From contig NZ_CP125957.1 in assembly GCF_030064125.1 (NCBI RefSeq), positions 1,674,001-1,738,000 of the forward strand: DNA of 64,000 nucleotides, given 5' to 3'. A program made the translations under genes and the position numbers. Below are positions 1-64,000 of this stretch, in pieces. The stretch's first letter is position 1, and each line of letters starts with the position of its first letter. The notes beneath the pieces were generated by a model, which saw nothing but the letters and a program-made list of their open reading frames with translations, made no database searches and had not been told where the DNA came from. This stretch comes from Pseudomonas sp. G2-4. Its GTDB lineage: Bacteria; Pseudomonadota; Gammaproteobacteria; Pseudomonadales; Pseudomonadaceae.

Positions 1-1713
1 CAGGCCGATGTCTTCGCCTTCGTGGGGGAAATACACGTTGTCGAAGGAATCGAATGAGTATTTAAGTTCGTAGAAACCCTCGTTGAAGTTCTCGCTGGGC
101 TGGTCGTGGTCGCCAATGCGCACGTCCGCCTTGCCCCAGGCTTGGCCGACACCGAAACGGATTTCACCACTGTTGCCGATCTGGCGGCCCACGTTCAGGC
201 CGAAGCCATAGCGCTCGACGCGATACTGGGCCACTGGATCGTTGTCCAGGATCGATTCCACGTTGCGCGATTCGAATTGCCCATAGGGGGCGATGAAGTA
301 GCGCGAGCCAACATCCAGCGGCTGGTAGAACTCGCTGTACAACTCTTGCTTGCCGCCGATTTGCGCCCGGGTCAGCCATTCGGCGCCCAGGCGATTGATG
401 CCGTTGACCCGATAACTGGCGCCGAGGTTGAAGGCGCTGTCGCCGCGCATGTCGTCCGAAAGGCTCAGCCCCAGCCGCAGGTAATCAGTGCCGGTGCGTT
501 TGCCCCGGGCGCTGATCACCAGTGTATGGTCCGCCCCCTTGTGCACCACACGGTATTGCACCTGTTCGAAGTAATCCAGGCCGTACAGCGTACCCATGTC
601 GGTCTGCAAGCGACCCAGGTCCAGCGGTTCACCGATTTGCTGGCGAACGTAGTAGCGAATCACGTCGTCGCCGACTTTCGAATCGTTATCTACCCGAATC
701 GCGGTGATGACCGGTGTGCGTTCGCTCGGGGTACGCGCCGCCGTGAGTGCGGGATCGGTCGGCTCCGCCGGACGCAGGCGCGCGAGGCGGACCTCGAGTA
801 TCCGGGTGGCGCGGTAGCCGGCGTCGATCATTTCCTGGGCTCGGCCGAAGTCAGTAGAGCCGAAGCTCGCCAGGGCCGGCTGGATCAGCACGTCGTCTTT
901 TTTCAGCGTCGCCAGTTGCTCTTCAGAGTTACGCCGGGTCATCAAGGTCGTCGACTGGTTCAACACGTCGAGTACCGTGACCAATTGCTTGCGGTTGCGC
1001 AGAGGTGTGCCGATGTCGACCACGATGGCCACGTCTACGCCCATCTGCCGGGCCACGTCCAACGGGATATTGTCGCTCATGCCGCCGTCCACCAACAGCC
1101 GGCCATCCAGTTCCACCGGAGCGAACACCGCTGGGATCGACATGCTGGCGCGAATCACCTTGGGCAGATGGCCTTTGCTGAACACCACTTTTTCGCCGCT
1201 GGCGATGTCGGTCGCGACCGCGCGGAAAGGGATTGGCAGTTTGTCGAAGTCCCGAGTGTCGCTGGCATGGGCCAACAGGCTTTCGAGCAGCAGGGCCAGG
1301 TTCTGTCCCTGAATGACCCCCAGTGGCAGGCCGAGGCTGCCGTCATCGCGAAAGCTCAGTTTCTGTTTCACCAGGAAATCCCGGTCATCCTGCTTGCGCC
1401 GGAAGGGCACGTCCTTGCGCGGCGGCGCATCGGACAGCGCTTGTTGCCAGTCAATGCCCAGGGCGAGTTTTTCCAGCTCGTCGATCTTGTAGCCCGAGGC
1501 ATACAACCCGCCGATCACCGCGCCCATGCTGGTGCCGGCAATCGCATCGATCTTGATGCCTTGCTCTTCCAAGGCCTTGAGCACGCCGATGTGGGCCAGG
1601 CCGCGTGCCGCGCCGCCGGACAACACCAGGCCGATTTTCGGGCGCGGCGCTTCGACGGCATGAGTGAACAGGGGCAATAGCAACAGAAGCAGGCAGGGCA
1701 GCAGGCGGCGCAT
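1..1713 (-). CDS. PlpD-like patatin phospholipase autotransporter, partial
   Basis: This reading frame starts at the ATG at 1713 on the minus strand and runs off the left edge, so only the first 571 residues are visible. A hydrophobic signal peptide (about residues 1-20) is followed by a patatin lipase domain with the glycine-rich oxyanion motif LSGGAARG near residue 31, the nucleophile motif GTSMG (Ser62) and the dyad aspartate in VDGG (Asp209). After about residue 320 comes a POTRA-like segment and then alternating, aromatic-rich strands typical of a 16-strand outer-membrane barrel. That order matches type Vd autotransporters such as P. aeruginosa PlpD, in which the barrel secretes the fused class A1 phospholipase. 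It diverges from the small Rdx gene at 1784. The barrel C-terminus lies outside the window. Confidence 0.93.
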   Translation of the reverse strand, partial: MRRLLPCLLLLLLPLFTHAVEAPRPKIGLVLSGGAARGLAHIGVLKALEEQGIKIDAIAGTSMGAVIGGLYASGYKIDELEKLALGIDWQQALSDAPPRKDVPFRRKQDDRDFLVKQKLSFRDDGSLGLPLGVIQGQNLALLLESLLAHASDTRDFDKLPIPFRAVATDIASGEKVVFSKGHLPKVIRASMSIPAVFAPVELDGRLLVDGGMSDNIPLDVARQMGVDVAIVVDIGTPLRNRKQLVTVLDVLNQSTTLMTRRNSEEQLATLKKDDVLIQPALASFGSTDFGRAQEMIDAGYRATRILEVRLARLRPAEPTDPALTAARTPSERTPVITAIRVDNDSKVGDDVIRYYVRQQIGEPLDLGRLQTDMGTLYGLDYFEQVQYRVVHKGADHTLVISARGKRTGTDYLRLGLSLSDDMRGDSAFNLGASYRVNGINRLGAEWLTRAQIGGKQELYSEFYQPLDVGSRYFIAPYGQFESRNVESILDNDPVAQYRVERYGFGLNVGRQIGNSGEIRFGVGQAWGKADVRIGDHDQPSENFNEGFYELKYSFDSFDNVYFPHEGEDIGL

Positions 1714-1783
1714 CGTCAATCTCGGGCGGGCGGTCAAAGGCGGGTATTATAGCGACGCCTTCGAACCCAGGAGTCCACCGGCA

Positions 1784-2071
1784 ATGAGCGAACACAAACC
1801 GGAAGTCGTCATCACCTATTGCACCCAATGCCAATGGCTGTTGCGTGCCGCCTGGCTGGCCCAGGAACTGCTCAGCACTTTCGGCGACGACTTGGGCAAA
1901 GTGTCTTTGGTGCCGGGCACCGGCGGGATATTCCACATCAGCTGCGACGGCACGCAGCTCTGGGAGCGCAAGGCTGACGGTGGCTTTCCGGAAGCCAAGA
2001 TCCTCAAGCAGCGGGTCCGCGATCAGATCGACCCGGCGCGGGATCTCGGCCACAACGACCGGGTTCAGTGA
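1784..2071 (+). CDS. Rdx/SelW-like CXXC protein
   Basis: A 95-residue protein with the thioredoxin-like redox motif CTQC near the N-terminus and a conserved GTGGIF segment, matching the SelT/SelW/SelH (Rdx) family in its cysteine-containing bacterial form. The ATG at 1784 is chosen because CAGGAG lies about 10 bases upstream. An in-frame extension to 1664 would run into the divergent patatin gene. Family members are thought to act in thiol redox chemistry, but their bacterial substrate is not known. The 3' end overlaps the convergent EamA gene by a few bases. Confidence 0.88.
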   Translation: MSEHKPEVVITYCTQCQWLLRAAWLAQELLSTFGDDLGKVSLVPGTGGIFHISCDGTQLWERKADGGFPEAKILKQRVRDQIDPARDLGHNDRVQ

Positions 2072-2958
2072 GACGTTGCTTCGGTGCCAACCCCGGGTTT
2101 CTTTGAGCCGCTGCCCAGTTGGCTCGACACGACGATGGCGGCGATGATCACCACGCCGCCAAGCAGCATGCGCAGGGTCGGATTTTCATCGAACAGCAGC
2201 CAGGCCATGGTGATGCCGTAGACCGGCTCCATGGCGAACACCACCGCTGCGGTGCGGGCCTTGATCACCGCCAGGCTGGCGACGAACAGGCTGTGGGCCA
2301 GGCCGGTGCAGAGCACGCCGAGCAGGGCGATCCACAGCCAGTCGAGCGGGCGCACGTCGCTCAGTTGCGGCGCGGCCATCGGCAACAGGCACAACCCGAC
2401 CACCAGGTTCTGGCACAGCGCGGATTGGACCGGCGGCACCCGAGCGGAACCGGCGCGGTTGGTCAATGACAGCAGGGAAAACAGCAATCCCGAGGCCACC
2501 GCCCACAGCAGACCGGTGGTGGCGCCACTGGCCATGTCGAAGTCCGGCGTAACCAGCACCAGGCCAACGCTCACCAACACCACCAGCAGAATCTCATTGG
2601 CGCGAATCCGCTCGCGAAAAATCAGCCCTTCGAGCAACACCGTGAAGGCCGGGAAACTGGCGAACCCCAATGTGGCGATGGCCACGCCGGCGATTTTCAC
2701 CGATATGAAGAAGCTCACCCAGTGCCCGGTCAACAACAGCCCGCCGAGCAGCAAGCGACGGGCGTCTTGGGCCTGGAGTTTCTGCCAGCGGGTGCGGCTG
2801 GCGAAACGGGCAAAAACCGCCAGGGCCAGCACCGCGAATACGGCGCGCCCGAAGACGATGACTGTCGGTGAAGCGGCGGCGAGTTTGCCGAACACACCGG
2901 TCAGGCCAAACATGAGTGCGCCAATGTGCAGGGCGCCGAGGGCGGTACGGGGCGTCAT
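2065..2958 (-). CDS. EamA/DMT-family transporter
   Basis: A 297-residue integral membrane protein with about ten hydrophobic segments arranged as two EamA repeats, which is the standard length and layout of drug/metabolite transporter superfamily exporters such as RhaT/YdcZ-type carriers. The second half contains the usual conserved proline- and glycine-rich helix (AMEPVYGITMAWLL). The substrate cannot be told from sequence. It lies downstream of an AraC-type regulator on the same strand (93-base gap), so the regulator may control it. The stop codon overlaps the end of the convergent Rdx gene. Confidence 0.9.
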   Translation of the reverse strand: MTPRTALGALHIGALMFGLTGVFGKLAAASPTVIVFGRAVFAVLALAVFARFASRTRWQKLQAQDARRLLLGGLLLTGHWVSFFISVKIAGVAIATLGFASFPAFTVLLEGLIFRERIRANEILLVVLVSVGLVLVTPDFDMASGATTGLLWAVASGLLFSLLSLTNRAGSARVPPVQSALCQNLVVGLCLLPMAAPQLSDVRPLDWLWIALLGVLCTGLAHSLFVASLAVIKARTAAVVFAMEPVYGITMAWLLFDENPTLRMLLGGVVIIAAIVVSSQLGSGSKKPGVGTEATSH

Positions 2959-3051
2959 TGCGGTCCTTGTTCAAACGGTTGCGGATGAGGGTATTGAACC
3001 CGTAACCGGCCGTTTTTGTCTGTCGCGATCCTAGCGATTTTTAGCGCGAAG

Positions 3052-3801
3052 CTAGCGTTGGCGCCGCAGTTTGCCCGGCGTGGCGCCGAATTCGCGCAGC
3101 ATTGCGGCGGCGAAGGCGCTCTGGGAGCTGTAGCCGACCCGATGGCCGATCTCACCGATGGGCAGGTCCGAACCGCGCAGTAATTCGACGGCTTTGTGCA
3201 AACGGCGGCTGCGGATGTAATCCATCGGGGTTTGCCCGCATTCGGCGACAAAACGCGCGTGCAGACGGGCACTGGAGAGACCGGCGACCTGCGCCAGGTC
3301 CGCCACTTGCAGTGGATAGGCGGCGTATTGGTCGATATGGGCATTGAGTGCGGCGTAGGGCAGGCGCCGACCGCCGAGCGTCTCGTGGCGAGTGCCATTG
3401 AGGCTGGCCAGGAGCAACACCGCGCCTTGTTGGGCAATCAGGGGGTCTTCCACAGGGCTGCCCGCCAGCCAACTGACCAACTGGCTTTGTCCCGCATCCA
3501 GGGGCAGGCGAGCGCTGTCATCGAGCAAGCGGCGGCTGGCGTCGGCATGATCTCCCATGGATTGGCCGAGCCATTCATCGCTCGGCACATCCAGCACCAG
3601 GCAACGACTGCCATGGGGGCTGCCGCAAGCGTGATGGGCGCCGGCCGGCACCACCACGAAACTCTGTTGCACCACCTGGCTGCCGTACCCTTCGACCTCG
3701 AAATCCAGCGCGCCGGACAGCCCGAACACCAATTGGGCATGGTCGTGGCTGTGGACAATCAAGTCGTGGCTGTATTGGCGTAGCGTGAGGATCGGTCTCA
3801 T
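3052..3801 (-). CDS. AraC-family transcriptional regulator
   Basis: A 249-residue protein with an N-terminal cupin-like sensor (HSHDHAQLVFG, residues about 17-27, is the typical metal or ligand-binding beta-barrel edge) and a C-terminal double helix-turn-helix of the AraC/XylS class (region around GEIGHRVGYSSQSAFAAAM). Cupin-type AraC regulators next to EamA or MFS exporters often control that exporter, and the gene here is immediately upstream of the EamA transporter in the same direction. That target is inference. It is divergent from the LpxH-like gene, sharing a 134-base promoter region. Confidence 0.9.
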   Translation of the reverse strand: MRPILTLRQYSHDLIVHSHDHAQLVFGLSGALDFEVEGYGSQVVQQSFVVVPAGAHHACGSPHGSRCLVLDVPSDEWLGQSMGDHADASRRLLDDSARLPLDAGQSQLVSWLAGSPVEDPLIAQQGAVLLLASLNGTRHETLGGRRLPYAALNAHIDQYAAYPLQVADLAQVAGLSSARLHARFVAECGQTPMDYIRSRRLHKAVELLRGSDLPIGEIGHRVGYSSQSAFAAAMLREFGATPGKLRRQR

Positions 3802-3935
3802 CGCGGTCTCCCGTGGCAGGCGGTCAGTCTACACCGAGGGCGCGGCGCCTCGCGCTGTCATGTAACCGACTTGTGTTTGTCATGGGGCATTAACCGCTGG
3901 CGTGCACAGTGGCACAAACGATCAGAGGGTTGCCC

Positions 3936-4754
3936 ATGACCAGCGCCGAGCTCGCCAGACCCAGCCGCAAACAGCGTGTTCGCACCCTATGGATTTCCGA
4001 CGTGCACTTGGGCACCCGGGATTGCCAGGCCGAGCACTTGTCGCAGTTCCTCAAGGGCTATCACGCCGACAAGATCTACCTGGTCGGTGACATCATCGAC
4101 GGCTGGAAACTGCGCGGTGGCATGTACTGGCCCCAGGCTCATACCAACGTCATTCGCCGCCTGCTGACCATGAGCAAGCGCGGCACCGAGGTCATCTACG
4201 TCACCGGCAACCATGATGAGTTCCTGCGGCGTTATTCGAAGCTGATCCTGGGCAATATCCAGTTGGTGGACGAAGCCGTGCACGTCACCGCCGACGGTCG
4301 GCACCTGCTGGTGATCCATGGCGATCAATTCGACGTCATCACGCGTTACCACCGTTGGCTGGCGTTCCTTGGCGATTCGGCCTACGAATTCACCCTCACG
4401 CTGAACCGCTGGCTCAACCATTGGCGGGCCCGTTATGGCTACGGTTACTGGTCGTTATCGGCGTATCTCAAGCACAAGGTCAAGACGGCCGTCAGCTTCA
4501 TCAGCGATTTCGAAGAAGCCATCGCCCATGAGTGTGTGAAGCGCGAACTGCACGGCGTGGTGTGTGGGCATATTCACCATGCCGAGATTCGGATGGTGGG
4601 TGAGGTGGAGTACCTCAATTGTGGCGACTGGGTGGAGTCGTGCACGGCGCTGATCGAGCATTGGGATGGGTCGATCGAGTTGTATCGATTGGCGGAGGCT
4701 CAGGCGCGGGAGGCGCTGCTCAAGGCCGAGTTGAAAGTTGCCGAGCCGGTGTAG
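3936..4754 (+). CDS. LpxH-like metallophosphoesterase
   Basis: A 272-residue calcineurin-like phosphoesterase. The metal-binding blocks are clear: SDVHLG (Asp22, His24), GDIIDGW (Asp52), TGNHDE (Asn92, His93), IHGDQFD and GHIHHAE near the C-terminus. The layout resembles UDP-2,3-diacylglucosamine pyrophosphatase (LpxH), but the protein is longer and belongs to the second LpxH-like family seen in Pseudomonas, so it need not be the lipid A enzyme. The ATG at 3936 is preferred because a GAGGG ribosome site lies 5 bases upstream. A GTG at 3909 is an alternative start. Confidence 0.85.
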   Translation: MTSAELARPSRKQRVRTLWISDVHLGTRDCQAEHLSQFLKGYHADKIYLVGDIIDGWKLRGGMYWPQAHTNVIRRLLTMSKRGTEVIYVTGNHDEFLRRYSKLILGNIQLVDEAVHVTADGRHLLVIHGDQFDVITRYHRWLAFLGDSAYEFTLTLNRWLNHWRARYGYGYWSLSAYLKHKVKTAVSFISDFEEAIAHECVKRELHGVVCGHIHHAEIRMVGEVEYLNCGDWVESCTALIEHWDGSIELYRLAEAQAREALLKAELKVAEPV

Positions 4755-4792
4755 GCCGGCCTGACAGCCTCTCAAGCAAACATACAATCCCT

Positions 4793-4900
4793 GTGGCGAG
4801 GGAGCTTGCTCCCGCTGGGTGGCGAAGCCCCTTCAGGAAGTCGGAGCCCCAGAAAAACAGGGCCGCTTCGCGCCCCAGCGGGAGCAAGCTCCCTCGCCAC
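4793..4900. repeat. REPIN (GTGGCGAGGGAGCTTGC type)
   Basis: Two inverted copies of a 27-base element, GTGGCGAGGG... at 4793-4819 and its reverse complement at 4874-4900, flank a variable spacer. This is the paired-REP (REPIN) organisation of fluorescent pseudomonads. It lies between two convergent genes and could also act as a bidirectional terminator. Confidence 0.9.
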
Positions 4901-4917
4901 ATAGGTTTCTGTGTCTG

Positions 4918-5508
4918 TCAGAGCGGCGACTGTTCCGCCATCGCTGCCTTGTAGATCGACTGCTTCGGCGCGGCAAATACCCTTTCCAGCATCGGCTCGA
5001 AGAAACTCAACGGCAGGGTGTCGTACCCGGCATCGAACGCGGCTGCGTCGTACTTCGCACAAAAATCAATGGTCGCCTGGTACTGCGGATGCCCGCTGAA
5101 TTGCTCCCGCAGGTGCCGGTCCATGCCCAAGTGATGAAAGAAGTAATAACCCTGGAAGATCCCGTGTTTCTCCACCATCCACAGGTTGTCGGCGCTGACG
5201 AAGGGCTTGAGGATGGCCGCCGCGATGTCCGGGTGGTTGTAGGAACCCAGGGTGTCGCCGATGTCGTGGAGCAGGGCGCAGATCACGTATTCCTCGTCCC
5301 GCCCGTCACGGTAGGCACGGGTGGCGGTTTGCAGGGAGTGGGTCAGGCGATCCACCGGGAAGCCGCCGAAGTCTCCGTCCAGCAACTTCAGGTGGGCCAG
5401 GATCCGGCCCGGCAATTGCCGTGCGTAGGCACTGAAGTCGGCCGCGATGATCGCCCAATCCTGCTGAGTGCCGTCCTGCATGTGGGTAAAGCGTGCGCGT
5501 GAGCTCAT
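4918..5508 (-). CDS. HD-domain protein, possible non-heme iron oxygenase or phosphohydrolase
   Basis: A 196-residue protein with an HD-domain signature: His57, then His81-Asp82 in LLHDIGD, further histidines at 92, 115 and 125-126, and Asp154. The metal-ligand pattern is compatible with HD phosphohydrolases and also with the mixed-valence di-iron HD oxygenases (PhnZ/MIOX type). The longer-than-minimal spacing between the HD pair and the later histidines, and the resemblance to proteins labelled phosphonate-associated HDIG, make the oxygenase possibility worth noting. The gene is followed by a REPIN and preceded on the same strand by an Mpo1-like membrane protein, 25 bases away, so the two are probably co-transcribed. 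Function is inferred only at fold level. Confidence 0.8.
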   Translation of the reverse strand: MSSRARFTHMQDGTQQDWAIIAADFSAYARQLPGRILAHLKLLDGDFGGFPVDRLTHSLQTATRAYRDGRDEEYVICALLHDIGDTLGSYNHPDIAAAILKPFVSADNLWMVEKHGIFQGYYFFHHLGMDRHLREQFSGHPQYQATIDFCAKYDAAAFDAGYDTLPLSFFEPMLERVFAAPKQSIYKAAMAEQSPL

Positions 5509-5533
5509 CGATCGTCCTTTGATGGCTGGGCTG

Positions 5534-5845
5534 CTAGAACGCGACCTTGCCCAGCAGCATGTCGCGGTACATGGCGAAGTCGCCGAGCAAACTGTAGAAC
5601 GGATACTGGAAAGTGGCGGGGCGGTTCTTTTCGAAGAAAAAGTGCCCGACCCAGGCGAAGCCGTAGCCCGCGACAGGCAGGGCGAGCAACCACCACCCGC
5701 TACCCGCGATGAGCGCCAGGATTAAAATCAGAATGAGCAGGGAAGTGCCGACAAAGTGCAGCCGTCGGCAGGTGCTGTTGCTGTGTTCGCTGAGGTAATA
5801 CGGGTAGAACTCAGCGAATGTGTTGAAACGTCGGGTGTTTTCCAA
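5534..5845 (-). CDS. Mpo1-like (DUF962/YGL010w) membrane protein
   Basis: The likely product is 103 residues from a TTG codon at 5845. No ATG lies near the domain boundary, an AAAGAG sequence sits just upstream of the TTG, and an ATG at 5968 would extend into the region divergent from the next gene. The conserved family blocks are visible: YYLSEHSNSTCRRLHFVGT at the start, two hydrophobic helices, then WVGHFFFEKNRPATF. Yeast Mpo1 of this family is an Fe(II)-dependent dioxygenase in alpha-oxidation of 2-hydroxy fatty acids, using conserved histidines equivalent to those seen here. Whether this bacterial member does the same is unproven. The partner gene downstream is the HD-domain protein. Confidence 0.8.
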   Translation of the reverse strand: MENTRRFNTFAEFYPYYLSEHSNSTCRRLHFVGTSLLILILILALIAGSGWWLLALPVAGYGFAWVGHFFFEKNRPATFQYPFYSLLGDFAMYRDMLLGKVAF

Positions 5846-5983
5846 GACAGCAGGCTCTTTGGTTATTGTTCTTTGTTTCAGTCTAGAGCGATCATATGTA
5901 ACGGCCAGTGACAATAAGCGCCACTTTAGTATCCTTCGCAAATCCAGCCGCACCCTGCGGCTCGTCATGCAAGTAAAAACGCC

Positions 5984-7006
5984 ATGAAGGAACGAACGAC
6001 TTCTTCAAGCTGGGCGATGGGGATTGTCAAGGCGCTGGAAATGGACGGCTTGGATTGTCGGGCGCTGTTCAAGCAGCTGGGGCTGGACTTTGATGCGCTG
6101 GACGATCCGGATGCGCGCTTTCCCCAGGATTCGATGACGCGGCTCTGGCAACGGGCGGTGGAGCTGTCGGGCAACCCGGCCATCGCCCTGAACATGGGTA
6201 AAGTGGTACGCCCGGCATCCTTTCATGTGGTCGGTTACGCCTTGATGTCCAGCCGCACCTTGCTGGAGGGTTTCCAACGGCTGGTGCGTTATCAGCGGAT
6301 CATTGCTGAAAGTGCCGAATTGAGTTTTCGCCGGCTGGAAGAGGGCTACGGGCTGATTCTGACGGTGCATGGCGACCATCTCCCCCCCACCCGCCAAAGT
6401 GCCGAAGCTTCCCTGGCTTGTGCACTGGCGATGTGTAACTGGCTGACCGGACGCACCCTGCATCCGGTGAAGGTGTTGTTCCAGGGCGCCGAACCGGTGG
6501 ACCTGGCCCCTTATCAACAAGCCTTCCCGGCGCCGCTGGTGTTCGGCGCCGCCTATGACGCACTGATTTTCGAACGGACCGACATGGAAGCGCCGCTGCC
6601 CACGGCCAACGAGGCCATGGCGCAACTCCACGACCGGTTTGCCGGTGAGTACCTGGCGCGTTTTTCGGGAAGCCGTGTGACCCACAAGGCGCGGCAGGTG
6701 CTGTGCCGGCTACTGCCCCAGGGCGAGCCCAAGCGTGACGTGGTGGCGCAGACCTTACACTTGTCCCAGCGCACCTTGCAGCGGCGCTTGCAGGAAGAAG
6801 GCACCAGTTTCCAGAGCCTGCTCGACGACACCCGCCGCGAACTGGCCGAGCAATACCTGGCGCAACCGGCCATGACCCTACTGGAAATCGCCTATCTGTT
6901 GGGGTTTGCCGATCCGAGCAATTTTTTCCGTGCCTTTCGCCGCTGGTTCGCCATCACGCCCGGCGAATACCGGGCGCGCGCAGAGCGCGGTCAAACCGGT
7001 CAGTGA
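5984..7006 (+). CDS. AraC-family regulator, OruR-like
   Basis: A 340-residue regulator with an N-terminal Arabinose_bd-type sensing domain (residues about 20-205) and a C-terminal AraC helix-turn-helix (about 235-330, including LSQRTLQRRLQEEGTSF and FADPSNFFRAFRRW). This domain order matches the OruR/ArgR-like subgroup. The N-terminal sequence KERTTSSSWAMGIVKALE resembles what I recall of P. aeruginosa OruR, regulator of ornithine use, but no ornithine genes are adjacent, so the specific role is tentative. It is divergent from the Mpo1-like gene and its stop overlaps the end of the convergent trkH by a few bases. Confidence 0.85.
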   Translation: MKERTTSSSWAMGIVKALEMDGLDCRALFKQLGLDFDALDDPDARFPQDSMTRLWQRAVELSGNPAIALNMGKVVRPASFHVVGYALMSSRTLLEGFQRLVRYQRIIAESAELSFRRLEEGYGLILTVHGDHLPPTRQSAEASLACALAMCNWLTGRTLHPVKVLFQGAEPVDLAPYQQAFPAPLVFGAAYDALIFERTDMEAPLPTANEAMAQLHDRFAGEYLARFSGSRVTHKARQVLCRLLPQGEPKRDVVAQTLHLSQRTLQRRLQEEGTSFQSLLDDTRRELAEQYLAQPAMTLLEIAYLLGFADPSNFFRAFRRWFAITPGEYRARAERGQTGQ

Positions 7007-8454
7007 CGCCAGAACGCCGGGATACACAACACGAACACCGTGATGATCTCCAACCGGCCCAGCAGCATGCCACCCGACAGAATCCACTTGGCCGCATCCG
7101 GCAACGGTGCGAAGTTGCCGGCCGGGCCAATGGTTTCCCCCAGCCCGGGGCCGACACCGGACACGGTACTGGCCGCGCCGGTCAGTGCCGTCATCCATTC
7201 CACGCCCAGCAGCGACAGCAGCAGGGCGATCACGCAGATGGTGATGGCGAAGAAAAACGAGAAGGTGAGGATCGAACGGACGATTTCTTCATCGAGACGG
7301 TGACCGTTGTATTTCTGCTTGATCACCGCACGAGGGTGGATCAGTTGATTAAGGTTGGCCCGAAGCAGGATATAGGCCACTTGGAAGCGGAAGATCTTGA
7401 TCCCGCCGGCCGTCGAGCCCGAACAGCCGCCGACGAAGCCCAGGTAAAAGAACAGCATCAGTGAGAAATTGCCCCACAGGCTGTAGTCCCCCAAGGCAAA
7501 GCCGGTGGTGGTGACGATCGATGTCACGTTCAGTGCGACATGCCGCAGCGCATCCAGCCAATGCAGGTCGGTGGTCAACCAATACCAGGTCCCGAGCACC
7601 AGCCAGGTCACCAGTAGCACCGCTATCAGCCCTTGAACCTGCTGATCCTTGATCAGTGCCCGGCGATTGCCCCGCAACGTCGAGACGTACAGAGCGAATG
7701 GCAGGCTGCCGAGAATCATGATGACAATGATGACCCAATGCACGGCCGGTTCAGCCCACTTGGCCAAGGACTGGTCCGATGTGGAGAAACCACCCGTGGA
7801 GATCGCCGACATCGAATGGTTGATGGCGTCGAACAGGCTCATCCCGGCCCACCAGAGCGCCAGCGTACCGAGAATCGTGATGCCCACGTAGGACGCCACG
7901 ATCAGCCGCGCCACCATGTGGGAGCGCGGCATGACTTTTTCCGAGCGGTCGGACGATTCGGTCTGGAACAGCCGCATGCCACCGATGCGCAACAGCGGCA
8001 GGATCGCCACGGCCATGGCGATGAAGCCGATACCGCCGAGCCAGTGCAGCAGCGAGCGCCACATCAGGATGCCGGGGGACATCTTGTCCAGGCCGCTCAG
8101 GACGGTGGCGCCGGTGGCGGTGATCCCCGACATGCTTTCGAAGAACGAATCGGTATAGCTGATGTGCTGGGTCAGCAGGAAAGGCAGTGCGGCAAAGATA
8201 CACACCACCAGCCAGCTGCTGACGGTCAGCAGGTACATGTCGCGCGGGCGCAGGTGCACATGTTCCGGGCGCCCGGGAAGAACGAGGGCCAGGCCGGCGA
8301 CGAAGGTGATCATGCTCGACCAGAGGAACGACGGTAGATCGCCGGTACGCTCGAAGATCAACAAGGTGACCATGGGCACGACCATGAAGATCGCCAGGGT
8401 GATCAGGAAGATGCCGATAATGAAACCAATGATCCGCAGGGTCGGCAACGCCAT
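7000..8454 (-). CDS. TrkH-family potassium uptake channel subunit
   Basis: A 484-residue membrane protein of the TrkH/KtrB superfamily, which conducts K+ through four pseudo-symmetric membrane-pore-membrane repeats with TrkA as the cytosolic regulator. The four pore-loop glycine motifs can be read in order: SGITATGATVLSG, STGGFSTSD, TTTGFALGD and VSGVGPGLG. The ATG at 8454 gives the standard family length. An upstream in-frame ATG at 8502 would add 16 residues without a better ribosome site. No trkA is adjacent, which is normal in Pseudomonas. It could be named trkH or trkI, and the sequence does not decide between them. Confidence 0.92.
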   Translation of the reverse strand: MALPTLRIIGFIIGIFLITLAIFMVVPMVTLLIFERTGDLPSFLWSSMITFVAGLALVLPGRPEHVHLRPRDMYLLTVSSWLVVCIFAALPFLLTQHISYTDSFFESMSGITATGATVLSGLDKMSPGILMWRSLLHWLGGIGFIAMAVAILPLLRIGGMRLFQTESSDRSEKVMPRSHMVARLIVASYVGITILGTLALWWAGMSLFDAINHSMSAISTGGFSTSDQSLAKWAEPAVHWVIIVIMILGSLPFALYVSTLRGNRRALIKDQQVQGLIAVLLVTWLVLGTWYWLTTDLHWLDALRHVALNVTSIVTTTGFALGDYSLWGNFSLMLFFYLGFVGGCSGSTAGGIKIFRFQVAYILLRANLNQLIHPRAVIKQKYNGHRLDEEIVRSILTFSFFFAITICVIALLLSLLGVEWMTALTGAASTVSGVGPGLGETIGPAGNFAPLPDAAKWILSGGMLLGRLEIITVFVLCIPAFWRH

Positions 8455-8625
8455 GAAGTCCGCTCGGGCTGAAAGGGAAGGGCGCCATTCTACCTGCGGC
8501 AAGCCTCATGTAAACCGGCACCCGGCGACGCTTGGGGCAAGTGCACCTCTGGTAGCGGAATTTGAACTAACGAACTCGCCGTACAAGCCACTAGAATAGC
8601 CTGACATTTTTTCAGGAGGTGGCCG

Positions 8626-9189
8626 ATGCAGGCTCTCGACGCTTTGCTCAACCGTGTTTCCGTCCCGCGCCTGGTCGACCCGGCACCCACGCCCGAACAG
8701 CGCGAGGTCATGTTCGCCGCTGCGATGCGGGCCCCGGACCACGGCCAGTTGCGGCCATGGCGTTTTCTGACGGTCGAAGGGCAGGCGCGTCATCGCATGG
8801 GTGAGCTGTTGGCCGAAGCGGCGCGGCTCAATGATCCGCAGGCACCCGAAGCGGTCGTGGAAAAGGCCCTCAATGGCCCGTTGCGCGCGCCCCTGGTCGT
8901 GGTAGTCATTGCCCGTTTGCAGGACCATTTCAAAATTCCGAAATCCGAACAACGGCTGGCGGCCGGTTGCGCGGCCCACGGCATCCTGCTGGCGGCTTAC
9001 GCCCAAGGCGTTGGCGGGGTCTGGCGTACAGGGGAGCTGTCGTACTCGCCTCATGTCGCCGAGGGGCTCGGCCTTGAGGAAGGGGAAGAGGTGATCGGTT
9101 TCCTTTACCTGGGCACGCCGCAGAAGGAAGCGCGCACGGCGGCGAAGGTGGAAACGTCGGAGTTTGTCAGTGAGTGGACGGGCCAGTAG
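8626..9189 (+). CDS. YdjA-like nitroreductase family protein
   Basis: A 187-residue flavoprotein of the nitroreductase superfamily, closest in length and layout to the small YdjA subgroup. The N-terminal FMN-binding segment (AAMRAPDHGQLRPWRF, about residues 31-46) and the later G-V-G-G-V-W-R-T-G block (about 129-137) are typical. Such enzymes are FMN-dependent NAD(P)H oxidoreductases with uncertain natural substrates. The start is well supported by the strong ribosome site CAGGAGG about 6 bases upstream of the ATG. It stands alone between trkH, which is divergent, and a REPIN. Confidence 0.88.
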   Translation: MQALDALLNRVSVPRLVDPAPTPEQREVMFAAAMRAPDHGQLRPWRFLTVEGQARHRMGELLAEAARLNDPQAPEAVVEKALNGPLRAPLVVVVIARLQDHFKIPKSEQRLAAGCAAHGILLAAYAQGVGGVWRTGELSYSPHVAEGLGLEEGEEVIGFLYLGTPQKEARTAAKVETSEFVSEWTGQ

Positions 9190-9210
9190 AAATAGCCTGG
9201 CGAAGCTCTT

Positions 9211-9353
9211 GTGGCGAGGGAGCTTGGCTCTTGTGGCGAGGGAGCTTGCTCCCGCTGGGGTGCGAAGCACCCCTGACGCCAGACACCGAGGTGTGTCAGG
9301 TCGGTTGCTTTAGGGCTGCTGCGCAGCCCAGCGGGAGCAAGCTCCCTCGCCAC
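9211..9353. repeat. REPIN with an extra truncated REP copy
   Basis: Inverted copies of the GTGGCGAGGGAGCTTGCTCC element lie at 9233-9259 and about 9327-9353. A third, broken copy (GTGGCGAGGGAGCTTGG) starts at 9211, directly repeated 22 bases before the left arm, as if the left end had been duplicated. The element sits between convergent genes (nitroreductase and phhC). Confidence 0.88.
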
Positions 9354-9375
9354 GGGGAAAGTGCCCGGCCTTGGG

Positions 9376-10569
9376 TTACTTGCAAGCGTCAGCAATAGCC
9401 TCGGCCAGCAGGTCCAGGCGCGTGGCATCGATGCCCGCCACGTTGGCCCGGCCCGTGCCCACCATGTAGACGCTGTGCCGCTCCCTCAGGTGCTTGACCT
9501 GTTCCGGCGTCAGGCCGGTGTAGGAGAACATTCCGCGTTGTAAACCAATGTGGGCGAAACGTTCGCGCAAGCCGTGGGGCTCAAGGGCTTCCAGCAGGCC
9601 ACTACGTAACTGCGCGATGCGCAAGCGCATGGTCTGGACTTCGTCGGCCCACAGGCTTTTGAGTTCCGGGTTGCCGAGGATCGTCGCCACCACTGCTGCG
9701 CCATGATCCGGCGGTGTCGACCATAGGTTACGAGCGATGTTTGCCAGTTGACTGCGGATGTCCACCAGCTTCTCGGCATCCCGGGCGCAGACGATCAGCG
9801 CGCCGGTACGGTCGCGGTACAGGCCGAAGTTCTTCGAACAGGAGCTGGTGATCAAGACTTCCGGCAGCGCATCGGCAAACAGCCGGACCGCCCACGCGTC
9901 CTGCTCCAGCCCATCACCAAAGCCCTGGTAGGCGAAGTCGATCAGCGGCAGCAGGTCCCGGCTGCGCACCACGTCCAGCACCTGGCGCCATTGATCATGG
10001 GACAGGTCGAAGCCGGTGGGGTTGTGGCAGCAGGCGTGCAGCAGCACTACATCGCCTTTCGGCGCCTGCTTCAGGGTCGCCAGCATTGCCTCGAAATCCA
10101 GGCGATTGTCGGCACCCACGTAGGGATAATGGCTGGCCTTGACGCCGGCGGCGGCAAAGATGGTTTCGTGGATCGGCCAGGTCGGGTTGCTCAGCCAGAC
10201 GCCGCGGCCCGGCAGGCACTGGGCGATGAAGTCGGCACTCAGGCGCAGGGCCCCGGTGCCGCCTGGGGTCTGGGTGGCGCCGGCACGCTTTTCGCCAATC
10301 AGCGGTGAGTCGGCGCCCAGCACCAGTTCATTGAGCAACTGGCCGAACGCGGCGTCGCCGTGACCGCCGATGTAGGTCTTGGTGGTCTGGCGATCCACCA
10401 GCCGCTGCTCGGCCTGCTTCACGGACTGAAGAATCGGTGTCAGGCCCTGGGCGTCTTTATAGACGCCCACGCCCAGGTCGAACTTGCTCGGATTACTGTC
10501 CGCCCCGTAGGCCTCCATCAGGCCGAGGATCGGGTCGCCGGGCACCCGGCCGATGGCATCGAAATGCAT
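9376..10569 (-). CDS. phhC: Aromatic amino acid aminotransferase PhhC
   Basis: A 397-residue class I (aspartate/tyrosine-type) PLP aminotransferase. The PLP lysine is in SSCSKNFGLYRDR, and the substrate carboxylate-binding arginine regions and the HACCHNPTGFD loop are intact. Length and sequence match TyrB/PhhC. As the third gene of phhABC it would transaminate tyrosine formed by PhhA to 4-hydroxyphenylpyruvate. Its ATG overlaps the phhB stop in TAATG, so translation is coupled. An annotation simply as TyrB would be equally defensible. Confidence 0.93.
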   Translation of the reverse strand: MHFDAIGRVPGDPILGLMEAYGADSNPSKFDLGVGVYKDAQGLTPILQSVKQAEQRLVDRQTTKTYIGGHGDAAFGQLLNELVLGADSPLIGEKRAGATQTPGGTGALRLSADFIAQCLPGRGVWLSNPTWPIHETIFAAAGVKASHYPYVGADNRLDFEAMLATLKQAPKGDVVLLHACCHNPTGFDLSHDQWRQVLDVVRSRDLLPLIDFAYQGFGDGLEQDAWAVRLFADALPEVLITSSCSKNFGLYRDRTGALIVCARDAEKLVDIRSQLANIARNLWSTPPDHGAAVVATILGNPELKSLWADEVQTMRLRIAQLRSGLLEALEPHGLRERFAHIGLQRGMFSYTGLTPEQVKHLRERHSVYMVGTGRANVAGIDATRLDLLAEAIADACK

Positions 10570-10925
10570 TACTTGCGGCCCTCGGCGGTCTTGGCCACGT
10601 CATCGGTGCGGGCGGCCATGATGAAATCGTTGCGGTGCAGGCCCTTGATGGAGTGGCTCCACCAGGTCACGGTGACCTTGCCCCATTCGGTGAGCAGGCC
10701 CGGGTGATGGCCTTCGGCCTCGGAGATTTCACCGACGGCGTTGGTGAATGCCAGGGCGTGCTTGAAGTTCTTGAACAGGAAGACTTTTTCCAGCTGCATC
10801 ACGCTGTCGCGCACTTCGATGTTCCAGTCCGGGATCTGCTTGATCAGGACCGGCAGTTCTTCGTCGCTGACTTGCGGGGCGTCGGCGCGGCAGGCTTCGC
10901 AATGGGCTTGGTTCAGAGTGTTCAT
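10569..10925 (-). CDS. phhB: Pterin-4a-carbinolamine dehydratase PhhB
   Basis: A 118-residue DCoH/PCD protein which recycles the pterin cofactor after phenylalanine hydroxylation by dehydrating 4a-hydroxytetrahydropterin. The active-site motif E-x3-HH-P ([10 protein letters not shown]) and the downstream [12 protein letters not shown] strand are present. The second of two adjacent ATG codons (10925) is chosen because it gives the usual 118 residues and a better distance from the AGGA site; 10928 would add one methionine. It lies 99 bases after phhA and overlaps phhC. Confidence 0.93.
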
Positions 10926-11009
10926 CATGTGTTCCTGGATCGAATATTTGAAAAGCGTCGATGCACCCACGCTAAAGCAAAGCGGCGCTGTGCAACAGAC
11001 TCAATTGAG

Positions 11010-11040
11010 ACCAAAAGCTGCGGTTCACGCGGCTTTTGGT
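11010..11040 (-). promoter_or_regulatory. Hairpin across the phhA stop codon
   Basis: A perfect 9-base-pair stem (ACCAAAAGC with GCTTTTGGT) closes a 13-base loop and spans the phhA stop. There is no T-run after it on the minus strand, so it is not a simple terminator. It could stabilise the phhA message or reduce read-through into phhBC. Confidence 0.5.
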
Positions 11041-11810
11041 GGAAATTTCGGCGTATGCAAGCCCAATTCCCGACCGCGCTTGACCATGCTCATGATGTCT
11101 TCATGGGCCAGGTCGAACAGGCGCTTGAGTTCAGGCAGCACGAAGTACACGGGTTGCAGGATGTCGATGCGGTACGGCGTGCGCATGGCTTCCAGAGGAT
11201 CGAAGGCTTGATGCTCCGGCTCGTCCGACAGGCAGTAAACGGTTTCCTTCGGCGAAGAGAGGATGCCACCGCCGTAGATGCGCCGGCCTTGCGGGGTTTG
11301 CACCAGGCCGAACTCGATGGTCATCCAATACAGGCGCGCCAGGTAGACGCGTTCTTCCTTGGAGGCCTGTAGGCCAAGTTTGCCGTAGGTGTGGGTGAAT
11401 TCGGCAAACCAGGGGTTGGTCAGCAGCGGACAGTGGCCGAAGATCTCGTGGAAAATGTCCGGCTCTTGCAGGTAATCCAGTTCTTCACGGGTACGAATAA
11501 AGGTCGCGACTGGAAACTGCTTGTTGGCGAGCAATTCAAAAAATGTCTGGAAGGGGATGAGCGCCGGCACCCGGGCGACTTGCCAGCCCGTGGTCGCGCC
11601 CAGCACCTGGTTGATTTCGCCCAGTTGCGGAATGCGATCGTGGGGCAGGCCAAGCTTGTCGATGCCGTCCAGGTATTCCTGGCACGCACGACCTTCGATG
11701 ACTTTCAGCTGGCGGGTGATCAGCGTATTCCACACCGCGTGTTCTTCGGCGGGGTAGTGGATAAAACCTTGCGCATCGGGCTCGCGGGCCACGTACTGCG
11801 TCTGCTTCAT
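11025..11810 (-). CDS. phhA: Phenylalanine 4-monooxygenase PhhA
   Basis: A 261-residue pterin-dependent, non-heme iron aromatic amino acid hydroxylase converting phenylalanine to tyrosine with tetrahydropterin and O2. The iron ligands His121 and His126 (in IFHEIFGHCPLL) and Glu166 (TIEFGLV) are all present, and the length is that of the bacterial catalytic-core enzyme without the eukaryotic ACT domain. The start has an AGGAGA site 6 bases upstream. It heads phhABC, divergent from phhR, with candidate PhhR/TyrR boxes in between. Confidence 0.96.
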   Translation of the reverse strand: MKQTQYVAREPDAQGFIHYPAEEHAVWNTLITRQLKVIEGRACQEYLDGIDKLGLPHDRIPQLGEINQVLGATTGWQVARVPALIPFQTFFELLANKQFPVATFIRTREELDYLQEPDIFHEIFGHCPLLTNPWFAEFTHTYGKLGLQASKEERVYLARLYWMTIEFGLVQTPQGRRIYGGGILSSPKETVYCLSDEPEHQAFDPLEAMRTPYRIDILQPVYFVLPELKRLFDLAHEDIMSMVKRGRELGLHTPKFPPKAA

Positions 11811-11944
11811 GCTGTTCTCCTGCTGATTTCCCTCGGAGGGGAAGGCTGTTTGTTTTTATGTCCAGCGATGCATTAGAGATAACCCGAAGCAGGGGTGCGT
11901 GCAGTAGGAGAAAGCAGTCTTGCTAGGCCAAGAATAGCTGATTT

Positions 11945-11962
11945 CGTAAAGTTTTCGTTACG
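11945..11962. promoter_or_regulatory. Candidate PhhR/TyrR box 1
   Basis: CGTAAA-N6-GTTACG resembles the TyrR-family operator TGTAAA-N6-TTTACA, with imperfect dyad symmetry. It lies between phhA and phhR, closer to phhA. Binding is inferred. Confidence 0.4.
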
Positions 11963-12017
11963 GATGGCGTCATGCTTCGGCTATATCGAGATTTTCGGCT
12001 GGGAAATGCCCTACAGC

Positions 12018-12035
12018 TGTCACATAATCTTTACA
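12018..12035. promoter_or_regulatory. Candidate PhhR/TyrR box 2
   Basis: TGTCAC-N6-TTTACA has a perfect right half and a TGTnA left half of the TyrR-type operator. Its centre is 73 bases (about seven helical turns) from box 1, which would put both on the same DNA face. Confidence 0.45.
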
Positions 12036-12075
12036 ACTATTTGGGTGCCTAAACAAAAAGTTCGACACAAAACCC

Positions 12076-12166
12076 GTGGCGAGGGAGCTTGCTCCCGCTG
12101 GACTGCGCAGCAGTCCCAAAAAACAGGGCCGCTTCGCGACCCAGCGGGAGCAAGCTCCCTCGCCAC
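12076..12166. repeat. REPIN in the phhR upstream region
   Basis: Inverted GTGGCGAGGGAGCTTGC arms at 12076 and ending at 12166 surround a short spacer. It belongs to the same family as the copies at 4793 and 9233. It ends 58 bases before the phhR start. Confidence 0.9.
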
Positions 12167-12224
12167 AGGATGGGTTGTTGGGCTTGAATGGCGCCTTCTA
12201 TCTCATCCACACCCGGGCCTTTTT

Positions 12225-13784
12225 ATGCGCATCAAAGTCCATTGCCAGAATCGCATCGGCATCCTGCGGGACATTCTCAACCTGTTGGTGGAGTACGGGA
12301 TCAACGTCGCCCGAGGGGAGGTCGGCGGCGAGCATGGCAATGCGATTTATCTGCACTGCCCGAACCTGATCAACATTCAGTTCCAAGCCCTGCGTCCGAA
12401 ATTCGAGGGCATCGCCGGGGTATTTGGCGTCAAGCGCGTAGGGCTAATGCCCAGCGAGCGTCGGCACATGGAGCTCAACGCGTTGCTCGGTGCCTTGGAG
12501 TTTCCGGTGCTGTCCATCGACATGGGCGGCTCCATCGTCGCCGCCAACCGGGCGGCGGCGCAGCTACTCGGCGTGCGGGTGGACGAGGTGCCGGGGATTC
12601 CGCTGTCCCGGTATGCCGAGGATTTCGATTTGCCGGAACTGGTGCGCGCCAACCAGTCGCGGATCAACGGGCTGCGGGTCAAGGTCAAGGGTGATGTGTT
12701 CCTGGCCGACATCGCGCCACTGCAATCGGAGCACGACGACAGCGAGGCCATGGCCGGTGCGGTGCTGACATTGCACCGCGCCGACCGGGTGGGCGAGCGC
12801 ATCTACAACGTGCGTAAGCAGGAGCTGCGCGGCTTCGACAGTATTTTCCAGAGTTCGAAAGTGATGGCGGCGGTGGTCCGTGAGGCCCGTCGGATGGCGC
12901 CGCTGGATGCTCCGCTATTGATAGAGGGCGAGACCGGCACCGGCAAGGAATTGCTGGCCCGTGCCTGTCACCTGGCAAGCCCGCGCGGGCAATCGCCCTT
13001 AATGGCGCTCAATTGTGCCGGGCTGCCGGAGTCCATGGCCGAGACCGAGCTGTTCGGCTACGGCCCCGGCGCCTTCGAGGGGGCCCGGGCGGAAGGCAAG
13101 CTCGGCCTGTTGGAACTGACCGCCGGCGGTACGCTGTTTCTCGACGGGGTCGGGGAGATGAGCCCGCGCTTGCAAGTCAAATTGCTGCGCTTCCTGCAGG
13201 ACGGGTGTTTCCGCCGCGTCGGCAGTGATGAAGAGGTCTACCTGGATGTCCGGGTGATCTGCGCTACCCAGGTGGATTTGTCCGAACTCTGTGCCCGGGG
13301 AGAATTCCGTCAGGATTTGTACCATCGCTTGAACGTCCTTTCCTTGCACATCCCGCCCCTGCGCGAATGCCTCGATGGCCTGGCGCCGCTGGTGGAGCAT
13401 TTCCTCGACCAGGCCAGTCGCCAGATTGGTTGTCCGCTGCCCAAGTTGGCCCCCGCGGCGATGGACCGCCTCAGTCACTACCATTGGCCGGGTAACGTCC
13501 GGCAGCTGGAAAACGTGCTGTTCCAGGCCGTTTCCCTGTGCGATGGCGGGACGGTGAAGGCCGAGCACATTCGCCTGCCGGACTACGGCGTGCGTCAGCC
13601 CTTTGGCGATTTTTCCCTCGAGGGAGGGTTGGACGACATTGTCGGGCGTTTCGAGAAAGCGGTGCTGGAGCGCCTGTACTCCGAGCATCCCAGCAGCCGG
13701 CAGCTGGGTAAGCGGTTGGGGGTTTCTCATACGACTATTGCCAATAAGTTGCGTGAGTATGAGGTCGGTAAAACCGAGTCATAG
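12225..13784 (+). CDS. phhR: TyrR-like enhancer-binding regulator PhhR
   Basis: A 519-residue regulator of aromatic amino acid catabolism. The order is an N-terminal ACT domain (about 1-75), a PAS domain (about 80-190), an AAA+ sigma-54 interaction-type domain (about 205-430) and a Fis-type helix-turn-helix at the C-terminus (QLGKRLGVSHTTIANKLREY). Walker A reads GETGTGKE (235-242). The sigma-54-contact loop reads GAFEGA (282-287) rather than GAFTGA, and Walker B reads FLDGVGE with glycine where most family members have glutamate. It is therefore TyrR-like and may not activate sigma-54 promoters in the standard way. The ATG at 12225 gives the family length, with only a weak ribosome site. It diverges from phhABC, the expected target. 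Confidence 0.93.
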   Translation: MRIKVHCQNRIGILRDILNLLVEYGINVARGEVGGEHGNAIYLHCPNLINIQFQALRPKFEGIAGVFGVKRVGLMPSERRHMELNALLGALEFPVLSIDMGGSIVAANRAAAQLLGVRVDEVPGIPLSRYAEDFDLPELVRANQSRINGLRVKVKGDVFLADIAPLQSEHDDSEAMAGAVLTLHRADRVGERIYNVRKQELRGFDSIFQSSKVMAAVVREARRMAPLDAPLLIEGETGTGKELLARACHLASPRGQSPLMALNCAGLPESMAETELFGYGPGAFEGARAEGKLGLLELTAGGTLFLDGVGEMSPRLQVKLLRFLQDGCFRRVGSDEEVYLDVRVICATQVDLSELCARGEFRQDLYHRLNVLSLHIPPLRECLDGLAPLVEHFLDQASRQIGCPLPKLAPAAMDRLSHYHWPGNVRQLENVLFQAVSLCDGGTVKAEHIRLPDYGVRQPFGDFSLEGGLDDIVGRFEKAVLERLYSEHPSSRQLGKRLGVSHTTIANKLREYEVGKTES

Positions 13785-13812
13785 CTATTTAACTATTGTG
13801 TTTTTGCTGGCC

Positions 13813-13908
13813 TCATCGCGAGCAGGCTCGCTCCCACAAGGTTATCGATTGCTCACAATCATGGGAGCACTGGAGATCCAATGTGGGAGCGAGCCTGCTC
13901 GCGATGAC
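13813..13908. repeat. REPIN (GTGGGAGCGAGC type) before flgF
   Basis: Inverted arms, TCATCGCGAGCAGGCTCGCTCCCACA at the left and its complement ending near 13908, belong to a second REP type differing from the GTGGCGAGGG copies. It lies at the end of phhR and 140 bases upstream of the flgF sigma-54 site. Confidence 0.9.
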
Positions 13909-14047
13909 GACAGTGGCCGTTGCCAAGGTCAAGCGTTGCCGTAAGCGGCACAACACCGCCGGTTTTTCGTCTTCGAGACATTTCAAAAACCCCTTCCAGA
14001 ACCCTCCAGCCCTTTGTTTGCCGGGGTGCTGGGCGCCAGAAAAAAGT

Positions 14048-14063
14048 TGGTCTGCAAATTGCT
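14048..14063 (+). promoter_or_regulatory. Sigma-54 promoter for flgF operon
   Basis: TGGTCT-N5-TTGCT keeps the invariant GG and GC at the required 10-base spacing, 57 bases before the flgF start. Confidence 0.75.
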
Positions 14064-14119
14064 TATGCCTCAGCAGTACAGCAGTGGACGGCAAACGTCC
14101 GGCATGCAGAGGAACGACA

Positions 14120-14857
14120 GTGGACAAGTACCTTTATGTGGCAATGACCGGCGCCAGCCAGAACGCGCTGGCGCAGCGGGCCCATGCCAACAACCTGGCG
14201 AACATCTCCACCAACGGTTTTCAGAAAGACCTGGAGCAGGCGCGCTCGATGCCGGTGTTCGGCGACAGCTTTCCGGCGCGGGCGTTTGCCATGTCCGAGC
14301 GGCCCGCCACTGACTTCACCCCGGGAGCACTGGTGGAGACCGGTCGTGACCTCGATGTTGCGGTCAGCGGGCAGGGCTGGATGGCCGTGCAGAATCCCGA
14401 TGGCGGTGAAAGCTACGTGCGCACCGGCAGCCTCAACGTCGACGCCCTGGGTGTGCTGCGTGCCGGCAACGGCATGCCGGTGATGGGCAACGGTGGGCCG
14501 ATCGCGGTGCCGCCGGAGCAGAAAATCGAAATCGGCCAGGACGGCACCATCAGCATCCGCGCCATGGGCGAAGGTCCGCGCGTGATGGCTGAAGTCGACC
14601 GCATCAAGCTGGTCAACCCGGACCTCAAGACCATGACCAAGGGCCTGGACGGCTCGATCCGGACCAAGGACGGCCAGCCGGCGCCTATCGATGGCACCGT
14701 GCAGCTGGTGTCCGGGTTCCAGGAAGCGAGCAACGTCAATGCCGTTGATGAGATGACTTCGGTGCTGGCCCTGGCCAAGCAATTCGAGCTTCACGTCAAG
14801 ATGATGAACACCGCCAAAGAAGGCGACGAGGCCATGGCCCGGGTCTTGCAGATCTAA
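14120..14857 (+). CDS. flgF: Flagellar basal-body rod protein FlgF
   Basis: A 245-residue proximal-rod protein. The N-terminal rod-family signature (NALAQRAHANNLANISTNGF, about 13-32) and the C-terminal helix typical of FlgE/F/G are both present. The GTG at 14120 is chosen: it is preceded by AGAGGA at a proper distance and gives the VDKYLYVAM start that aligns with other Pseudomonas FlgF proteins. It heads flgFGHIJKL, driven by the sigma-54 site at 14048. Confidence 0.95.
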   Translation: MDKYLYVAMTGASQNALAQRAHANNLANISTNGFQKDLEQARSMPVFGDSFPARAFAMSERPATDFTPGALVETGRDLDVAVSGQGWMAVQNPDGGESYVRTGSLNVDALGVLRAGNGMPVMGNGGPIAVPPEQKIEIGQDGTISIRAMGEGPRVMAEVDRIKLVNPDLKTMTKGLDGSIRTKDGQPAPIDGTVQLVSGFQEASNVNAVDEMTSVLALAKQFELHVKMMNTAKEGDEAMARVLQI

Positions 14858-14906
14858 TCATTAATTACAGCGCTGCGCCGAAAAACAGGCGTACGAGGAG
14901 AATCGA

Positions 14907-15692
14907 ATGCTTCCGGCTCTATGGGTTGCCAAAACAGGTCTGTCCGCCCAGGACACCAACCTGACGACCATTTCCAACAACTTGGCGAACGTCTCGACCA
15001 CGGGTTTCAAACGTGATCGCGCCGAGTTCCAGGACCTGCTGTATCAGGTCAAGCGCCAACCAGGCGCCCAGTCGACCCAGGACAGCGAACTGCCGTCGGG
15101 CCTGCAAGTGGGTACTGGTGTGCGCATTGTCGGCACTCAGAAAAACTTCACCGCCGGTAGCCTGCAAACCACCGAGCAGCCGCTGGACATGGCTATCGAC
15201 GGTCGCGGTTTCTTCCAGATCCTGCAGCCGGACGGCACCACGTCCTACACCCGTGACGGTACGTTCCACCTCGATTCCAACGGCCAGATCGTCAATGCCA
15301 GCGGTTTCGCCCTGGAGCCGGCCATCATCATCCCGAACGATGCTCAGACGTTCACCGTGGGCCGCGACGGCACCGTGTCCATCACGGTGGCGGGCAACCC
15401 TGCCTCCCAGGTGATCGGCAACCTGCAGACCGCCGACTTCATCAACCCGGCCGGCCTGCAAGCGACAGGCAACAACCTGTTCCTGGAAACCGCCGCCAGT
15501 GGCGCGCCGCAAGTCGGCACGCCGGGCCTGAACGGGTTTGGCACCACGCTGCAGAACACCCTGGAAACGTCCAACGTGAGCACCGTGGAGGAGATGGTCA
15601 ACATGATCACCACCCAGCGCGCCTACGAGATGAACTCCAAGGTGATTTCCACCGCCGACCAGATGCTCTCGTTCGTTACGCAGAATCTGTAA
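14907..15692 (+). CDS. flgG: Flagellar distal rod protein FlgG
   Basis: A 261-residue protein with the rod signature [20 protein letters not shown] near residue 20 and a C-terminal [15 protein letters not shown] helix, both diagnostic of FlgG. It forms the distal rod that passes through the P and L rings. GAGGAG lies 6 bases upstream of the ATG. It is the second gene of the operon, 49 bases after flgF. Confidence 0.97.
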
Positions 15693-15744
15693 TCACGTCT
15701 ATAGAGGCGGCCTGAGGTCGCCTGCAACACCGAGAGGTAGGGTC

Positions 15745-16440
15745 ATGAATCGCTTCGTATCTGTTCTGGCACTGAGTGGCATCACCGCACTCGCGGGCTG
15801 TGTCGGGCCAACGCCCAAGCCCAATGACCCGTACTACGCTCCGGTGTTGCCGCGCACGCCGTTGCCGGCTGCCGCCAACAATGGCTCGATCTACCAGGCC
15901 GGTTTCGAGCAGAACCTGTACAGCGACCGCAAGGCCTTCCGGGTCGGTGACATCATCACCATTACCCTGAACGAGCGGACCCAGGCCAGCAAGAACGCCA
16001 ACTCGCAGATCGACAAGACCAGCGAGACCAGCGTCGGCCTGACGTCGTTGTTCGGTTCCAGCCTGACTACCAATAACCCGATCGGCAGCGGTGACCTGAG
16101 CCTCAACGCCGGTTACGGTTCCGACCGGGCCAGCAAGGGTGACAGCAAGTCCGGCCAGAGCAACAGCCTGACCGGTTCGATCACCGTGACCGTCGCCGAT
16201 GTGTTGCCCAACGGCATCATCGTCGTGCGGGGCGAGAAGTGGCTGACCCTCAACACCGGTGACGAACTGGTGCGCATCGCCGGCATGGTTCGCGCCGATG
16301 ACATCGCCACCGATAACACGGTTTCGTCGACCCGGGTGGCCGATGCACGTATCACCTACTCGGGCACCGGTGCGTTTGCCGATGCGAGCCAGCCAGGTTG
16401 GTTCGACCGTTTCTTCCTCAGCCCGAAGTTCCCTTTCTAG
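15745..16440 (+). CDS. flgH: L-ring lipoprotein FlgH
   Basis: A 231-residue outer-membrane lipoprotein. The signal peptide ends in the lipobox LAGC (Cys19), followed by the conserved [18 protein letters not shown] segment of FlgH. It builds the L ring around the rod in the outer membrane. Its TAG stop is directly followed by the flgI GTG start, with no gap. Confidence 0.97.
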
Positions 16441-17556
16441 GTGGCCCAGTTGAATCTTAAGCAGCTGTTGATGGGGGCGTTGGTGATGTCGCTGGCCTTT
16501 ACCGCTCAAGCCGAGCGTTTGAAGGACATCGCCAGCATTTCCGGCGTGCGTACCAACCAGTTGATCGGCTACGGCCTGGTCGTGGGCCTCAATGGCACCG
16601 GTGACCAGACCACCCAGACCCCGTTCACCCTGCAGACCTTCAACAACATGCTGTCGCAGTTCGGCATCAAGGTGCCGGCAGGTTCCGGCAACGTGCAGTT
16701 GAAAAACGTCGCGGCGGTGTCGATCAGCGCCGATCTACCGGCGTTTGCCAAGCCCGGGCAGCAGGTGGATATCACCGTTTCCTCCATCGGTAACTCCAAG
16801 AGCCTGCGTGGCGGCACACTGCTGATGACGCCGCTCAAGGGGATCGACGGCAACGTCTACGCCATCGCCCAGGGCAACCTGGTGGTGGGCGGTTTCGATG
16901 CCGAGGGGCGCGACGGCTCGAAGATCACCGTCAACGTTCCGTCGGCCGGTCGCATCCCTGGCGGTGCGTCGGTGGAACGTGCGGTGCCGAGTGGTTTCAA
17001 CCAGGGCAACAGCCTGACGCTGAACCTCAACCGTTCCGACTTCACCACCGCCAAGCGCATCGTCGACAAGATCAACGACCTGCTCGGCCCAGGCGTGGCC
17101 CAGGCGCTCGATGGCGGCTCGATTCGCGTCACCGCGCCGCTTGATCCAAGCCAGCGGGTCGACTATCTGTCGATCCTGGAAAACCTTGAAGTCGATCCAG
17201 GCCAGGCCGTGGCGAAAGTCATCATCAACTCGCGTACCGGTACCATCGTGATCGGACAGAACGTCAAGGTTTCCCCGGCCGCCGTGACCCACGGCAGCCT
17301 GACCGTGACCATCACCGAAGATCCGATTGTCAGCCAGCCAGGACCTTTGTCCAACGGCCAGACCGCCGTGGTCCCCCGTTCGCGGGTCAATGCCGAGCAA
17401 GAAGCCAAGCCGATGTTCAAGTTCGGCCCGGGCACTACCCTGGATGAAATCGTCCGGGCAGTGAACCAGGTCGGCGCGGCGCCGGGCGACTTGATGGCGA
17501 TTCTCGAAGCCTTGAAACAGGCCGGCGCGTTGCAAGCCGACCTGATCGTGATTTGA
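16441..17556 (+). CDS. flgI: P-ring protein FlgI
   Basis: A 371-residue periplasmic protein with a Sec signal peptide (cleavage probably after AQA, residue 23) followed by [20 protein letters not shown], the mature FlgI start. It forms the P ring in the peptidoglycan layer. The GTG at 16441 abuts the flgH stop and has no clear ribosome site of its own, so translation is probably coupled to flgH. Confidence 0.96.
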
Positions 17557-17566
17557 GGAACTAGCC

Positions 17567-18871
17567 GTGGATATGCGCAAGGGCGCTTTGATCAGCGGGG
17601 ATTCGGGGTCCTACTCGGACCTGAACCGCCTGAACCAGCTCAAGGTTGGCGACAAGAACAGCGACAGCAACCTGCGCAAAGTGGCGCAGGAATTCGAGTC
17701 GCTGTTCCTCGGCGAAATGCTCAAGTCCATGCGTTCGGCCACCGAAGCAATGGGCAAGGACAATCCGCTTAATACGCCTGAAGCCAAGCAATACCAGGAA
17801 ATGTACGACCAGCAGTTGGCCGTATCGATGTCTCGTGAGGGCGGCGGTATCGGCCTGGCCGATGTGCTGTTACGCCAGATGTCCAAGAATAAACCGCTGG
17901 CGCCAGGCGAGGCGGCCACCTTGTCGGCTGCCAAGCAGCAAGAGGCGCTGGACAAGGTTGCCAAGGCGCCGGTGCCTACGCCAATAGCGGCCGGCACGCT
18001 GCCTGACGGGCCTCTCTCACGCTCCAACGGCCAGCGCCCGCTGTGGGCTTCCCGGGCCGTGAACGCACCGCAAGGGGCGGGCGAGAGTACTCATCGCAAC
18101 GACATGGAATTGATCAACCAGCGTCGCCTGGCCTTGCCGCCGAAACTGGCGGACCGCCTGCTCGCCGGGCTGGTGCCTTCGGCCTCGGTCAATGCCGATG
18201 TGCCAGCGCAGAACGTCTTGACGGATCGCGTCGTTGCCGCCGCCAAGCCGGCTACTGGCGAACTGGCCAATGGCGACTGGCTGGCGGCGCTCAAGGCTTC
18301 CGAGCCGAATGGGGGGATGCAGGTTTACGGTCGCTCCGTGGCACAACCGCCACTGGCGCCGGCCCGCAAGGCCTTCCGCGATGCCGACGAATTCGTCGAC
18401 GCCATGTTGCCGATGGCCAAGGAAGCCGCGGATCGCATCGGTGTCGACCCACGTTACCTGGTGGCCCAGGCTGCCCTGGAAACCGGTTGGGGCAAGTCGG
18501 TCATGCGCCAGCCTGATGGCTCCAGCAGTCACAACCTGTTCGGTATCAAGGCCAGCCAGAGCTGGAAAGGTGATTCGGCGCGGGCGATCACCAGCGAGTT
18601 CCGCAACGGCGAGATGGTCAAGGAGACGGCCGAGTTCCGTTCCTACGCCTCGTATCGCGACAGTTTCCATGATCTGGTCAACCTGTTGCAAAGCAACAGT
18701 CGCTATCAAGATGTGCTGAAGTCGGCCGATAACCCCGAACAGTTTGTACGCGAGTTGCAAAAGGCCGGTTACGCCACCGACCCGAACTACGCCAACAAGA
18801 TTTCGAACATAGCCCGGCAGATGACGAGTTACCAAAACTACGCTTCGGCAGGCGCCACCACGACTTTATAA
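17567..18871 (+). CDS. flgJ: FlgJ rod-cap and peptidoglycan hydrolase
   Basis: A 434-residue bifunctional protein. The N-terminal rod-binding domain (about 30-105, EFESLFLGEMLKSMR) caps the growing rod. The C-terminal glucosaminidase-type domain (about 275-430) opens the peptidoglycan, with the catalytic glutamate in ALETGWGKS (Glu305). A long linker (about 110-270) separates them. The start is GTG, 7 bases after GAGGA. Confidence 0.96.
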   Translation: MDMRKGALISGDSGSYSDLNRLNQLKVGDKNSDSNLRKVAQEFESLFLGEMLKSMRSATEAMGKDNPLNTPEAKQYQEMYDQQLAVSMSREGGGIGLADVLLRQMSKNKPLAPGEAATLSAAKQQEALDKVAKAPVPTPIAAGTLPDGPLSRSNGQRPLWASRAVNAPQGAGESTHRNDMELINQRRLALPPKLADRLLAGLVPSASVNADVPAQNVLTDRVVAAAKPATGELANGDWLAALKASEPNGGMQVYGRSVAQPPLAPARKAFRDADEFVDAMLPMAKEAADRIGVDPRYLVAQAALETGWGKSVMRQPDGSSSHNLFGIKASQSWKGDSARAITSEFRNGEMVKETAEFRSYASYRDSFHDLVNLLQSNSRYQDVLKSADNPEQFVRELQKAGYATDPNYANKISNIARQMTSYQNYASAGATTTL

Positions 18872-18881
18872 GGTCTGAACC

Positions 18882-20948
18882 ATGAGTTTGCTCAATATAG
18901 GGATGTCGGGTCTGTCAGCAAGCCAGACCGCGTTGGTGACCACGGGTAACAACATTGCCAACGTCGACACGGCCGGTTATTCGCGTCAGCAGACCGTGCA
19001 GACCACCAAGGCCTCCAACCAATACGGCAACGTGTTCATCGGCTCCGGCACAACCCTGGCCGACGTGCGCCGGGTGTATAACTCCTATCTTGAAGCTCAG
19101 CTGAAAACCACCACCTCGCTCAACAGTGACGCGGCGGCCTATCAGGGACAAATCACCCCGCTCGATTCCCTGTTGTCGGACAGCGGCACCGGCATGAACG
19201 GCGCGCTGACCAAGTTTTTTGCCTCGGTGCAAAACGTCAATGCCAAGCCTGGTGACGATGCTTCCCGTCAGTTGCTGCTCAGCGACGCCCAGGCCTTGAG
19301 CAACCGTTTCAACTCGATCGCCAGCCAACTGACGGCACAGAACGAGAATATCAACGGCAACCTGACGAACATGGTTGAACAGATCAACAACCTGGCTGCC
19401 ACCGTTGCTCAACTGAACAAGAAGATCGCCGAGGTCTCCAACTCCGGTGGTGCTCCTAACGACCTGCTCGATGCCCGCAACGAGACCATTCTCCAACTGT
19501 CGACCTTCACGGGTACTCAGGTTGTGGAAAACGGCAGCAGCCTGGACATCTATCTGGGCTCCGGCCAGCCGCTGGTGATGGGCAGCACCGTCAATACCCT
19601 GCAAGCCGTGCCGGACAAGAACGATCCGGGACGCGTGGGCATCCAGCTCAACAGCGGTTCCAGTTCGATGGACCTGACTTCGGTGCTCACCGGTGGCGAG
19701 ATTGGCGGCCTGATGCGCTACCGCAGTACCGTGCTCGACCCGGCTATGAACGAGCTGGGGCGCGTGGCCCTGGTGGTCGCCGACCAGATGAACGCCATTC
19801 AGGCCTCGGGCATCGACAAGAACGGCGCTTTCGGTTCCAACCTGTTCAGCAGCATCAACAGCGCCGCTCAGATGAGCCAGCGCAGCGTCGCCGCGTTGAC
19901 CAACAGCGCAGGCTCCGGCAACTTCAACGTGGCCATCGAGGACACCGGCAAGCTGACCACCAACGACTACAAAATCACCTTCACCACGGGCACGGACTAT
20001 ACCGTCCAGCGCCTGCCCGACGGCACGTCGATGGGCGCGTTCAACACTGCGACCACACCGCCACCGGTGGTCGATGGCTTCTCGCTGACCTTCGGCAGCG
20101 GCCCGGCGGTGGCCGGTGATTCGTTCAAGATCACCCCGACCCGTAACGCGGCGACCAGCATCAAGACCGAAATGACCGATTCCAAGCGGCTGGCGATTGC
20201 CGCGCCGTTGGGCGCAGCCATCACACCGGGCGGCAGCGGTACGCTGACCATTCCGGCCAGTGGCCAGCCGACGATGACCACCAAGCTGGACATCTACGAC
20301 GAAGCCACCACCACCATCATCCAGAACGGCATCAAGAGCTCCATGCCGGTCAAGGTGGTGTTTGGTGCGACGTCCACCGACGGCACCAGCCAGGCTTACC
20401 GATTGCTGGATGCTAAAGGCGGCCTCATCAGCAGCGGCACGATCAAGCCTGGCCAGAGCAATACCCTGAGCTTGAGTGTCCCGCTCAAGGACGCCAGCGG
20501 CACGCCGATCATGGATTCGTCTGTTCCACCGGTGCAACGCACTGTCACGTTTGACATGTCCATCGCTGGTTCGCCATCCGAAGGTGCCGGTATTGATGTC
20601 AGCCTCAGTCAGCCCGGCACCCTGGACAACCGTAACGGTACGGTTCTGGCCGGCTTGCAGACTGCCAAGACCGTGGACACCGGTTCCGCCAGCAAAGGGA
20701 TTTCCCTGAACGACGCCTACGGCAAGCTGGTGGAGGGTGTCGGCTCCAAGGCCGCCCAGGGCAAGCTCGACAGCGCCGCCACTGGTGCAATCCTGGACAA
20801 CGCCAAGACCGCCCGCGACTCGTTGTCGGGCGTGGACCTGGATGAAGAAACCGGCAACCTGGTCAAGTTTCAGCAGTACTACACCGCGTCTTCGCAGATC
20901 ATCAAGGCTGCGCAGGAAATCTTCAGCACATTGATCAACAGTCTTTAA
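18882..20948 (+). CDS. flgK: Hook-filament junction protein FlgK
   Basis: A 688-residue HAP1 protein. The N-terminal motif LVTTGNNIANVDTAGYSRQ and the C-terminal coiled helix (EETGNLVKFQQYYTASSQII) are characteristic of FlgK. The central part is the variable surface domain. It sits 10 bases after flgJ. A 686-codon frame on the opposite strand is a base-composition artefact. Confidence 0.97.
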   Translation: MSLLNIGMSGLSASQTALVTTGNNIANVDTAGYSRQQTVQTTKASNQYGNVFIGSGTTLADVRRVYNSYLEAQLKTTTSLNSDAAAYQGQITPLDSLLSDSGTGMNGALTKFFASVQNVNAKPGDDASRQLLLSDAQALSNRFNSIASQLTAQNENINGNLTNMVEQINNLAATVAQLNKKIAEVSNSGGAPNDLLDARNETILQLSTFTGTQVVENGSSLDIYLGSGQPLVMGSTVNTLQAVPDKNDPGRVGIQLNSGSSSMDLTSVLTGGEIGGLMRYRSTVLDPAMNELGRVALVVADQMNAIQASGIDKNGAFGSNLFSSINSAAQMSQRSVAALTNSAGSGNFNVAIEDTGKLTTNDYKITFTTGTDYTVQRLPDGTSMGAFNTATTPPPVVDGFSLTFGSGPAVAGDSFKITPTRNAATSIKTEMTDSKRLAIAAPLGAAITPGGSGTLTIPASGQPTMTTKLDIYDEATTTIIQNGIKSSMPVKVVFGATSTDGTSQAYRLLDAKGGLISSGTIKPGQSNTLSLSVPLKDASGTPIMDSSVPPVQRTVTFDMSIAGSPSEGAGIDVSLSQPGTLDNRNGTVLAGLQTAKTVDTGSASKGISLNDAYGKLVEGVGSKAAQGKLDSAATGAILDNAKTARDSLSGVDLDEETGNLVKFQQYYTASSQIIKAAQEIFSTLINSL

Positions 20949-20961
20949 GGAGCCGTAGCCC

Positions 20962-22527
20962 ATGCGCATTTCCACCTCCCAGTTTTACGAGAGCACGGCT
21001 GCGAACTACCAGAAAAACTTTGCCAAGGTGGTTAAGACCAGCGAAGAAGCCAGTAGCTTGGTACGCATCAATACTGCCGCCGATGATCCGGTTGGGGCTT
21101 CGCGTCTGCTGCAGTTGGGCACTCAGGCGTCGATGCTTGCCCAGTACGAAACCAACGCCAACACCATCAAGGCGACCCTGGGCACGACTGAAGCCGTAAT
21201 GACCAGCATCGGTAATGTGCTGCAGCGCGCCAAGGAATTGGCCGTCGGTGCCGGCAACGCCGGCTACACCGACGCCGACCGCCAAGCCAACGCCTCGGAG
21301 CTGGCACAGATCGAAGAGCAGTTGCTGAGTCTGATGAACAGCAAGGACGAAAACGGCAAGTACATTTTCGCAGGCTCCAAGGGCGATACCATGCCGTTCA
21401 CCCGCAACAACGATGGCAGCTACAGCTACAACGGTGACCAGGTGACCCTCGACCTGCCGGTTGGCGACACCATGTCGATGGCCACCAACAGCACGGGATG
21501 GGAAGTCTTCCAGCAGGCCGTCAATACCAGCCGCAGCCAGGTCACCATGACCGCCCCGGCAGTGAATGACGGCCGGGTGGTCTTGTCCGATGGTCAGGTA
21601 TCGTCCAGCGTCAGCTATAACAGCAAGTTCCGCAGTGGGGAGCCGTACACTGTTGAGTTCACCAGCGGCACCCAACTAAAAATCACCGACTCCGGCGGCA
21701 ATGATGTCACCGCAGAAGCCAGCCGGGGTGGTGCTTTCGACCCCAACAGCAAAAGCGGCCAGGCGGTGCAGTTCCGGGGACTGGAATTGACTCTGAACAT
21801 CAATCTGCAGACCGGTGATAACGCCGGCACCGTATTGCCTGGCCATACTTTCACCCTGGCCGCCAAGCCGGACACTTTTGTCCCGACCCGCAGCCCGGGC
21901 AACCCGACCACGGTCCAGATTACCGACAGCACGATCACTGATCCGGTGGCGTATCACGCTAGCTTCCCTACCGGTTCGGCTGTGTTGAAGTTCACCAGCG
22001 CCACTGATTTCGACCTTTACGCTGCGCCGTTGACCGCTGACAGCCAGCCGGTGTCCAGCGGCACCCTGGCCGGCAACGTGGCTACCGCTTCGGGGGTGAG
22101 CTTCACCCTGGACGGTACGCCGGCTGCCGACGATCAGTTCAGTATCGCGGTCAACACCCATGAGACCCAGAACATCCTGGATACCGTGAACCAGCTGAAA
22201 ACCGCGCTGAGCACGCCGACCAACAATGATCCGATTGCTGTGCAGAAGTTGCAGGCGTCGCTGGCCTCCGGTATCGCTAACCTGGCGAGCGGCACAGATC
22301 AATTGTCCAGCGCCTTGAGTTCGGTGGGCGGGCGCGGACAGGCCTTGGAAAATCAGAGCGACACCAACCAGAGCCTGATCCAGGCCAACACCCAGACTCA
22401 ATCGTCGATCCGTGATTCCGATGCGGCCGAAGTGATGACCCGACTGACCTTGCAGCAGACCATGTTGCAGGCCTCGCAACTGGCCTTCAGCAAAATTGCC
22501 CAATTGGGCCTGTTCAACAAGATCTGA
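20962..22527 (+). CDS. flgL: Hook-filament junction protein FlgL
   Basis: A 521-residue HAP3 protein with flagellin-like ends: MRISTSQFYES at the start and LTLQQTMLQASQLAFSKI at the end. It is longer than enteric FlgL (about 317 residues), the extra length falling in the central region (about 180-400), which would be surface-exposed. It is the last gene of the flg operon and is followed by a hairpin. Confidence 0.95.
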   Translation: MRISTSQFYESTAANYQKNFAKVVKTSEEASSLVRINTAADDPVGASRLLQLGTQASMLAQYETNANTIKATLGTTEAVMTSIGNVLQRAKELAVGAGNAGYTDADRQANASELAQIEEQLLSLMNSKDENGKYIFAGSKGDTMPFTRNNDGSYSYNGDQVTLDLPVGDTMSMATNSTGWEVFQQAVNTSRSQVTMTAPAVNDGRVVLSDGQVSSSVSYNSKFRSGEPYTVEFTSGTQLKITDSGGNDVTAEASRGGAFDPNSKSGQAVQFRGLELTLNINLQTGDNAGTVLPGHTFTLAAKPDTFVPTRSPGNPTTVQITDSTITDPVAYHASFPTGSAVLKFTSATDFDLYAAPLTADSQPVSSGTLAGNVATASGVSFTLDGTPAADDQFSIAVNTHETQNILDTVNQLKTALSTPTNNDPIAVQKLQASLASGIANLASGTDQLSSALSSVGGRGQALENQSDTNQSLIQANTQTQSSIRDSDAAEVMTRLTLQQTMLQASQLAFSKIAQLGLFNKI

Positions 22528-22578
22528 GCCGGTATTCACCGAGCCGCCAACCGTCTTTTTTTAAGCGGTTCCGGGGCT

Positions 22579-22596
22579 CCGACCTGAAAAGGTCGG
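22579..22596 (+). terminator. Hairpin after flgL
   Basis: A perfect CCGACC-N6-GGTCGG stem follows flgL by 51 bases. It lacks a T-run, so it may be an attenuating or message-stabilising hairpin that lets some transcription enter the glycosyltransferase gene. Confidence 0.45.
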
Positions 22597-22621
22597 GGCC
22601 CGCCGCTCGAGAGTTTTTGCC

Positions 22622-25600
22622 GTGAAGTCACTTCCCCTCGTCAGCATTGTCATCCCCGCGTACAACCCACGGTTTTTCGACCAGGCACTGCTCAGCGCCC
22701 TGGCCCAGACCTACGAACAAATTGAAATCGTTGTCTGCGATGATTCGCCTGGCGATGAAATTCGCCATATCGTCGAGTCTTTCACCCAGCCGGCGCATCC
22801 GGTCCGCTATCTGCGAAACCCTCGACGACTGGGGCTTCAGGGCAACCTGTTGCGCTGTGTCGAAGAGGCGCAGGGTGAGTTCATCAAGGTGCTGTGTGAC
22901 GACGACCGGCTGTTTGCGCCGAGCATTGCGATGCAGGCCCAGGCGTTGATGGATCATGCTGATGTCAGTGTGGTATTTGCGCTTCGGTTGTTGTGTGATG
23001 CGGGTAATTTTATCTTGCCGCCGCGCGTGGACAATTGCCGTTTTTCGCCCAACGACGCTTTGCTCAAAGGCGACGACATGCTGGCGATTTTCGAGAGCAC
23101 ACTGACCAACTTTGTTGGCAATTTCAGTTCAACGCTGATGCGCCGCGCCGATGTGCTGGAATTGCTGCCTGCCTTGATACAGGACGGTGCCGGTTTTGTT
23201 GCGGTGCTCGATTTTGCTTTGTTTGTCTGCCTGATGCGGCGCGGTAATCTGATTGCCTTGAATACCGTGTTAAGTATCGAGCGCCTCTACCCGGAGCGTT
23301 TGAGCAAGACACCGGAAATGCTCAAGGCTGCCAAGATAGAGTGGGAGTGGCTGGCGCAGATGCTTGTTGCGCGCAGCGGTGAAGCGGCTCCTGCCTCGGG
23401 GTGGGTGCGCTGCATTGATCTGGACAAAATCACCGATGAGTCTCATGCCTGGCAAGAGCTCTGCGTAACCCGCGTATTGGGCAACCGCAATACCGTCGTG
23501 AATGGTCGAGTGGGGGCGCAAAGTGAGAGTTATGCGGACTTCTATCGCGAATGGCTGACCGTCCGCCGGTTCAGTGAGGTGGAAAAACGCGTCATGCCCG
23601 CGCGCGTTGATAGTTGGCCGTTTCGACCGAACATCGTGCCTTTGATCATCGACGCGATCGGCGATGCAACGTCGCTAGCGGCGACGTTACGTAGCATCAA
23701 GGACCAGTTGTATCCAGCCCAGGCCGTGGTGGTGCTTTCCGATGCTCATTGCGAAGTGGACGAGCGAGTGCTGCAACTGCCTTATCAGGCCGATTGGCCG
23801 AGTCAGTTCAATGCCATCGTTCCCCAGCTGGAAGGCGCGCATTGGTTCTACCTGCTGCGAGCGGGCGACGTCCTGCGCGATTCGGCATTGCTGATCCTGG
23901 CCGAGCGAGTTGCCGGGAGGCAGGGCATCCTTTGCGTCTACAGTGATGAAGGGGCGTTTGTTGACGGCGAGTCCTTCGAGCCGGTATTCAAGCCGGATTT
24001 CAACCTGGACCTGATGCGCGCTTACCCTTATGTCGGCCGGACCCTGGCTTTCGAGCGTGAACGATTCATGGCTCTCGGCGGCTTCGAATCGGATCACGGT
24101 GAGCTGGCGCCCCACGATCTGCTCTGGCGGCTGGTGGAAGAGGCCGGCCCTCAGACCGTCGAGCATATCGCAGAGATCCAGGTCGAGTCGGTCCTGAGCT
24201 TCGCCCAATGGTTGTCGCTGCCCGAGGTCATCGATGGCAATGCCCGCTTGGTTGGCGCGCATCTGGGCCGTATCGGTATCAATCATGAGATTTCCCCGGA
24301 CACGTTGCCGTTGATCAACCGCATCAACTACCGACACGGCGACCGCCCACTGGTATCGATTATCGTGCGGACCGGCGATTCGCTTGCAACCTTGCAGCGT
24401 TGCGCCGAGAGCCTGATCGAGCGCACGGCCTACGCTCACTATGAAATCCTTATCGTGGACAGCGGCGTCCGGGATCCGGCCATGCTCGACTGGCTGGAGA
24501 ACATGTCGCAGCTGGGTGCGAGCATGTTGCGGGTGCTGCGTCATGTCGGCGAGGACAATGATGCAGCGGTGCGTAATTTCGCCGCTGCTCAGGCCCGGGG
24601 CGAATACCTGCTATTGCTTAGTCCGCACCTGATTGCTTGCGAAAATGACTGGCTGGACGAGATGATCAATCATGCCCAGCGTCCTGAGGTTGCGGTGGTC
24701 GGTGCGAGAATACTCAGTCTTCAAGGCACGATTGTTGGCGGCGGGCAGATTCTCGGGTTGGCTGGGCCGGTGGGCACGCCGTTCTACGGTGAGTCCGCGG
24801 CTTCGCGCGGCTACATGCAGCGTTTGCATACGACCCAGAACTGGAGTTCAGTCAGCAGCGACTGTCTGATGGTGCGCAAGCAGGTTTTCGATGAGCTCGG
24901 CTGCCTGGACGATACGTCCTTTACCTTCGGCCTCAGCGATGTCGATCTGTGCCTGCGCGCAGGCAAAAGCGGCTATCTGGTAGTCTGGACGCCTTACGCC
25001 ACGGTCATGAAAGTCGACCCCCAATCGACCGCTGCCCAGTCTGAAGAAACCCCGTTGGTGGAGCGCGAGCACGAAGTCTTTTATCGCAAATGGCTGCCGC
25101 AGATCGCCCGGGATCCGGCCTACAATCCTGCACTGAGCCTGGGGGCTTCCAGCTTCAGTCTGGAACCGTCGCTGCGCAACAACTGGAACCCGTTCTGCAC
25201 CCGCGCCCTGCCATTGATACTTGGCTTGCCGGTCAACGCCACCGCGGTCGGGCATTATCGTGTCACGGCCCCGTTGGCCGAATTGGAGGCCGCCGGACGG
25301 GTAATCGCCCGGGTTGCCTACGAGTCGCCTCCTACTGTTGAGATCGAGCGTCTGTCGCCGGACACGATCGTATTGCAGGGGCGCTACAGCGAAGGGGCCG
25401 CCGGCGATATTCTTAGAATGAAGAAATACTCCGGTGCCTTGCGGATCTTCGAACTCGACGATTATGTCGTTAAGGCGCCCAAGAAAAACACTCATGCACG
25501 CAACAAACCGGCCAATATCGAGCAGATGCTGCGTGAAGGAATCGGGTTGTGTGATCGCGTGGTGGTGACGACACCTTCGCTCGCTGATGCCTTGTCCAGT

Positions 25601-26194
25601 ATGCACAATGAAATCCGCATCGTGCCCAACATGTTGCCGCCCGAGCCTTGGGCGAAGCTGACCAGCCGGCGCAGTACGTCCTCCAAGCCTCGGGTGGGTT
25701 GGGGCGGAGGGACCAGCCACAGTGGTGATCTGGAGATCATTGCGGAGGTGGTTCGCGAGCTGGCAAATGAAGTGGAGTGGGTGTTCTTCGGCATGTGCCC
25801 GGAAGCATTGCGGCCCTATATCCATGAGTTCCATGGTTCAGTCGCTTTGACCCACTATCCATTCAAACTGGCCAGCCTGAACCTCGACCTGGCGCTGGCT
25901 CCCCTGGAGTTCCACATCTTCAACGACTGCAAGAGCAACCTGCGCCTGCTGGAGTACGGCGCCTGCGGCTACCCGGTGATCTGCACCGACACCAAGGCCT
26001 ACGACGGTTTCCTGCCGTGTACCAAGGTACGCAGCAACAGCACCGAGGAATGGATCGCAGCGATCCGCATGCACTTGGCCGATCCTGATGCCAGCTATCG
26101 GATGGGGGATGAACTGCGTGAGGCGGTGCTTCGGGATTTCATGCTCAGTGGCGATAACTTGCAGCATTGGTTGTGGGGATGGTTGCCAGACTGA
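22622..26194 (+). CDS. Multidomain flagellar glycosyltransferase (FgtA/Fgt1-like)
   Basis: A 1190-residue enzyme directly after flgL, the place of fgtA/fgt1 in other pseudomonads. Four modules can be read. First is a GT2 domain (about 5-225) with the acidic motif CDDD (92-95). Second is a degenerate GT2-like domain (about 335-510) with VYSDEG. Third is a GT2-like domain (about 574-800, RPLVSIIVRTGDSL). Fourth is a GT4/GT1-type domain (about 860-1185) ending in the nucleotide-sugar-binding block NLRLLEYGACGYPVICT. It starts at a GTG, 7 bases after GAGAG. Known relatives transfer deoxyhexoses to flagellin serine/threonine. With several catalytic modules this one could add more than one residue, which is inference. 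Confidence 0.88.
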   Translation: MKSLPLVSIVIPAYNPRFFDQALLSALAQTYEQIEIVVCDDSPGDEIRHIVESFTQPAHPVRYLRNPRRLGLQGNLLRCVEEAQGEFIKVLCDDDRLFAPSIAMQAQALMDHADVSVVFALRLLCDAGNFILPPRVDNCRFSPNDALLKGDDMLAIFESTLTNFVGNFSSTLMRRADVLELLPALIQDGAGFVAVLDFALFVCLMRRGNLIALNTVLSIERLYPERLSKTPEMLKAAKIEWEWLAQMLVARSGEAAPASGWVRCIDLDKITDESHAWQELCVTRVLGNRNTVVNGRVGAQSESYADFYREWLTVRRFSEVEKRVMPARVDSWPFRPNIVPLIIDAIGDATSLAATLRSIKDQLYPAQAVVVLSDAHCEVDERVLQLPYQADWPSQFNAIVPQLEGAHWFYLLRAGDVLRDSALLILAERVAGRQGILCVYSDEGAFVDGESFEPVFKPDFNLDLMRAYPYVGRTLAFERERFMALGGFESDHGELAPHDLLWRLVEEAGPQTVEHIAEIQVESVLSFAQWLSLPEVIDGNARLVGAHLGRIGINHEISPDTLPLINRINYRHGDRPLVSIIVRTGDSLATLQRCAESLIERTAYAHYEILIVDSGVRDPAMLDWLENMSQLGASMLRVLRHVGEDNDAAVRNFAAAQARGEYLLLLSPHLIACENDWLDEMINHAQRPEVAVVGARILSLQGTIVGGGQILGLAGPVGTPFYGESAASRGYMQRLHTTQNWSSVSSDCLMVRKQVFDELGCLDDTSFTFGLSDVDLCLRAGKSGYLVVWTPYATVMKVDPQSTAAQSEETPLVEREHEVFYRKWLPQIARDPAYNPALSLGASSFSLEPSLRNNWNPFCTRALPLILGLPVNATAVGHYRVTAPLAELEAAGRVIARVAYESPPTVEIERLSPDTIVLQGRYSEGAAGDILRMKKYSGALRIFELDDYVVKAPKKNTHARNKPANIEQMLREGIGLCDRVVVTTPSLADALSSMHNEIRIVPNMLPPEPWAKLTSRRSTSSKPRVGWGGGTSHSGDLEIIAEVVRELANEVEWVFFGMCPEALRPYIHEFHGSVALTHYPFKLASLNLDLALAPLEFHIFNDCKSNLRLLEYGACGYPVICTDTKAYDGFLPCTKVRSNSTEEWIAAIRMHLADPDASYRMGDELREAVLRDFMLSGDNLQHWLWGWLPD

Positions 26195-26441
26195 TTTGTG
26201 AGGAGAGGATAATCCCTGCGCCACAAAAAGCGGTGTTCGGCGTTTTTCCGACGTCTCCTTCCATGCACCTCCCTGATGCGAGCTGGCGCGTTTCCTGCAG
26301 GTCCCCCTTATATCGCCATAAAACGAGCGCTTCGGCCGTATCGGAGCGCCCTGATCGGCATTGGCATTGAAGGTGTAATCCCCGCGCCCGCAAAGCGAAA
26401 CAACGCTTGGCCGAGCCCGGTGACGAACAAGAGGGGAGACG
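26195..26441. other. Leader region before the CDP-sugar genes
   Basis: A 247-base gap between the large glycosyltransferase and rfbF. I see no gene, no clear sigma-54 or FliA site and no terminator. Its length suggests that the sugar operon has its own promoter. A good GAGGGGAG ribosome site ends it. Confidence 0.55.
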
Positions 26442-27215
26442 ATGAAGGCAGTTATCTTGGCAGGTGGTCTCGGCACACGCATCAGCGAGGAGTCGCACCT
26501 CAAGCCCAAGCCGATGATCGAGATCGGTGGCAAGCCAATTCTTTGGCACATCATGAAGCAGTATTCCGCCCATGGAATCCACGACTTCGTCATTTGCCTT
26601 GGCTACAAGGGCTATGCCATCAAGGATTTCTTCGCCAACTACTTCCTGCACACCTCCGACGTCACCTTCGACATGTGCAACAACCGCATGGACGTTCATC
26701 AGAACTACAGCGAGCCGTGGCGCGTGACCCTGATCGACACTGGCGAAGACACCATGACCGGCGGTCGTCTGCGTCGAGCGGCGCGTTATCTGGAAAATGA
26801 AGAAGCGTTCTGCTTCACCTATGGTGACGGTGTTTCGGACCTCAATATCGGCGCGCTGGTGGATTTTCATCTGTCACACGGCAAGCTGGCCACGGTCACT
26901 GCAGTCCAGCCTCCCGGACGCTACGGCGCGCTTGAGCGCGATGGCGATAGCGTCCTGGGTTTCACCGAGAAACCACGGGGGGATGGTGGCTGGATCAACG
27001 GTGGCTTCTTTGTACTCTCGCCGAAGGTCTTGCCTTACATCGCTGATGATCAGACTTCCTGGGAAGCCGAGCCGCTGGCGGCATTGGCGACCGAGCAGCA
27101 GCTCCAGGCGTTTCAGCACGACGGTTTCTGGCATCCAATGGACACCCTGCGGGATAAAAACCACCTCGAAGCCCTGTGGCAAAGCGGGGAGGCCCCATGG
27201 AAGCAATGGGACTGA
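26442..27215 (+). CDS. rfbF: Glucose-1-phosphate cytidylyltransferase
   Basis: A 257-residue nucleotidyltransferase making CDP-glucose from CTP and glucose-1-phosphate. The N-terminal signature AGGLGTRISEESHLKPKPM and the YGDGVSDLNI metal-binding segment are those of RfbF. It is strongly conserved and recognisable over its whole length. It is the first step of the CDP-deoxysugar route and overlaps the next gene by 19 bases, indicating translational coupling. Confidence 0.96.
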   Translation: MKAVILAGGLGTRISEESHLKPKPMIEIGGKPILWHIMKQYSAHGIHDFVICLGYKGYAIKDFFANYFLHTSDVTFDMCNNRMDVHQNYSEPWRVTLIDTGEDTMTGGRLRRAARYLENEEAFCFTYGDGVSDLNIGALVDFHLSHGKLATVTAVQPPGRYGALERDGDSVLGFTEKPRGDGGWINGGFFVLSPKVLPYIADDQTSWEAEPLAALATEQQLQAFQHDGFWHPMDTLRDKNHLEALWQSGEAPWKQWD

Positions 27216-28279
27216 ACCCGGAGTTCTGGCGCGGTAAGCGGGTGCTGGTCACCGGCCATACCGGCTTCAAGGGCAGCTGGCTGACGCTGTGGCTGCAAAG
27301 CCTTGGCGCCCAGGTCAGCGGCTTTTCCCTGGACCCGGCCACCAAGCCGAGCCTGTTCGAGTTGGCCCGGGTGAGCGAGGGCATCGATGATAGGCGCGCT
27401 GACTTGCGCGACCTAGGCGCCTTGCTCGAAGTGCTCGCTGACGTGCAACCGCAGATTGTCCTGCACCTGGCGGCCCAACCGCTGGTGCGTGAGGGGTATC
27501 GCGATCCGTTGGGTACCTATTCCAGCAATGTCATGGGCACCCTTAACCTGCTCGAAGCGATCCGTCAGATCGGTGGCGTGCGCGCCTGTGTATTGGTGAC
27601 CACCGACAAGGTCTACGCCAACCAGGAATGGTTGTGGCCCTATCGCGAAAATGAACCCTTGGGCGGTCACGATCCCTACAGCAGCAGCAAGGCCTGCTGC
27701 GAATTGCTGGCGCAGTCTTATGCCGCTTCGTTTTTCTCCGCCGATCGTTACGCCGAACATGGCCTGGCCCTGGCCACGGCCCGAGCCGGAAACGTGCTGG
27801 GCGGCGGTGATTTCGCCCCTGAGCGCCTGATTCCGGACGTGCTCAAGGCCTGGTCGGCGGACGAGCCGGTGACGCTGCGTTATCCACAAGCCGTGCGCCC
27901 GTGGCAACACGCCTTGGAGCCGTTGGCCGGTTATCTACAGTTGGCTGCTGGCCTCTATGAGCAGGGGCCGGAATTTGCCGGTGCCTGGAACTTCGGCCCT
28001 GGCGAAGCGGACATGTGCAGCGTTGGCGAAGTCGTCCAGCTATTGGCCGAGCGCTGGCCGCAAGCGCCCGGCCTGCGCATCGAACCGAGCGACTTACATG
28101 AGGCTGGCCTGCTGCGCCTGGACAGCAGCCGCGCCCGGCAATTGCTGGGTTGGCAGCCGCGCTGGTCGTTGCAGCAGTGTCTTGCCCAAACCCTTGATTG
28201 GCATTTGGCGTGGCAGAACGGCGACGACATGCGCCAGGTCACGCTGGGTCAATTGAATCTGTACCGAGGCACGTTGTGA
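27197..28279 (+). CDS. rfbG: CDP-glucose 4,6-dehydratase
   Basis: A 360-residue extended short-chain dehydrogenase converting CDP-glucose to CDP-4-keto-6-deoxyglucose. Visible features are the NAD-binding GHTGFKGSWL motif, TTDKVY, and the catalytic YSSSK. The ATG at 27197 is preferred over 27176 because GGGGAGG lies 6-8 bases before it. No rfbH (3-dehydrase) follows, so the usual 3-deoxygenation to a 3,6-dideoxyhexose is not encoded here. Confidence 0.95.
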   Translation: MEAMGLNPEFWRGKRVLVTGHTGFKGSWLTLWLQSLGAQVSGFSLDPATKPSLFELARVSEGIDDRRADLRDLGALLEVLADVQPQIVLHLAAQPLVREGYRDPLGTYSSNVMGTLNLLEAIRQIGGVRACVLVTTDKVYANQEWLWPYRENEPLGGHDPYSSSKACCELLAQSYAASFFSADRYAEHGLALATARAGNVLGGGDFAPERLIPDVLKAWSADEPVTLRYPQAVRPWQHALEPLAGYLQLAAGLYEQGPEFAGAWNFGPGEADMCSVGEVVQLLAERWPQAPGLRIEPSDLHEAGLLRLDSSRARQLLGWQPRWSLQQCLAQTLDWHLAWQNGDDMRQVTLGQLNLYRGTL

Positions 28280-28836
28280 GCGAGTTCGCATTGAAGGCAT
28301 TGCCGCTAGCCAGCTTGTTCAGCGTCCAGCACAAGCGCTTCGAAGACCAGCGCGGACATTTCGCCCGGTTGTTCTGCGAAGGCAGCCTGAACGCGTTCGG
28401 CCAGCCGTTTCATATCCGTCAGATCAACCATTCCTGCACCCGGGAGCGGGGCAGCGTGCGCGGCCTGCATTACCAGAATGCGGCGCAACCGGAAGCCAAG
28501 CTGATCACCTGCCTGCGCGGTGAGGTCTGGGACGTGGCCGTGGATCTACGACCCGATTCCGAAACCTTCCTGCATTGGCATGCCGAGCACCTGAAAGCTG
28601 GCGATGGTCGCAGCCTGTTGATCCCGGCCGGGTTCGCCCATGGCTTCCAGACCCTCACCGACGATGCCGAACTGCTTTACTTGCATAGCGCCGATTACGC
28701 CCCAGAGCACGAGGGCGGTCTGTCGGTGAATGATCCGCGGCTGGCGATTGCCTGGCCACTGCCTGTCAATAATCTGTCGAGCCGGGATAGCAACCATCCG
28801 TTGCTCGACGAGCGTTTCGCTGGAGTGCGTCTATGA
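28276..28836 (+). CDS. RmlC-like sugar epimerase
   Basis: A 186-residue cupin of the dTDP-4-dehydrorhamnose 3,5-epimerase family. The catalytic histidine is in VRGLHYQ (His65), and the LLYLHSADYAPEHE segment corresponds to the family's second active-site block. It starts at a GTG that overlaps the rfbG TGA stop. Beside rfbFG its substrate is more likely a CDP-4-keto-6-deoxyhexose than a dTDP sugar. Whether it inverts C3, C5 or both cannot be read from the sequence. Confidence 0.9.
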   Translation: MSEFALKALPLASLFSVQHKRFEDQRGHFARLFCEGSLNAFGQPFHIRQINHSCTRERGSVRGLHYQNAAQPEAKLITCLRGEVWDVAVDLRPDSETFLHWHAEHLKAGDGRSLLIPAGFAHGFQTLTDDAELLYLHSADYAPEHEGGLSVNDPRLAIAWPLPVNNLSSRDSNHPLLDERFAGVRL

Positions 28837-30059
28837 ACTGCCGAGGTTGCGGGACTGCCCTGGCCTTGCCATTGATTGACCTCGGCACTTCGCCGCCGTC
28901 CAATGCCTATGTGCGAGCCGACCAATTGGATCAGGCCGAGCAGTGGGTGCCGCTCAAGGTCGCCGTGTGCCAGCAGTGTTGGTTGGTTCAGACTGAGGAT
29001 TACACCCGCGCCGACACGCTGTTCGACGCCGAGTATGCCTATTTCAGTTCGTTCTCCAGCACTTGGCTGGCCCATGCTGAACGCTATGTGGCCGAGATGG
29101 TCGAGCGCTTCGATCTGAACGCCGACAGCCGTGTGGTGGAAATCGCCGCTAACGACGGTTACCTGTTGCAGTACGTAGCCAGGCGCGGCATCCCGTGCCT
29201 GGGGGTCGAGCCGACCCGCAGCACCGCCGAGGCGGCTCGCGCCAAAGGCCTGGAGATTCGCGAACTGTTCTTTGGCCGCGAAACGGCTTTGCAATTGAAG
29301 AGTGAAGGCCGGGCTGCCGATCTGATGGCGGCCAATAATGTGCTGGCCCATGTGCCGGACATCAATGATTTCCTCGCCGGTTTCGCCACGCTGCTGAAAT
29401 CAACGGGGGTGGCCACGTTCGAGTTTCCACAGCTACTGACGCTGATGGCCGGGCAGCAGTTCGATACGCTCTATCATGAACACTTTTCCTATCTGTCGCT
29501 CACGGCGGTGCAGACCCTGTGTGAGCGCAATGGCCTGGAGGTGTTCGACGTCAGCCAACTGTCGACCCACGGCGGTTCGTTGCGGGTGTTTGTCCAACGT
29601 GCCGATGGTATTCGTCGTCCGGTACAGGTCACGGTACAGCAGCAATTGCAGGCTGAACTGGATGCGGGCGTGAAAACCACCGCGTACTACGCCACCTTGG
29701 CGCCGGCTGCCGAGGCCATCAAGCATGGCTTGCTGCGCTTTCTGTTGCAGGCCAAGGCCGATGGCAAGCGTGTGGTCGGTTATGGCGCGGCGGCCAAGGG
29801 CAACACGTTGCTCAACTACGCTGGGGTCAAGCCTGACCTGTTGGCCTGGGTGGCGGACGCCAACCCGCACAAACAGGGCAAGTATTTGCCGGGCAGCCGG
29901 ATTCCCATCGTGTCGCCCGAGCGTATCGCGGCAGAGAAACCCGATTACGTCCTCGTCCTTCCTTGGAACTTGCTGAGCGAAGTTGGCCAGCAGTTGGCTG
30001 AGGTTCGCCAATGGGGCGGGCAATTCGTCATCGCGGTGCCTGAGTTGACGGTGCTATGA
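28833..30059 (+). CDS. Sugar C-methyltransferase (TylC3-like)
   Basis: A 408-residue SAM-dependent enzyme in the three-part architecture of NDP-4-keto-sugar 3-C-methyltransferases. It has an N-terminal zinc-binding domain with Cys3, Cys6, Cys46 and Cys49, a central Rossmann methyltransferase domain (VVEIAANDGYLLQYV), and a C-terminal Rossmann-like domain (VVGYGAAAKGNTLLNY, then NPHKQGKYLPGSRIP). The family adds a methyl branch alpha to a C4 ketone, so a 3-C-methyl sugar is expected here. It overlaps the epimerase gene by 4 bases (ATGA). Confidence 0.9.
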   Translation: MNCRGCGTALALPLIDLGTSPPSNAYVRADQLDQAEQWVPLKVAVCQQCWLVQTEDYTRADTLFDAEYAYFSSFSSTWLAHAERYVAEMVERFDLNADSRVVEIAANDGYLLQYVARRGIPCLGVEPTRSTAEAARAKGLEIRELFFGRETALQLKSEGRAADLMAANNVLAHVPDINDFLAGFATLLKSTGVATFEFPQLLTLMAGQQFDTLYHEHFSYLSLTAVQTLCERNGLEVFDVSQLSTHGGSLRVFVQRADGIRRPVQVTVQQQLQAELDAGVKTTAYYATLAPAAEAIKHGLLRFLLQAKADGKRVVGYGAAAKGNTLLNYAGVKPDLLAWVADANPHKQGKYLPGSRIPIVSPERIAAEKPDYVLVLPWNLLSEVGQQLAEVRQWGGQFVIAVPELTVL

Positions 30060-30913
30060 AGGTTTTAGTGACCGGAGCCACCGGGTTTGTCGGCCGTCAT
30101 CTGGTTGCGGCCTTGCTCGCTCGCGGTTGCCAGGTTCGAGCAGTCGCGCGCCGGTTTGAGCCGGCCAGGGCATTGCCCTGGTTCGACCAAGTTGAATTCG
30201 TCGCGGCCGATGTCCACGCGGAAGAATTGGACGTCGTTGCGTTGACCGAGGGGGTCGATGCCTTGGCGCATCTGGCGTGGCCGGGACTGCCGAATTACCA
30301 GGCACTGTTTCATTTCGAACACAACTTGATGGCCGACTATCAGTTCATCAAACAGGCCGTTCTGGCGGGGGTCGGGCAGGTGCTGGTGACTGGCACCTGT
30401 TTCGAATACGGCCTGCAAAGCGGGCCACTCGACGAACAGACTGCGCCGCAACCGGCCAACCCTTATGGGTTGGCAAAAAATACCTTGCGCCTGTTTCTTG
30501 AACACTTGCAACGCGAGCACCCGTTTACCCTGCAGTGGGCACGTTTGTTCTACCTGCACGGCGCCGGCCAGAACCCTAACAGCCTGCTCGCGGCGCTGGA
30601 CCGGGCCATCGATGCCCAAGCCTCGGTATTCGATATGTCCGGGGGCGAGCAACTGCGCGATTACCTGGCAATCGAAACAGCCACTGCTTATCTGGCGGGT
30701 CTGCTGTCGCGGCGCGAATTCAATGGTGTCGTCAATTGCTCAAGTGGCGAACCGGTGTCGGTTCGCGCGCTTGTAGAAGCGCGGCTGCGTGAGCGTGGCG
30801 CGGCCATTCGCCTGAACCTGGGCCATTATCCCTATCCGACTCACGAACCCATGGCGTTCTGGGGCGTGGCCGAACGTTTGCACACCTTGTTGGGAGCCGA
30901 ACATGATGCGTGA
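30056..30913 (+). CDS. NAD-dependent epimerase/ketoreductase (SDR)
   Basis: A 285-residue extended short-chain dehydrogenase with the cofactor motif GATGFVG at the N-terminus, TGTCFEYG, and the catalytic PYGLAK (Tyr-x3-Lys). By position it is the best candidate for the 4-ketoreductase that finishes the CDP sugar, though an epimerase role is possible. It overlaps both neighbours (4 and 11 bases), so the cassette is tightly coupled. Confidence 0.9.
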   Translation: MKVLVTGATGFVGRHLVAALLARGCQVRAVARRFEPARALPWFDQVEFVAADVHAEELDVVALTEGVDALAHLAWPGLPNYQALFHFEHNLMADYQFIKQAVLAGVGQVLVTGTCFEYGLQSGPLDEQTAPQPANPYGLAKNTLRLFLEHLQREHPFTLQWARLFYLHGAGQNPNSLLAALDRAIDAQASVFDMSGGEQLRDYLAIETATAYLAGLLSRREFNGVVNCSSGEPVSVRALVEARLRERGAAIRLNLGHYPYPTHEPMAFWGVAERLHTLLGAEHDA

Positions 30914-31973
30914 GCTGTACCGGGCCACCAGTCTTCCGGTTCTGCAGAACCGTACCTTCGCCGATGAGCAGTCGGCCAGAGCCTCGGCGAGTGCCGATAT
31001 GGTCCTGGTCCAGGACGAAGTGAGCGGGTTGGTTTTCAATCGGGCATTCGATGCGGACAAACTCAGCTATGACAGCGACTACCAGAATGAACAGGCTCAT
31101 TCCGGTCAGTTCCAGCAGCATCTCGCTGACGTGGAAGGCATCATCGCCCGGCATTTCAGCGGCCAGGAACTGATCGAAGTCGGTTGTGGCAAAGGCTATT
31201 TCCTGGAGCTGCTCAAAGAGCGGGGCTATGCCATCACCGGCATCGACCCTGCTTATGAAGGCGGCAACGCCGACGTGATCAAGGCGCCGTTCACTCGCGA
31301 TCTGGGCCTATCGGCTGACGCGGTGGTGCTGCGTCACGTGCTGGAGCATATCCAAGGCCCGGTGGCTTTCCTTGCTGAAATCGCGGCGGCCAACCGAGGC
31401 GGGCAGATTTACATCGAAGTGCCGTGCCTGGACTGGATCCTGGAGCATCGTGCCTGGTTCGACCTGTTCTACGAGCACGTCAATTATTTCCGCCTCGATG
31501 ACCTACGACGGATGTTCGGTACGGTACATGAGGCTGGACACCTGTTCGGTGGTCAGTACCTGTACATCGTTGCCGATCTGGCCACGTTGCGCCTGAAGCC
31601 GGAGCAGCCTGTTCCAGCCTTGCAATTGCCCGACGAATTCACCGCCAGTCTCGGGCGGGCGGTGCAGATCATCCAAGCTTCGCCGCAGCAGGGTTCGGCG
31701 ATCTGGGGGGCATCCTCCAAGGGTGTGATCTATTCGTTGTTCCTGCAACGAGCCGGTGTTGCAGTGGACTGCGTGGTGGATATCAACCCGGCCAAGCAGG
31801 GGCGATATCTGCCGTTGAGTGGGATGCGGGTTTCCTCGCCCGAGGAGGCGATGGATGCTCTGCCTGAAGGGGCGCATGTATTTGTAATGAATTCCAATTA
31901 CCTCGAAGAGATCAAGCGGATGACCGGTGGGCGCTACGTCTACCACGCCGTTGACAGTGCTTCGTTCCAATAA
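30903..31973 (+). CDS. Class I SAM methyltransferase with C-terminal Rossmann domain
   Basis: A 356-residue protein with a SAM-binding domain (LIEVGCGKGYFLELL, about 97-111) and a C-terminal domain that mirrors that of the upstream C-methyltransferase (GASSKGVIYSLF, then NPAKQGRYLPLSGM). The N-terminal segment corresponds in position to the zinc domain but lacks its cysteines, and the LVQDEVSGLVFN region looks like the ligand-free counterpart. Its target is probably a sugar or a glycan substituent. Two in-frame ATGs (30903, 30906) are possible starts. It may be a C- or N-methyltransferase. Confidence 0.85.
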   Translation: MMRELYRATSLPVLQNRTFADEQSARASASADMVLVQDEVSGLVFNRAFDADKLSYDSDYQNEQAHSGQFQQHLADVEGIIARHFSGQELIEVGCGKGYFLELLKERGYAITGIDPAYEGGNADVIKAPFTRDLGLSADAVVLRHVLEHIQGPVAFLAEIAAANRGGQIYIEVPCLDWILEHRAWFDLFYEHVNYFRLDDLRRMFGTVHEAGHLFGGQYLYIVADLATLRLKPEQPVPALQLPDEFTASLGRAVQIIQASPQQGSAIWGASSKGVIYSLFLQRAGVAVDCVVDINPAKQGRYLPLSGMRVSSPEEAMDALPEGAHVFVMNSNYLEEIKRMTGGRYVYHAVDSASFQ

Positions 31974-31988
31974 TCGCGAGATTCGAAA

Positions 31989-32726
31989 ATGACCGACAAC
32001 ACTATCCATAAAGCTTTCGAAGCCCAATGCCAGACCGAAATCGCCGGTCAAGGCCAAGACCAGAAACTGGTCGGCTTGGCCAAGGAGTTTTTCAACGAAT
32101 CGGCCCGCCACAAGTACAGCTACCATTTTTCATGGATGGGTCGGCCGATCATCCAATTGCCACAGGACATGATGGCGATGCAGGAGTTGATCTGGCAGAT
32201 CAAGCCTGACCTGATCATCGAATGTGGCATCGCTCACGGTGGCTCGATCATTTATTACGCCTCGTTGTTGGAGCTGCAAGGCCATGGCGAAGTGCTGGGC
32301 ATCGACCTAGATATCCGCCCCCATAACCGCGAAGCCATTGAAAGCCACCCGATGAGCAAGCGCATTTCGATGATCGAAGGTTCGAGCATCGATCCGGCCA
32401 TTGCCGAGCAGGTCCATGCGGCGGCCAAAGGCAAGAAAATCATCCTGGTACTCGATTCCAACCACACCCATGACCATGTGCTTGAAGAGCTGCGCCTGTA
32501 TGCGCCGTTGGTTTCGGTGGGCAGTTATTGCGTAGTGATGGACACCGTGGTGGAAGACATGCCGGCGGACTTTTTCCCGGACCGTCCATGGGGCCCGGGC
32601 GACAACCCGAAAACCGCAGTATGGAAATACCTTGAAGAAAATGGTGACTTCGAAATCGACCGGCAGTTGCAGAACAAGCTGCTGATCACCGTCGCACCGG
32701 ATGGCTATCTGCGCCGGGTTCGTTAA
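31989..32726 (+). CDS. CmcI-like SAM-dependent methyltransferase
   Basis: A 245-residue member of the family named after cephalosporin hydroxylase CmcI, which also contains rhamnosyl O-methyltransferases. The SAM-binding segment IIECGIAHGGSIIYYAS is clear, followed by GIDLDIRPHNR and VLDSNHTHDHVLEEL, which contains probable metal ligands. A cephalosporin role is very unlikely here. O-methylation of the flagellar sugar is the better inference. It lies 15 bases after the previous methyltransferase. Confidence 0.85.
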   Translation: MTDNTIHKAFEAQCQTEIAGQGQDQKLVGLAKEFFNESARHKYSYHFSWMGRPIIQLPQDMMAMQELIWQIKPDLIIECGIAHGGSIIYYASLLELQGHGEVLGIDLDIRPHNREAIESHPMSKRISMIEGSSIDPAIAEQVHAAAKGKKIILVLDSNHTHDHVLEELRLYAPLVSVGSYCVVMDTVVEDMPADFFPDRPWGPGDNPKTAVWKYLEENGDFEIDRQLQNKLLITVAPDGYLRRVR

Positions 32727-32777
32727 TTCATCCGTTTCAAGTCATTGGCGTCTGACAGGTTGTGGGGACTAGGAAAT

Positions 32778-35711
32778 ATGCAGGTTCGAAATACGCTTCA
32801 AAACAACGTGGCACCGCTGAGCGAGCGGTTCACCGTGGTGGTCATCTCCCACAACCGCAGCGCATTCCTGCGCCGTACATTGCATTACTACAGCAGCTAT
32901 CCGTGTTCGGTCCTGGTGCTGGATTCATCGGTGCAACGGGATGAACAGATTGCCCGGGATTTTCCATCGGTCGATTACCGCCACCTGCCCCAGTTCACTT
33001 ACAAGGGACTGCAGGACAAGCTGGTGTATGGCGTCAATCAGGTCAAGACGCCCTACATGGTGTTCGCCGCCGACGATGACTTCCTGCTGCACGATGCCTT
33101 GACCGAGTCGGTGGAGTTTCTCGAAGCCAACCACGACTATGGCCTTTGCCACGGCTACGGCATCATGTATTTGTCCTGCGCGACAGAAGTCTGCTACTTC
33201 CGCCGTGACCGCAAGGTGCACGAGGACTACGACAGCGAACTGGCCGAGGACCGGGTTATCCGCTTCATGGATCAATTCCTGCCGCCGTTCTATGCCGTGA
33301 CCCGCACCGATCTGCTGCAACAGTGGTACGCCCTGTTGCCGGCGGGCACCAGTTTCGAGTGGCAGGAAATCGGCCATACCTTTTATCTGTTGGCTTGCGC
33401 CAAGGCGCGGATCCTGCCGATTCCATTCGCCGTTCGCGAACTCAACTACGGCGGCTCAGAGCACAACACCAACGTGTTGACCGTGCTCAGTTACAAAGAT
33501 GCAAAAAGCGTCGCCGAGCGAGAGCAATTCGCCGAGTTCCTGGCGTCCCTTCCGACACCGCTGCGAGAGCAGACGCCGGGTCGCGTCAAGCAGATTGCCC
33601 TGGACAGCTTCGCGGCCATGGCCGACTGCCTGTTGCAGGGACGCTCACTCAAGGGCACGCAGATCATCCGTTCGACCTGGCTGGAGGCGGGGGGCGAGCC
33701 GGTCCGTTCGTTTGGCCCACAGCAATTTGTCGAAATGCCGTTCTACAATCAACGGGTCTTCGAGCTGCTGACTCAATTTGAATTCCTGCTGCATGCGATG
33801 CCGGCCGGTCGCCTTCAGCTTCAACAGTTGGAAGGCATCCTGCTGCGCCAGCATGAACTGATGCGCCTGCAACCCAACGACAACGAGCGCACGATACGCA
33901 GCCGGTTATGGGAGGCCCAGGGCCTTTACGCATTCAACCGTACTGTGGTCAAGCGCCTGGCCGAGTCGTTGAAAAACAGCGACGAACCAGACGAAGCGGT
34001 GAAATTGCAGGCCTGGACCGAGAGGCTGGATTCGGTGCCGGGCCAGCAGGATCGCCGGTTGCTGGAAAACATGCACTCCGGCCGTCTGTTGAGCTGGCTT
34101 GAAGCACGCAACCCCAACGCACAACAGCTTATATCCATTGCGGCTCATCTGGCCGAGCATCAGGGCGGCCCGCGATTTGGCATCCTGTTGCTAGACTTGG
34201 ACGCTGACATGTTCAAGCTGCAGGCCACCTTTGACAGCCTGGTCAACGGTCATTGCAAAGCGTTCAACGTGGTGGTCTTCACCACGGGAGACTTGCCAGC
34301 GACCACCTCCGTGCGCGACACCGTGCACTTCGTCAAAGTCAGCACCACCAATTATGTCGAGCGCATCAATCAGATCATCGGGCAGTCGACTGCTGACTGG
34401 ATGGTGCTGGCCGAGGCCGGTGACCAGTTCACACAGAGCGGCCTGTTGCGCGCCAGCCTCGAGCTGATTGGTGCTGACGGCGTGCGCGCGGTGGCCATGG
34501 ATGAAATTCAGCGCAAGGCTGATGGCAGCCTCACCGACGTGTTCCGCCCGGGCGTCAACCTCGATCTGCTGCAATCGGTGCCGTCGTTGATGGCGCGGCA
34601 TTGGCTGATTAATCGCGAGGTGCTGGCCCAGGCTCGCGGATTCACGCCCGAATACACCCAGGCGCTGGAGCAGGATCTGCTGTTGCGCCTGATTGAAGAC
34701 GCAGGGCTGGCCGGCCTGGCGCACCTGGCCGAGCCGTTGCTGATCTGCAATGCTCCGGCAGGTGAAGAAAATCCTCAGGAGCGTCAGGTGCTGACGCGTC
34801 ACTTGGCTGCCCGAGGGTATCGCGCCCAAGTCACCTCGGCACAGCCCCTGACGTACCAGATCGATTATCAGCATGCTGAACGGCCCTTGGTATCGATCAT
34901 TCTCGAAAGCCAGGACAACCTTGAGCAAATCCAACAGGCGCTGGTCAGTGTGCTGCAACGCACGCGTTATCACCGTCATGAAATCTTGATCGCTGACAAC
35001 CACAGCCAATCCGAAGAACTGACCCAATGGTTGGCCAGCCTGGAAGGCAAGGGCGACCGAGTTCGCATCCTGCACAGCGGCCGACGCCTCAGCGCTTCTG
35101 CCCTGAACAACTGGGCGAGTGCCCAGGCCAAAGGGGATTACCTGGTCTTGCTGTCGGCCCAGGTGCAAGTGATCAACGCCAACTGGCTCGACAGTCTGCT
35201 CAATCAGGCCCAGCGGCCCGAGGTGGGGATTGTCGGCAGCAAGCAAATGGACAATCGTGGTATCACTAGCCAGGCTGGGCTGGTGCTCAAGCCCGATGGG
35301 AGGGTGGCTTCGGTGTTCGTCGGCGAACGCAAGGACGCCAAGGGCTATCTCAATGGCCATCAGGCGGAGCAGAACTACTCGGCGGTGTCTGGTGCTTGCC
35401 TGATGATTCGCAAGGACCTGTTCGAAGCCGTGGGCGGCCTGGACGAAGAACATTTCGCCGAGGCCTTTGCCGACGTCGACCTGTGTCTGAAAGCTGCCGA
35501 CGCAGGCTATCTCACGGTCTGGACACCCCAGGCCCAGATGCTGCACGCCGGTACGTTCCCCGATGCGCCGGAGGCGGCCGACGCCTTGCGCGACAAGTGG
35601 CAGGCGCGCTTCGACCGCGACACCGTTCGCAACCCCAACCTTGCCCTGACCGACACAGGCTTTGCGCTGGGCACCGCCACAGCGGTGGATTGGGCGCGGT
35701 TGCTTGCATAG
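32778..35711 (+). CDS. Second multidomain glycosyltransferase
   Basis: A 977-residue enzyme with three glycosyltransferase-like modules. The N-terminal GT2 domain (about 18-240) is of the TIGR00180 type, with ADDD at 98-101. A helical linker (about 310-460) follows. Then come a degenerate GT2-like module (about 476-660) and a GT2 module (about 700-925, RPLVSIILESQDNL). The last two align by eye with the middle of the 1190-residue enzyme upstream. The ATG at 32778 is preferred over 32745 because AGGA lies just upstream. It ends in a terminator hairpin. Role: probably transfer of the modified sugar to flagellin or to the first residue. Confidence 0.87.
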   Translation: MQVRNTLQNNVAPLSERFTVVVISHNRSAFLRRTLHYYSSYPCSVLVLDSSVQRDEQIARDFPSVDYRHLPQFTYKGLQDKLVYGVNQVKTPYMVFAADDDFLLHDALTESVEFLEANHDYGLCHGYGIMYLSCATEVCYFRRDRKVHEDYDSELAEDRVIRFMDQFLPPFYAVTRTDLLQQWYALLPAGTSFEWQEIGHTFYLLACAKARILPIPFAVRELNYGGSEHNTNVLTVLSYKDAKSVAEREQFAEFLASLPTPLREQTPGRVKQIALDSFAAMADCLLQGRSLKGTQIIRSTWLEAGGEPVRSFGPQQFVEMPFYNQRVFELLTQFEFLLHAMPAGRLQLQQLEGILLRQHELMRLQPNDNERTIRSRLWEAQGLYAFNRTVVKRLAESLKNSDEPDEAVKLQAWTERLDSVPGQQDRRLLENMHSGRLLSWLEARNPNAQQLISIAAHLAEHQGGPRFGILLLDLDADMFKLQATFDSLVNGHCKAFNVVVFTTGDLPATTSVRDTVHFVKVSTTNYVERINQIIGQSTADWMVLAEAGDQFTQSGLLRASLELIGADGVRAVAMDEIQRKADGSLTDVFRPGVNLDLLQSVPSLMARHWLINREVLAQARGFTPEYTQALEQDLLLRLIEDAGLAGLAHLAEPLLICNAPAGEENPQERQVLTRHLAARGYRAQVTSAQPLTYQIDYQHAERPLVSIILESQDNLEQIQQALVSVLQRTRYHRHEILIADNHSQSEELTQWLASLEGKGDRVRILHSGRRLSASALNNWASAQAKGDYLVLLSAQVQVINANWLDSLLNQAQRPEVGIVGSKQMDNRGITSQAGLVLKPDGRVASVFVGERKDAKGYLNGHQAEQNYSAVSGACLMIRKDLFEAVGGLDEEHFAEAFADVDLCLKAADAGYLTVWTPQAQMLHAGTFPDAPEAADALRDKWQARFDRDTVRNPNLALTDTGFALGTATAVDWARLLA

Positions 35712-35737
35712 GTTTTCCCGTCTTCCCATCACTGCAT

Positions 35738-35760
35738 AGCCCTTTTCAAGAGGGCTTTTC
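35738..35760 (+). terminator. Terminator-like hairpin after second glycosyltransferase
   Basis: AGCCCT-N7-AGGGCT followed by TTT is a short Rho-independent-type terminator, 27 bases after the stop codon. Confidence 0.65.
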
Positions 35761-35787
35761 AGCAAAATAGCGTGACCTACGAGTCAT

Positions 35788-35832
35788 AACGCGCATCTTC
35801 ACTGTATTGTATTGACCGGGAAGATGGCGCCT
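35788..35832. repeat. Long-loop inverted repeat before the KAS III gene
   Basis: Within about 35790-35832 the sequence CATCTTC is mirrored by GAAGATG across a 19-base AT-rich loop, flanked by GCGC on both sides. It lies about 110 bases upstream of the ketoacyl synthase gene and could be an operator or leader structure. Confidence 0.45.
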
Positions 35833-35937
35833 GGCCCTTATCAGGCCCAGTGATAGCCCTTTGCACTTCCCGTTTGTCGGCGCCCCTCGATTCCTTGCGA
35901 GCGGTGGTATTGGGCTGTTTTTGATTGGGAAGCCGTA

Positions 35938-36864
35938 ATGATTGGCATAAAAGGCATTGCGAGCTACGTTCCTGTAGCCGGCGTGGACAATTACGCACAA
36001 GGTGCAAAATTTGAAAAGGATGAGGAATTCATCCTTGGCAAGATTGGTTCCGCCTTCTTGCCTCGCAAGGATGACGGGCAGGAAACCTCGGACCTGTGTG
36101 TCGAAGCGGTCAACGCGCTGTTTGCCAACAATCCCGGCCTGAAACGCGAATCCGTCGACGTGCTGATCGTTGTCACCCAAAACGGCGACGAAGAAGGTCT
36201 GCCCCACACGGCGGCCATCGTTCAGGACAAGCTCGGCCTGCCGACCACCGTGGCGGCGTTCGATATTTCCCTGGGTTGCTCCGGCTATGTCTACGGTATC
36301 TATGCGATCAAGGGGTTCATGGAAGCCGCTGGCCTGAAGAATGGCCTGTTGGTGACTGCCGACCCGTACTCGAAGATCGTCGACCCGGAAGACCGCAATA
36401 CCACGATGCTGTTCGGCGACGCCGCTACCGCTACCTGGATGGGGGAGGATGCCCCGTGGCAACTGGGCAAAGCCAAGTTCGGCACCGACGGTTCCGGTGC
36501 GCCGCACCTGAAGGTCAGCGACGGCGTATTTTTCATGAACGGCCGCCAGGTCTTCAACTTCGCCTTGCTCAAGGTTCCGGCCCATTTGCATGAGTTGCTC
36601 GCCGACTCTAACCTTCAAGCCAGCGACATCGATGCGTTCTGCATTCACCAGGGCAGCGCGGCAATCGTCGACGCCGTGGCGCGACGTTTCGAGGGCGAGC
36701 CGGAGAAGTTCATCAAGGATATGGTCGAGACCGGCAACACCGTGTCGTCGAGCATTCCACTGCTGCTGGAGAAGCACGTGCTCGATTCCGACTGGAAGCG
36801 TGTGGCGTTGAGTGGCTTCGGCGTAGGCCTGTCATGGGGCTCGGCGATCATCTATCGCCCCTGA
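35938..36864 (+). CDS. Ketoacyl-ACP synthase III family protein
   Basis: A 308-residue thiolase-fold enzyme of the FabH type. The Cys-His-Asn triad is complete: Cys114 (SLGCSGYVYG), His237 (CIHQGSA) and Asn267 (ETGNTVSSS). FabH-like enzymes condense acyl-CoA with malonyl-ACP. A homologue is present in the flagellin glycosylation island of P. syringae, where the terminal sugar carries an acyl substituent, so a role in supplying an acyl group is plausible. No ACP or acyltransferase gene is adjacent. It forms its own transcription unit between two terminators. Confidence 0.9.
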   Translation: MIGIKGIASYVPVAGVDNYAQGAKFEKDEEFILGKIGSAFLPRKDDGQETSDLCVEAVNALFANNPGLKRESVDVLIVVTQNGDEEGLPHTAAIVQDKLGLPTTVAAFDISLGCSGYVYGIYAIKGFMEAAGLKNGLLVTADPYSKIVDPEDRNTTMLFGDAATATWMGEDAPWQLGKAKFGTDGSGAPHLKVSDGVFFMNGRQVFNFALLKVPAHLHELLADSNLQASDIDAFCIHQGSAAIVDAVARRFEGEPEKFIKDMVETGNTVSSSIPLLLEKHVLDSDWKRVALSGFGVGLSWGSAIIYRP

Positions 36865-36883
36865 GCCACTAAAACCCGGGCAC

Positions 36884-36924
36884 AAAAATAGCGTCCAAGG
36901 TGTAACCTTGAACGCTATTTTTTT
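36884..36924 (+). terminator. Strong Rho-independent terminator after KAS III
   Basis: AAATAGCGTCCAAGG pairs with CCTTGAACGCTATTT around a 5-base loop and is followed by four further Ts. It is the clearest terminator in the window. Confidence 0.92.
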
Positions 36925-36947
36925 GCCTGACGCGAAAGCGAGACGCC

Positions 36948-38240
36948 ATGAGCGAGTTCTTTGAGCGCAATCTCCAGATAATCCAGCAGCGTTGGCCGGC
37001 CTTGGCTGAGCGCTTGTCAATGGAGGATGTCGGTGGATTGCAGGCCGACCTGGTAGAGGGGCTGGGGTCGACCTTGAGCGTCAACGGTATCCAATTGACC
37101 AGTCGACATGACCGTCTCGCCGAAGCAGACCTGCAAGCCGCCAGTGTGGCACTGAGCGCCTCCACTGTGCATGTCTACGGCACCGGACTGGGCGATCTGC
37201 AGAATCGCTTGCTGGAGCGGGCCGGGCTTGAACGGCTATTTGTGCATGTCCTCAACGGTGCGGTGTTCGGCCTGGTGCTGCAGGTGCTGGATCAATCGCC
37301 CTGGCTTGCCGATCCGAGAGTGGTGCTGCTCTATGCGGGTGATCTGGCGGAAATCCAACTGCCATTTTTTGCACTCCCCGCCGAGTTGGTGCTGGCTGAT
37401 GATTACAACGCCAAGATTCGTGATCGATTGATCAGTGAAATTCATCTGGACTTCACTAACCGAGCGTTCGACCCTCAGTCCCCTGAGATTGTCGAGCGTC
37501 TGCAATCGACGTTCAGTCTTGTGCGCAAAGATGGTGACGTTGCCGAGCTGTTCGGTACCTTAAGCGGGCGTGAGGCATTTGTCGTTGCCACCGGTCCCAG
37601 TCTTGAGCAGCACTTCGAGAAACTGCGTCATCTGAGCAAGCAAGCCGAGCGACCGTTGTTGATTTGTGTCGATACGGCTTACCGACCGTTGATCGGTCAT
37701 GGCATTGTCCCGGATATTGTGGTCAGCATCGACCAGCGTATCTCGGCGCGTCATCTTCCGCCTGAAAGCACCGACGGCATTGCCCTGGTTTATCTGCCGA
37801 TGGCCGACCCTTTAGTGATCGGAGCGTGGCGGGGGCCGCGTTACGCCGGTTACTCCTCGAGTCCTGTCTACCGTCAGATGCGGGGGCAGCTGCGCCGGGC
37901 CGAACTCCATGTGGGCGGCAGCGTGATTCATCCGGCCGTCGATCTGGCGGTGAAAATGGGGGCAGCGCAGGTCACGCTCTTCGGTGCCGACTTTGCCTTT
38001 CCCCATGACAAGACTCATGCAGGTTGGGGTGACGGTGACTTGGGCCCGCAACTGGGCGCGTCCAGGCATTGGGTGCTCGATGGGTATGGCCGGCGAGTCA
38101 AGACCCAGCTCAATTTCCGCAGTTACCTCTGCGAGCTGGAGCGTTTTATTGCCGGGCACCCCCAGGTGCGTTTCCGTAACAGCAGTCGGGACGGGGCAAT
38201 GATTGTCGGCACTGATTTCCACCCGGAGTATGTGCAATGA
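36948..38240 (+). CDS. Maf/DUF115-like motility-associated glycosyltransferase
   Basis: A 430-residue protein with the DUF115 (MptE-like) core found in motility accessory factors. The nucleotide-binding VATGPSLEQHF (about 213-223) and the GGSVIHPAVDLAVKMGA / LFGADFAFPHDKTHA blocks (about 323-358) are conserved family positions. In Campylobacter and Aeromonas, Maf proteins transfer nonulosonic acids to flagellin before secretion. No pse/neu/leg synthesis genes are visible in this window, so its donor sugar is uncertain. It overlaps the next small gene by ATGA. Confidence 0.85.
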   Translation: MSEFFERNLQIIQQRWPALAERLSMEDVGGLQADLVEGLGSTLSVNGIQLTSRHDRLAEADLQAASVALSASTVHVYGTGLGDLQNRLLERAGLERLFVHVLNGAVFGLVLQVLDQSPWLADPRVVLLYAGDLAEIQLPFFALPAELVLADDYNAKIRDRLISEIHLDFTNRAFDPQSPEIVERLQSTFSLVRKDGDVAELFGTLSGREAFVVATGPSLEQHFEKLRHLSKQAERPLLICVDTAYRPLIGHGIVPDIVVSIDQRISARHLPPESTDGIALVYLPMADPLVIGAWRGPRYAGYSSSPVYRQMRGQLRRAELHVGGSVIHPAVDLAVKMGAAQVTLFGADFAFPHDKTHAGWGDGDLGPQLGASRHWVLDGYGRRVKTQLNFRSYLCELERFIAGHPQVRFRNSSRDGAMIVGTDFHPEYVQ

Positions 38241-38506
38241 GCCAACTTCAAGGGTTGGTCGATGACGCCCGTGAATGCGCACGCCTGTTTCGTCTCGGAA
38301 GGGATGTTGAGGCGGGGTTGGCAATGGTCGCGCTGATTGAGTCGGCTCAACCTTTGGTTGAACGGATGCCAGGCGATGCCCCCTCGTCATGGAACACGCT
38401 ACTTGCCTTGATGCTGAGTGAGCAGCAGACGCAGAACTGGATCTCGTTAGCCGATTATCTTGAGTACGAGTGGGTCCAACTGCTGACCGCTGATCAGTCG
38501 ATCTGA
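38237..38506 (+). CDS. Small conserved-looking protein between maf and fliC
   Basis: An 89-residue, helix-rich, acidic protein of unknown function. Its ATG overlaps the maf stop (ATGA), so the two are translationally coupled, which argues that it is a real gene. No signal peptide, membrane helix or known motif is seen. Size and composition would suit a chaperone or adaptor for the Maf protein or flagellin, which is inference only. Confidence 0.7.
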   Translation: MSQLQGLVDDARECARLFRLGRDVEAGLAMVALIESAQPLVERMPGDAPSSWNTLLALMLSEQQTQNWISLADYLEYEWVQLLTADQSI

Positions 38507-38616
38507 CGTTTTTTGCCGCCGCACCGCCGCCATTCGCCTCCAGTGACGCCAGCGGCGTTTCCCTGACGCCATTTTTCTTCCTTTCAATCGCCGCCAAGTC
38601 CTTGATTTACGGGGGG

Positions 38617-38632
38617 TGGCATCCTGATGGCA
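38617..38632 (+). promoter_or_regulatory. Possible sigma-54 site upstream of fliC
   Basis: TGGCATC-N4-TGGCA has GG and GC exactly 10 bases apart and a perfect TGGCA -24 element. The -12 element deviates (TGGCA for TTGCA). It lies 35 bases upstream of the FliA site. Confidence 0.4.
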
Positions 38633-38651
38633 AAAATTTTGAAAAAACCGC

Positions 38652-38678
38652 TAAAGCAAGTTCCGATTACGACGATAA
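38652..38678 (+). promoter_or_regulatory. FliA (sigma-28) promoter of fliC
   Basis: TAAA-N15-GACGATAA matches the sigma-28 consensus TAAA-N15-GCCGATAA at all but one position, 80 bases before the fliC start. Confidence 0.85.
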
Positions 38679-38758
38679 CTATTACGAAGGTTCTCTAGGC
38701 CACACCCGGCGGTTGCCAGGGCCGGAAGCCGCAGTACCCAACCAACGAGGAATTCGTC

Positions 38759-39610
38759 ATGGCTTTAACAGTAAACACTAACGTCACATCGTTGAACGTT
38801 CAGAAGAACCTGAACAAGGCTTCCGATGCTCTGTCCACTTCGATGACCCGTCTGTCTTCCGGCCTGAAAATCAACAGCGCTAAAGACGACGCCGCTGGCC
38901 TGCAGATCTCCACTCGTATGACCTCGCAAATCCGCGGTCAGACTGTTGCGATCAAGAACGCCAACGATGGTATCTCCATCGCTCAGACCGCTGAAGGCGC
39001 TCTGCAGGAATCCACCAACATTCTGCAGCGTATGCGTGAACTGGCCGTACAGGCACGAAACGACAACAACGGTACAGCTGACCGTGATGCTCTGAACAAA
39101 GAATTTGCTCAGATGTCGGACGAACTGACCCGTATCGCCGACTCTACCAACCTCAACGGCAAGAATCTGATCGACGGTTCCGCTGGCACCATGACCTTCC
39201 AGGTCGGCTCCAACACTGGTGCTACCAACCAGATCACTCTGACCCTGAGCGACAGCTTCGACGCTGCCACCCTGAGCGTTGACTCTGCTGCCATCGCGAT
39301 CAGCGCTGCAGACAGTGCTGAAGCTGAGACCAACACCGCAGCTGCAATCGACGCGATCGACGCTGCTCTGGCAACCATCAACGCCAGCCGTGCGGACCTC
39401 GGTGCTGCCCAGAACCGTCTGACCAGCACGATCTCCAACCTGCAGAACATCAACGAAAACGCCGCTGCTGCTCTGGGTCGCGTACAAGACACCGACTTCG
39501 CTGCTGAAACTGCCCAGCTGACCAAGCAGCAGACTCTGCAACAGGCTTCCACTTCGGTTCTGGCCCAGGCCAACCAACTGCCGTCCGCTGTACTGAAGCT
39601 GCTTCAGTAA
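38759..39610 (+). CDS. fliC: Flagellin FliC
   Basis: A 283-residue short flagellin. The conserved N-terminal (1-138) and C-terminal (about 195-283) coiled domains flank a small, Ser/Thr-rich central region (about 141-191) with candidate O-glycosylation sites such as Ser141, Ser151, Ser164, Ser166, Ser173, Ser176, Ser182 and Ser186. The plant-immunity epitope region, residues 30-51, reads RLSSGLKINSAKDDAAGLQ at its core. Codon use is strongly biased (CTG, AAC, GCT, CGT), as expected for a very highly expressed gene. Only one flagellin gene is present in the window. Confidence 0.98.
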   Translation: MALTVNTNVTSLNVQKNLNKASDALSTSMTRLSSGLKINSAKDDAAGLQISTRMTSQIRGQTVAIKNANDGISIAQTAEGALQESTNILQRMRELAVQARNDNNGTADRDALNKEFAQMSDELTRIADSTNLNGKNLIDGSAGTMTFQVGSNTGATNQITLTLSDSFDAATLSVDSAAIAISAADSAEAETNTAAAIDAIDAALATINASRADLGAAQNRLTSTISNLQNINENAAAALGRVQDTDFAAETAQLTKQQTLQQASTSVLAQANQLPSAVLKLLQ

Positions 39611-39626
39611 TAGCTGGATGAGTTTT

Positions 39627-39662
39627 AGCGGGGGAGTGCGCTTGCGTGCTCTCTCGCTTTTT
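39627..39662 (+). terminator. Terminator after fliC
   Basis: AGCG-GGGGAG pairs with CTCTCT-CGCT (with a mismatch) and is followed by a T-run. It would keep most flagellin transcription separate from flaG. Confidence 0.75.
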
Positions 39663-39682
39663 CCGTTCAAGAGGTGATGGAC

Positions 39683-40048
39683 ATGGATATGAGCGTGAAG
39701 CTGAACTTGTCTTATCCAGCTGCGAAGCCGGCCCCGACAGTTGCCGACAAGCCAGTGGAGAAGCCTCGAACCGAGGCCGCCAGTTTGACGTCGGTCAAAG
39801 ATGAGCCCAAAGATCCAGCGGCTGAGAAAGACAAGCTCAAGCAAGCGGTTCAAGAAATTGAAAAGTTTGTGCAGTCGGTCAAGCGTAACCTGGAGTTTTC
39901 TATTGATGAGCCTTCAGGCAAAGTAGTGGTCAAAGTCATTGCCAGCGGTTCCGGTGAAGTGATTCGCCAGATTCCCAATGAAGAAGTTCTGAAACTGGCC
40001 AATAGCTTGAATGATGCAAACAGCCTGTTGTTCAGCGCAGAAGCCTGA
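39683..40048 (+). CDS. flaG: Flagellar protein FlaG
   Basis: A 121-residue cytosolic protein with a variable proline- and lysine-rich N-terminus (to about 55) and the conserved FlaG C-terminal domain (NLEFSIDEPSGKVVVKVI, then GEVIRQIPNEEVLKL). FlaG affects filament length in Pseudomonas and sits between fliC and fliD as usual. The ATG at 39683 is placed 8 bases after GAGG. Earlier in-frame GTG/ATG codons (39674, 39677) overlap that site. Confidence 0.93.
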   Translation: MDMSVKLNLSYPAAKPAPTVADKPVEKPRTEAASLTSVKDEPKDPAAEKDKLKQAVQEIEKFVQSVKRNLEFSIDEPSGKVVVKVIASGSGEVIRQIPNEEVLKLANSLNDANSLLFSAEA

Positions 40049-40129
40049 CAGCTGGCACGAATTTGTTGTTCGGTTTTTTGAGCGTTGTTAATAGCCCAAA
40101 GGTCGCCGACATACTGAAGGGAGTCCCAC

Positions 40130-41566
40130 ATGGCAAGTCCAATTCTACCTGGCTTGGGTTTAGGCTCTGGCCTTGACACTGGCGCTATCGTCAAGGCGTT
40201 GGTGGATTCTGACAAAGCAGCCAAGCAAGGTCAGATTGACCGTGCCACCAAGACCAATACCTCCAATATTTCCGGGATTGGCACCCTGAAGTCTCTGTTG
40301 GCGACCTTCCAGTCTACCTTGAAGGCCTTGGGCAGCACGACCACGCCTCAATTTACCGGCGTTGCCGCCACTTCGGCCAATACCAGTGCGTTGACGGTGA
40401 CGGCGGGCAACTCGGCAGTAAGTGGTACCTACACGGTAAACGTCACGCAACTGGCCACTTCTTCAAAGGTTGCGACGGCTGCTTTTGCTGGTGGGACTAG
40501 CAGTGCGGTGGAGACCGGCACGCTGACAATCAGTCAGGGGGGCACGGATTACGCGCTTGATATCCCGGCTGATTCGACGCTGCAGTCGGTTCGGGATGCC
40601 ATCAACAGTAAGTACTCCTCCAGCGGTCTGACTGCCAACATCGTGACCGACAGCTTTGGTTCACGCCTGGTGGTCGGCTCGACTAAAACCGGTGCGGGTA
40701 ATGATATCTCCCTCAGCGGTATTGCCAGTCTCGCAGCTGACGGCTCCGTTCCAATGGTCTCGCCACCTACCGCGAATTCTTCAGGGTCCCTAGGCCTTGC
40801 CCAGGACGCCAAGTTCACTGTCGACGGCCTGGAGATGAGCAGCAAGACCAACAAGCTGGACAACGTGGTCTCGGGCCTGAGTATGACGTTACTCGTCGAG
40901 GACACTGGCCCGACAATCGTTACCGTTGCTACCAACAGCGATGGTCTGAAGGCTTCGATCCAAAAGTTCGTCGATGCTTATAACGCTGTTGCGAAGGCCG
41001 TGACGTCCCTGACCAAGCCGACCACAGATGCGGAAGGTAACTCGGTTCCAGCGGCCTTGACCGGTGACTCGTTGCCTCGCTCACTGTTGGCGGCTATTCG
41101 CGCGCCTTTGTCTGAAGTCGGTGCAGGTGACAAGCTGACGGTTCTTTCTCAGTTGGGAATCACCACCAATCAGACGACCGGAACTCTGGATTTCGACAGT
41201 GGGAAATTCACCGCTGCGTTGAATGACAGGCAGTTGGGTGGGGAGATCCAAACACTGTTCGCAGGTGAGAATGGCCTGCTTGAGCGCATGGATAACGCCA
41301 TCAAGCCGTACACTGAGGGCAAGACGGGTGCGGGTGGTATTGGGGGCTCAGAGGCCATCTTGACTACTCGCTCCAAGAACCTCGACATCATCAAGACGAA
41401 GCTGTTCGAGGATCAGCAGGCTCTTGATCGCCGGATCGAGACCCTTACTGCCGTACTGACCAAGAAGTACAACGACATGGACACCCTGGTTGGCAGGCTG
41501 AAGGCCACGGCCAGCAACATCACTTCCATGTTCGAAGCGATGACGGCTCAGCAGAAAAACAGCTGA
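40130..41566 (+). CDS. fliD: Filament cap protein FliD
   Basis: A 478-residue HAP2 protein forming the cap that folds flagellin at the filament tip. The N-terminal motif LPGLGLGSGLDTGAIVKALV and the C-terminal helix (LDRRIETLTAVLTKKYNDMDTLVGRLK) are diagnostic. A possible but weak sigma-54-like sequence (TGGCACG at 40053) precedes it. It is followed by a strong terminator. Confidence 0.96.
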   Translation: MASPILPGLGLGSGLDTGAIVKALVDSDKAAKQGQIDRATKTNTSNISGIGTLKSLLATFQSTLKALGSTTTPQFTGVAATSANTSALTVTAGNSAVSGTYTVNVTQLATSSKVATAAFAGGTSSAVETGTLTISQGGTDYALDIPADSTLQSVRDAINSKYSSSGLTANIVTDSFGSRLVVGSTKTGAGNDISLSGIASLAADGSVPMVSPPTANSSGSLGLAQDAKFTVDGLEMSSKTNKLDNVVSGLSMTLLVEDTGPTIVTVATNSDGLKASIQKFVDAYNAVAKAVTSLTKPTTDAEGNSVPAALTGDSLPRSLLAAIRAPLSEVGAGDKLTVLSQLGITTNQTTGTLDFDSGKFTAALNDRQLGGEIQTLFAGENGLLERMDNAIKPYTEGKTGAGGIGGSEAILTTRSKNLDIIKTKLFEDQQALDRRIETLTAVLTKKYNDMDTLVGRLKATASNITSMFEAMTAQQKNS

Positions 41567-41583
41567 TTTTCGATCGACGCAAA

Positions 41584-41619
41584 AAAGCCCGGCAGTGTTT
41601 TGACAATGCTCCGGGCTTT
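41584..41619 (+). terminator. Terminator after fliD
   Basis: AAAGCCCGG pairs exactly with CCGGGCTTT across an 18-base loop, 17 bases after the fliD stop; the T-run is partly interrupted. Confidence 0.85.
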
Positions 41620-41633
41620 CGGCTTTTTCGATC

Positions 41634-41660
41634 TAAAGTTTTTTGACGCAGCGTCGATAC
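41634..41660 (+). promoter_or_regulatory. FliA (sigma-28) promoter of fliS
   Basis: TAAA-N15-GTCGATAC is close to the sigma-28 consensus, directly after the fliD terminator and 40 bases before fliS. Confidence 0.7.
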
Positions 41661-41700
41661 GCTCTTTATACGAACCGAAGTTTTTTTGATGAGGTAGAAC

Positions 41701-42096
41701 ATGAATCCGATGTTAGCCCTTCGCCAATACCAGAAGATTGGCGCCCAGGCGCAAACCTCCGAAGCAAGCCCCCATCGTCTGGTACAGATGCTCATGGAAG
41801 GCGGTCTGGACCGTATCGCCCAGGCCAAGGGTGCGATGGAGCGCAAGGACATTCCGAACAAGGGTGTGTTGATCAGCAAGGCCATCGGCATCATCGGCGG
41901 TCTGCGTGAGGGCTTGGACCTGGAAAACCAGGCCGAGTCGGTGACTGAACTGGATAACCTTTATACCTACATGATGAAACGCCTGGCCGAAGCCAACATC
42001 AAGACCGATCCGAAGATCCTCGACGAAGTCGCCGATCTGCTTCGCACGGTCAAGGAAGGCTGGGATGGCATCGCCGCACCTGGTCCGCAATTCTAG
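41701..42096 (+). CDS. fliS: Flagellin chaperone FliS
   Basis: A 131-residue helical protein matching FliS over its length, including the N-terminal YQKIGAQAQTSEASPHRLVQMLMEG region. FliS binds the C-terminal helix of flagellin and prevents polymerisation in the cytosol. It is preceded by a FliA-type promoter and followed closely by the fliT-like gene. Confidence 0.95.
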   Translation: MNPMLALRQYQKIGAQAQTSEASPHRLVQMLMEGGLDRIAQAKGAMERKDIPNKGVLISKAIGIIGGLREGLDLENQAESVTELDNLYTYMMKRLAEANIKTDPKILDEVADLLRTVKEGWDGIAAPGPQF

Positions 42097-42106
42097 GAGT
42101 ACTCTC

Positions 42107-42403
42107 ATGAGTCTTGTCTTGCAGCGAATCGAACTCACCCGTGATGCCCTGGTCGATGCCTTGGCTGAGCGCAATTGGGAGGCCATCGGTCAATTGGACC
42201 TGGCCTGTCGTTCCTGCATGGAAGACGTCCTGAGCGAGTCCGAGGTGGACGAGGCGGCGTTGCGTAATAATCTTGAGGAGTTGATGGGGGTCTACCGGCA
42301 ATTGCTGGAGGCGGCGACAGGAGAGCGTCAGGCGATCGTCGACGAGATGTCGCAGATCCATCAAGCACAGAACGCGGCAAAGGTTTACCATCTGTTCGGT
42401 TAA
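42107..42403 (+). CDS. fliT: FliT-like flagellar chaperone
   Basis: A 98-residue, highly helical protein located directly after fliS (10-base gap). The place and the size fit FliT, the chaperone for FliD, although sequence conservation in this family is low. The ATG at 42107 has TAGGAGT upstream. An earlier ATG at 42065 would overlap fliS. Confidence 0.75.
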   Translation: MSLVLQRIELTRDALVDALAERNWEAIGQLDLACRSCMEDVLSESEVDEAALRNNLEELMGVYRQLLEAATGERQAIVDEMSQIHQAQNAAKVYHLFG

Positions 42404-42571
42404 CGCTCAGTTAATCCGAACCATGTGCGCCATAAATTTGACTGTGCGCGGTTTTTTGACTTAACTAGTGGCTGTATCCAGATTTCAGGCGTCTACAGGC
42501 ATGACAAGTCTGCAAGCGTCTAGCTTGCCCCCAAATCCGGGCATTGAGTTGACTAGGGAAGTTGCTATTGC

Positions 42572-44047
42572 ATGTGGCGTGAAACCAAAATTCTCCTGAT
42601 CGATGACGATAGCGTCCGCCGCCGCGACCTGGCGGTGATCTTAAATTTTCTTGGCGAAGAAAATTTACCCTGCGGAAGCCATGACTGGCAGCAGGCCGTC
42701 GGCTCTTTGTCGTCCAGTCGTGAAGTCATTTGTGTCCTGATCGGGACCGTCAATGCACCCGCGACTCTTTTGGGCTTGTTAAAGACACTCTCGACCTGGG
42801 ATGAGTTCCTTCCGGTTTTGTTAATGGGCGAAAATTCTTCCGTTGACTTGCCTGAAGACCAGCGCCGCCGGGTGCTTTCGACCCTCGAAATGCCGCCCAG
42901 CTACAGCAAGTTGCTGGATTCGCTGCATCGCGCCCAGGTTTATCGCGAGATGTACGACCAGGCCCGTGAGCGTGGCAGGCATCGTGAGCCCAATCTTTTC
43001 CGTAGCCTCGTCGGCACCAGCCGGGCGATCCAGCACGTGCGCCAGATGATGCAGCAGGTGGCCGACACCGACGCCAGCGTGTTGATTCTTGGCGAATCGG
43101 GCACCGGCAAGGAAGTGGTTGCGCGCAACCTGCATTACCACTCCAAGCGCCGCGAAGCGCCGTTCGTGCCGGTCAACTGCGGTGCGATCCCTGCCGAGTT
43201 GCTGGAGAGCGAGTTGTTCGGCCACGAGAAGGGCGCCTTCACTGGTGCGATCACCAGCCGGGCCGGGCGTTTCGAGCTGGCGAACGGCGGCACGCTGTTC
43301 CTCGATGAAATCGGCGACATGCCGTTGCCGATGCAGGTCAAGCTGCTGCGGGTCCTGCAAGAACGTACTTTTGAACGCGTGGGCAGTAACAAGACCCAGA
43401 GCGTCGACGTACGGATCATCGCCGCGACCCACAAGAATCTCGAAACCATGATCGAGATCGGCAGTTTCCGTGAAGACCTCTATTACCGCCTCAACGTATT
43501 CCCGATCGAGATGGCGCCGCTGCGTGAGCGTGTCGAAGACATCCCGCTGCTGATGAACGAGCTGATTTCGCGCATGGAGCACGAGAAGCGCGGTTCGATT
43601 AGGTTCAACTCGGCGGCGATCATGTCCCTGTGCCGCCATGGCTGGCCGGGCAACGTCCGCGAACTGGCCAACCTGGTGGAGCGCATGGCGATCATGCATC
43701 CGTACGGGGTGATCGGTGTGACCGAGTTGCCGAAGAAATTCCGTTACGTCGATGACGAAGACGAGCAAATGGTCGACAGCCTGCGCAGCGATCTGGAAGA
43801 GCGGGTGGCCATCAACGGTCATACGCCGGATTTCACCGCCAATGCCTTGCTGCCGCCGGAAGGCCTGGACCTCAAGGATTATCTGGGAGGCCTGGAACAA
43901 GGGCTCATCCAGCAGGCCTTGGACGACGCCAACGGTATCGTGGCCCGTGCAGCGGAACGCCTGCGCATCCGTCGTACCACCCTGGTGGAAAAGATGCGCA
44001 AGTACGGCATGAGCCGTCGCGAAGGAGATGAACAGGCGGATGATTGA
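42572..44047 (+). CDS. fleQ: Flagellar master regulator FleQ
   Basis: A 491-residue enhancer-binding protein at the top of the flagellar cascade. The N-terminal receiver-like domain (about 1-135) lacks the usual phospho-acceptor aspartate. The AAA+ domain has Walker A GESGTGKE (174-181), an intact GAFTGA loop (221-226) and Walker B FLDEIGD (243-249). A Fis-type helix-turn-helix ends the protein. The LFRS motif at 142-145, which binds c-di-GMP in P. aeruginosa FleQ, is conserved. FleQ should activate the sigma-54 promoters listed here and respond to c-di-GMP. Confidence 0.97.
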
Positions 44048-44059
44048 CGCCTGTTTTCC

Positions 44060-44088
44060 AACCGCCTGATTTTCAGGCGGTTTTTTTT
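44060..44088 (+). terminator. Terminator after fleQ
   Basis: AACCGCCTG-ATTTT-CAGGCGGTT followed by eight or more Ts. It abuts the fleS sigma-54 site, whose first base is at 44089. Confidence 0.95.
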
Positions 44089-44104
44089 CGGCACGGGTAT
44101 TGCT
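44089..44104 (+). promoter_or_regulatory. Sigma-54 promoter of fleSR
   Basis: CGGCAC-N5-TTGCT with the GG-N10-GC spacing, 53 bases before fleS. Regulation of fleSR by FleQ and RpoN is established in P. aeruginosa. Confidence 0.85.
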
Positions 44105-44157
44105 ATAGCCCTCGCAACGTTCCGTTTAACTGACGGTCAGCCAAGCGAGAGAGCCCG

Positions 44158-45366
44158 ATGACCCAAGTCGCCCAGATGTCTCCTGTCCCTGAGCCGGGGC
44201 TCATGTCGTCCGCCGAGCAGGCAAGCCGGCTTGGACTTGAACAGTCGTTTTCGCTGTTCAATCAGATGTCCAGCCAACTGACCGATTCCTACAGCCTGCT
44301 CGAAGCTCGGGTCACCGAACTCAAGGGTGAGCTGGCGGTGGTCAGTGCCCAGCGCATGCAGGAGCTGGCGGAAAAAGAACGCCTGGCTAATCGCCTGCAA
44401 AATCTGCTCGATCTGTTGCCCGGTGGCGTGATTGTCATTGATGCCCACGGCCGCGTGCGTGAAGCCAATCCGGCAGCCTGCGAGTTGCTTGGCTTGCCGC
44501 TGGAAGGTGAGTTGTGGCGGCATGTCATCGCCCGCTGCTTCGCCCCTCGTGAAGACGACGGCCATGAGGTGTCCCTCAAGGACGGTCGTCGTCTGTCCAT
44601 TTCGACGCGTTCGCTGGATGCCGAGCCTGGGCAATTGGTGCTGCTCAACGATCTGACTGAAACCCGTCACCTGCAGGATCAACTGGCCCGTCATGAGCGC
44701 TTGTCTTCCCTGGGGCGGATGGTCGCGTCGCTGGCTCATCAAATTCGTACGCCGCTCTCTGCTGCCCTTCTGTACGCCAGTCATCTGACTGAACAGCAAC
44801 TGCCGATGGAAACCCAGCAGCGGTTCGCCGGGCGCCTAAAAGAGCGCCTGCACGAGTTGGAGCATCAAGTGCGCGACATGCTGGTATTCGCCCGTGGCGA
44901 ACTGCCGCTGACCGACCGCATCACCCCAAAAGCCCTGCTGCAGTCCTTGCAGGCGGCGGCGTTGACCCATGTGCAGGATCTGCCGATCCGCTGGCAGTGC
45001 GACAGTCATGCCGGTGAGGTGCTGTGTAACCGCGACACCCTGGTGGGCGCCGTGTTGAACCTCATCGAAAATGCAATCCAGGCCAGCGGCGGCAATGCCC
45101 GCTTGAAGGTGCACTTGTATACCCGTGACAACACCTTGCGCCTGTGTGTCAGCGACAGTGGCAGCGGTATCGAGCCGGCCGTGCTGGCGCGTCTTGGGGA
45201 GCCGTTCTTCACTACCAAGACCACCGGCACAGGCCTGGGCCTGACCGTGGTCAAGGCCGTGGCCCGTGCGCATCAGGGCGAATTGCAATTGCGTTCGCGG
45301 CTGGGGCGCGGGACCTGTGCGCTGGTGCTCTTGCCGCTGTTTTCCAGCGCATCGGGCGTGGAGTAA
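44158..45366 (+). CDS. fleS: Flagellar sensor histidine kinase FleS
   Basis: A 402-residue cytosolic two-component kinase. It has an N-terminal coiled region, a PAS domain (about 83-170), a HisKA domain with the phospho-accepting His194 (SLAHQIRTPLS) and a C-terminal HATPase (NLIENAIQASGG, DSGSGI, TGTGLGL). There is no membrane segment, as is usual for FleS. It works with FleR encoded 4 bases downstream. Confidence 0.96.
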   Translation: MTQVAQMSPVPEPGLMSSAEQASRLGLEQSFSLFNQMSSQLTDSYSLLEARVTELKGELAVVSAQRMQELAEKERLANRLQNLLDLLPGGVIVIDAHGRVREANPAACELLGLPLEGELWRHVIARCFAPREDDGHEVSLKDGRRLSISTRSLDAEPGQLVLLNDLTETRHLQDQLARHERLSSLGRMVASLAHQIRTPLSAALLYASHLTEQQLPMETQQRFAGRLKERLHELEHQVRDMLVFARGELPLTDRITPKALLQSLQAAALTHVQDLPIRWQCDSHAGEVLCNRDTLVGAVLNLIENAIQASGGNARLKVHLYTRDNTLRLCVSDSGSGIEPAVLARLGEPFFTTKTTGTGLGLTVVKAVARAHQGELQLRSRLGRGTCALVLLPLFSSASGVE

Positions 45367-45370
45367 GGTC

Positions 45371-46765
45371 ATGGCGATCAAGGTGTTACTGGTTGAGGAT
45401 GACCGGGCCCTGCGCGAAGCGCTGGCCGATACGCTGGTATTGGCCGGGCACGATTACACCGCCGTCGGTTCGGCGGAAGAGGCGCTGCTGGCGGTGGGCC
45501 GGGAAGCGTTCAGCCTGGTGGTCAGCGACGTCAACATGCCCGGCATGGACGGTCATCAGCTGCTTGGCCTGTTGCGTGCCCGCCAGCCGCAACTGCCGGT
45601 CTTGCTGATGACTGCCCATGGCGCCGTCGAGCGCGCGGTGGATGCCATGCGCCAGGGCGCCGCGGATTATCTGGTCAAGCCGTTCGAGCCCAAGGCGCTG
45701 TTGGACCTGGTGGCGCGCCATGCCCTGGGCAGCCCGGTCGTCGAGGGGGAGGGGCCGGTGGCACTCGAGCCGGCCAGCGCGCAGTTGCTGGAGTTGGCGG
45801 CGCGGGTGGCGCGCAGCGATTCGACGGTGTTGATTTCCGGCGAGTCAGGCACCGGCAAGGAAGTGCTGGCGCGCTACATCCACCAGCAATCCCGGCGCGC
45901 CAACGAACCGTTCATTGCCATCAACTGTGCGGCGATTCCCGACAACATGCTTGAGGCCACGCTGTTCGGTCACGAAAAAGGTTCGTTCACAGGTGCCATT
46001 GCGGCCCAGGCCGGCAAGTTCGAGCAAGCCGATGGCGGCACCATCTTGCTGGATGAAATTTCCGAAATGCCCATGGGCTTGCAGGCCAAGTTGCTGCGAG
46101 TGTTGCAAGAGCGGGAAGTGGAGCGGGTCGGTGCGCGCAAGCCCATCAGCCTGGACATCCGTGTGGTGGCGACCACCAACCGTGACCTGGCCGGCGAAGT
46201 GGCGGCAGGGCGTTTCCGAGAAGACCTTTATTATCGCCTCTCGGTATTCCCGCTGGCCTGGCGCCCGTTGCGCGAGCGTACCGCCGATATCCTTCCGCTG
46301 GCCGAACGTCTGCTGGCCAAGCACGTCAACAAAATGAAGCATGCAGCGGCCCGATTGTCGCCCCAGGCCCAGGCTTTCCTGATTGCCTACCCTTGGCCTG
46401 GCAACGTGCGAGAGTTGGATAACGCCATTCAGCGGGCATTGATCCTGCAGCAGGGTGGTTTGATCCAGCCGGAAGATTTCTGCCTTTCCGGGCCGGTAGC
46501 TTGTGCGCCGTTGCCTGTACTGTCGCCTTCACCGGCGCCGACGCTCGCCTCCCCGATGGAAATCGAAGGGGAGTCAGCTGGCGCCTTGGGAGACGACCTG
46601 CGTCGTCGTGAATTCCAGATGATCATCGACACCTTGCGCGCCGAACGAGGCCGTCGCAAGGAGGCTGCCGAACGCCTGGGAATCAGCCCGCGTACCCTGC
46701 GCTATAAGTTGGCGCAAATGCGTGATGCTGGAATGGACGTCGAGGCGTATCTCTTCGCCAGTTGA
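45371..46765 (+). CDS. fleR: Flagellar response regulator FleR
   Basis: A 464-residue NtrC-type regulator for class III flagellar genes. It contains a receiver domain with phospho-acceptor Asp53 (VSDVNMPGMDG), an AAA+ domain with Walker A GESGTGKE (157-164) and a C-terminal Fis-type helix-turn-helix (EAAERLGISPRTLRYKL). The sigma-54-contact loop reads GSFTGA (204-209) instead of GAFTGA. The ATG at 45371 is preceded by AAGG. It is co-transcribed with fleS. Confidence 0.96.
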   Translation: MAIKVLLVEDDRALREALADTLVLAGHDYTAVGSAEEALLAVGREAFSLVVSDVNMPGMDGHQLLGLLRARQPQLPVLLMTAHGAVERAVDAMRQGAADYLVKPFEPKALLDLVARHALGSPVVEGEGPVALEPASAQLLELAARVARSDSTVLISGESGTGKEVLARYIHQQSRRANEPFIAINCAAIPDNMLEATLFGHEKGSFTGAIAAQAGKFEQADGGTILLDEISEMPMGLQAKLLRVLQEREVERVGARKPISLDIRVVATTNRDLAGEVAAGRFREDLYYRLSVFPLAWRPLRERTADILPLAERLLAKHVNKMKHAAARLSPQAQAFLIAYPWPGNVRELDNAIQRALILQQGGLIQPEDFCLSGPVACAPLPVLSPSPAPTLASPMEIEGESAGALGDDLRRREFQMIIDTLRAERGRRKEAAERLGISPRTLRYKLAQMRDAGMDVEAYLFAS

Positions 46766-46771
46766 AACCCT

Positions 46772-46861
46772 TGTGGGAGCGAGCTTGCTCGCGATAGCGG
46801 TGGGTCAGTCAGATTGATGTGGGATGTGACTGAGTCATCGCGAGCAAGCTCGCTCCCACAG
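46772..46861. repeat. REPIN before fliE
   Basis: Inverted TGTGGGAGCGAGCTTGCTCGCG arms flank a short spacer. The right arm ends 35 bases before the fliE sigma-54 promoter. Confidence 0.92.
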
Positions 46862-46895
46862 AGGGGCGCGCATTTGTTTCTTTCGGCCATGGAGC

Positions 46896-46911
46896 TGGCA
46901 CCCTTGTTGCT
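46896..46911 (+). promoter_or_regulatory. Sigma-54 promoter of fliE operon
   Basis: TGGCAC-N5-TTGCT is a perfect consensus match, 62 bases before fliE. Confidence 0.95.
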
Positions 46912-46972
46912 AACACCAGTGTACCCGCGGAGTAAGTGTCAAAAAAATGCGGGCCGCCAGAGAGAGTAGACC

Positions 46973-47299
46973 ATGAGCCAAGGTATTGAATTTAATCGGT
47001 TGATGCTGGACATGCGGGCCATGCAGATGGACGCCATGGCCCAGCCCAAATCGGTCGCGGTCCCACAGGTGGGCGGCAGTAGCTTTTCCGACATGCTCGG
47101 CCAAGCCGTCAATAAAGTGAACGATACGCAGCAGGCATCGAGCCAGTTGGCCAGTGCTTTCGAGATTGGCAAAAGTGGCGTCGACCTGACTGACGTAATG
47201 ATCTCTTCGCAGAAAGCCTCTGTCTCGTTCCAGGCGTTGACCCAGGTTCGCAACAAGCTGGTTCAAGCCTATCAAGACATCATGCAGATGCCGGTCTAA
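46973..47299 (+). CDS. fliE: Hook-basal body adapter FliE
   Basis: A 108-residue protein that links the MS ring to the proximal rod. The conserved C-terminal half ([20 protein letters not shown], then [16 protein letters not shown]) is typical. It is the first gene of fliEFGHIJ, driven by the consensus sigma-54 site at 46896. Confidence 0.97.
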
Positions 47300-47314
47300 G
47301 GAAGCTATTGAGTC

Positions 47315-49099
47315 ATGGCAGAAGCAGCCTCTGATAACGTTCCGGCCAAGGCCTCTCCGATAGACGGCAAACCGCCGCTGTTCGGCCTGTCCTTCCTGGA
47401 AAACCTCTCCGAGATGACCATGTTGCGTCAGGTGGGCCTGTTGGTGGGTCTGGCTGCAAGCGTGGCGATTGGTTTTGCCGTAGTGCTGTGGTCCCAGCAG
47501 CCGGACTACCGTCCTTTGTATGGCAGCCTGGAAGGCCTGGACGCCAAGCAAGTCATGGAAACCCTGGCTTCCGCCGACATTCCTTACACCGTTGAGCCTA
47601 ATTCCGGTGCCTTGCTGGTCAAGGCCGATGACGTTGCCCGTGCGCGGCTGAAGCTGGCCGCCGCCGGCGTGACGCCTACCGATGGCAACATCGGTTTCGA
47701 GATTCTCGACAAGGACCAAGGCCTGGGCACCAGCCAGTTCATGGAAGCGACCCGTTATCGTCGCGGCCTGGAAGGCGAGCTGGCGCGCACCATCTCCAGC
47801 CTGAACAATGTCAAGGGTGCCCGCGTTCACCTGGCCATCCCTAAAAGCTCGGTGTTTGTGCGCGATGAGCGCAAACCGAGTGCTTCGGTACTGGTGGAAT
47901 TGTACTCGGGCCGCTCCCTGGAGCCAGGCCAGGTGCTTGCCATCATCAATCTGGTGGCGACCAGCGTACCTGAGTTGAGCAAATCGCAAATTACTGTGGT
48001 CGACCAGAAAGGCAACCTGCTATCTGATCAGGCGGAAAACTCCGCACTGACCATGGCCGGCAAGCAGTTCGATTACAGCCGCCGCATGGAAGGCATGCTG
48101 ACCCAGCGGGTGCACAACATCCTGCAACCGATCCTGGGTAACGATCGCTATAAGGCCGAAGTGTCGGCCGATGTGGATTTCAGCGCCGTTGAGTCGACGT
48201 CCGAACAGTTCAACCCCGATCAACCGGCGTTGCGCAGCGAGCAGTCGGTGACTGAGCAGCGTACTTCCAGCAATGGCCCGCAAGGCGTGCCGGGTGCCCT
48301 GAGCAATCAGCCGCCAACGCCCGCCACTGCGCCGCAAGTTGCCGGTGGTGGCGCAGCCGCCGCTGGCATGGTGCAGCCAGGCCAGCCACTGATCGACGCC
48401 AATGGCCAGCAGATCATGGACCCGGCCACCGGCCAGCCGATGCTGGCGCCGTACCCGGCCGACAAGCGTCAGCAGTCGACCAAGAACTTCGAGTTGGACC
48501 GTTCCATCAGCCACACCAAGCAACAACAGGGCCGTTTGAATCGCCTGTCGGTGGCCGTGGTGGTGGACGATCAGGTCAAGGTCAACCCGGCCAACGGTGA
48601 AACCAGCCGTGCACCGTGGAACGCCGACGAATTGGCGCGTTTTACCCGCCTGGTGCAGGACGCCGTGGGTTTCGATGCCAGCCGTGGCGACAGCGTCAGC
48701 GTGATCAACGTGCCGTTTTCCTTGGAGCGTGCTGAAGTCATTGCCGATGTTCCGTTTTATTCGCAACCCTGGTTCTGGGATGTGGTCAAGCAAGTATTGG
48801 GTGTGCTGTTCATCCTGATCCTGGTCTTTGGCGTGCTGCGTCCGGTGCTCAACAACATCACCGGCGGCGGCAAGAACAAGCAGTTGGCTGGCTTGGGTGA
48901 TGTAGAGCTGGGAGGCATGGGCGGCCTTGATGGCGAATTGGCCAACGATCGCGTCAGCCTCGGCGGGCCGCAGAGCATTCTGCTGCCAAGCCCGAGCGAA
49001 GGCTATGACGCGCAGTTGAACGCCATCAAGAGTCTGGTGGCAGAAGACCCGGGCCGTGTGGCTCAGGTCGTGAAAGAGTGGATTAACGCAGATGAGTGA
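47315..49099 (+). CDS. fliF: MS-ring protein FliF
   Basis: A 594-residue inner-membrane ring protein with two membrane helices (about 38-58 and 490-512), a large periplasmic ring-building region between them, and a C-terminal cytoplasmic tail that binds FliG. The Pro/Gln-rich insertion around 320-380 is a variable loop. It overlaps fliG by 8 bases. Confidence 0.97.
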   Translation: MAEAASDNVPAKASPIDGKPPLFGLSFLENLSEMTMLRQVGLLVGLAASVAIGFAVVLWSQQPDYRPLYGSLEGLDAKQVMETLASADIPYTVEPNSGALLVKADDVARARLKLAAAGVTPTDGNIGFEILDKDQGLGTSQFMEATRYRRGLEGELARTISSLNNVKGARVHLAIPKSSVFVRDERKPSASVLVELYSGRSLEPGQVLAIINLVATSVPELSKSQITVVDQKGNLLSDQAENSALTMAGKQFDYSRRMEGMLTQRVHNILQPILGNDRYKAEVSADVDFSAVESTSEQFNPDQPALRSEQSVTEQRTSSNGPQGVPGALSNQPPTPATAPQVAGGGAAAAGMVQPGQPLIDANGQQIMDPATGQPMLAPYPADKRQQSTKNFELDRSISHTKQQQGRLNRLSVAVVVDDQVKVNPANGETSRAPWNADELARFTRLVQDAVGFDASRGDSVSVINVPFSLERAEVIADVPFYSQPWFWDVVKQVLGVLFILILVFGVLRPVLNNITGGGKNKQLAGLGDVELGGMGGLDGELANDRVSLGGPQSILLPSPSEGYDAQLNAIKSLVAEDPGRVAQVVKEWINADE

Positions 49100-50111
49100 T
49101 AATCGAGCCGCTGTTGCCAAATTGTCCCGGGTCGACAAAGCCGCGATTTTGCTGCTGTCCCTGGGTTCGACCGACGCCGCCCAAGTTTTGCGCCACATGG
49201 GGCCCAAGGAGGTCCAGCGTGTGGGCGTGGCCATGGCGCAGATGGGCAATGTGCACCGTGAGCAGGTCGAACAGGTCATGAGCGAGTTCGTCGACATCGT
49301 CGGCGATCAGACCAGCCTGGGCGTCGGTTCCGATGACTACGTGCGCAAGATGCTGACCCAGGCATTGGGCGAGGACAAGGCCAACGGCCTCATCGACCGG
49401 ATTCTGCTGGGCGGCAATACCAGCGGCCTGGACAGCCTCAAGTGGATGGAGCCTCGTGCCGTTGCCGACGTGATCCGTTACGAGCACCCGCAGATCCAGG
49501 CGATCGTGGTGGCCTACCTCGATCCTGACCAGGCCGGTGAAGTGCTGGGCAACTTCGACCATAAAGTGCGGCTGGACATCATTCTGCGGGTGTCCTCGCT
49601 CAACACCGTGCAACCGGCGGCCCTGAAAGAATTGAACCAGATTCTCGAGAAGCAGTTCTCGGGCAATTCCAATGCCTCGCGCACCACCTTGGGTGGTATC
49701 AAGCGTGCGGCGGATATCATGAACTTCCTCGACAGTTCGATCGAAGGTCAGTTGATGGATTCGATCCGCGAAGTCGACGAGGACCTGTCCGGTCAGATCG
49801 AAGACCTCATGTTCGTGTTCAACAACCTTTCGGATGTCGACGACCGTGGCATCCAGGCACTGTTGCGCGAAGTGTCCTCCGATGTGCTGGTGTTGGCCCT
49901 CAAGGGTTCGGACGAAGGCGTCAAGGAGAAGATCTTCAAGAACATGTCCAAACGAGCGGCCGAACTGTTGCGCGACGATCTCGAGGCCAAAGGCCCGGTG
50001 CGCGTCAGCGACGTGGAAACCGCACAGAAGGAAATCCTCACCATCGCCCGCCGTATGGCCGAAGCCGGAGAGATCGTTCTCGGTGGCAAGGGCGGCGAAG
50101 AGATGATCTAA
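49092..50111 (+). CDS. fliG: Motor switch protein FliG
   Basis: A 339-residue rotor protein. The C-terminal domain carries the charged residues that interact with the stator (region LFVFNNLSDVDDRGIQALLREV to the end), and the central EHPQIQAIVVAYL motif contacts FliM. It is full-length compared with P. aeruginosa FliG. It overlaps fliF and is followed 7 bases later by fliH. Confidence 0.98.
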   Translation: MSDNRAAVAKLSRVDKAAILLLSLGSTDAAQVLRHMGPKEVQRVGVAMAQMGNVHREQVEQVMSEFVDIVGDQTSLGVGSDDYVRKMLTQALGEDKANGLIDRILLGGNTSGLDSLKWMEPRAVADVIRYEHPQIQAIVVAYLDPDQAGEVLGNFDHKVRLDIILRVSSLNTVQPAALKELNQILEKQFSGNSNASRTTLGGIKRAADIMNFLDSSIEGQLMDSIREVDEDLSGQIEDLMFVFNNLSDVDDRGIQALLREVSSDVLVLALKGSDEGVKEKIFKNMSKRAAELLRDDLEAKGPVRVSDVETAQKEILTIARRMAEAGEIVLGGKGGEEMI

Positions 50112-50118
50112 GGTTGTT

Positions 50119-50964
50119 ATGTCTGCCAAGAGCGATGAGTCACCCAGCGACCTGATCCGCGCCCGGGACGTCGGTGGTTTCGACGTCTGGTCGTTGCCCA
50201 GCTTCGATCCCCATGTGCCCGAGCCTGAGCCCGCGCCGGTGGAGGAACTGCCGGAGATGGAGGAGGTGCCGCTGGAGGAAGTCCAGCCACTGACCCTGGA
50301 AGAAGTCGAGAGCATTCGCCAGGAGGCCTACAACGAAGGCTTCGCCATTGGTGAGAAAGAAGGCTTCCACAGCACCACGCTCAAGGTCCGTCAGGAAGCC
50401 GACGTGGCGCTGACGGCCAAGCTGCGGGCGTTGGAATCGCTGATGCACAACCTGTTCGACCCTATCGCCGAGCAGGACACCCAGATCGAGAAATCACTGG
50501 TGGATTTGGTGCAGCACATCGCCAAACAGGTGATCCAGCGTGAATTAGCCATCGACTCGAATCAGATCGAACATGTCATGCGCGAAGCCCTCAAGCTGTT
50601 GCCGCTCGGCGTGGGCAATGTGCGGTTGTACATCAATCCTCAGGATTTCGAGCTGGTCAAAGCCTTGCGCGAGCGTCATGAAGAAACCTGGCGCATCGTC
50701 GAGGATGTTGCATTGCTGCCCGGCGGTTGCCGCGTGGAAACCGAGCACAGCCGTATCGATGCGACGGTTGAAACCCGCATCAGTCAGGTCATGGCCAAGC
50801 TGTTCGATCAATTGCACGAACAGGCCCTGCACCCAGCCGCTGCCGACTTGAGCCTGGAGTTGCCGGACGAGCCGTTGATCGCCGCTGATAACGATCTGGG
50901 CGATGGGGCAGCGGATACCTCTGAAGTGAATGTTCCTGCGCTGGACGGCCGCGATGCGCCTTGA
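50119..50964 (+). CDS. fliH: Flagellar export regulator FliH
   Basis: A 281-residue, glutamate-rich protein with an extended N-terminal helix and the C-terminal FliH domain ([25 protein letters not shown]). It binds and restrains the FliI ATPase and delivers it to the export gate. It overlaps the fliI start by 11 bases. Confidence 0.94.
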
Positions 50965-52312
50965 GCGAACCAGTTTCGGCAAGCGCCTGGGCAGTTACGC
51001 CGAGGCCACCGAGTTGGCCGGCCAGCCGATCCTGGAGGGGCGCCTGCTGCGCATGGTCGGGTTGACCCTTGAAGCCGAAGGCTTGCGGGCTGCCATGGGC
51101 AGTCGCTGCATGGTGATCAACGACGACAGCTACCACCCGGTGCAGGTCGAAGCCGAAGTCATGGGCTTTTCCGGCAGCAAGGTATTTTTGATGCCGGTGG
51201 GCAGTGTCGCCGGCATTGCACCTGGCGCGCGCGTGGTGCCCCTGGCTGATACAGGTCGATTGCCCATGGGCATGGGCATGCTCGGGCGCGTGCTGGACGG
51301 GGCCGGACGTGCCTTGGACGGCAAGGGCGGGATGAAGGCCGAAGACTGGGTACCGATGGACGGCCCGACGATCAACCCCCTAAAGCGCGATCCCATCAGC
51401 GTACCGCTGGACGTGGGCATTCGTTGCATCAACGGTTTATTGACGGTTGGGCGTGGCCAGCGTCTGGGCCTGTTCGCCGGTACCGGGGTCGGTAAGAGTG
51501 TGCTGCTGGGCATGATGACCCGTTTCACTGAAGCCGACATCATCGTGGTGGGGCTGATCGGCGAGCGGGGTCGCGAGGTGAAGGAATTCATCGAGCACAT
51601 CCTGGGCGAAGAAGGGCTCAAGCGTTCGGTGGTCGTGGCCTCGCCGGCGGACGATGCACCGCTGATGCGGCTGCGGGCCGCCATGTACTGCACACGCATT
51701 GCCGAGTACTTCCGCGACAAGGGCAAGAACGTCCTGTTGCTGATGGATTCGCTGACTCGTTTCGCCCAGGCCCAGCGGGAAATCGCCCTGGCCATTGGCG
51801 AACCACCCGCCACCAAGGGCTATCCGCCTTCGGTATTTGCCAAACTGCCGAAACTGGTGGAGCGCGCCGGTAACGCGGAAAAGGGCGGCGGCTCGATCAC
51901 GGCGTTTTATACCGTGCTGTCTGAAGGCGACGACCAGCAGGATCCGATTGCCGACTCCGCGCGTGGCGTACTCGACGGGCACATCGTGCTGTCCAGGCGC
52001 CTGGCCGAGGAAGGGCATTACCCGGCCATCGACATCGAGGCGTCCATCAGCCGGGTCATGCCGTCGGTCATCAGTGCCGAGCACATGAAGCGTGCCCAGC
52101 AGTTCAAGCAGTATTGGTCGCGCTATCAGCAAAGCCGTGACCTGATCAGCGTCGGCGCCTATGTGCCTGGCGGTGACCGTGAGACCGACACCGCCATCAA
52201 TCTTTATCCGGCCATGGCCGTCTACTTGCGCCAGAGCCTGAACGACAACATCGGCATGGGCGCCAGCGAAGCGCACCTGCAGAGCATTTTCACCCCGGTC
52301 GCAGGCACGTAA
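50954..52312 (+). CDS. fliI: Flagellar export ATPase FliI
   Basis: A 452-residue F1-beta-like ATPase powering type III flagellar export. Walker A AGTGVGKS (175-182), the [16 protein letters not shown] block and the [18 protein letters not shown]alker B region are intact. The ATG at 50954 gives the normal length; an earlier ATG (50930) would overlap fliH further without a better ribosome site. Confidence 0.97.
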
Positions 52313-52318
52313 CCGGCC

Positions 52319-52768
52319 ATGGCCACGAGTCGCGCGGCGCGCCTGGCACCCGTAGTGGACATGGCGGAAAAGGCCGAGAAAACCGCTGTCCAGCGTTTGG
52401 CGTATTTCCAAGGGCAGGTCAAGGTTGCCGAGAGCAAACTGGCGGACCTCGAAAACTTCCGTCTCGAGTATCAGGAACAATGGATCGCCCGTGGCAGCCA
52501 TGGGGTTTCCGGGCAGTGGCTGCTGGGTTACCAAGGGTTTCTTGCGCAATTGGGCACCGCTATCGACCAGCAGCGCCAAAGCCTGGTCTGGCACCAGAAC
52601 AACCTGGAAAAAGCCCGTCAGAGCTGGCAGGAAGCCTTCGCGCGGGTCGAAGGGCTGCGCAAACTGGTGCAGCGCTACATTGACGAGGCGCGGCGCCTGG
52701 AAGACAAGCGTGAGCAGAAACTGCTGGATGAGTTGTCCCAGCGTCTGCCGCGTCAGGACCCGTATTGA
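52319..52768 (+). CDS. fliJ: Flagellar export chaperone-like FliJ
   Basis: A 149-residue coiled-coil protein, the stalk-like partner of FliI. The heptad-rich sequence and position after fliI identify it. It is the last gene of the fliE operon and is followed by an inverted repeat. Confidence 0.93.
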   Translation: MATSRAARLAPVVDMAEKAEKTAVQRLAYFQGQVKVAESKLADLENFRLEYQEQWIARGSHGVSGQWLLGYQGFLAQLGTAIDQQRQSLVWHQNNLEKARQSWQEAFARVEGLRKLVQRYIDEARRLEDKREQKLLDELSQRLPRQDPY

Positions 52769-52780
52769 TCATTGCGCCAG

Positions 52781-52808
52781 GGTTTTGTCGGCTCAATGAT
52801 CCAAAACC
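52781..52808. repeat. Inverted repeat between fliJ and the STAS gene
   Basis: GGTTTTG and CAAAACC surround a 14-base loop. No T-run follows, so an attenuator or operator role is only possible. Confidence 0.45.
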
Positions 52809-52871
52809 TTGCTCAGACCTCTACCAGATGCTAAACCTTGTACACGTATGTCCATGACAAGGAAGCCAACT

Positions 52872-53177
52872 ATGTCAGTTGTTACCGAAGTATCCGACGA
52901 TGGGAAAAAACTGACGATTTCGGTCGAAGGTCGATTCGATTTCGGACGGCATCAGGAGTTTCGTGAGTCCTACGAGAGGCTTAATACAAAGCCTGATTCC
53001 ATTGTGGTGGACCTGAAGAAAGCCACTTATCTGGACAGCTCTGCCTTGGGCATGCTCTTGCTGTTGCGTGATCATGCCGGTGGCGACGAGTCGGACATCC
53101 GGGTCGTCAACAGCAGCAGCGACGTCAAGAAAATTCTCGCGATCTCCAACTTCGACAAGCTGTTCGACATCAGTTGA
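52872..53177 (+). CDS. hsbA: STAS anti-sigma factor antagonist (HsbA-type)
   Basis: A 101-residue single STAS domain. The phosphorylatable serine region is LDSSALG (Ser56/Ser57). In P. aeruginosa, HsbA partners with HsbR in the HptB pathway and binds the anti-sigma factor FlgM or a diguanylate cyclase depending on phosphorylation. The start is chosen at the ATG after AAGGA. It overlaps an alternative TTG start of the next gene. Confidence 0.85.
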   Translation: MSVVTEVSDDGKKLTISVEGRFDFGRHQEFRESYERLNTKPDSIVVDLKKATYLDSSALGMLLLLRDHAGGDESDIRVVNSSSDVKKILAISNFDKLFDIS

Positions 53178-53182
53178 TCACC

Positions 53183-54889
53183 ATGCAATCGTCGTCGGAG
53201 CCGCTGACGGTCCTGATTGCCGAAGACAGTGCCGCTGACCGACTGCTGCTGTCGACTATTGTCCGCCGCCAGGGCCATCACGTGCTCACTGCGGCTGACG
53301 GCGCCGAGGCGGTGGACGTCTATCTGGAGCAGCGCCCACACCTGGTGTTGATGGATGCGATGATGCCGGTGATGGACGGCTTCGAAGCTGCGCAAAAAAT
53401 CAAGCAGTTGGCCGGGGACCAGTTGGTCCCGATCATTTTCCTCACGTCGTTGACCGAAAGCGAAGCCTTGGCCCGTTGCCTGGAGGCTGGCGGCGACGAT
53501 TTCCTGGCCAAACCCTATAACCAAGTGATCCTGGCCGCCAAGATCAAGGCCATGGACCGCTTGCGTCGATTGCAAGCCACCGTCGTGGAGCAGCGTGACC
53601 AGATTGCCCGGCACCATGACTACCTGCTCAACGAGCAGCGGGTCGCCAAGGCCGTGTTCGACAAGATCGCCCATTCCGGCTGCCTGAGCGCGCCGAACAT
53701 CCGTTACCTGCAATCGCCCTATGCCTTGTTCAACGGCGATTTGTTGTTGGCCGCGTTCAATCCGGCTGGCGACATGCACATCCTTTTGGGCGATTTCACC
53801 GGCCATGGCCTGCCGGCGGCGGTCGGCGCTATGCCGCTGGCGGAGGTGTTCTACGGGATGACCGCCAAGGGCTACGGCCTGGCGCAGATCCTGCGGGAGA
53901 TGAATGCCAAGCTCAAACGCATTCTGCCGGTGGATATGTTCTGTTGCGCGACGCTACTGTGCCTGAGCTTCGAGCGTTGTACGGTGGAGGTCTGGAATGG
54001 CGGCATGCCCGATGGTTACCTGCATGACAGCCTCACTGGCGTGCGTACGCCGTTGCCGGCGCGGCACCTGCCATTGGGCGTGCTCAAGCCTCAGTTATTC
54101 GATGACCGCACCGAAGTGCACCCGATGGCGCTGGGGGACCGGGTATTCCTGTTGTCCGACGGTGTGATCGAGACCAGCGACGATAATGACCAACCGTTTG
54201 GAGTGGAGGGGCTGCAGCAGGTGTTTGCGCAGAACCGTGAGCCCGACCGTCTTTTTGAAGATATTCAGCAGGCGCTTCGGGATTTTCGCGGCGAGGCCCG
54301 GGACGACTTCAGCATGGTGGAGGTGCGCCTGGTCGCCCCAGGGCAACTCAACCCGCCGCCGCCGGTCTATTCCGATAGCGGGCAATCCAGCCCGCTGGAC
54401 TGGTCGGTGAGCTTCGAGTTTCGAGCGCAGACGCTCAAGCGGTTCAACCCCATGCCGTACCTATTGCAGTTGCTGCTTGAGGTTCATGGGCTCAGAGCCC
54501 AGAGTGGTGCCCTGTACAGCGTCATGTCCGAACTCTATTCCAATGCGTTGGAGCACGGAGTGCTGGGGCTTGATTCGAGCATCAAGCATGACGCGTCGGG
54601 TTTTGCGCAGTACTACAAGGAGCGCAACAGGCGTCTGGACGAGCTGAGTGATGGTCACGTGCGGGTGCATTTGCACGTGACCCCCCACGGTGACGGTGGT
54701 TGCCTGGTCGTCGAGGTGGAGGACAGCGGCCAGGGTTTCGATGTCGCCCGGGTGCTGGCGCGGCCGCTGGACAGTGATCGATTATCCGGTCGGGGCCTGA
54801 GTCTGGTGCGGCAGTTGAGCCATCAGGCCTGTTGGTCCGACGATGGTCGTAGTGCCAGCGTGAAGTTTTTCTGGGAGGCTCTGGCATAA
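53183..54889 (+). CDS. hsbR: Response regulator with PP2C phosphatase (HsbR-type)
   Basis: A 568-residue protein with a receiver domain (Asp58 in VLMDAMMPVMDG), a central PP2C-type serine phosphatase domain (about 165-390, GDFTGHGLPAAVGAMPLAEV) and a C-terminal HATPase-like kinase domain (about 430-568, ELYSNALEHGVL, DSGQGFD). This is the HsbR arrangement, in which phospho-relay input switches phosphatase and kinase activity on HsbA. The start is uncertain: ATG 53183 is chosen, and TTG 53174 would add three residues. Confidence 0.87.
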   Translation: MQSSSEPLTVLIAEDSAADRLLLSTIVRRQGHHVLTAADGAEAVDVYLEQRPHLVLMDAMMPVMDGFEAAQKIKQLAGDQLVPIIFLTSLTESEALARCLEAGGDDFLAKPYNQVILAAKIKAMDRLRRLQATVVEQRDQIARHHDYLLNEQRVAKAVFDKIAHSGCLSAPNIRYLQSPYALFNGDLLLAAFNPAGDMHILLGDFTGHGLPAAVGAMPLAEVFYGMTAKGYGLAQILREMNAKLKRILPVDMFCCATLLCLSFERCTVEVWNGGMPDGYLHDSLTGVRTPLPARHLPLGVLKPQLFDDRTEVHPMALGDRVFLLSDGVIETSDDNDQPFGVEGLQQVFAQNREPDRLFEDIQQALRDFRGEARDDFSMVEVRLVAPGQLNPPPPVYSDSGQSSPLDWSVSFEFRAQTLKRFNPMPYLLQLLLEVHGLRAQSGALYSVMSELYSNALEHGVLGLDSSIKHDASGFAQYYKERNRRLDELSDGHVRVHLHVTPHGDGGCLVVEVEDSGQGFDVARVLARPLDSDRLSGRGLSLVRQLSHQACWSDDGRSASVKFFWEALA

Positions 54890-54919
54890 TCGGGCCATTC
54901 TTGATCAGGGAGCGAACAA

Positions 54920-55264
54920 GTGAGTGAGATTCATCTGGACCGCGATGTGCTCAGCACATTGAAGGAAGTCATGGAAGATGGGTATCTGGAGTTGCTGGAT
55001 ACTTTCCTCAACGATTCCGAAGCCCGCCTGCGTGTGCTGCATGAGGCCCGGGACGCTGAAAAGCTGAGCGCCACGGCCCACAGCTTCAAGGGCAGTAGCA
55101 GCAATATGGGCGCCATCCGCCTGGCCGAGCTGTGCGGAGAGTTGGAACAGCGTGCCAAGCAGCCGTCATTGGGCGGTATCGAGAAACTGGTCAGCGAAAT
55201 CGACAGTGAGTTCGCCCATGTTCGAATCCTTTGCAGGGAAGAGCGCGAAGGCTTTCGCTGCTGA
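54920..55264 (+). CDS. hptB: Histidine phosphotransfer protein HptB
   Basis: A 114-residue single Hpt domain. The phospho-accepting histidine is His54 in ATAHSFKGSSSNMG. It starts at a GTG after GGGAGCG. It would relay phosphate from hybrid kinases to the adjacent HsbR-type regulator, linking surface sensing and motility. Confidence 0.88.
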   Translation: MSEIHLDRDVLSTLKEVMEDGYLELLDTFLNDSEARLRVLHEARDAEKLSATAHSFKGSSSNMGAIRLAELCGELEQRAKQPSLGGIEKLVSEIDSEFAHVRILCREEREGFRC

Positions 55265-55286
55265 GAACCGAGCGCTGTGCAGACGT

Positions 55287-55302
55287 TGGCCCGCCCCTTG
55301 CA
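55287..55302 (+). promoter_or_regulatory. Sigma-54 promoter of fliK
   Basis: TGGCCCG-N4-TTGCA with exact GG-N10-GC spacing, 51 bases before fliK. Confidence 0.75.
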
Positions 55303-55352
55303 TTGTCCTCTTCCGACTGTACCTATGATTCCAGTGCAGCGGAGATCTTTTT

Positions 55353-56714
55353 ATGCCCGTTATGCCCAATACACTGCTCCAGGCCAATGCCCAGGCCAAG
55401 CCTCAGGCCACCGTCAATTCACCGGCAGCGGCCCCGGACCTCGGGAATAAAGCCTCCAACTTCGCGCAGGTCTTCGCCCAGCAGGCGCCCGCCAAATCAT
55501 CGGCAGCCCCTGAGCCAACGGTGAAACAGGTACGCGACAAGTCTTCCGACAACACCGTCAAAAAGGACAACGGCAACGAAACCGCTGCCGCCCCGGAACC
55601 GACGGTTGCCGATAGCGGCAAACCCTTGCCCGCTGACAACCCGGCCACTGCCGGCGACAAGCCATCCAGTGACGACAGCAGCGACAAAGCTGAAACTCCG
55701 GTGGCGGAGGCTGTTCCTGGCGACCCGACACTTGATCCTGCGTTGCTCCCGGAGGTGGTTGCGCCAGTCGCTACCGTTGAAGCGGCGCCCGCGCCTGTGG
55801 TGGTCACGACTGAGCCCCAAGTAGCGGCTACGGTGTCTGGCCCGGTGGCTCCCGCGCCAGTTGCTGCCCCCGTGGTCGATCCAGGGTTCGACCCCCAGGC
55901 CGATCCGCTCGATGCATTGCCGGCCTTGCGGTTGGCGATGGAGCAGGGCGGTCATGTTTCCGCTTCCAGTCAGGCGCAGTCTAAAACCGCTGCGGCGGCA
56001 TCGCTCGACGGTGAGCCGACTTCGGCCCAGACGTTTGCCGCAGGCATGGCGAGCATGCTCACTGTGCAAGCCGATCAGAACAGCACCGAATCCGGCAGCC
56101 AGGGCGGCGACAAAGCATTCAGCGGCTTGATCAGCGACGGCCTCAAGGACCTGACCGCCGCTTCCAGTGACACCCGTGTGGACGATTTCGCCAACCGCCT
56201 GGCGGCGCTGACCCAGGCTGCCACGCCAAAGACGGCCAACGCGGTGCCGGTCAACCAGCCCATCGCGATGAATCAGAGTGGTTGGACTGAAGAAGTGGTC
56301 AACCGGGTGATGTACCTGTCCAGCGTCAATCTCAAGGCGGCCGACATCCAGTTGCAACCCGCCGAACTCGGGCGCCTGGATATCCGGGTGAACATGGTTC
56401 CGGACCAGCAGACCCAGGTTACCTTCATGAGCGCCCATCCTGGCGTGCGCGAGGCCCTCGAAGGCCAGATGCATCGCCTGCGGGACAGCTTTGCCCAGCA
56501 GGGCATGGGCCAGGTCGACGTCAGCGTGTCCGATCAGTCTCGCGGCTCGCAGAACCCGGATCAGCAAGCGCAGCAGCAGGCACAGGCCGGCCGTGTCACA
56601 TCGAGTGGTGGGCGGGTGGATGCGGCAGATGAAAACCTGCCGGCCAGTATCGCTGAAGTTGCGGCCGCCACCACCAGCGTCATCGGCTCCAGCGCGGTCG
56701 ATTTCTACGCCTGA
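55353..56714 (+). CDS. fliK: Hook-length control protein FliK
   Basis: A 453-residue secreted ruler protein. The N-terminal two thirds are low-complexity and rich in Ala, Pro, Val and Thr, as usual. The conserved C-terminal FliK domain (about 315-395, LQPAELGRLDIRVNM and HPGVREALEGQMHRLRDSF) triggers the export switch. GGAG lies upstream of the first ATG; a second ATG three codons later is possible. Confidence 0.93.
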   Translation: MPVMPNTLLQANAQAKPQATVNSPAAAPDLGNKASNFAQVFAQQAPAKSSAAPEPTVKQVRDKSSDNTVKKDNGNETAAAPEPTVADSGKPLPADNPATAGDKPSSDDSSDKAETPVAEAVPGDPTLDPALLPEVVAPVATVEAAPAPVVVTTEPQVAATVSGPVAPAPVAAPVVDPGFDPQADPLDALPALRLAMEQGGHVSASSQAQSKTAAAASLDGEPTSAQTFAAGMASMLTVQADQNSTESGSQGGDKAFSGLISDGLKDLTAASSDTRVDDFANRLAALTQAATPKTANAVPVNQPIAMNQSGWTEEVVNRVMYLSSVNLKAADIQLQPAELGRLDIRVNMVPDQQTQVTFMSAHPGVREALEGQMHRLRDSFAQQGMGQVDVSVSDQSRGSQNPDQQAQQQAQAGRVTSSGGRVDAADENLPASIAEVAAATTSVIGSSAVDFYA

Positions 56715-56728
56715 TCCCATGATGTCCC

Positions 56729-56819
56729 CTGTGGGGGCGAGCTTGCTCGCGATAGCGTCGGTTCAGTCAACACGCCAGTGACTGATAACACGCTATCGCG
56801 AGCAAGCTCGCTCCCACAG
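56729..56819. repeat. REPIN between fliK and fliL
   Basis: Inverted CTGTGGG-GCGAGCTTGCTCGCG arms with a short spacer, ending 59 bases before the fliL sigma-54 site. The left arm has a G for A change at position 56735 or so. Confidence 0.92.
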
Positions 56820-56877
56820 TGTTTTTTGTATAGTCGCAAAACCCCGTAGCGCCCACCATCCCGCTCTCAGACACTTC

Positions 56878-56893
56878 TGGCATAACACTTGCT
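56878..56893 (+). promoter_or_regulatory. Sigma-54 promoter of fliL operon
   Basis: TGGCAT-N5-TTGCT, one base from consensus, 52 bases before fliL. Confidence 0.9.
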
Positions 56894-56944
56894 CCAGCCT
56901 TGCCGTGCAACAGTGAAAACCCCGATTAGTGACGGATTATTGGC

Positions 56945-57448
56945 ATGGCGAAGAGTGAAGCAGCAGCTGTAAAAGACCCTGCAACCAAAGGCAAGCTCAA
57001 GCTGATCATCATGATCGTGGTGGGTTTGCTCCTGGCGATCGGTGTGTCCGTGGGGGCGACCTGGTATTTCATGCACAGCGCTCAAAGCAAGCCTGCGGTG
57101 GCGGTAGAAGCCGCGCCGGTGGGTAAGCAGCCGGCGATTTTCGAGCCCATGGCACCGGCCTTCGTGGCCAACTACACCCAGAACGGTCGTCAACGCTACA
57201 TGCAGGTGAGCATTACCCTGCTGGGCCGCAATCAGGCTGACCTGGAAGCGCTGCGGGTGCACATGCCGCTGATCCGCAATAACCTGGTGATGCTGTTTTC
57301 CGGACAGAATTTCGACACCCTGGCCACTCCAGTCGGCCAGGAAATGCTGCGTCAGAAAGCCACGGCCAGCGTGCAGGAAGTGGCTCAGAAAGAGCTCGGC
57401 AAAGTGGTGATCGAACAGTTGCTTTTCACTAACTTCGTATTGCAGTAG
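56945..57448 (+). CDS. fliL: Basal-body associated protein FliL
   Basis: A 167-residue single-pass inner-membrane protein (membrane helix about 19-41) with a periplasmic FliL domain containing the family segment FVANYTQNGRQRYMQVSITL. It supports stator function. It opens fliLMNOPQR-flhB. Confidence 0.95.
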   Translation: MAKSEAAAVKDPATKGKLKLIIMIVVGLLLAIGVSVGATWYFMHSAQSKPAVAVEAAPVGKQPAIFEPMAPAFVANYTQNGRQRYMQVSITLLGRNQADLEALRVHMPLIRNNLVMLFSGQNFDTLATPVGQEMLRQKATASVQEVAQKELGKVVIEQLLFTNFVLQ

Positions 57449-57457
57449 GAACACGAC

Positions 57458-58426
57458 ATGGCCGTGCAGGACCTGTTGTCCCAGGACGAAATCGACGCGC
57501 TGCTGCATGGTGTCGACGATGGCCTGGTGCAAACCGAAAACGCTGCTGAACCGGGCAGCGTCAAAAGCTACGACCTGACCAGCCAGGATCGCATCGTTCG
57601 CGGACGGATGCCGACCCTGGAAATGATCAACGAGCGTTTCGCCCGGTACACCCGTATCAGCATGTTCAATATGTTGCGCCGTTCGGCCGATGTGGCCGTC
57701 GGTGGTGTACAGGTGATGAAGTTCGGTGAATACGTGCACTCGCTGTACGTGCCCACCAGCCTCAACCTGGTGAAGATCAAGCCATTGCGCGGCACGGCGC
57801 TGTTCATCCTCGACGCCAAACTGGTGTTCAAGCTGGTGGACAACTTCTTTGGCGGCGACGGTCGTCACGCCAAGATCGAGGGCCGTGAATTCACCCCGAC
57901 CGAGCTGCGGGTGGTGCGCATGGTGCTGGAGCAGGCCTTCGTCGATCTGAAGGAAGCCTGGCAGGCGATCATGGAAGTGAACTTCGAGTACATCAACTCG
58001 GAAGTGAACCCGGCCATGGCCAACATCGTCGGCCCGAGCGAAGCCATTGTGGTCTCGACGTTCCACATTGAACTCGACGGCGGTGGCGGCGACCTGCACG
58101 TGACCATGCCGTACTCGATGATCGAGCCGGTGCGCGAAATGCTCGACGCCGGTTTCCAGTCGGACCTCGACGACCAGGACGAGCGCTGGATCAACGCTTT
58201 GCGCCAGGACGTGCTGGATGTCGACGTGCCGATCGGCGCGACGGTCGCCCGCCGTCAGTTGCGCCTGCGGGACATCCTGCACATGCAGCCGGGGGACATC
58301 ATTCCCGTCGAAATGCCCGATGAGATGATCATGCGCGCCAATGGCGTGCCGGCCTTCAAGGTCAAGATGGGCTCTCACAAAGGCAACCTGGCATTGCAGG
58401 TGATCGAGCCGATCGAACGCCGCTGA
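57458..58426 (+). CDS. fliM: Motor switch protein FliM
   Basis: A 322-residue C-ring protein. The N-terminal CheY-binding motif LLSQDEIDALL (6-16) is intact, followed by the middle CheC-like domain and a C-terminal SpoA domain. It controls rotation direction with FliG and FliN. Confidence 0.98.
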   Translation: MAVQDLLSQDEIDALLHGVDDGLVQTENAAEPGSVKSYDLTSQDRIVRGRMPTLEMINERFARYTRISMFNMLRRSADVAVGGVQVMKFGEYVHSLYVPTSLNLVKIKPLRGTALFILDAKLVFKLVDNFFGGDGRHAKIEGREFTPTELRVVRMVLEQAFVDLKEAWQAIMEVNFEYINSEVNPAMANIVGPSEAIVVSTFHIELDGGGGDLHVTMPYSMIEPVREMLDAGFQSDLDDQDERWINALRQDVLDVDVPIGATVARRQLRLRDILHMQPGDIIPVEMPDEMIMRANGVPAFKVKMGSHKGNLALQVIEPIERR

Positions 58427-58497
58427 GCGGTGTCGAACGCCTAAGTTTGTAACGGAATTTAACGTTTTATCTGATTTTTGCCCGCCGAGGACACATG

Positions 58498-58956
58498 ATG
58501 GCTGACGATATGAATACCCAGGATGACCAGGCGCTGGCCGACGAATGGGCTGCGGCCCTGGAAGAAACCGGCGATGCCGGGCAAGCCGACATCGATGCCT
58601 TGCTGGCGGCCGACACCGGCGCTCACGCGTCCAGCCGCCTGCAGATGGAAGAGTTCGGCAGCGTGCCGAAAAATCATGAGCCGGTGACGCTCGATGGTCC
58701 CAACCTGGATGTAATCCTTGACATCCCCGTGTCGATTTCCATGGAAGTGGGCAGCACCGACATCAACATTCGTAACCTGCTGCAGCTCAACCAGGGTTCT
58801 GTGATCGAGCTGGACCGCCTGGCCGGTGAACCACTGGACGTGTTGGTCAATGGCACCCTGATCGCCCACGGCGAAGTAGTGGTGGTCAACGAGAAGTTCG
58901 GCATCCGCCTGACGGATGTGATCAGCCCGAGCGAACGCATCAAGAAGCTGCGCTGA
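58498..58956 (+). CDS. fliN: Motor switch protein FliN
   Basis: A 152-residue C-ring protein with an acidic, alanine-rich N-terminal extension (to about 65) and a C-terminal SpoA domain (DVILDIPVSISMEVG to FGIRLTDVISPSERIKKL). Two adjacent ATGs exist; the second (58498) sits better relative to GAGGA. Confidence 0.96.
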   Translation: MADDMNTQDDQALADEWAAALEETGDAGQADIDALLAADTGAHASSRLQMEEFGSVPKNHEPVTLDGPNLDVILDIPVSISMEVGSTDINIRNLLQLNQGSVIELDRLAGEPLDVLVNGTLIAHGEVVVVNEKFGIRLTDVISPSERIKKLR

Positions 58957-59397
58957 GTGAAAGGTTTCTTCGCAGCAGCCTTGATGCTGCCGTTCAGCGT
59001 GCTGGCAGCCGAACCGGTTGCCACGGCCGCCGCTGCGCCGGCAGTTGGCAGCAGTGGCATCGCCGGGCAATTGGCGCAGCTGGTGCTCGGCCTGTTGCTG
59101 GTGTTGGGCTTGATCTTCTTGCTCGCCTGGCTATTGCGACGGGTGCAGCAGGCGGGGCCGGCTGGCAAAGGGCAGGTCATCGACATCGTCGGTTCCCGCG
59201 CGCTTGGCCCGCGAGACCGGCTGGTGCTGGTGCAGGTCGGCAACGAGCAGATTTTGCTGGGCTTGAGCCCGGGCACCATTACTGCGTTGCACGTGCTCAA
59301 GGAGCCGGTGCAGGTGCCCTCCGCCGAGCAGGCCACCCCCGAATTTGCCCAGCGCCTCATGGAGCTGCTGGGTAAAGATCAGAAGGATAAAAAGTAA
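58957..59397 (+). CDS. fliO: Flagellar export component FliO
   Basis: A 146-residue membrane protein. A signal-like N-terminus is followed by one membrane helix (about 38-60) and a cytoplasmic FliO domain. It starts at a GTG immediately after the fliN TGA, so translation is coupled. FliO assists assembly of the FliP pore. Confidence 0.93.
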
Positions 59398-60146
59398 TGC
59401 CGTTGCGCATTCTGTTGGCGCTGGCCCTGATGCTGGCCGCGCCGCTGGCGTTCGCCGCCGACCCGCTGTCGATCTCGGCGATTACCCTCGGCACCAATGC
59501 CGAAGGGGCTCAGGAGTACTCGGTCAGTCTGCAGATCCTGCTGATCATGACCGCGCTGAGTTTCATCCCGGCGTTCGTCATGCTGATGACCAGTTTTACC
59601 CGGATCATCATCGTCTTTTCGATCCTGCGCCAGGCCTTGGGCCTGCAGCAGACACCGTCTAACCAGATCCTCACCGGCATGGCGCTGTTCCTGACCATGT
59701 TCATCATGGCCCCGGTTTTCGATCGGGTGAATCAGGATGCACTGCAACCGTACCTGGCGGAAAAACTTACCGCCCAGGACGCGGTGGCCAAGGCCGAAGT
59801 GCCGATCAAGGATTTCATGCTGGCCCAGACCCGCAGCAGCGATCTGGAACTGTTCATGCGCCTGTCCAAGCGCACCGACATCGCCAGTCCCGATCAGGCC
59901 CCCTTGACCATCCTGGTACCAGCGTTCGTGACATCCGAGCTGAAAACCGCATTCCAGATCGGTTTCATGATTTTCATCCCGTTCCTGATCATCGACCTGG
60001 TGGTCGCCAGCGTGCTGATGGCCATGGGTATGATGATGCTGTCGCCGCTGATCATTTCCCTGCCGTTCAAGATCATGCTGTTCGTGCTGGTGGACGGTTG
60101 GGCGCTGATCATCGGCACCCTGGCGGGCAGTTTCGGCGGTGTTTAG
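59397..60146 (+). CDS. fliP: Export gate protein FliP
   Basis: A 249-residue polytopic protein with a cleavable signal peptide (to about residue 20) and the conserved FliP block [19 protein letters not shown]. Five copies form the core of the type III export gate. Its ATG overlaps the last base of the fliO stop (TAATG). Confidence 0.97.
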
Positions 60147-60169
60147 CCCATTTGTGCGGGTAGGAAGAT

Positions 60170-60439
60170 ATGACGCCTGAAGTAGCGGTAGACCTGTTCC
60201 GCGAAGCACTCTGGTTGACGACCATGATGGTCGCCATCCTGGTGATCCCCAGCCTGTTGGTGGGATTGCTGGTGGCAATGTTCCAGGCCGCGACCCAGAT
60301 CAACGAGCAGACCTTGAGCTTCCTGCCGCGCCTGCTGGTGATGCTGGTCACGCTGATTGTCGCCGGCCCTTGGCTGGTGCAAACCTTCATGGAATACATC
60401 CTGCAGTTGTACGGCAGTATTCCGCAGTTGATCGGCTGA
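60170..60439 (+). CDS. fliQ: Export gate protein FliQ
   Basis: An 89-residue protein with two membrane helices and the FliQ signature FQAATQINEQTLSFLPRLL. AGGA lies 4 bases before the ATG. Confidence 0.97.
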   Translation: MTPEVAVDLFREALWLTTMMVAILVIPSLLVGLLVAMFQAATQINEQTLSFLPRLLVMLVTLIVAGPWLVQTFMEYILQLYGSIPQLIG

Positions 60440-60443
60440 CCGC

Positions 60444-61226
60444 ATGTCGATGCTCGCGCTGACGGACACCCAGATCAGTACCTGGGTGGCGTCATTCATA
60501 CTGCCGCTGTTTCGCGTCACCGCGGTGCTGATGAGCATGCCGGTGTTTGGTACGACCCTGGTGCCGACCCGTGTACGGCTGTATTTCGCCTTGGCAATCA
60601 CGGTGGTCATCGTGCCTGGGTTGCCGCCGATGCCGCCCGTCAATGCCTTGGATCTCAGCGCTCTGATGCTGATAGCCGAGCAGATTCTTATCGGTGTCTT
60701 GATGGGCTTTTCGCTGCAGCTGTTTTTCCAGGCATTCGTGGTGGCGGGCCAGATCATTTCGATCCAGATGGGCATGGCCTTCGCGTCCATGGTCGACCCG
60801 ACCAATGGCGTGACGACGGCGGTGATCGGGCAGTTACTGACGATGCTGGTGACGCTGCTGTTCCTCGCCATGAATGGGCATCTGGTGGTATTCGAGGTGT
60901 TGACCGAGAGCTTCACCACCTTGCCGGTGGGCAGCGCCTTGCTGGTCAATCATTTCTGGGAGATTGCCGGTAAGCTCGGTTGGGTTCTGGGCTCAGCGAT
61001 GGTGCTGGTATTGCCTGCGATCACCGCGTTGCTGGTGGTTAACATCGCCTTTGGCGTGATGACCCGGGCGGCGCCGCAACTGAACATTTTTTCCATTGGT
61101 TTCCCGTTGACCCTTGTGCTGGGCATGGTGATTTTCTGGATCAGCCTGGGGGATATTCTCAACCAGTATCAGCCGCTGGCCACCCAGGCGTTGCAGCTGT
61201 TACGCGACATGGCACAGGCGCGCTGA
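60444..61226 (+). CDS. fliR: Export gate protein FliR
   Basis: A 260-residue polytopic protein of the FliR/SpaR family with six or so membrane segments, and the conserved GMAFASMVDPTNGVTTAVIG region. It completes the FliPQR gate. A second ATG two codons downstream (60450) is an alternative start. Confidence 0.96.
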   Translation: MSMLALTDTQISTWVASFILPLFRVTAVLMSMPVFGTTLVPTRVRLYFALAITVVIVPGLPPMPPVNALDLSALMLIAEQILIGVLMGFSLQLFFQAFVVAGQIISIQMGMAFASMVDPTNGVTTAVIGQLLTMLVTLLFLAMNGHLVVFEVLTESFTTLPVGSALLVNHFWEIAGKLGWVLGSAMVLVLPAITALLVVNIAFGVMTRAAPQLNIFSIGFPLTLVLGMVIFWISLGDILNQYQPLATQALQLLRDMAQAR

Positions 61227-61229
61227 ACC

Positions 61230-62366
61230 ATGGCCGAGAGCGAGAGTGGCCAGGACAAGACAGAAGACCCCACGGAGAAGCGTAAGAAGGAGTCTCGGGA
61301 AAAGGGTGAGATCGCCCGCTCCAAGGAACTCAATACGCTGGCGGTGATGCTGGCCGGGGCAGGCGGGTTGCTGATTTATGGTGGCGGGTTGGCCTTGGAC
61401 CTGCTGGAAATCATGCGGCTGAATTTCTCTTTGCCCCGCGAAGTGCTGCTGAGTCCGGGAGCGATGGGGCAGTATCTGCTGCACTCGGGAAAAATTGCGA
61501 TCCTGGCGGTGCAGCCAGTCCTGATCTGCTTGTTGCTGGCTGCCATCATTGGCCCGATTTCCCTCGGTGGCTGGCTTTTCGCCGGCAAGAGCCTGGCCCC
61601 TAAGTTCAGCCGGATGAATCCGGCTGCTGGCATCAAGCGCATGTTTTCTACCACGGCGCTGATGGAGCTGCTCAAGGCTTTCGGGAAATTCCTGCTGATT
61701 CTATTTGTGGCGCTCACCGTGTTGCAGGCCGACATCGATGACCTGCTGCGCATCGCCCATGAGCCGCTGGAGCTGGCCATCATCCATAGCGTGCAACTGG
61801 TGGGTTGGAGCACGTTGTGGATGGCCTGTGGCCTGATCCTCATCGCTGCCATCGACGTGCCGATCCAGCTGTATCAAAGCAAGCAGAAGCTGATGATGAC
61901 CAAGCAGGAAATACGCGACGAACACAAGGATTCGGAGGGTAAGCCGGAGGTCAAGCAGCGGATTCGCCAGTTGCAGCGTGAGGTGTCCCAGCGGCGCATG
62001 ATGGCGGCGATTCCCGACGCCGATGTGGTCATTACCAACCCGACTCACTATGCCGTGGCGCTCAAATACGACCCCGACAAAGGCAACGCCCCGGTGTTGC
62101 TGGCCAAGGGCAGTGACTTCCTGGCGCTGAAAATCCGTGAAATTGCCGTGGCCAATGGAGTGATGCTGCTCGAATCCCCGGCCCTGGCGCGGTCGATCTA
62201 CTACTCCACTGAGCTCGACCAGGAAATCCCGGGCGGCCTGTACCTGGCCGTGGCCCAGGTACTGGCCTACGTCTACCAGATCCGCCAACACCGCGCGGGC
62301 AAGGGCAAGCGGCCCGATCCGCTCAAGGATTTGCCGATTCCGCCGGATTTGCGGCGCGATTCATGA
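61230..62366 (+). CDS. flhB: Export switch protein FlhB
   Basis: A 378-residue protein with an N-terminal lysine-rich EDPTEKRKKESREKG motif, four membrane helices and a cytoplasmic domain containing the autocleavage site NPTH (in ITNPTHYAVALKY). FlhB changes substrate specificity from hook to filament proteins in response to FliK. Confidence 0.97.
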   Translation: MAESESGQDKTEDPTEKRKKESREKGEIARSKELNTLAVMLAGAGGLLIYGGGLALDLLEIMRLNFSLPREVLLSPGAMGQYLLHSGKIAILAVQPVLICLLLAAIIGPISLGGWLFAGKSLAPKFSRMNPAAGIKRMFSTTALMELLKAFGKFLLILFVALTVLQADIDDLLRIAHEPLELAIIHSVQLVGWSTLWMACGLILIAAIDVPIQLYQSKQKLMMTKQEIRDEHKDSEGKPEVKQRIRQLQREVSQRRMMAAIPDADVVITNPTHYAVALKYDPDKGNAPVLLAKGSDFLALKIREIAVANGVMLLESPALARSIYYSTELDQEIPGGLYLAVAQVLAYVYQIRQHRAGKGKRPDPLKDLPIPPDLRRDS

Positions 62367-62401
62367 GTCTGGCTATCGGCAGCAGTTGAATCAGGCGCAA
62401 G

Positions 62402-62544
62402 AACCTGTGGCGAGGGGATTTATCCCCGCTGGCCGCGAAGCGGCCCCAAACCAGACCTACTCAATTCGCCTGGCATACCTGAATATCCCAGATTCAGGGG
62501 CCGCTTCGCAGCCCATCGGGGATAAATCCCCTCACCACAGGTTC
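62402..62544. repeat. Long REPIN between flhB and flhA
   Basis: Inverted AACCTGTGGCGAGGGGATTT arms, starting at 62402 and ending at 62544, enclose further internal inverted sequence (GGGGCCGCTTCG). This is a third REP variant (GGGGATTTATCCCCG core). It ends 61 bases before the flhA sigma-54 site. Confidence 0.9.
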
Positions 62545-62604
62545 TGCGTCCGGCGGGACATGATTTTCCCTGTAACGCTCTCCATTCCTGCCCCCGACCA
62601 AAGT

Positions 62605-62620
62605 TGGAAGGCTTCTTGCA
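62605..62620 (+). promoter_or_regulatory. Sigma-54 promoter of flhA
   Basis: TGGAAG-N5-TTGCA keeps GG-N10-GC; the -24 element has A for C. It lies 62 bases before flhA. Confidence 0.7.
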
Positions 62621-62681
62621 ACGCCCCGTCTGCGCCCGTTTCGGGCGTCAAAAGTTTGCTTCACAGGCACGGGGAATATTG

Positions 62682-64000
62682 GTGGATCGCTCTCAGTTAC
62701 TCAGCACCGCGCGCAGCAACGTAGCAGACCTCAGTCGGGGCAATCTGGGCGTGCCGCTGTTGCTGCTGGTCATGCTCGCCATGATGATGCTGCCAGTGCC
62801 GCCGTTCCTGCTGGACGTGTTCTTCACGTTCAACATCGCCCTGTCGATCGTGGTACTGCTGGTGTGCGTCTACGCCCTGCGGCCGTTGGATTTCGCGGTA
62901 TTCCCGACCATTCTGCTGGTGGCGACGTTGATGCGCCTGGCGTTGAACGTGGCATCGACCCGGGTGGTCATGCTCCACGGCCAGGACGGTCACGCCGCCG
63001 CCGGTAAGGTGATCCAGGCTTTTGGCGAGGTAGTGATCGGCGGTAACTACGTGGTCGGTATCGTGGTCTTCGCCATTTTGATGATCATCAACTTCGTCGT
63101 GGTGACCAAGGGCGCCGGGCGGATTTCCGAGGTGAGCGCGCGTTTCACCCTCGATGCGATGCCTGGCAAGCAAATGGCGATCGACGCCGACCTCAACGCC
63201 GGCCTGATTGACCAGGGCCAGGCCAAGCTGCGTCGCCTGGAAGTGGCCCAGGAAGCCGAGTTCTACGGTTCCATGGACGGTGCCAGCAAATTCGTACGCG
63301 GTGACGCCATCGCCGGCCTGCTGATTCTGTTCATCAACCTGATCGGCGGCATGGCCGTCGGTATCTTTCAACACAACATGACCTTCGGCGACGCCGGCAA
63401 GGTTTACGCCCTGCTGACTATCGGTGACGGTTTGGTGGCGCAATTGCCATCACTGTTGTTATCCACAGCTGCCGCGATCATGGTGACCCGCGCTTCGGGT
63501 TCCGAAGACATGGGCAAGCAGATCGGCCGGCAGATGTTCGCCTCGCCCAAGGCCCTGGCGGTTGCCGCCGGCCTGATGGCGGTGATGGGCCTGGTGCCCG
63601 GCATGCCGCACTTTTCCTTCCTGAGCATGGCGGCCCTGGCGGCGGGTGGTGCCTACCTGTTCTGGAAGAAGCAGAACGTGCAGAAGGTCCAGGCCCTGCA
63701 AGAGGTCAAGCGCCAGCAGGAACTGCTGCCATCGCCGGCCCGCGCCATGGAAACCAAGGAGCTGGGCTGGGACGACGTGACGCCAATCGACATGATCGGC
63801 CTGGAAGTCGGTTACCGCCTGATCCCATTGGTCGACCGTAACCAGGGAGGGCAGTTGCTGGCGCGAATCAAGGGCGTGCGCAAGAAGTTGTCCCAGGATT
63901 TGGGTTTCCTGATGCCCACCGTGCATATCCGCGACAACCTCGACCTGGCGCCTAGCGCCTATCGCCTGACGCTGATGGGCGTGATCCTGGCCGAGGCCGA
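62682..64000 (+). CDS. flhA: Flagellar export gate protein FlhA, partial
   Basis: The first 439 residues of FlhA, cut by the right edge. It starts at a GTG after GGGGAA, giving VDRSQLLSTARSN, which aligns with other Pseudomonas FlhA starts. Multiple membrane helices and the conserved FPTILLVATLMRLALNVAST block, followed by the cytoplasmic linker and part of the FlhA cytosolic domain, are visible. It is separated from fliR-flhB by its own promoter. Confidence 0.97.
   Translation, partial: MDRSQLLSTARSNVADLSRGNLGVPLLLLVMLAMMMLPVPPFLLDVFFTFNIALSIVVLLVCVYALRPLDFAVFPTILLVATLMRLALNVASTRVVMLHGQDGHAAAGKVIQAFGEVVIGGNYVVGIVVFAILMIINFVVVTKGAGRISEVSARFTLDAMPGKQMAIDADLNAGLIDQGQAKLRRLEVAQEAEFYGSMDGASKFVRGDAIAGLLILFINLIGGMAVGIFQHNMTFGDAGKVYALLTIGDGLVAQLPSLLLSTAAAIMVTRASGSEDMGKQIGRQMFASPKALAVAAGLMAVMGLVPGMPHFSFLSMAALAAGGAYLFWKKQNVQKVQALQEVKRQQELLPSPARAMETKELGWDDVTPIDMIGLEVGYRLIPLVDRNQGGQLLARIKGVRKKLSQDLGFLMPTVHIRDNLDLAPSAYRLTLMGVILAEA

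Follow-up and report, generated by a model that had tools for sequence, protein, structure and literature searches.

A Pseudomonas flagellin glycosylation island with a gene cassette predicted to make a C-methylated CDP-deoxyhexose related to CDP-vinelose

Okuda, Suzuki and Suzuki reportedly described CDP-vinelose from Azotobacter vinelandii in the 1960s. Vinelose is 6-deoxy-3-C-methyl-2-O-methyl-L-talose, and we know of no role for its CDP-linked form. The NDP-sugar 3-C-methyltransferases TylC3, MtmC, KijD1 and TcaB9 are known to act on dTDP-deoxysugars. In the literature searched, the scope of which leaves out most subscription journals, vinelose was not found, and neither was, by title or abstract, a report of a C-branched flagellin sugar, 3-C-methyl included. 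Flagellin glycosylation has been reported to matter for the virulence and surface properties of Pseudomonas (PMC8036289), and an exchangeable cap is therefore of wider interest. In P. syringae, giant glycosyltransferases are described upstream of fliC (PMC3927599). For the lipooligosaccharide cluster of Mycobacterium kansasii, the genes listed include one for a glucose-1-phosphate cytidylyltransferase and one for a dehydratase-family protein, along with those for a rhamnose epimerase and a methyltransferase (PMC4403928).

The window, a stretch of 64,000 nucleotides from Pseudomonas sp. G2-4, has giant glycosyltransferases between flgL and fliC, the feature by which a flagellin glycosylation island of Pseudomonas is recognised. 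All the features given here are on the + strand. The left border is flgL (20962-22527; PF00669 at 74.5 bits, with PF00700 at 20.8 bits, short of the 23 set as its cut-off), and on the right lies fliC (38759-39610; PF00669 and PF00700), whose 283-aa product is the predicted acceptor. Every gene that the first-pass annotation had placed between the two was found in the interval 22622-38240 through the open reading frames and a scan of 11 proteins against profiles (Pfam and TIGR/NF models). An island end at 38506 takes in a further 89-aa open reading frame (38237-38506) with no Pfam match at E 1. One glycosyltransferase is Fgt1-like (22622-26194, 1190 aa), with two GT2 domains (about 8-131 and about 575-796) and an end that is GT1-like; the other is Fgt2-like (32745-35711, 988 aa; TIGR04440 at 117.7 bits, cut-off 70), with a GT2 domain. 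Along with these, a KAS III-like protein (35938-36864; PF08541, PF08545), in which the Cys114, His237 and Asn267 motifs are present, and a Maf/MptE-like motility accessory factor (36948-38240; PF01973 at 115.9 bits) are encoded.

Among the 11 proteins scanned, there is neither a hexapeptide acyltransferase nor a DegT aminotransferase, and therefore no rfbH. The earlier statement that rfbH, a sugar aminotransferase and a viosamine-type acyltransferase are missing was thus confirmed for the island. As regards the aminotransferase it holds for the island only, since four DegT-family proteins above 300 bits are encoded elsewhere in the genome, all outside it. Two routes were rejected for the island: that to a CDP-3,6-dideoxyhexose, with no DegT protein (rfbH, the 3-dehydrase) among the 11, and that to dTDP-viosamine, with the vioA-type aminotransferase and the vioB-type acyltransferase absent from the same set.

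The sugar-nucleotide genes begin with RfbF, a glucose-1-phosphate cytidylyltransferase (26442-27215; TIGR02623 at 460.8 bits, cut-off 300.25), which would form CDP-glucose. RfbG, a CDP-glucose 4,6-dehydratase (27176-28279; TIGR02622 at 474.2 bits, cut-off 278.45), would convert this to CDP-4-keto-6-deoxyglucose. RfbG is listed with a GTG start, an internal ATG being possible as well, and keeps TDK and YSSSK, i.e., the TDK...YxxxK fingerprint given for CDP-glucose 4,6-dehydratases (PMC8987622). The 4-ketone would enable a sugar C-methyltransferase, termed CMT here (28833-30059; zinc domain PF08421 and C-terminal domain PF08484), to place a methyl at C3. It would also enable an RmlC-like epimerase, predicted to be a 5- or 3,5-epimerase (28276, a GTG, to 28836; PF00908 at 192 bits), to invert the neighbouring centre or centres and so lead into the L series. 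The ketone would be reduced by an SDR, the predicted 4-ketoreductase (30056-30913; PF01370, with YxxxK and Rossmann motifs). A second nucleotide-sugar methyltransferase, MT2 (30903-31973), matches the TylC3-type family by profile (best E 1.3e-15), and its structure model matches MtmC (TM 0.78); PF08484 is found in the whole genome in CMT and MT2 only. MT2 is predicted to add one more methyl somewhere on the sugar, as either a second C-methyl or an O-methyl.

VioM of P. syringae is a 2-O-methylating enzyme. The island encodes a CmcI-family O-methyltransferase (31989-32726), which by its family suggests a 2-O-methyl on the sugar. It belongs to the wider PF04989 (320.6 bits) only, its score against NF045824, the rhamnosyl O-methyltransferase model, being 113.1 bits, below the curated cut-off of 400. 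CmcI-family genes occur once each in P. syringae GR12-2, ICMP 561, P. viridiflava and the window's genome, in which RfbF and RfbG too have one copy each over cut-off. On balance, we lean towards the reading that the cassette makes a CDP-6-deoxy-3-C-methyl-2-O-methyl-L-hexose that is put on flagellin, the product being either vinelose, of L-talo configuration, or 2-O-methyl-L-evalose, which differs from it at C4. The sugar is probably vinelose or a close relative. Fgt1 and Fgt2 would transfer it to FliC, where it would probably cap a rhamnose, following the P. syringae pattern. The first-pass proposal of a CDP-linked 6-deoxyhexose, with C-methylation, further methylation and a flagellin context, agrees with the gene families and the setting.

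Four cassette forms were seen in a survey of 398 genomes, of which 127 bear CmcI, and from these forms we predict four or more flagellin sugars. The ketoreductase is swapped for a perosamine-type aminotransferase in 31 of these 127 genomes, while 11 of the 127 have no CMT and carry a different RmlC. The aminotransferase heads are nearest to perosamine synthetase (272 bits, versus 120 for the CDP-sugar 3-dehydrase), and the cassette therefore forks at C4. MT2 is present in 80/94 SDR cassettes of the survey as against 0/31 with the aminotransferase. It may also be remarked that the co-exchange of adjacent genes is partly expected from adjacency.

It was observed that CmcI tracks the C4 head, with one change on the CmcI tree, three on the CMT tree and ten on the rfbG tree. 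In a similar manner, RmlC tracks CMT (one change, versus eight on both the rfbG and the CmcI trees). The locus is modular: rmlC with CMT forms one block, the C4 enzyme (with or without MT2) and CmcI another, and the two are exchanged separately between strains. We tentatively propose, as a reading that may prove right, that CDP-vinelose serves as donor for a branched sugar on flagellin and that the flagellin islands of Pseudomonas are interchangeable sugar-building kits, each block having a matched partner. The block for the C3 branch would be rmlC plus CMT, or another rmlC alone, with RmlC as the partner. The block for the C4 group would be a ketoreductase with or without MT2, or an aminotransferase, mostly with an acyltransferase, with CmcI as the partner. 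Strains related to this Pseudomonas would, on the kit proposal, swap parts of the set and thereby alter the sugar. Such swaps amount to a natural experiment: genes that move together hint at the order of reactions.

It is possible, though somewhat doubtful, that the exchange pattern reflects physical linkage only, with RmlC and CmcI carried along and the reaction order not deducible from it. Indeed, rmlC adjoins CMT and cmcI adjoins the C4 head, and in CMT clusters further removed the RmlC homologue has Ile, Cys, Met or Leu in place of the His found two residues past the conserved Tyr in the surveyed CMT-bearing cassettes. However, most of the genes around them show no such tracking. The adjacent rfbG (by rmlC), CMT (by the C4 head) and fgt2 (by cmcI) follow the exchanges less closely, and the SDR shows partial tracking of CMT (3 changes).

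CMT is predicted to methylate C3. It matches KijD1, TcaB9 and MtmC over the full length, and its Tyr68, His173, Tyr214, Glu216 and His217 correspond to the probed TcaB9 residues Y76, H181, Y222, E224 and H225, all five being kept; the compared residues and a 13-row tree do not separate C3 from C5. At E 1e-60, CMT turns up in 44 of the 298 Pseudomonadaceae genomes, more than a chance occurrence. NovW, NovU and NovS, where C3 epimerisation comes before C5 methylation, are the model for a noviose-like route, and the C-1027 sugar is C5-methylated. A Streptomyces cluster (L331, annotated sgcD and sgcG) has a C-methyltransferase with the same Tyr-His-Glu-His motif as CMT, among residues that are non-discriminating. 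Yet it is unlikely that CMT acts at C5 to give a noviose-like 5-C-methyl-6-deoxy-L-sugar, with RmlC working first as a C3 epimerase, since the partner of CMT in the 13-row tree is the A. vinelandii enzyme (60% identity; support 84/91, not starred), and vinelose is 3-C-methylated.

RmlC-type epimerases normally lead to L sugars. The one in the cassette clears the TIGR01221 cut-off of 155.75 only narrowly (156.5 bits), while its best PDB matches are RmlC 3,5-epimerases and the active-site-region residues His65 and Tyr135 are kept in the alignment; its family points to an L sugar. The first-pass wording, 'virenose- or evalose-like', is for this reason disfavoured, both being D sugars. A product of the D series (virenose or D-evalose type), for which RmlC would either act on C3 alone or be dispensable, seems quite unlikely. 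Some RmlC relatives do epimerise C3 only, and NovW and the D-allose-pathway 3-epimerase are also among the PDB matches, but the best of these matches argue otherwise, and RmlC is kept in all 114 CMT-bearing cassettes surveyed. Virenose is described as 6-deoxy-3-C-methyl-D-gulose (PMC3539893), and PMC12961483 places evalose in the D series. The nearest known match to the predicted cassette product is instead the CDP-vinelose of A. vinelandii. Two residues past Tyr135 stands His137 (codon 28684-28686), and His occupies this position in 114/114 CMT-bearing cassettes, as against Thr (10) and Ser (1) in the 11 cassettes lacking CMT. The same His is found in A. vinelandii and in one Peteryoungia cluster. 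It was rejected as a mark of C-methylation in general, the residue near more distant CMTs being Ile (2), Cys (2), Met (2) or Leu (1).

One genome (G056) encodes a NifH identical, over 272/272 residues, to nitrogenase iron protein 1 of the PDB, which we take to be that of A. vinelandii, and hence the species of the genome. Its row beside fliC reads rfbF-rfbG-rmlC-CMT-hexapeptide-SDR-CmcI, and this cassette, which we infer to serve vinelose synthesis, holds both the single PF08484 protein of the genome and its single RfbF above cut-off. The row has extras that vinelose does not need, namely the hexapeptide protein, PhyH and a TylF-type methyltransferase, and its SDR has no match with the window SDR, so that C4 may differ. 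Strains O and OP of A. vinelandii are described as flagellated (PMC4465626); CMT is missing from one flagellated genome of Azotobacter.

The best 80 CMT loci from the genome scan comprise 54 from Pseudomonas/Pseudomonadales and 26 from outside Pseudomonadales. The first-pass annotation had suggested looking for the cassette next to fliC in other genomes: flgL, fliC or giant glycosyltransferases lie in the fetched stretch at 54/54 of the former loci (flgL or fliC at 47), and 2/26 of the latter adjoin flagellin genes. Three of 14 further Pseudomonadaceae loci have neither flgL nor fliC. That the sugar serves LPS or another surface glycan, its flagellar-region location being historical, is very improbable, for although 24 of the 26 outside loci lie away from flagellin genes, the setting is flagellar or giant-glycosyltransferase at all 54 others, the cassettes of A. 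vinelandii and Denitromonas also adjoin fliC, and the sole Azotobacter genome without flagellin is also without CMT. If the vinelose-type reading is true, C-branched CDP sugars would join the known flagellin glycans of pseudomonads, and the orphan nucleotide sugar CDP-vinelose would have candidate genes and a role, both open to experiment in the laboratory organism A. vinelandii.

Among the known systems, the M. kansasii gene list for N-acyl kansosamine corresponds, as a gene list, to what the aminotransferase form of the cassette would need, but that sugar sits in a lipooligosaccharide (PMC4403928), unlike the flagellin sugar proposed here. The islands described for P. syringae pv. tabaci likewise have giant glycosyltransferases upstream of fliC, KAS III and a cap sugar bearing an O-methyl, whereas their dTDP-viosamine, with an aminotransferase and an acyltransferase, comes from a separate island (PMC3927599); here, the genes for the CDP sugar and its C-methylation are inside the flgL-fliC interval. 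The mismatch with the P. syringae route claimed at first pass accordingly stands for the sugar-nucleotide set and falls for the giant glycosyltransferases, which are common to both. CMT shares full-length homology and conserved probed residues with TylC3, MtmC, KijD1 and TcaB9, but unlike theirs, its neighbour enzymes are those for a CDP sugar. As for CDP-vinelose, a candidate at the family level can be named, in the island as in the Azotobacter locus (L113), for the CDP carrier and for the 6-deoxy, L, 3-C-methyl and 2-O-methyl steps; the two cassettes differ in their SDR, in the extra Azotobacter genes and in MT2, present in the window and absent from the Azotobacter locus.

Between flgL and fliC, the window's genome (one contig of 6,651,895 bases) carries, all on the + strand, fgt1, rfbF, rfbG, rmlC, CMT (the sugar C-methyltransferase gene), an SDR gene (predicted 4-ketoreductase), MT2 (a second nucleotide-sugar methyltransferase), cmcI, fgt2, a KAS III gene and maf. 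Family profiles thus recover the whole gene list that the first-pass annotation gave for this interval. In the run from rfbF to MT2, adjoining genes overlap one another (rmlC starts at a GTG at 28276, overlapping the rfbG stop), and the arrangement suggests translational coupling. RfbF (460.8 bits; cut-off 300.25), RfbG (474.2; 278.45) and RmlC (156.5; 155.75) pass the NCBIfam cut-offs. In a genome-wide profile search, RfbF, RfbG and the CmcI family have a single copy each over the cut-off, and PF08484 is found in CMT and MT2 only. An 89-aa ORF (38237-38506) overlaps the end of maf; a Pfam scan of it gave no match, and relatives occur in nine fetched loci (best identity 73%). Outside the flagellar island, the genome also has PseB-/PseC-like genes near 1.816 Mb (L326, G000:C1:1806001-1825000) and a DegT gene pair at about 2.483 Mb (L327, G000:C1:2478001-2490000).

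The full length of CMT aligns with the PDB proteins KijD1, TcaB9 and MtmC. PDB titles name the TcaB9 mutants Y76F, H181N, Y222F, E224Q and H225N; at these sites, in alignments mapped by eye, the window protein has Tyr68, His173, Tyr214, Glu216 and His217. RfbG carries TDK...YxxxK, described as the fingerprint of CDP-glucose dehydratases (PMC8987622). YxxxK and the Rossmann motif are both present in the SDR, whose best PDB match is MoeE5. CmcI is a firm PF04989 member (320.6 bits), scoring 113 bits against the rhamnosyl O-methyltransferase model, under its cut-off of 400; a mycobacterial member of PF04989 methylates O2 of rhamnose. MT2 is a predicted sugar methyltransferase, with MtmC as the best profile match (E 1.3e-15) and a predicted model (mean pLDDT 88.7) that matches MtmC at TM 0.78. 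It keeps Glu191-His192 and has Phe189 at the Tyr222 site (TcaB9 numbering; by eye).

Label changes on gene trees indicate that rmlC with CMT, and the C4 enzyme (SDR or DegT aminotransferase, by strain) with cmcI, behave as two exchange blocks. A CmcI-family gene is present in 127 of 398 Pseudomonas genomes, the window's included, and all 127 loci were inspected; as the survey covers CmcI-bearing genomes only, other cassette forms may exist among those lacking CmcI. The forms are CMT with SDR and MT2 (69), CMT with aminotransferase (31), CMT with SDR and no MT2 (14) and SDR with MT2 and no CMT (11); two genomes have CmcI without a cassette (L208, L210). In L208 (G312) the gene, outside any cassette, is split in two pieces. 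None of the 31 aminotransferase cassettes lacks CMT, and none has MT2.

In the CMT-less cassettes examined closely (L201, L202), rmlC directly adjoins the SDR gene. Compared with the window's copy, RmlC has a median identity of 66% across the 11 cassettes without CMT versus 90% across the 69 with CMT, SDR and MT2. The corresponding values are 89% for each of rfbF, rfbG and CmcI versus 90, 90 and 89%, 70 versus 76% for the SDR, and 80 versus 87% for MT2. Two residues after Tyr135, RmlC has His in 114/114 cassettes with CMT, and Thr (10) or Ser (1; L293, by eye) in those without; the dTDP-pathway RmlC of the window's genome has Thr. His was also found in 95/95 rows of the first set (L085 by eye), which shares genomes with the survey. 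On simple-model trees of 80 SDR+MT2 rows, the presence of CMT needs one change for rmlC, 3 for SDR, 5 for MT2, 8 each for rfbG and CmcI, and 9 for rfbF. Under the same simple model, the C4 label (SDR or aminotransferase) needs 2 on the survey's CmcI tree, 6 each for CMT and rfbF, and 20 each for rfbG and rmlC.

The first set comprises 94 loci (L033-L126). Of these, 50 have a window-type SDR as the C4 enzyme (MT2 close by in 33), 26 have a DegT aminotransferase (MT2 close by in 0/26), 17 have another SDR and one has no recognised C4 enzyme. The aminotransferase of locus L041 is nearest to perosamine synthetase (272 bits), then to ArnB-type enzymes (197-202), and far from CDP-4-keto-6-deoxyglucose 3-dehydrase (120). 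Trees were built on 50 rows, the window plus 49 Pseudomonas loci (37 SDR, 13 aminotransferase), with L077 dropped because no CmcI was found on its short contig. The fewest C4-label changes were one for CmcI (support 100), 3 for CMT, 4 for fgt2, 7 for rmlC and 10 for rfbG, besides 4 for rfbF (49 rows), 7 for fgt1 (43) and 8 for flgL (41). CmcI mean identity is 69.1% between C4 classes versus 89.8 and 91.7% within them; between- and within-class means lie less than 3 points apart for rfbG, rmlC, CMT and fgt2, and 3 to 5 for rfbF (at most 60 random pairs per mean, nine divergent SDR rows excluded). In four of four pairs, DNA homology breaks off no more than about a dozen bases from the CMT end and returns about 100 bases inside cmcI.

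Mere adjacency accounts for part of this co-exchange, but rfbG adjoins rmlC and fgt2 adjoins cmcI, yet neither tracks the exchanges. The two-block pattern would fit an RmlC that meets the branched intermediate and a CmcI that acts after the C4 step. The 11 natural CMT-less cassettes with a different RmlC (L201, L202 and nine more) are a ready comparison for flagellin mass.

CMT is present in 44 of 298 Pseudomonadaceae genomes. A genome scan gave at least 576 candidate loci; among the best 80, 54 are from Pseudomonas/Pseudomonadales, and all 54 have flgL, fliC or the giant glycosyltransferase genes. The search for the cassette near fliC elsewhere, proposed in the first-pass annotation, thus found flgL or fliC in 47 of these 54. 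In the other 26 of the best 80, flagellin genes adjoin two (L100 and Denitromonas L107). Among 14 further Pseudomonadaceae loci (L113-L126), flgL- or fliC-like matches were found in 11 and in none of L120, L122 and L123. In 45 of the 54, the locus also encodes another DegT protein, with 27-31% identity to the cassette aminotransferase. In L041 (16784-21143) it follows fgt2 within a pseudaminic-acid-like set (PseB, PseC, PseF and PseG/H types). Between fgt2 and the KAS III gene the window lacks a set of this kind, so two flagellin sugars may be present in some strains. On plasmids of Brachyspira hyodysenteriae (L334), Peteryoungia desertarenae (L333) and Tsukamurella tyrosinosolvens (L329), rfbF occurs together with genes for an RmlC homologue and a CMT relative. 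In Peteryoungia this set is present twice, as back-to-back clusters, and one of the two includes an aminotransferase and a CmcI-type gene.

In the simplest path, CDP-glucose would be converted to CDP-4-keto-6-deoxyglucose, C-methylated and epimerised into the L series, reduced at C4 and then O2-methylated; Fgt1/Fgt2 would transfer the sugar, presumably onto flagellin. The calculated residue mass is 174.09 Da with two methyls and 188.10 Da with three. Methylation at C3 rather than C5 is taken from Azotobacter chemistry, the CMT sequences being compatible with both. For the cassettes with an aminotransferase, the expected product is a kansosamine-like sugar. M. kansasii is described as making N-acyl kansosamine, with a LOS cluster encoding a cytidylyltransferase, a dehydratase-family protein, a rhamnose epimerase and a methyltransferase (PMC4403928).

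The Azotobacter genome G056 has three NifH genes above 400 bits. One product is identical over 272/272 residues to the PDB 'Nitrogenase iron protein 1', which we take to be that of A. vinelandii and hence to give the species; another had no match among PDB chains under the strict limit applied. A. vinelandii is the source of CDP-vinelose, vinelose being 6-deoxy-3-C-methyl-2-O-methyl-L-talose. The only PF08484 protein and the only RfbF over the cut-off in G056 are both inside its cassette locus, L113. There, fliC (13-1992) and a giant glycosyltransferase gene (2136-5909) on the + strand are followed on the - strand by genes for a TylF-type methyltransferase (6299-7075), PhyH (7072-7956), CmcI (7907-8701), an SDR (8727-9521), a hexapeptide protein (9518-10054), CMT (10003-11232), RmlC (11229-11789), RfbG (11786-12940) and RfbF (12856-13626). 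This SDR is a different protein from the window's, so the C4 configuration of the window's sugar may differ from that of vinelose. Strains O and OP of A. vinelandii, from which the sequenced strain descends, are described as flagellated, and A. chroococcum NCIMB 8003 as having lost most flagellar genes (PMC4465626). In a small sample of four Azotobacter genomes, the one without flagellin lacks CMT, and two of the three with flagellin have it, which agrees with a flagellin role.

P. syringae flagellin is glycosylated at six serine positions. In unaligned numbering, the window FliC (283 aa) has Ser 164, Ser 176 and Thr 193 at three of these and Gly 143, Ala 183 and Asp 201 at the others; the sites are therefore not conserved one for one. 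In P. syringae, Fgt1 is reported to join rhamnose to serine, and the chain is capped by an O-methylated 4-acylamido sugar, the B728a glycan reading 203-160-146 Da (PMC3927599). By analogy with this capped glycan, the branched sugar is predicted to be the cap.
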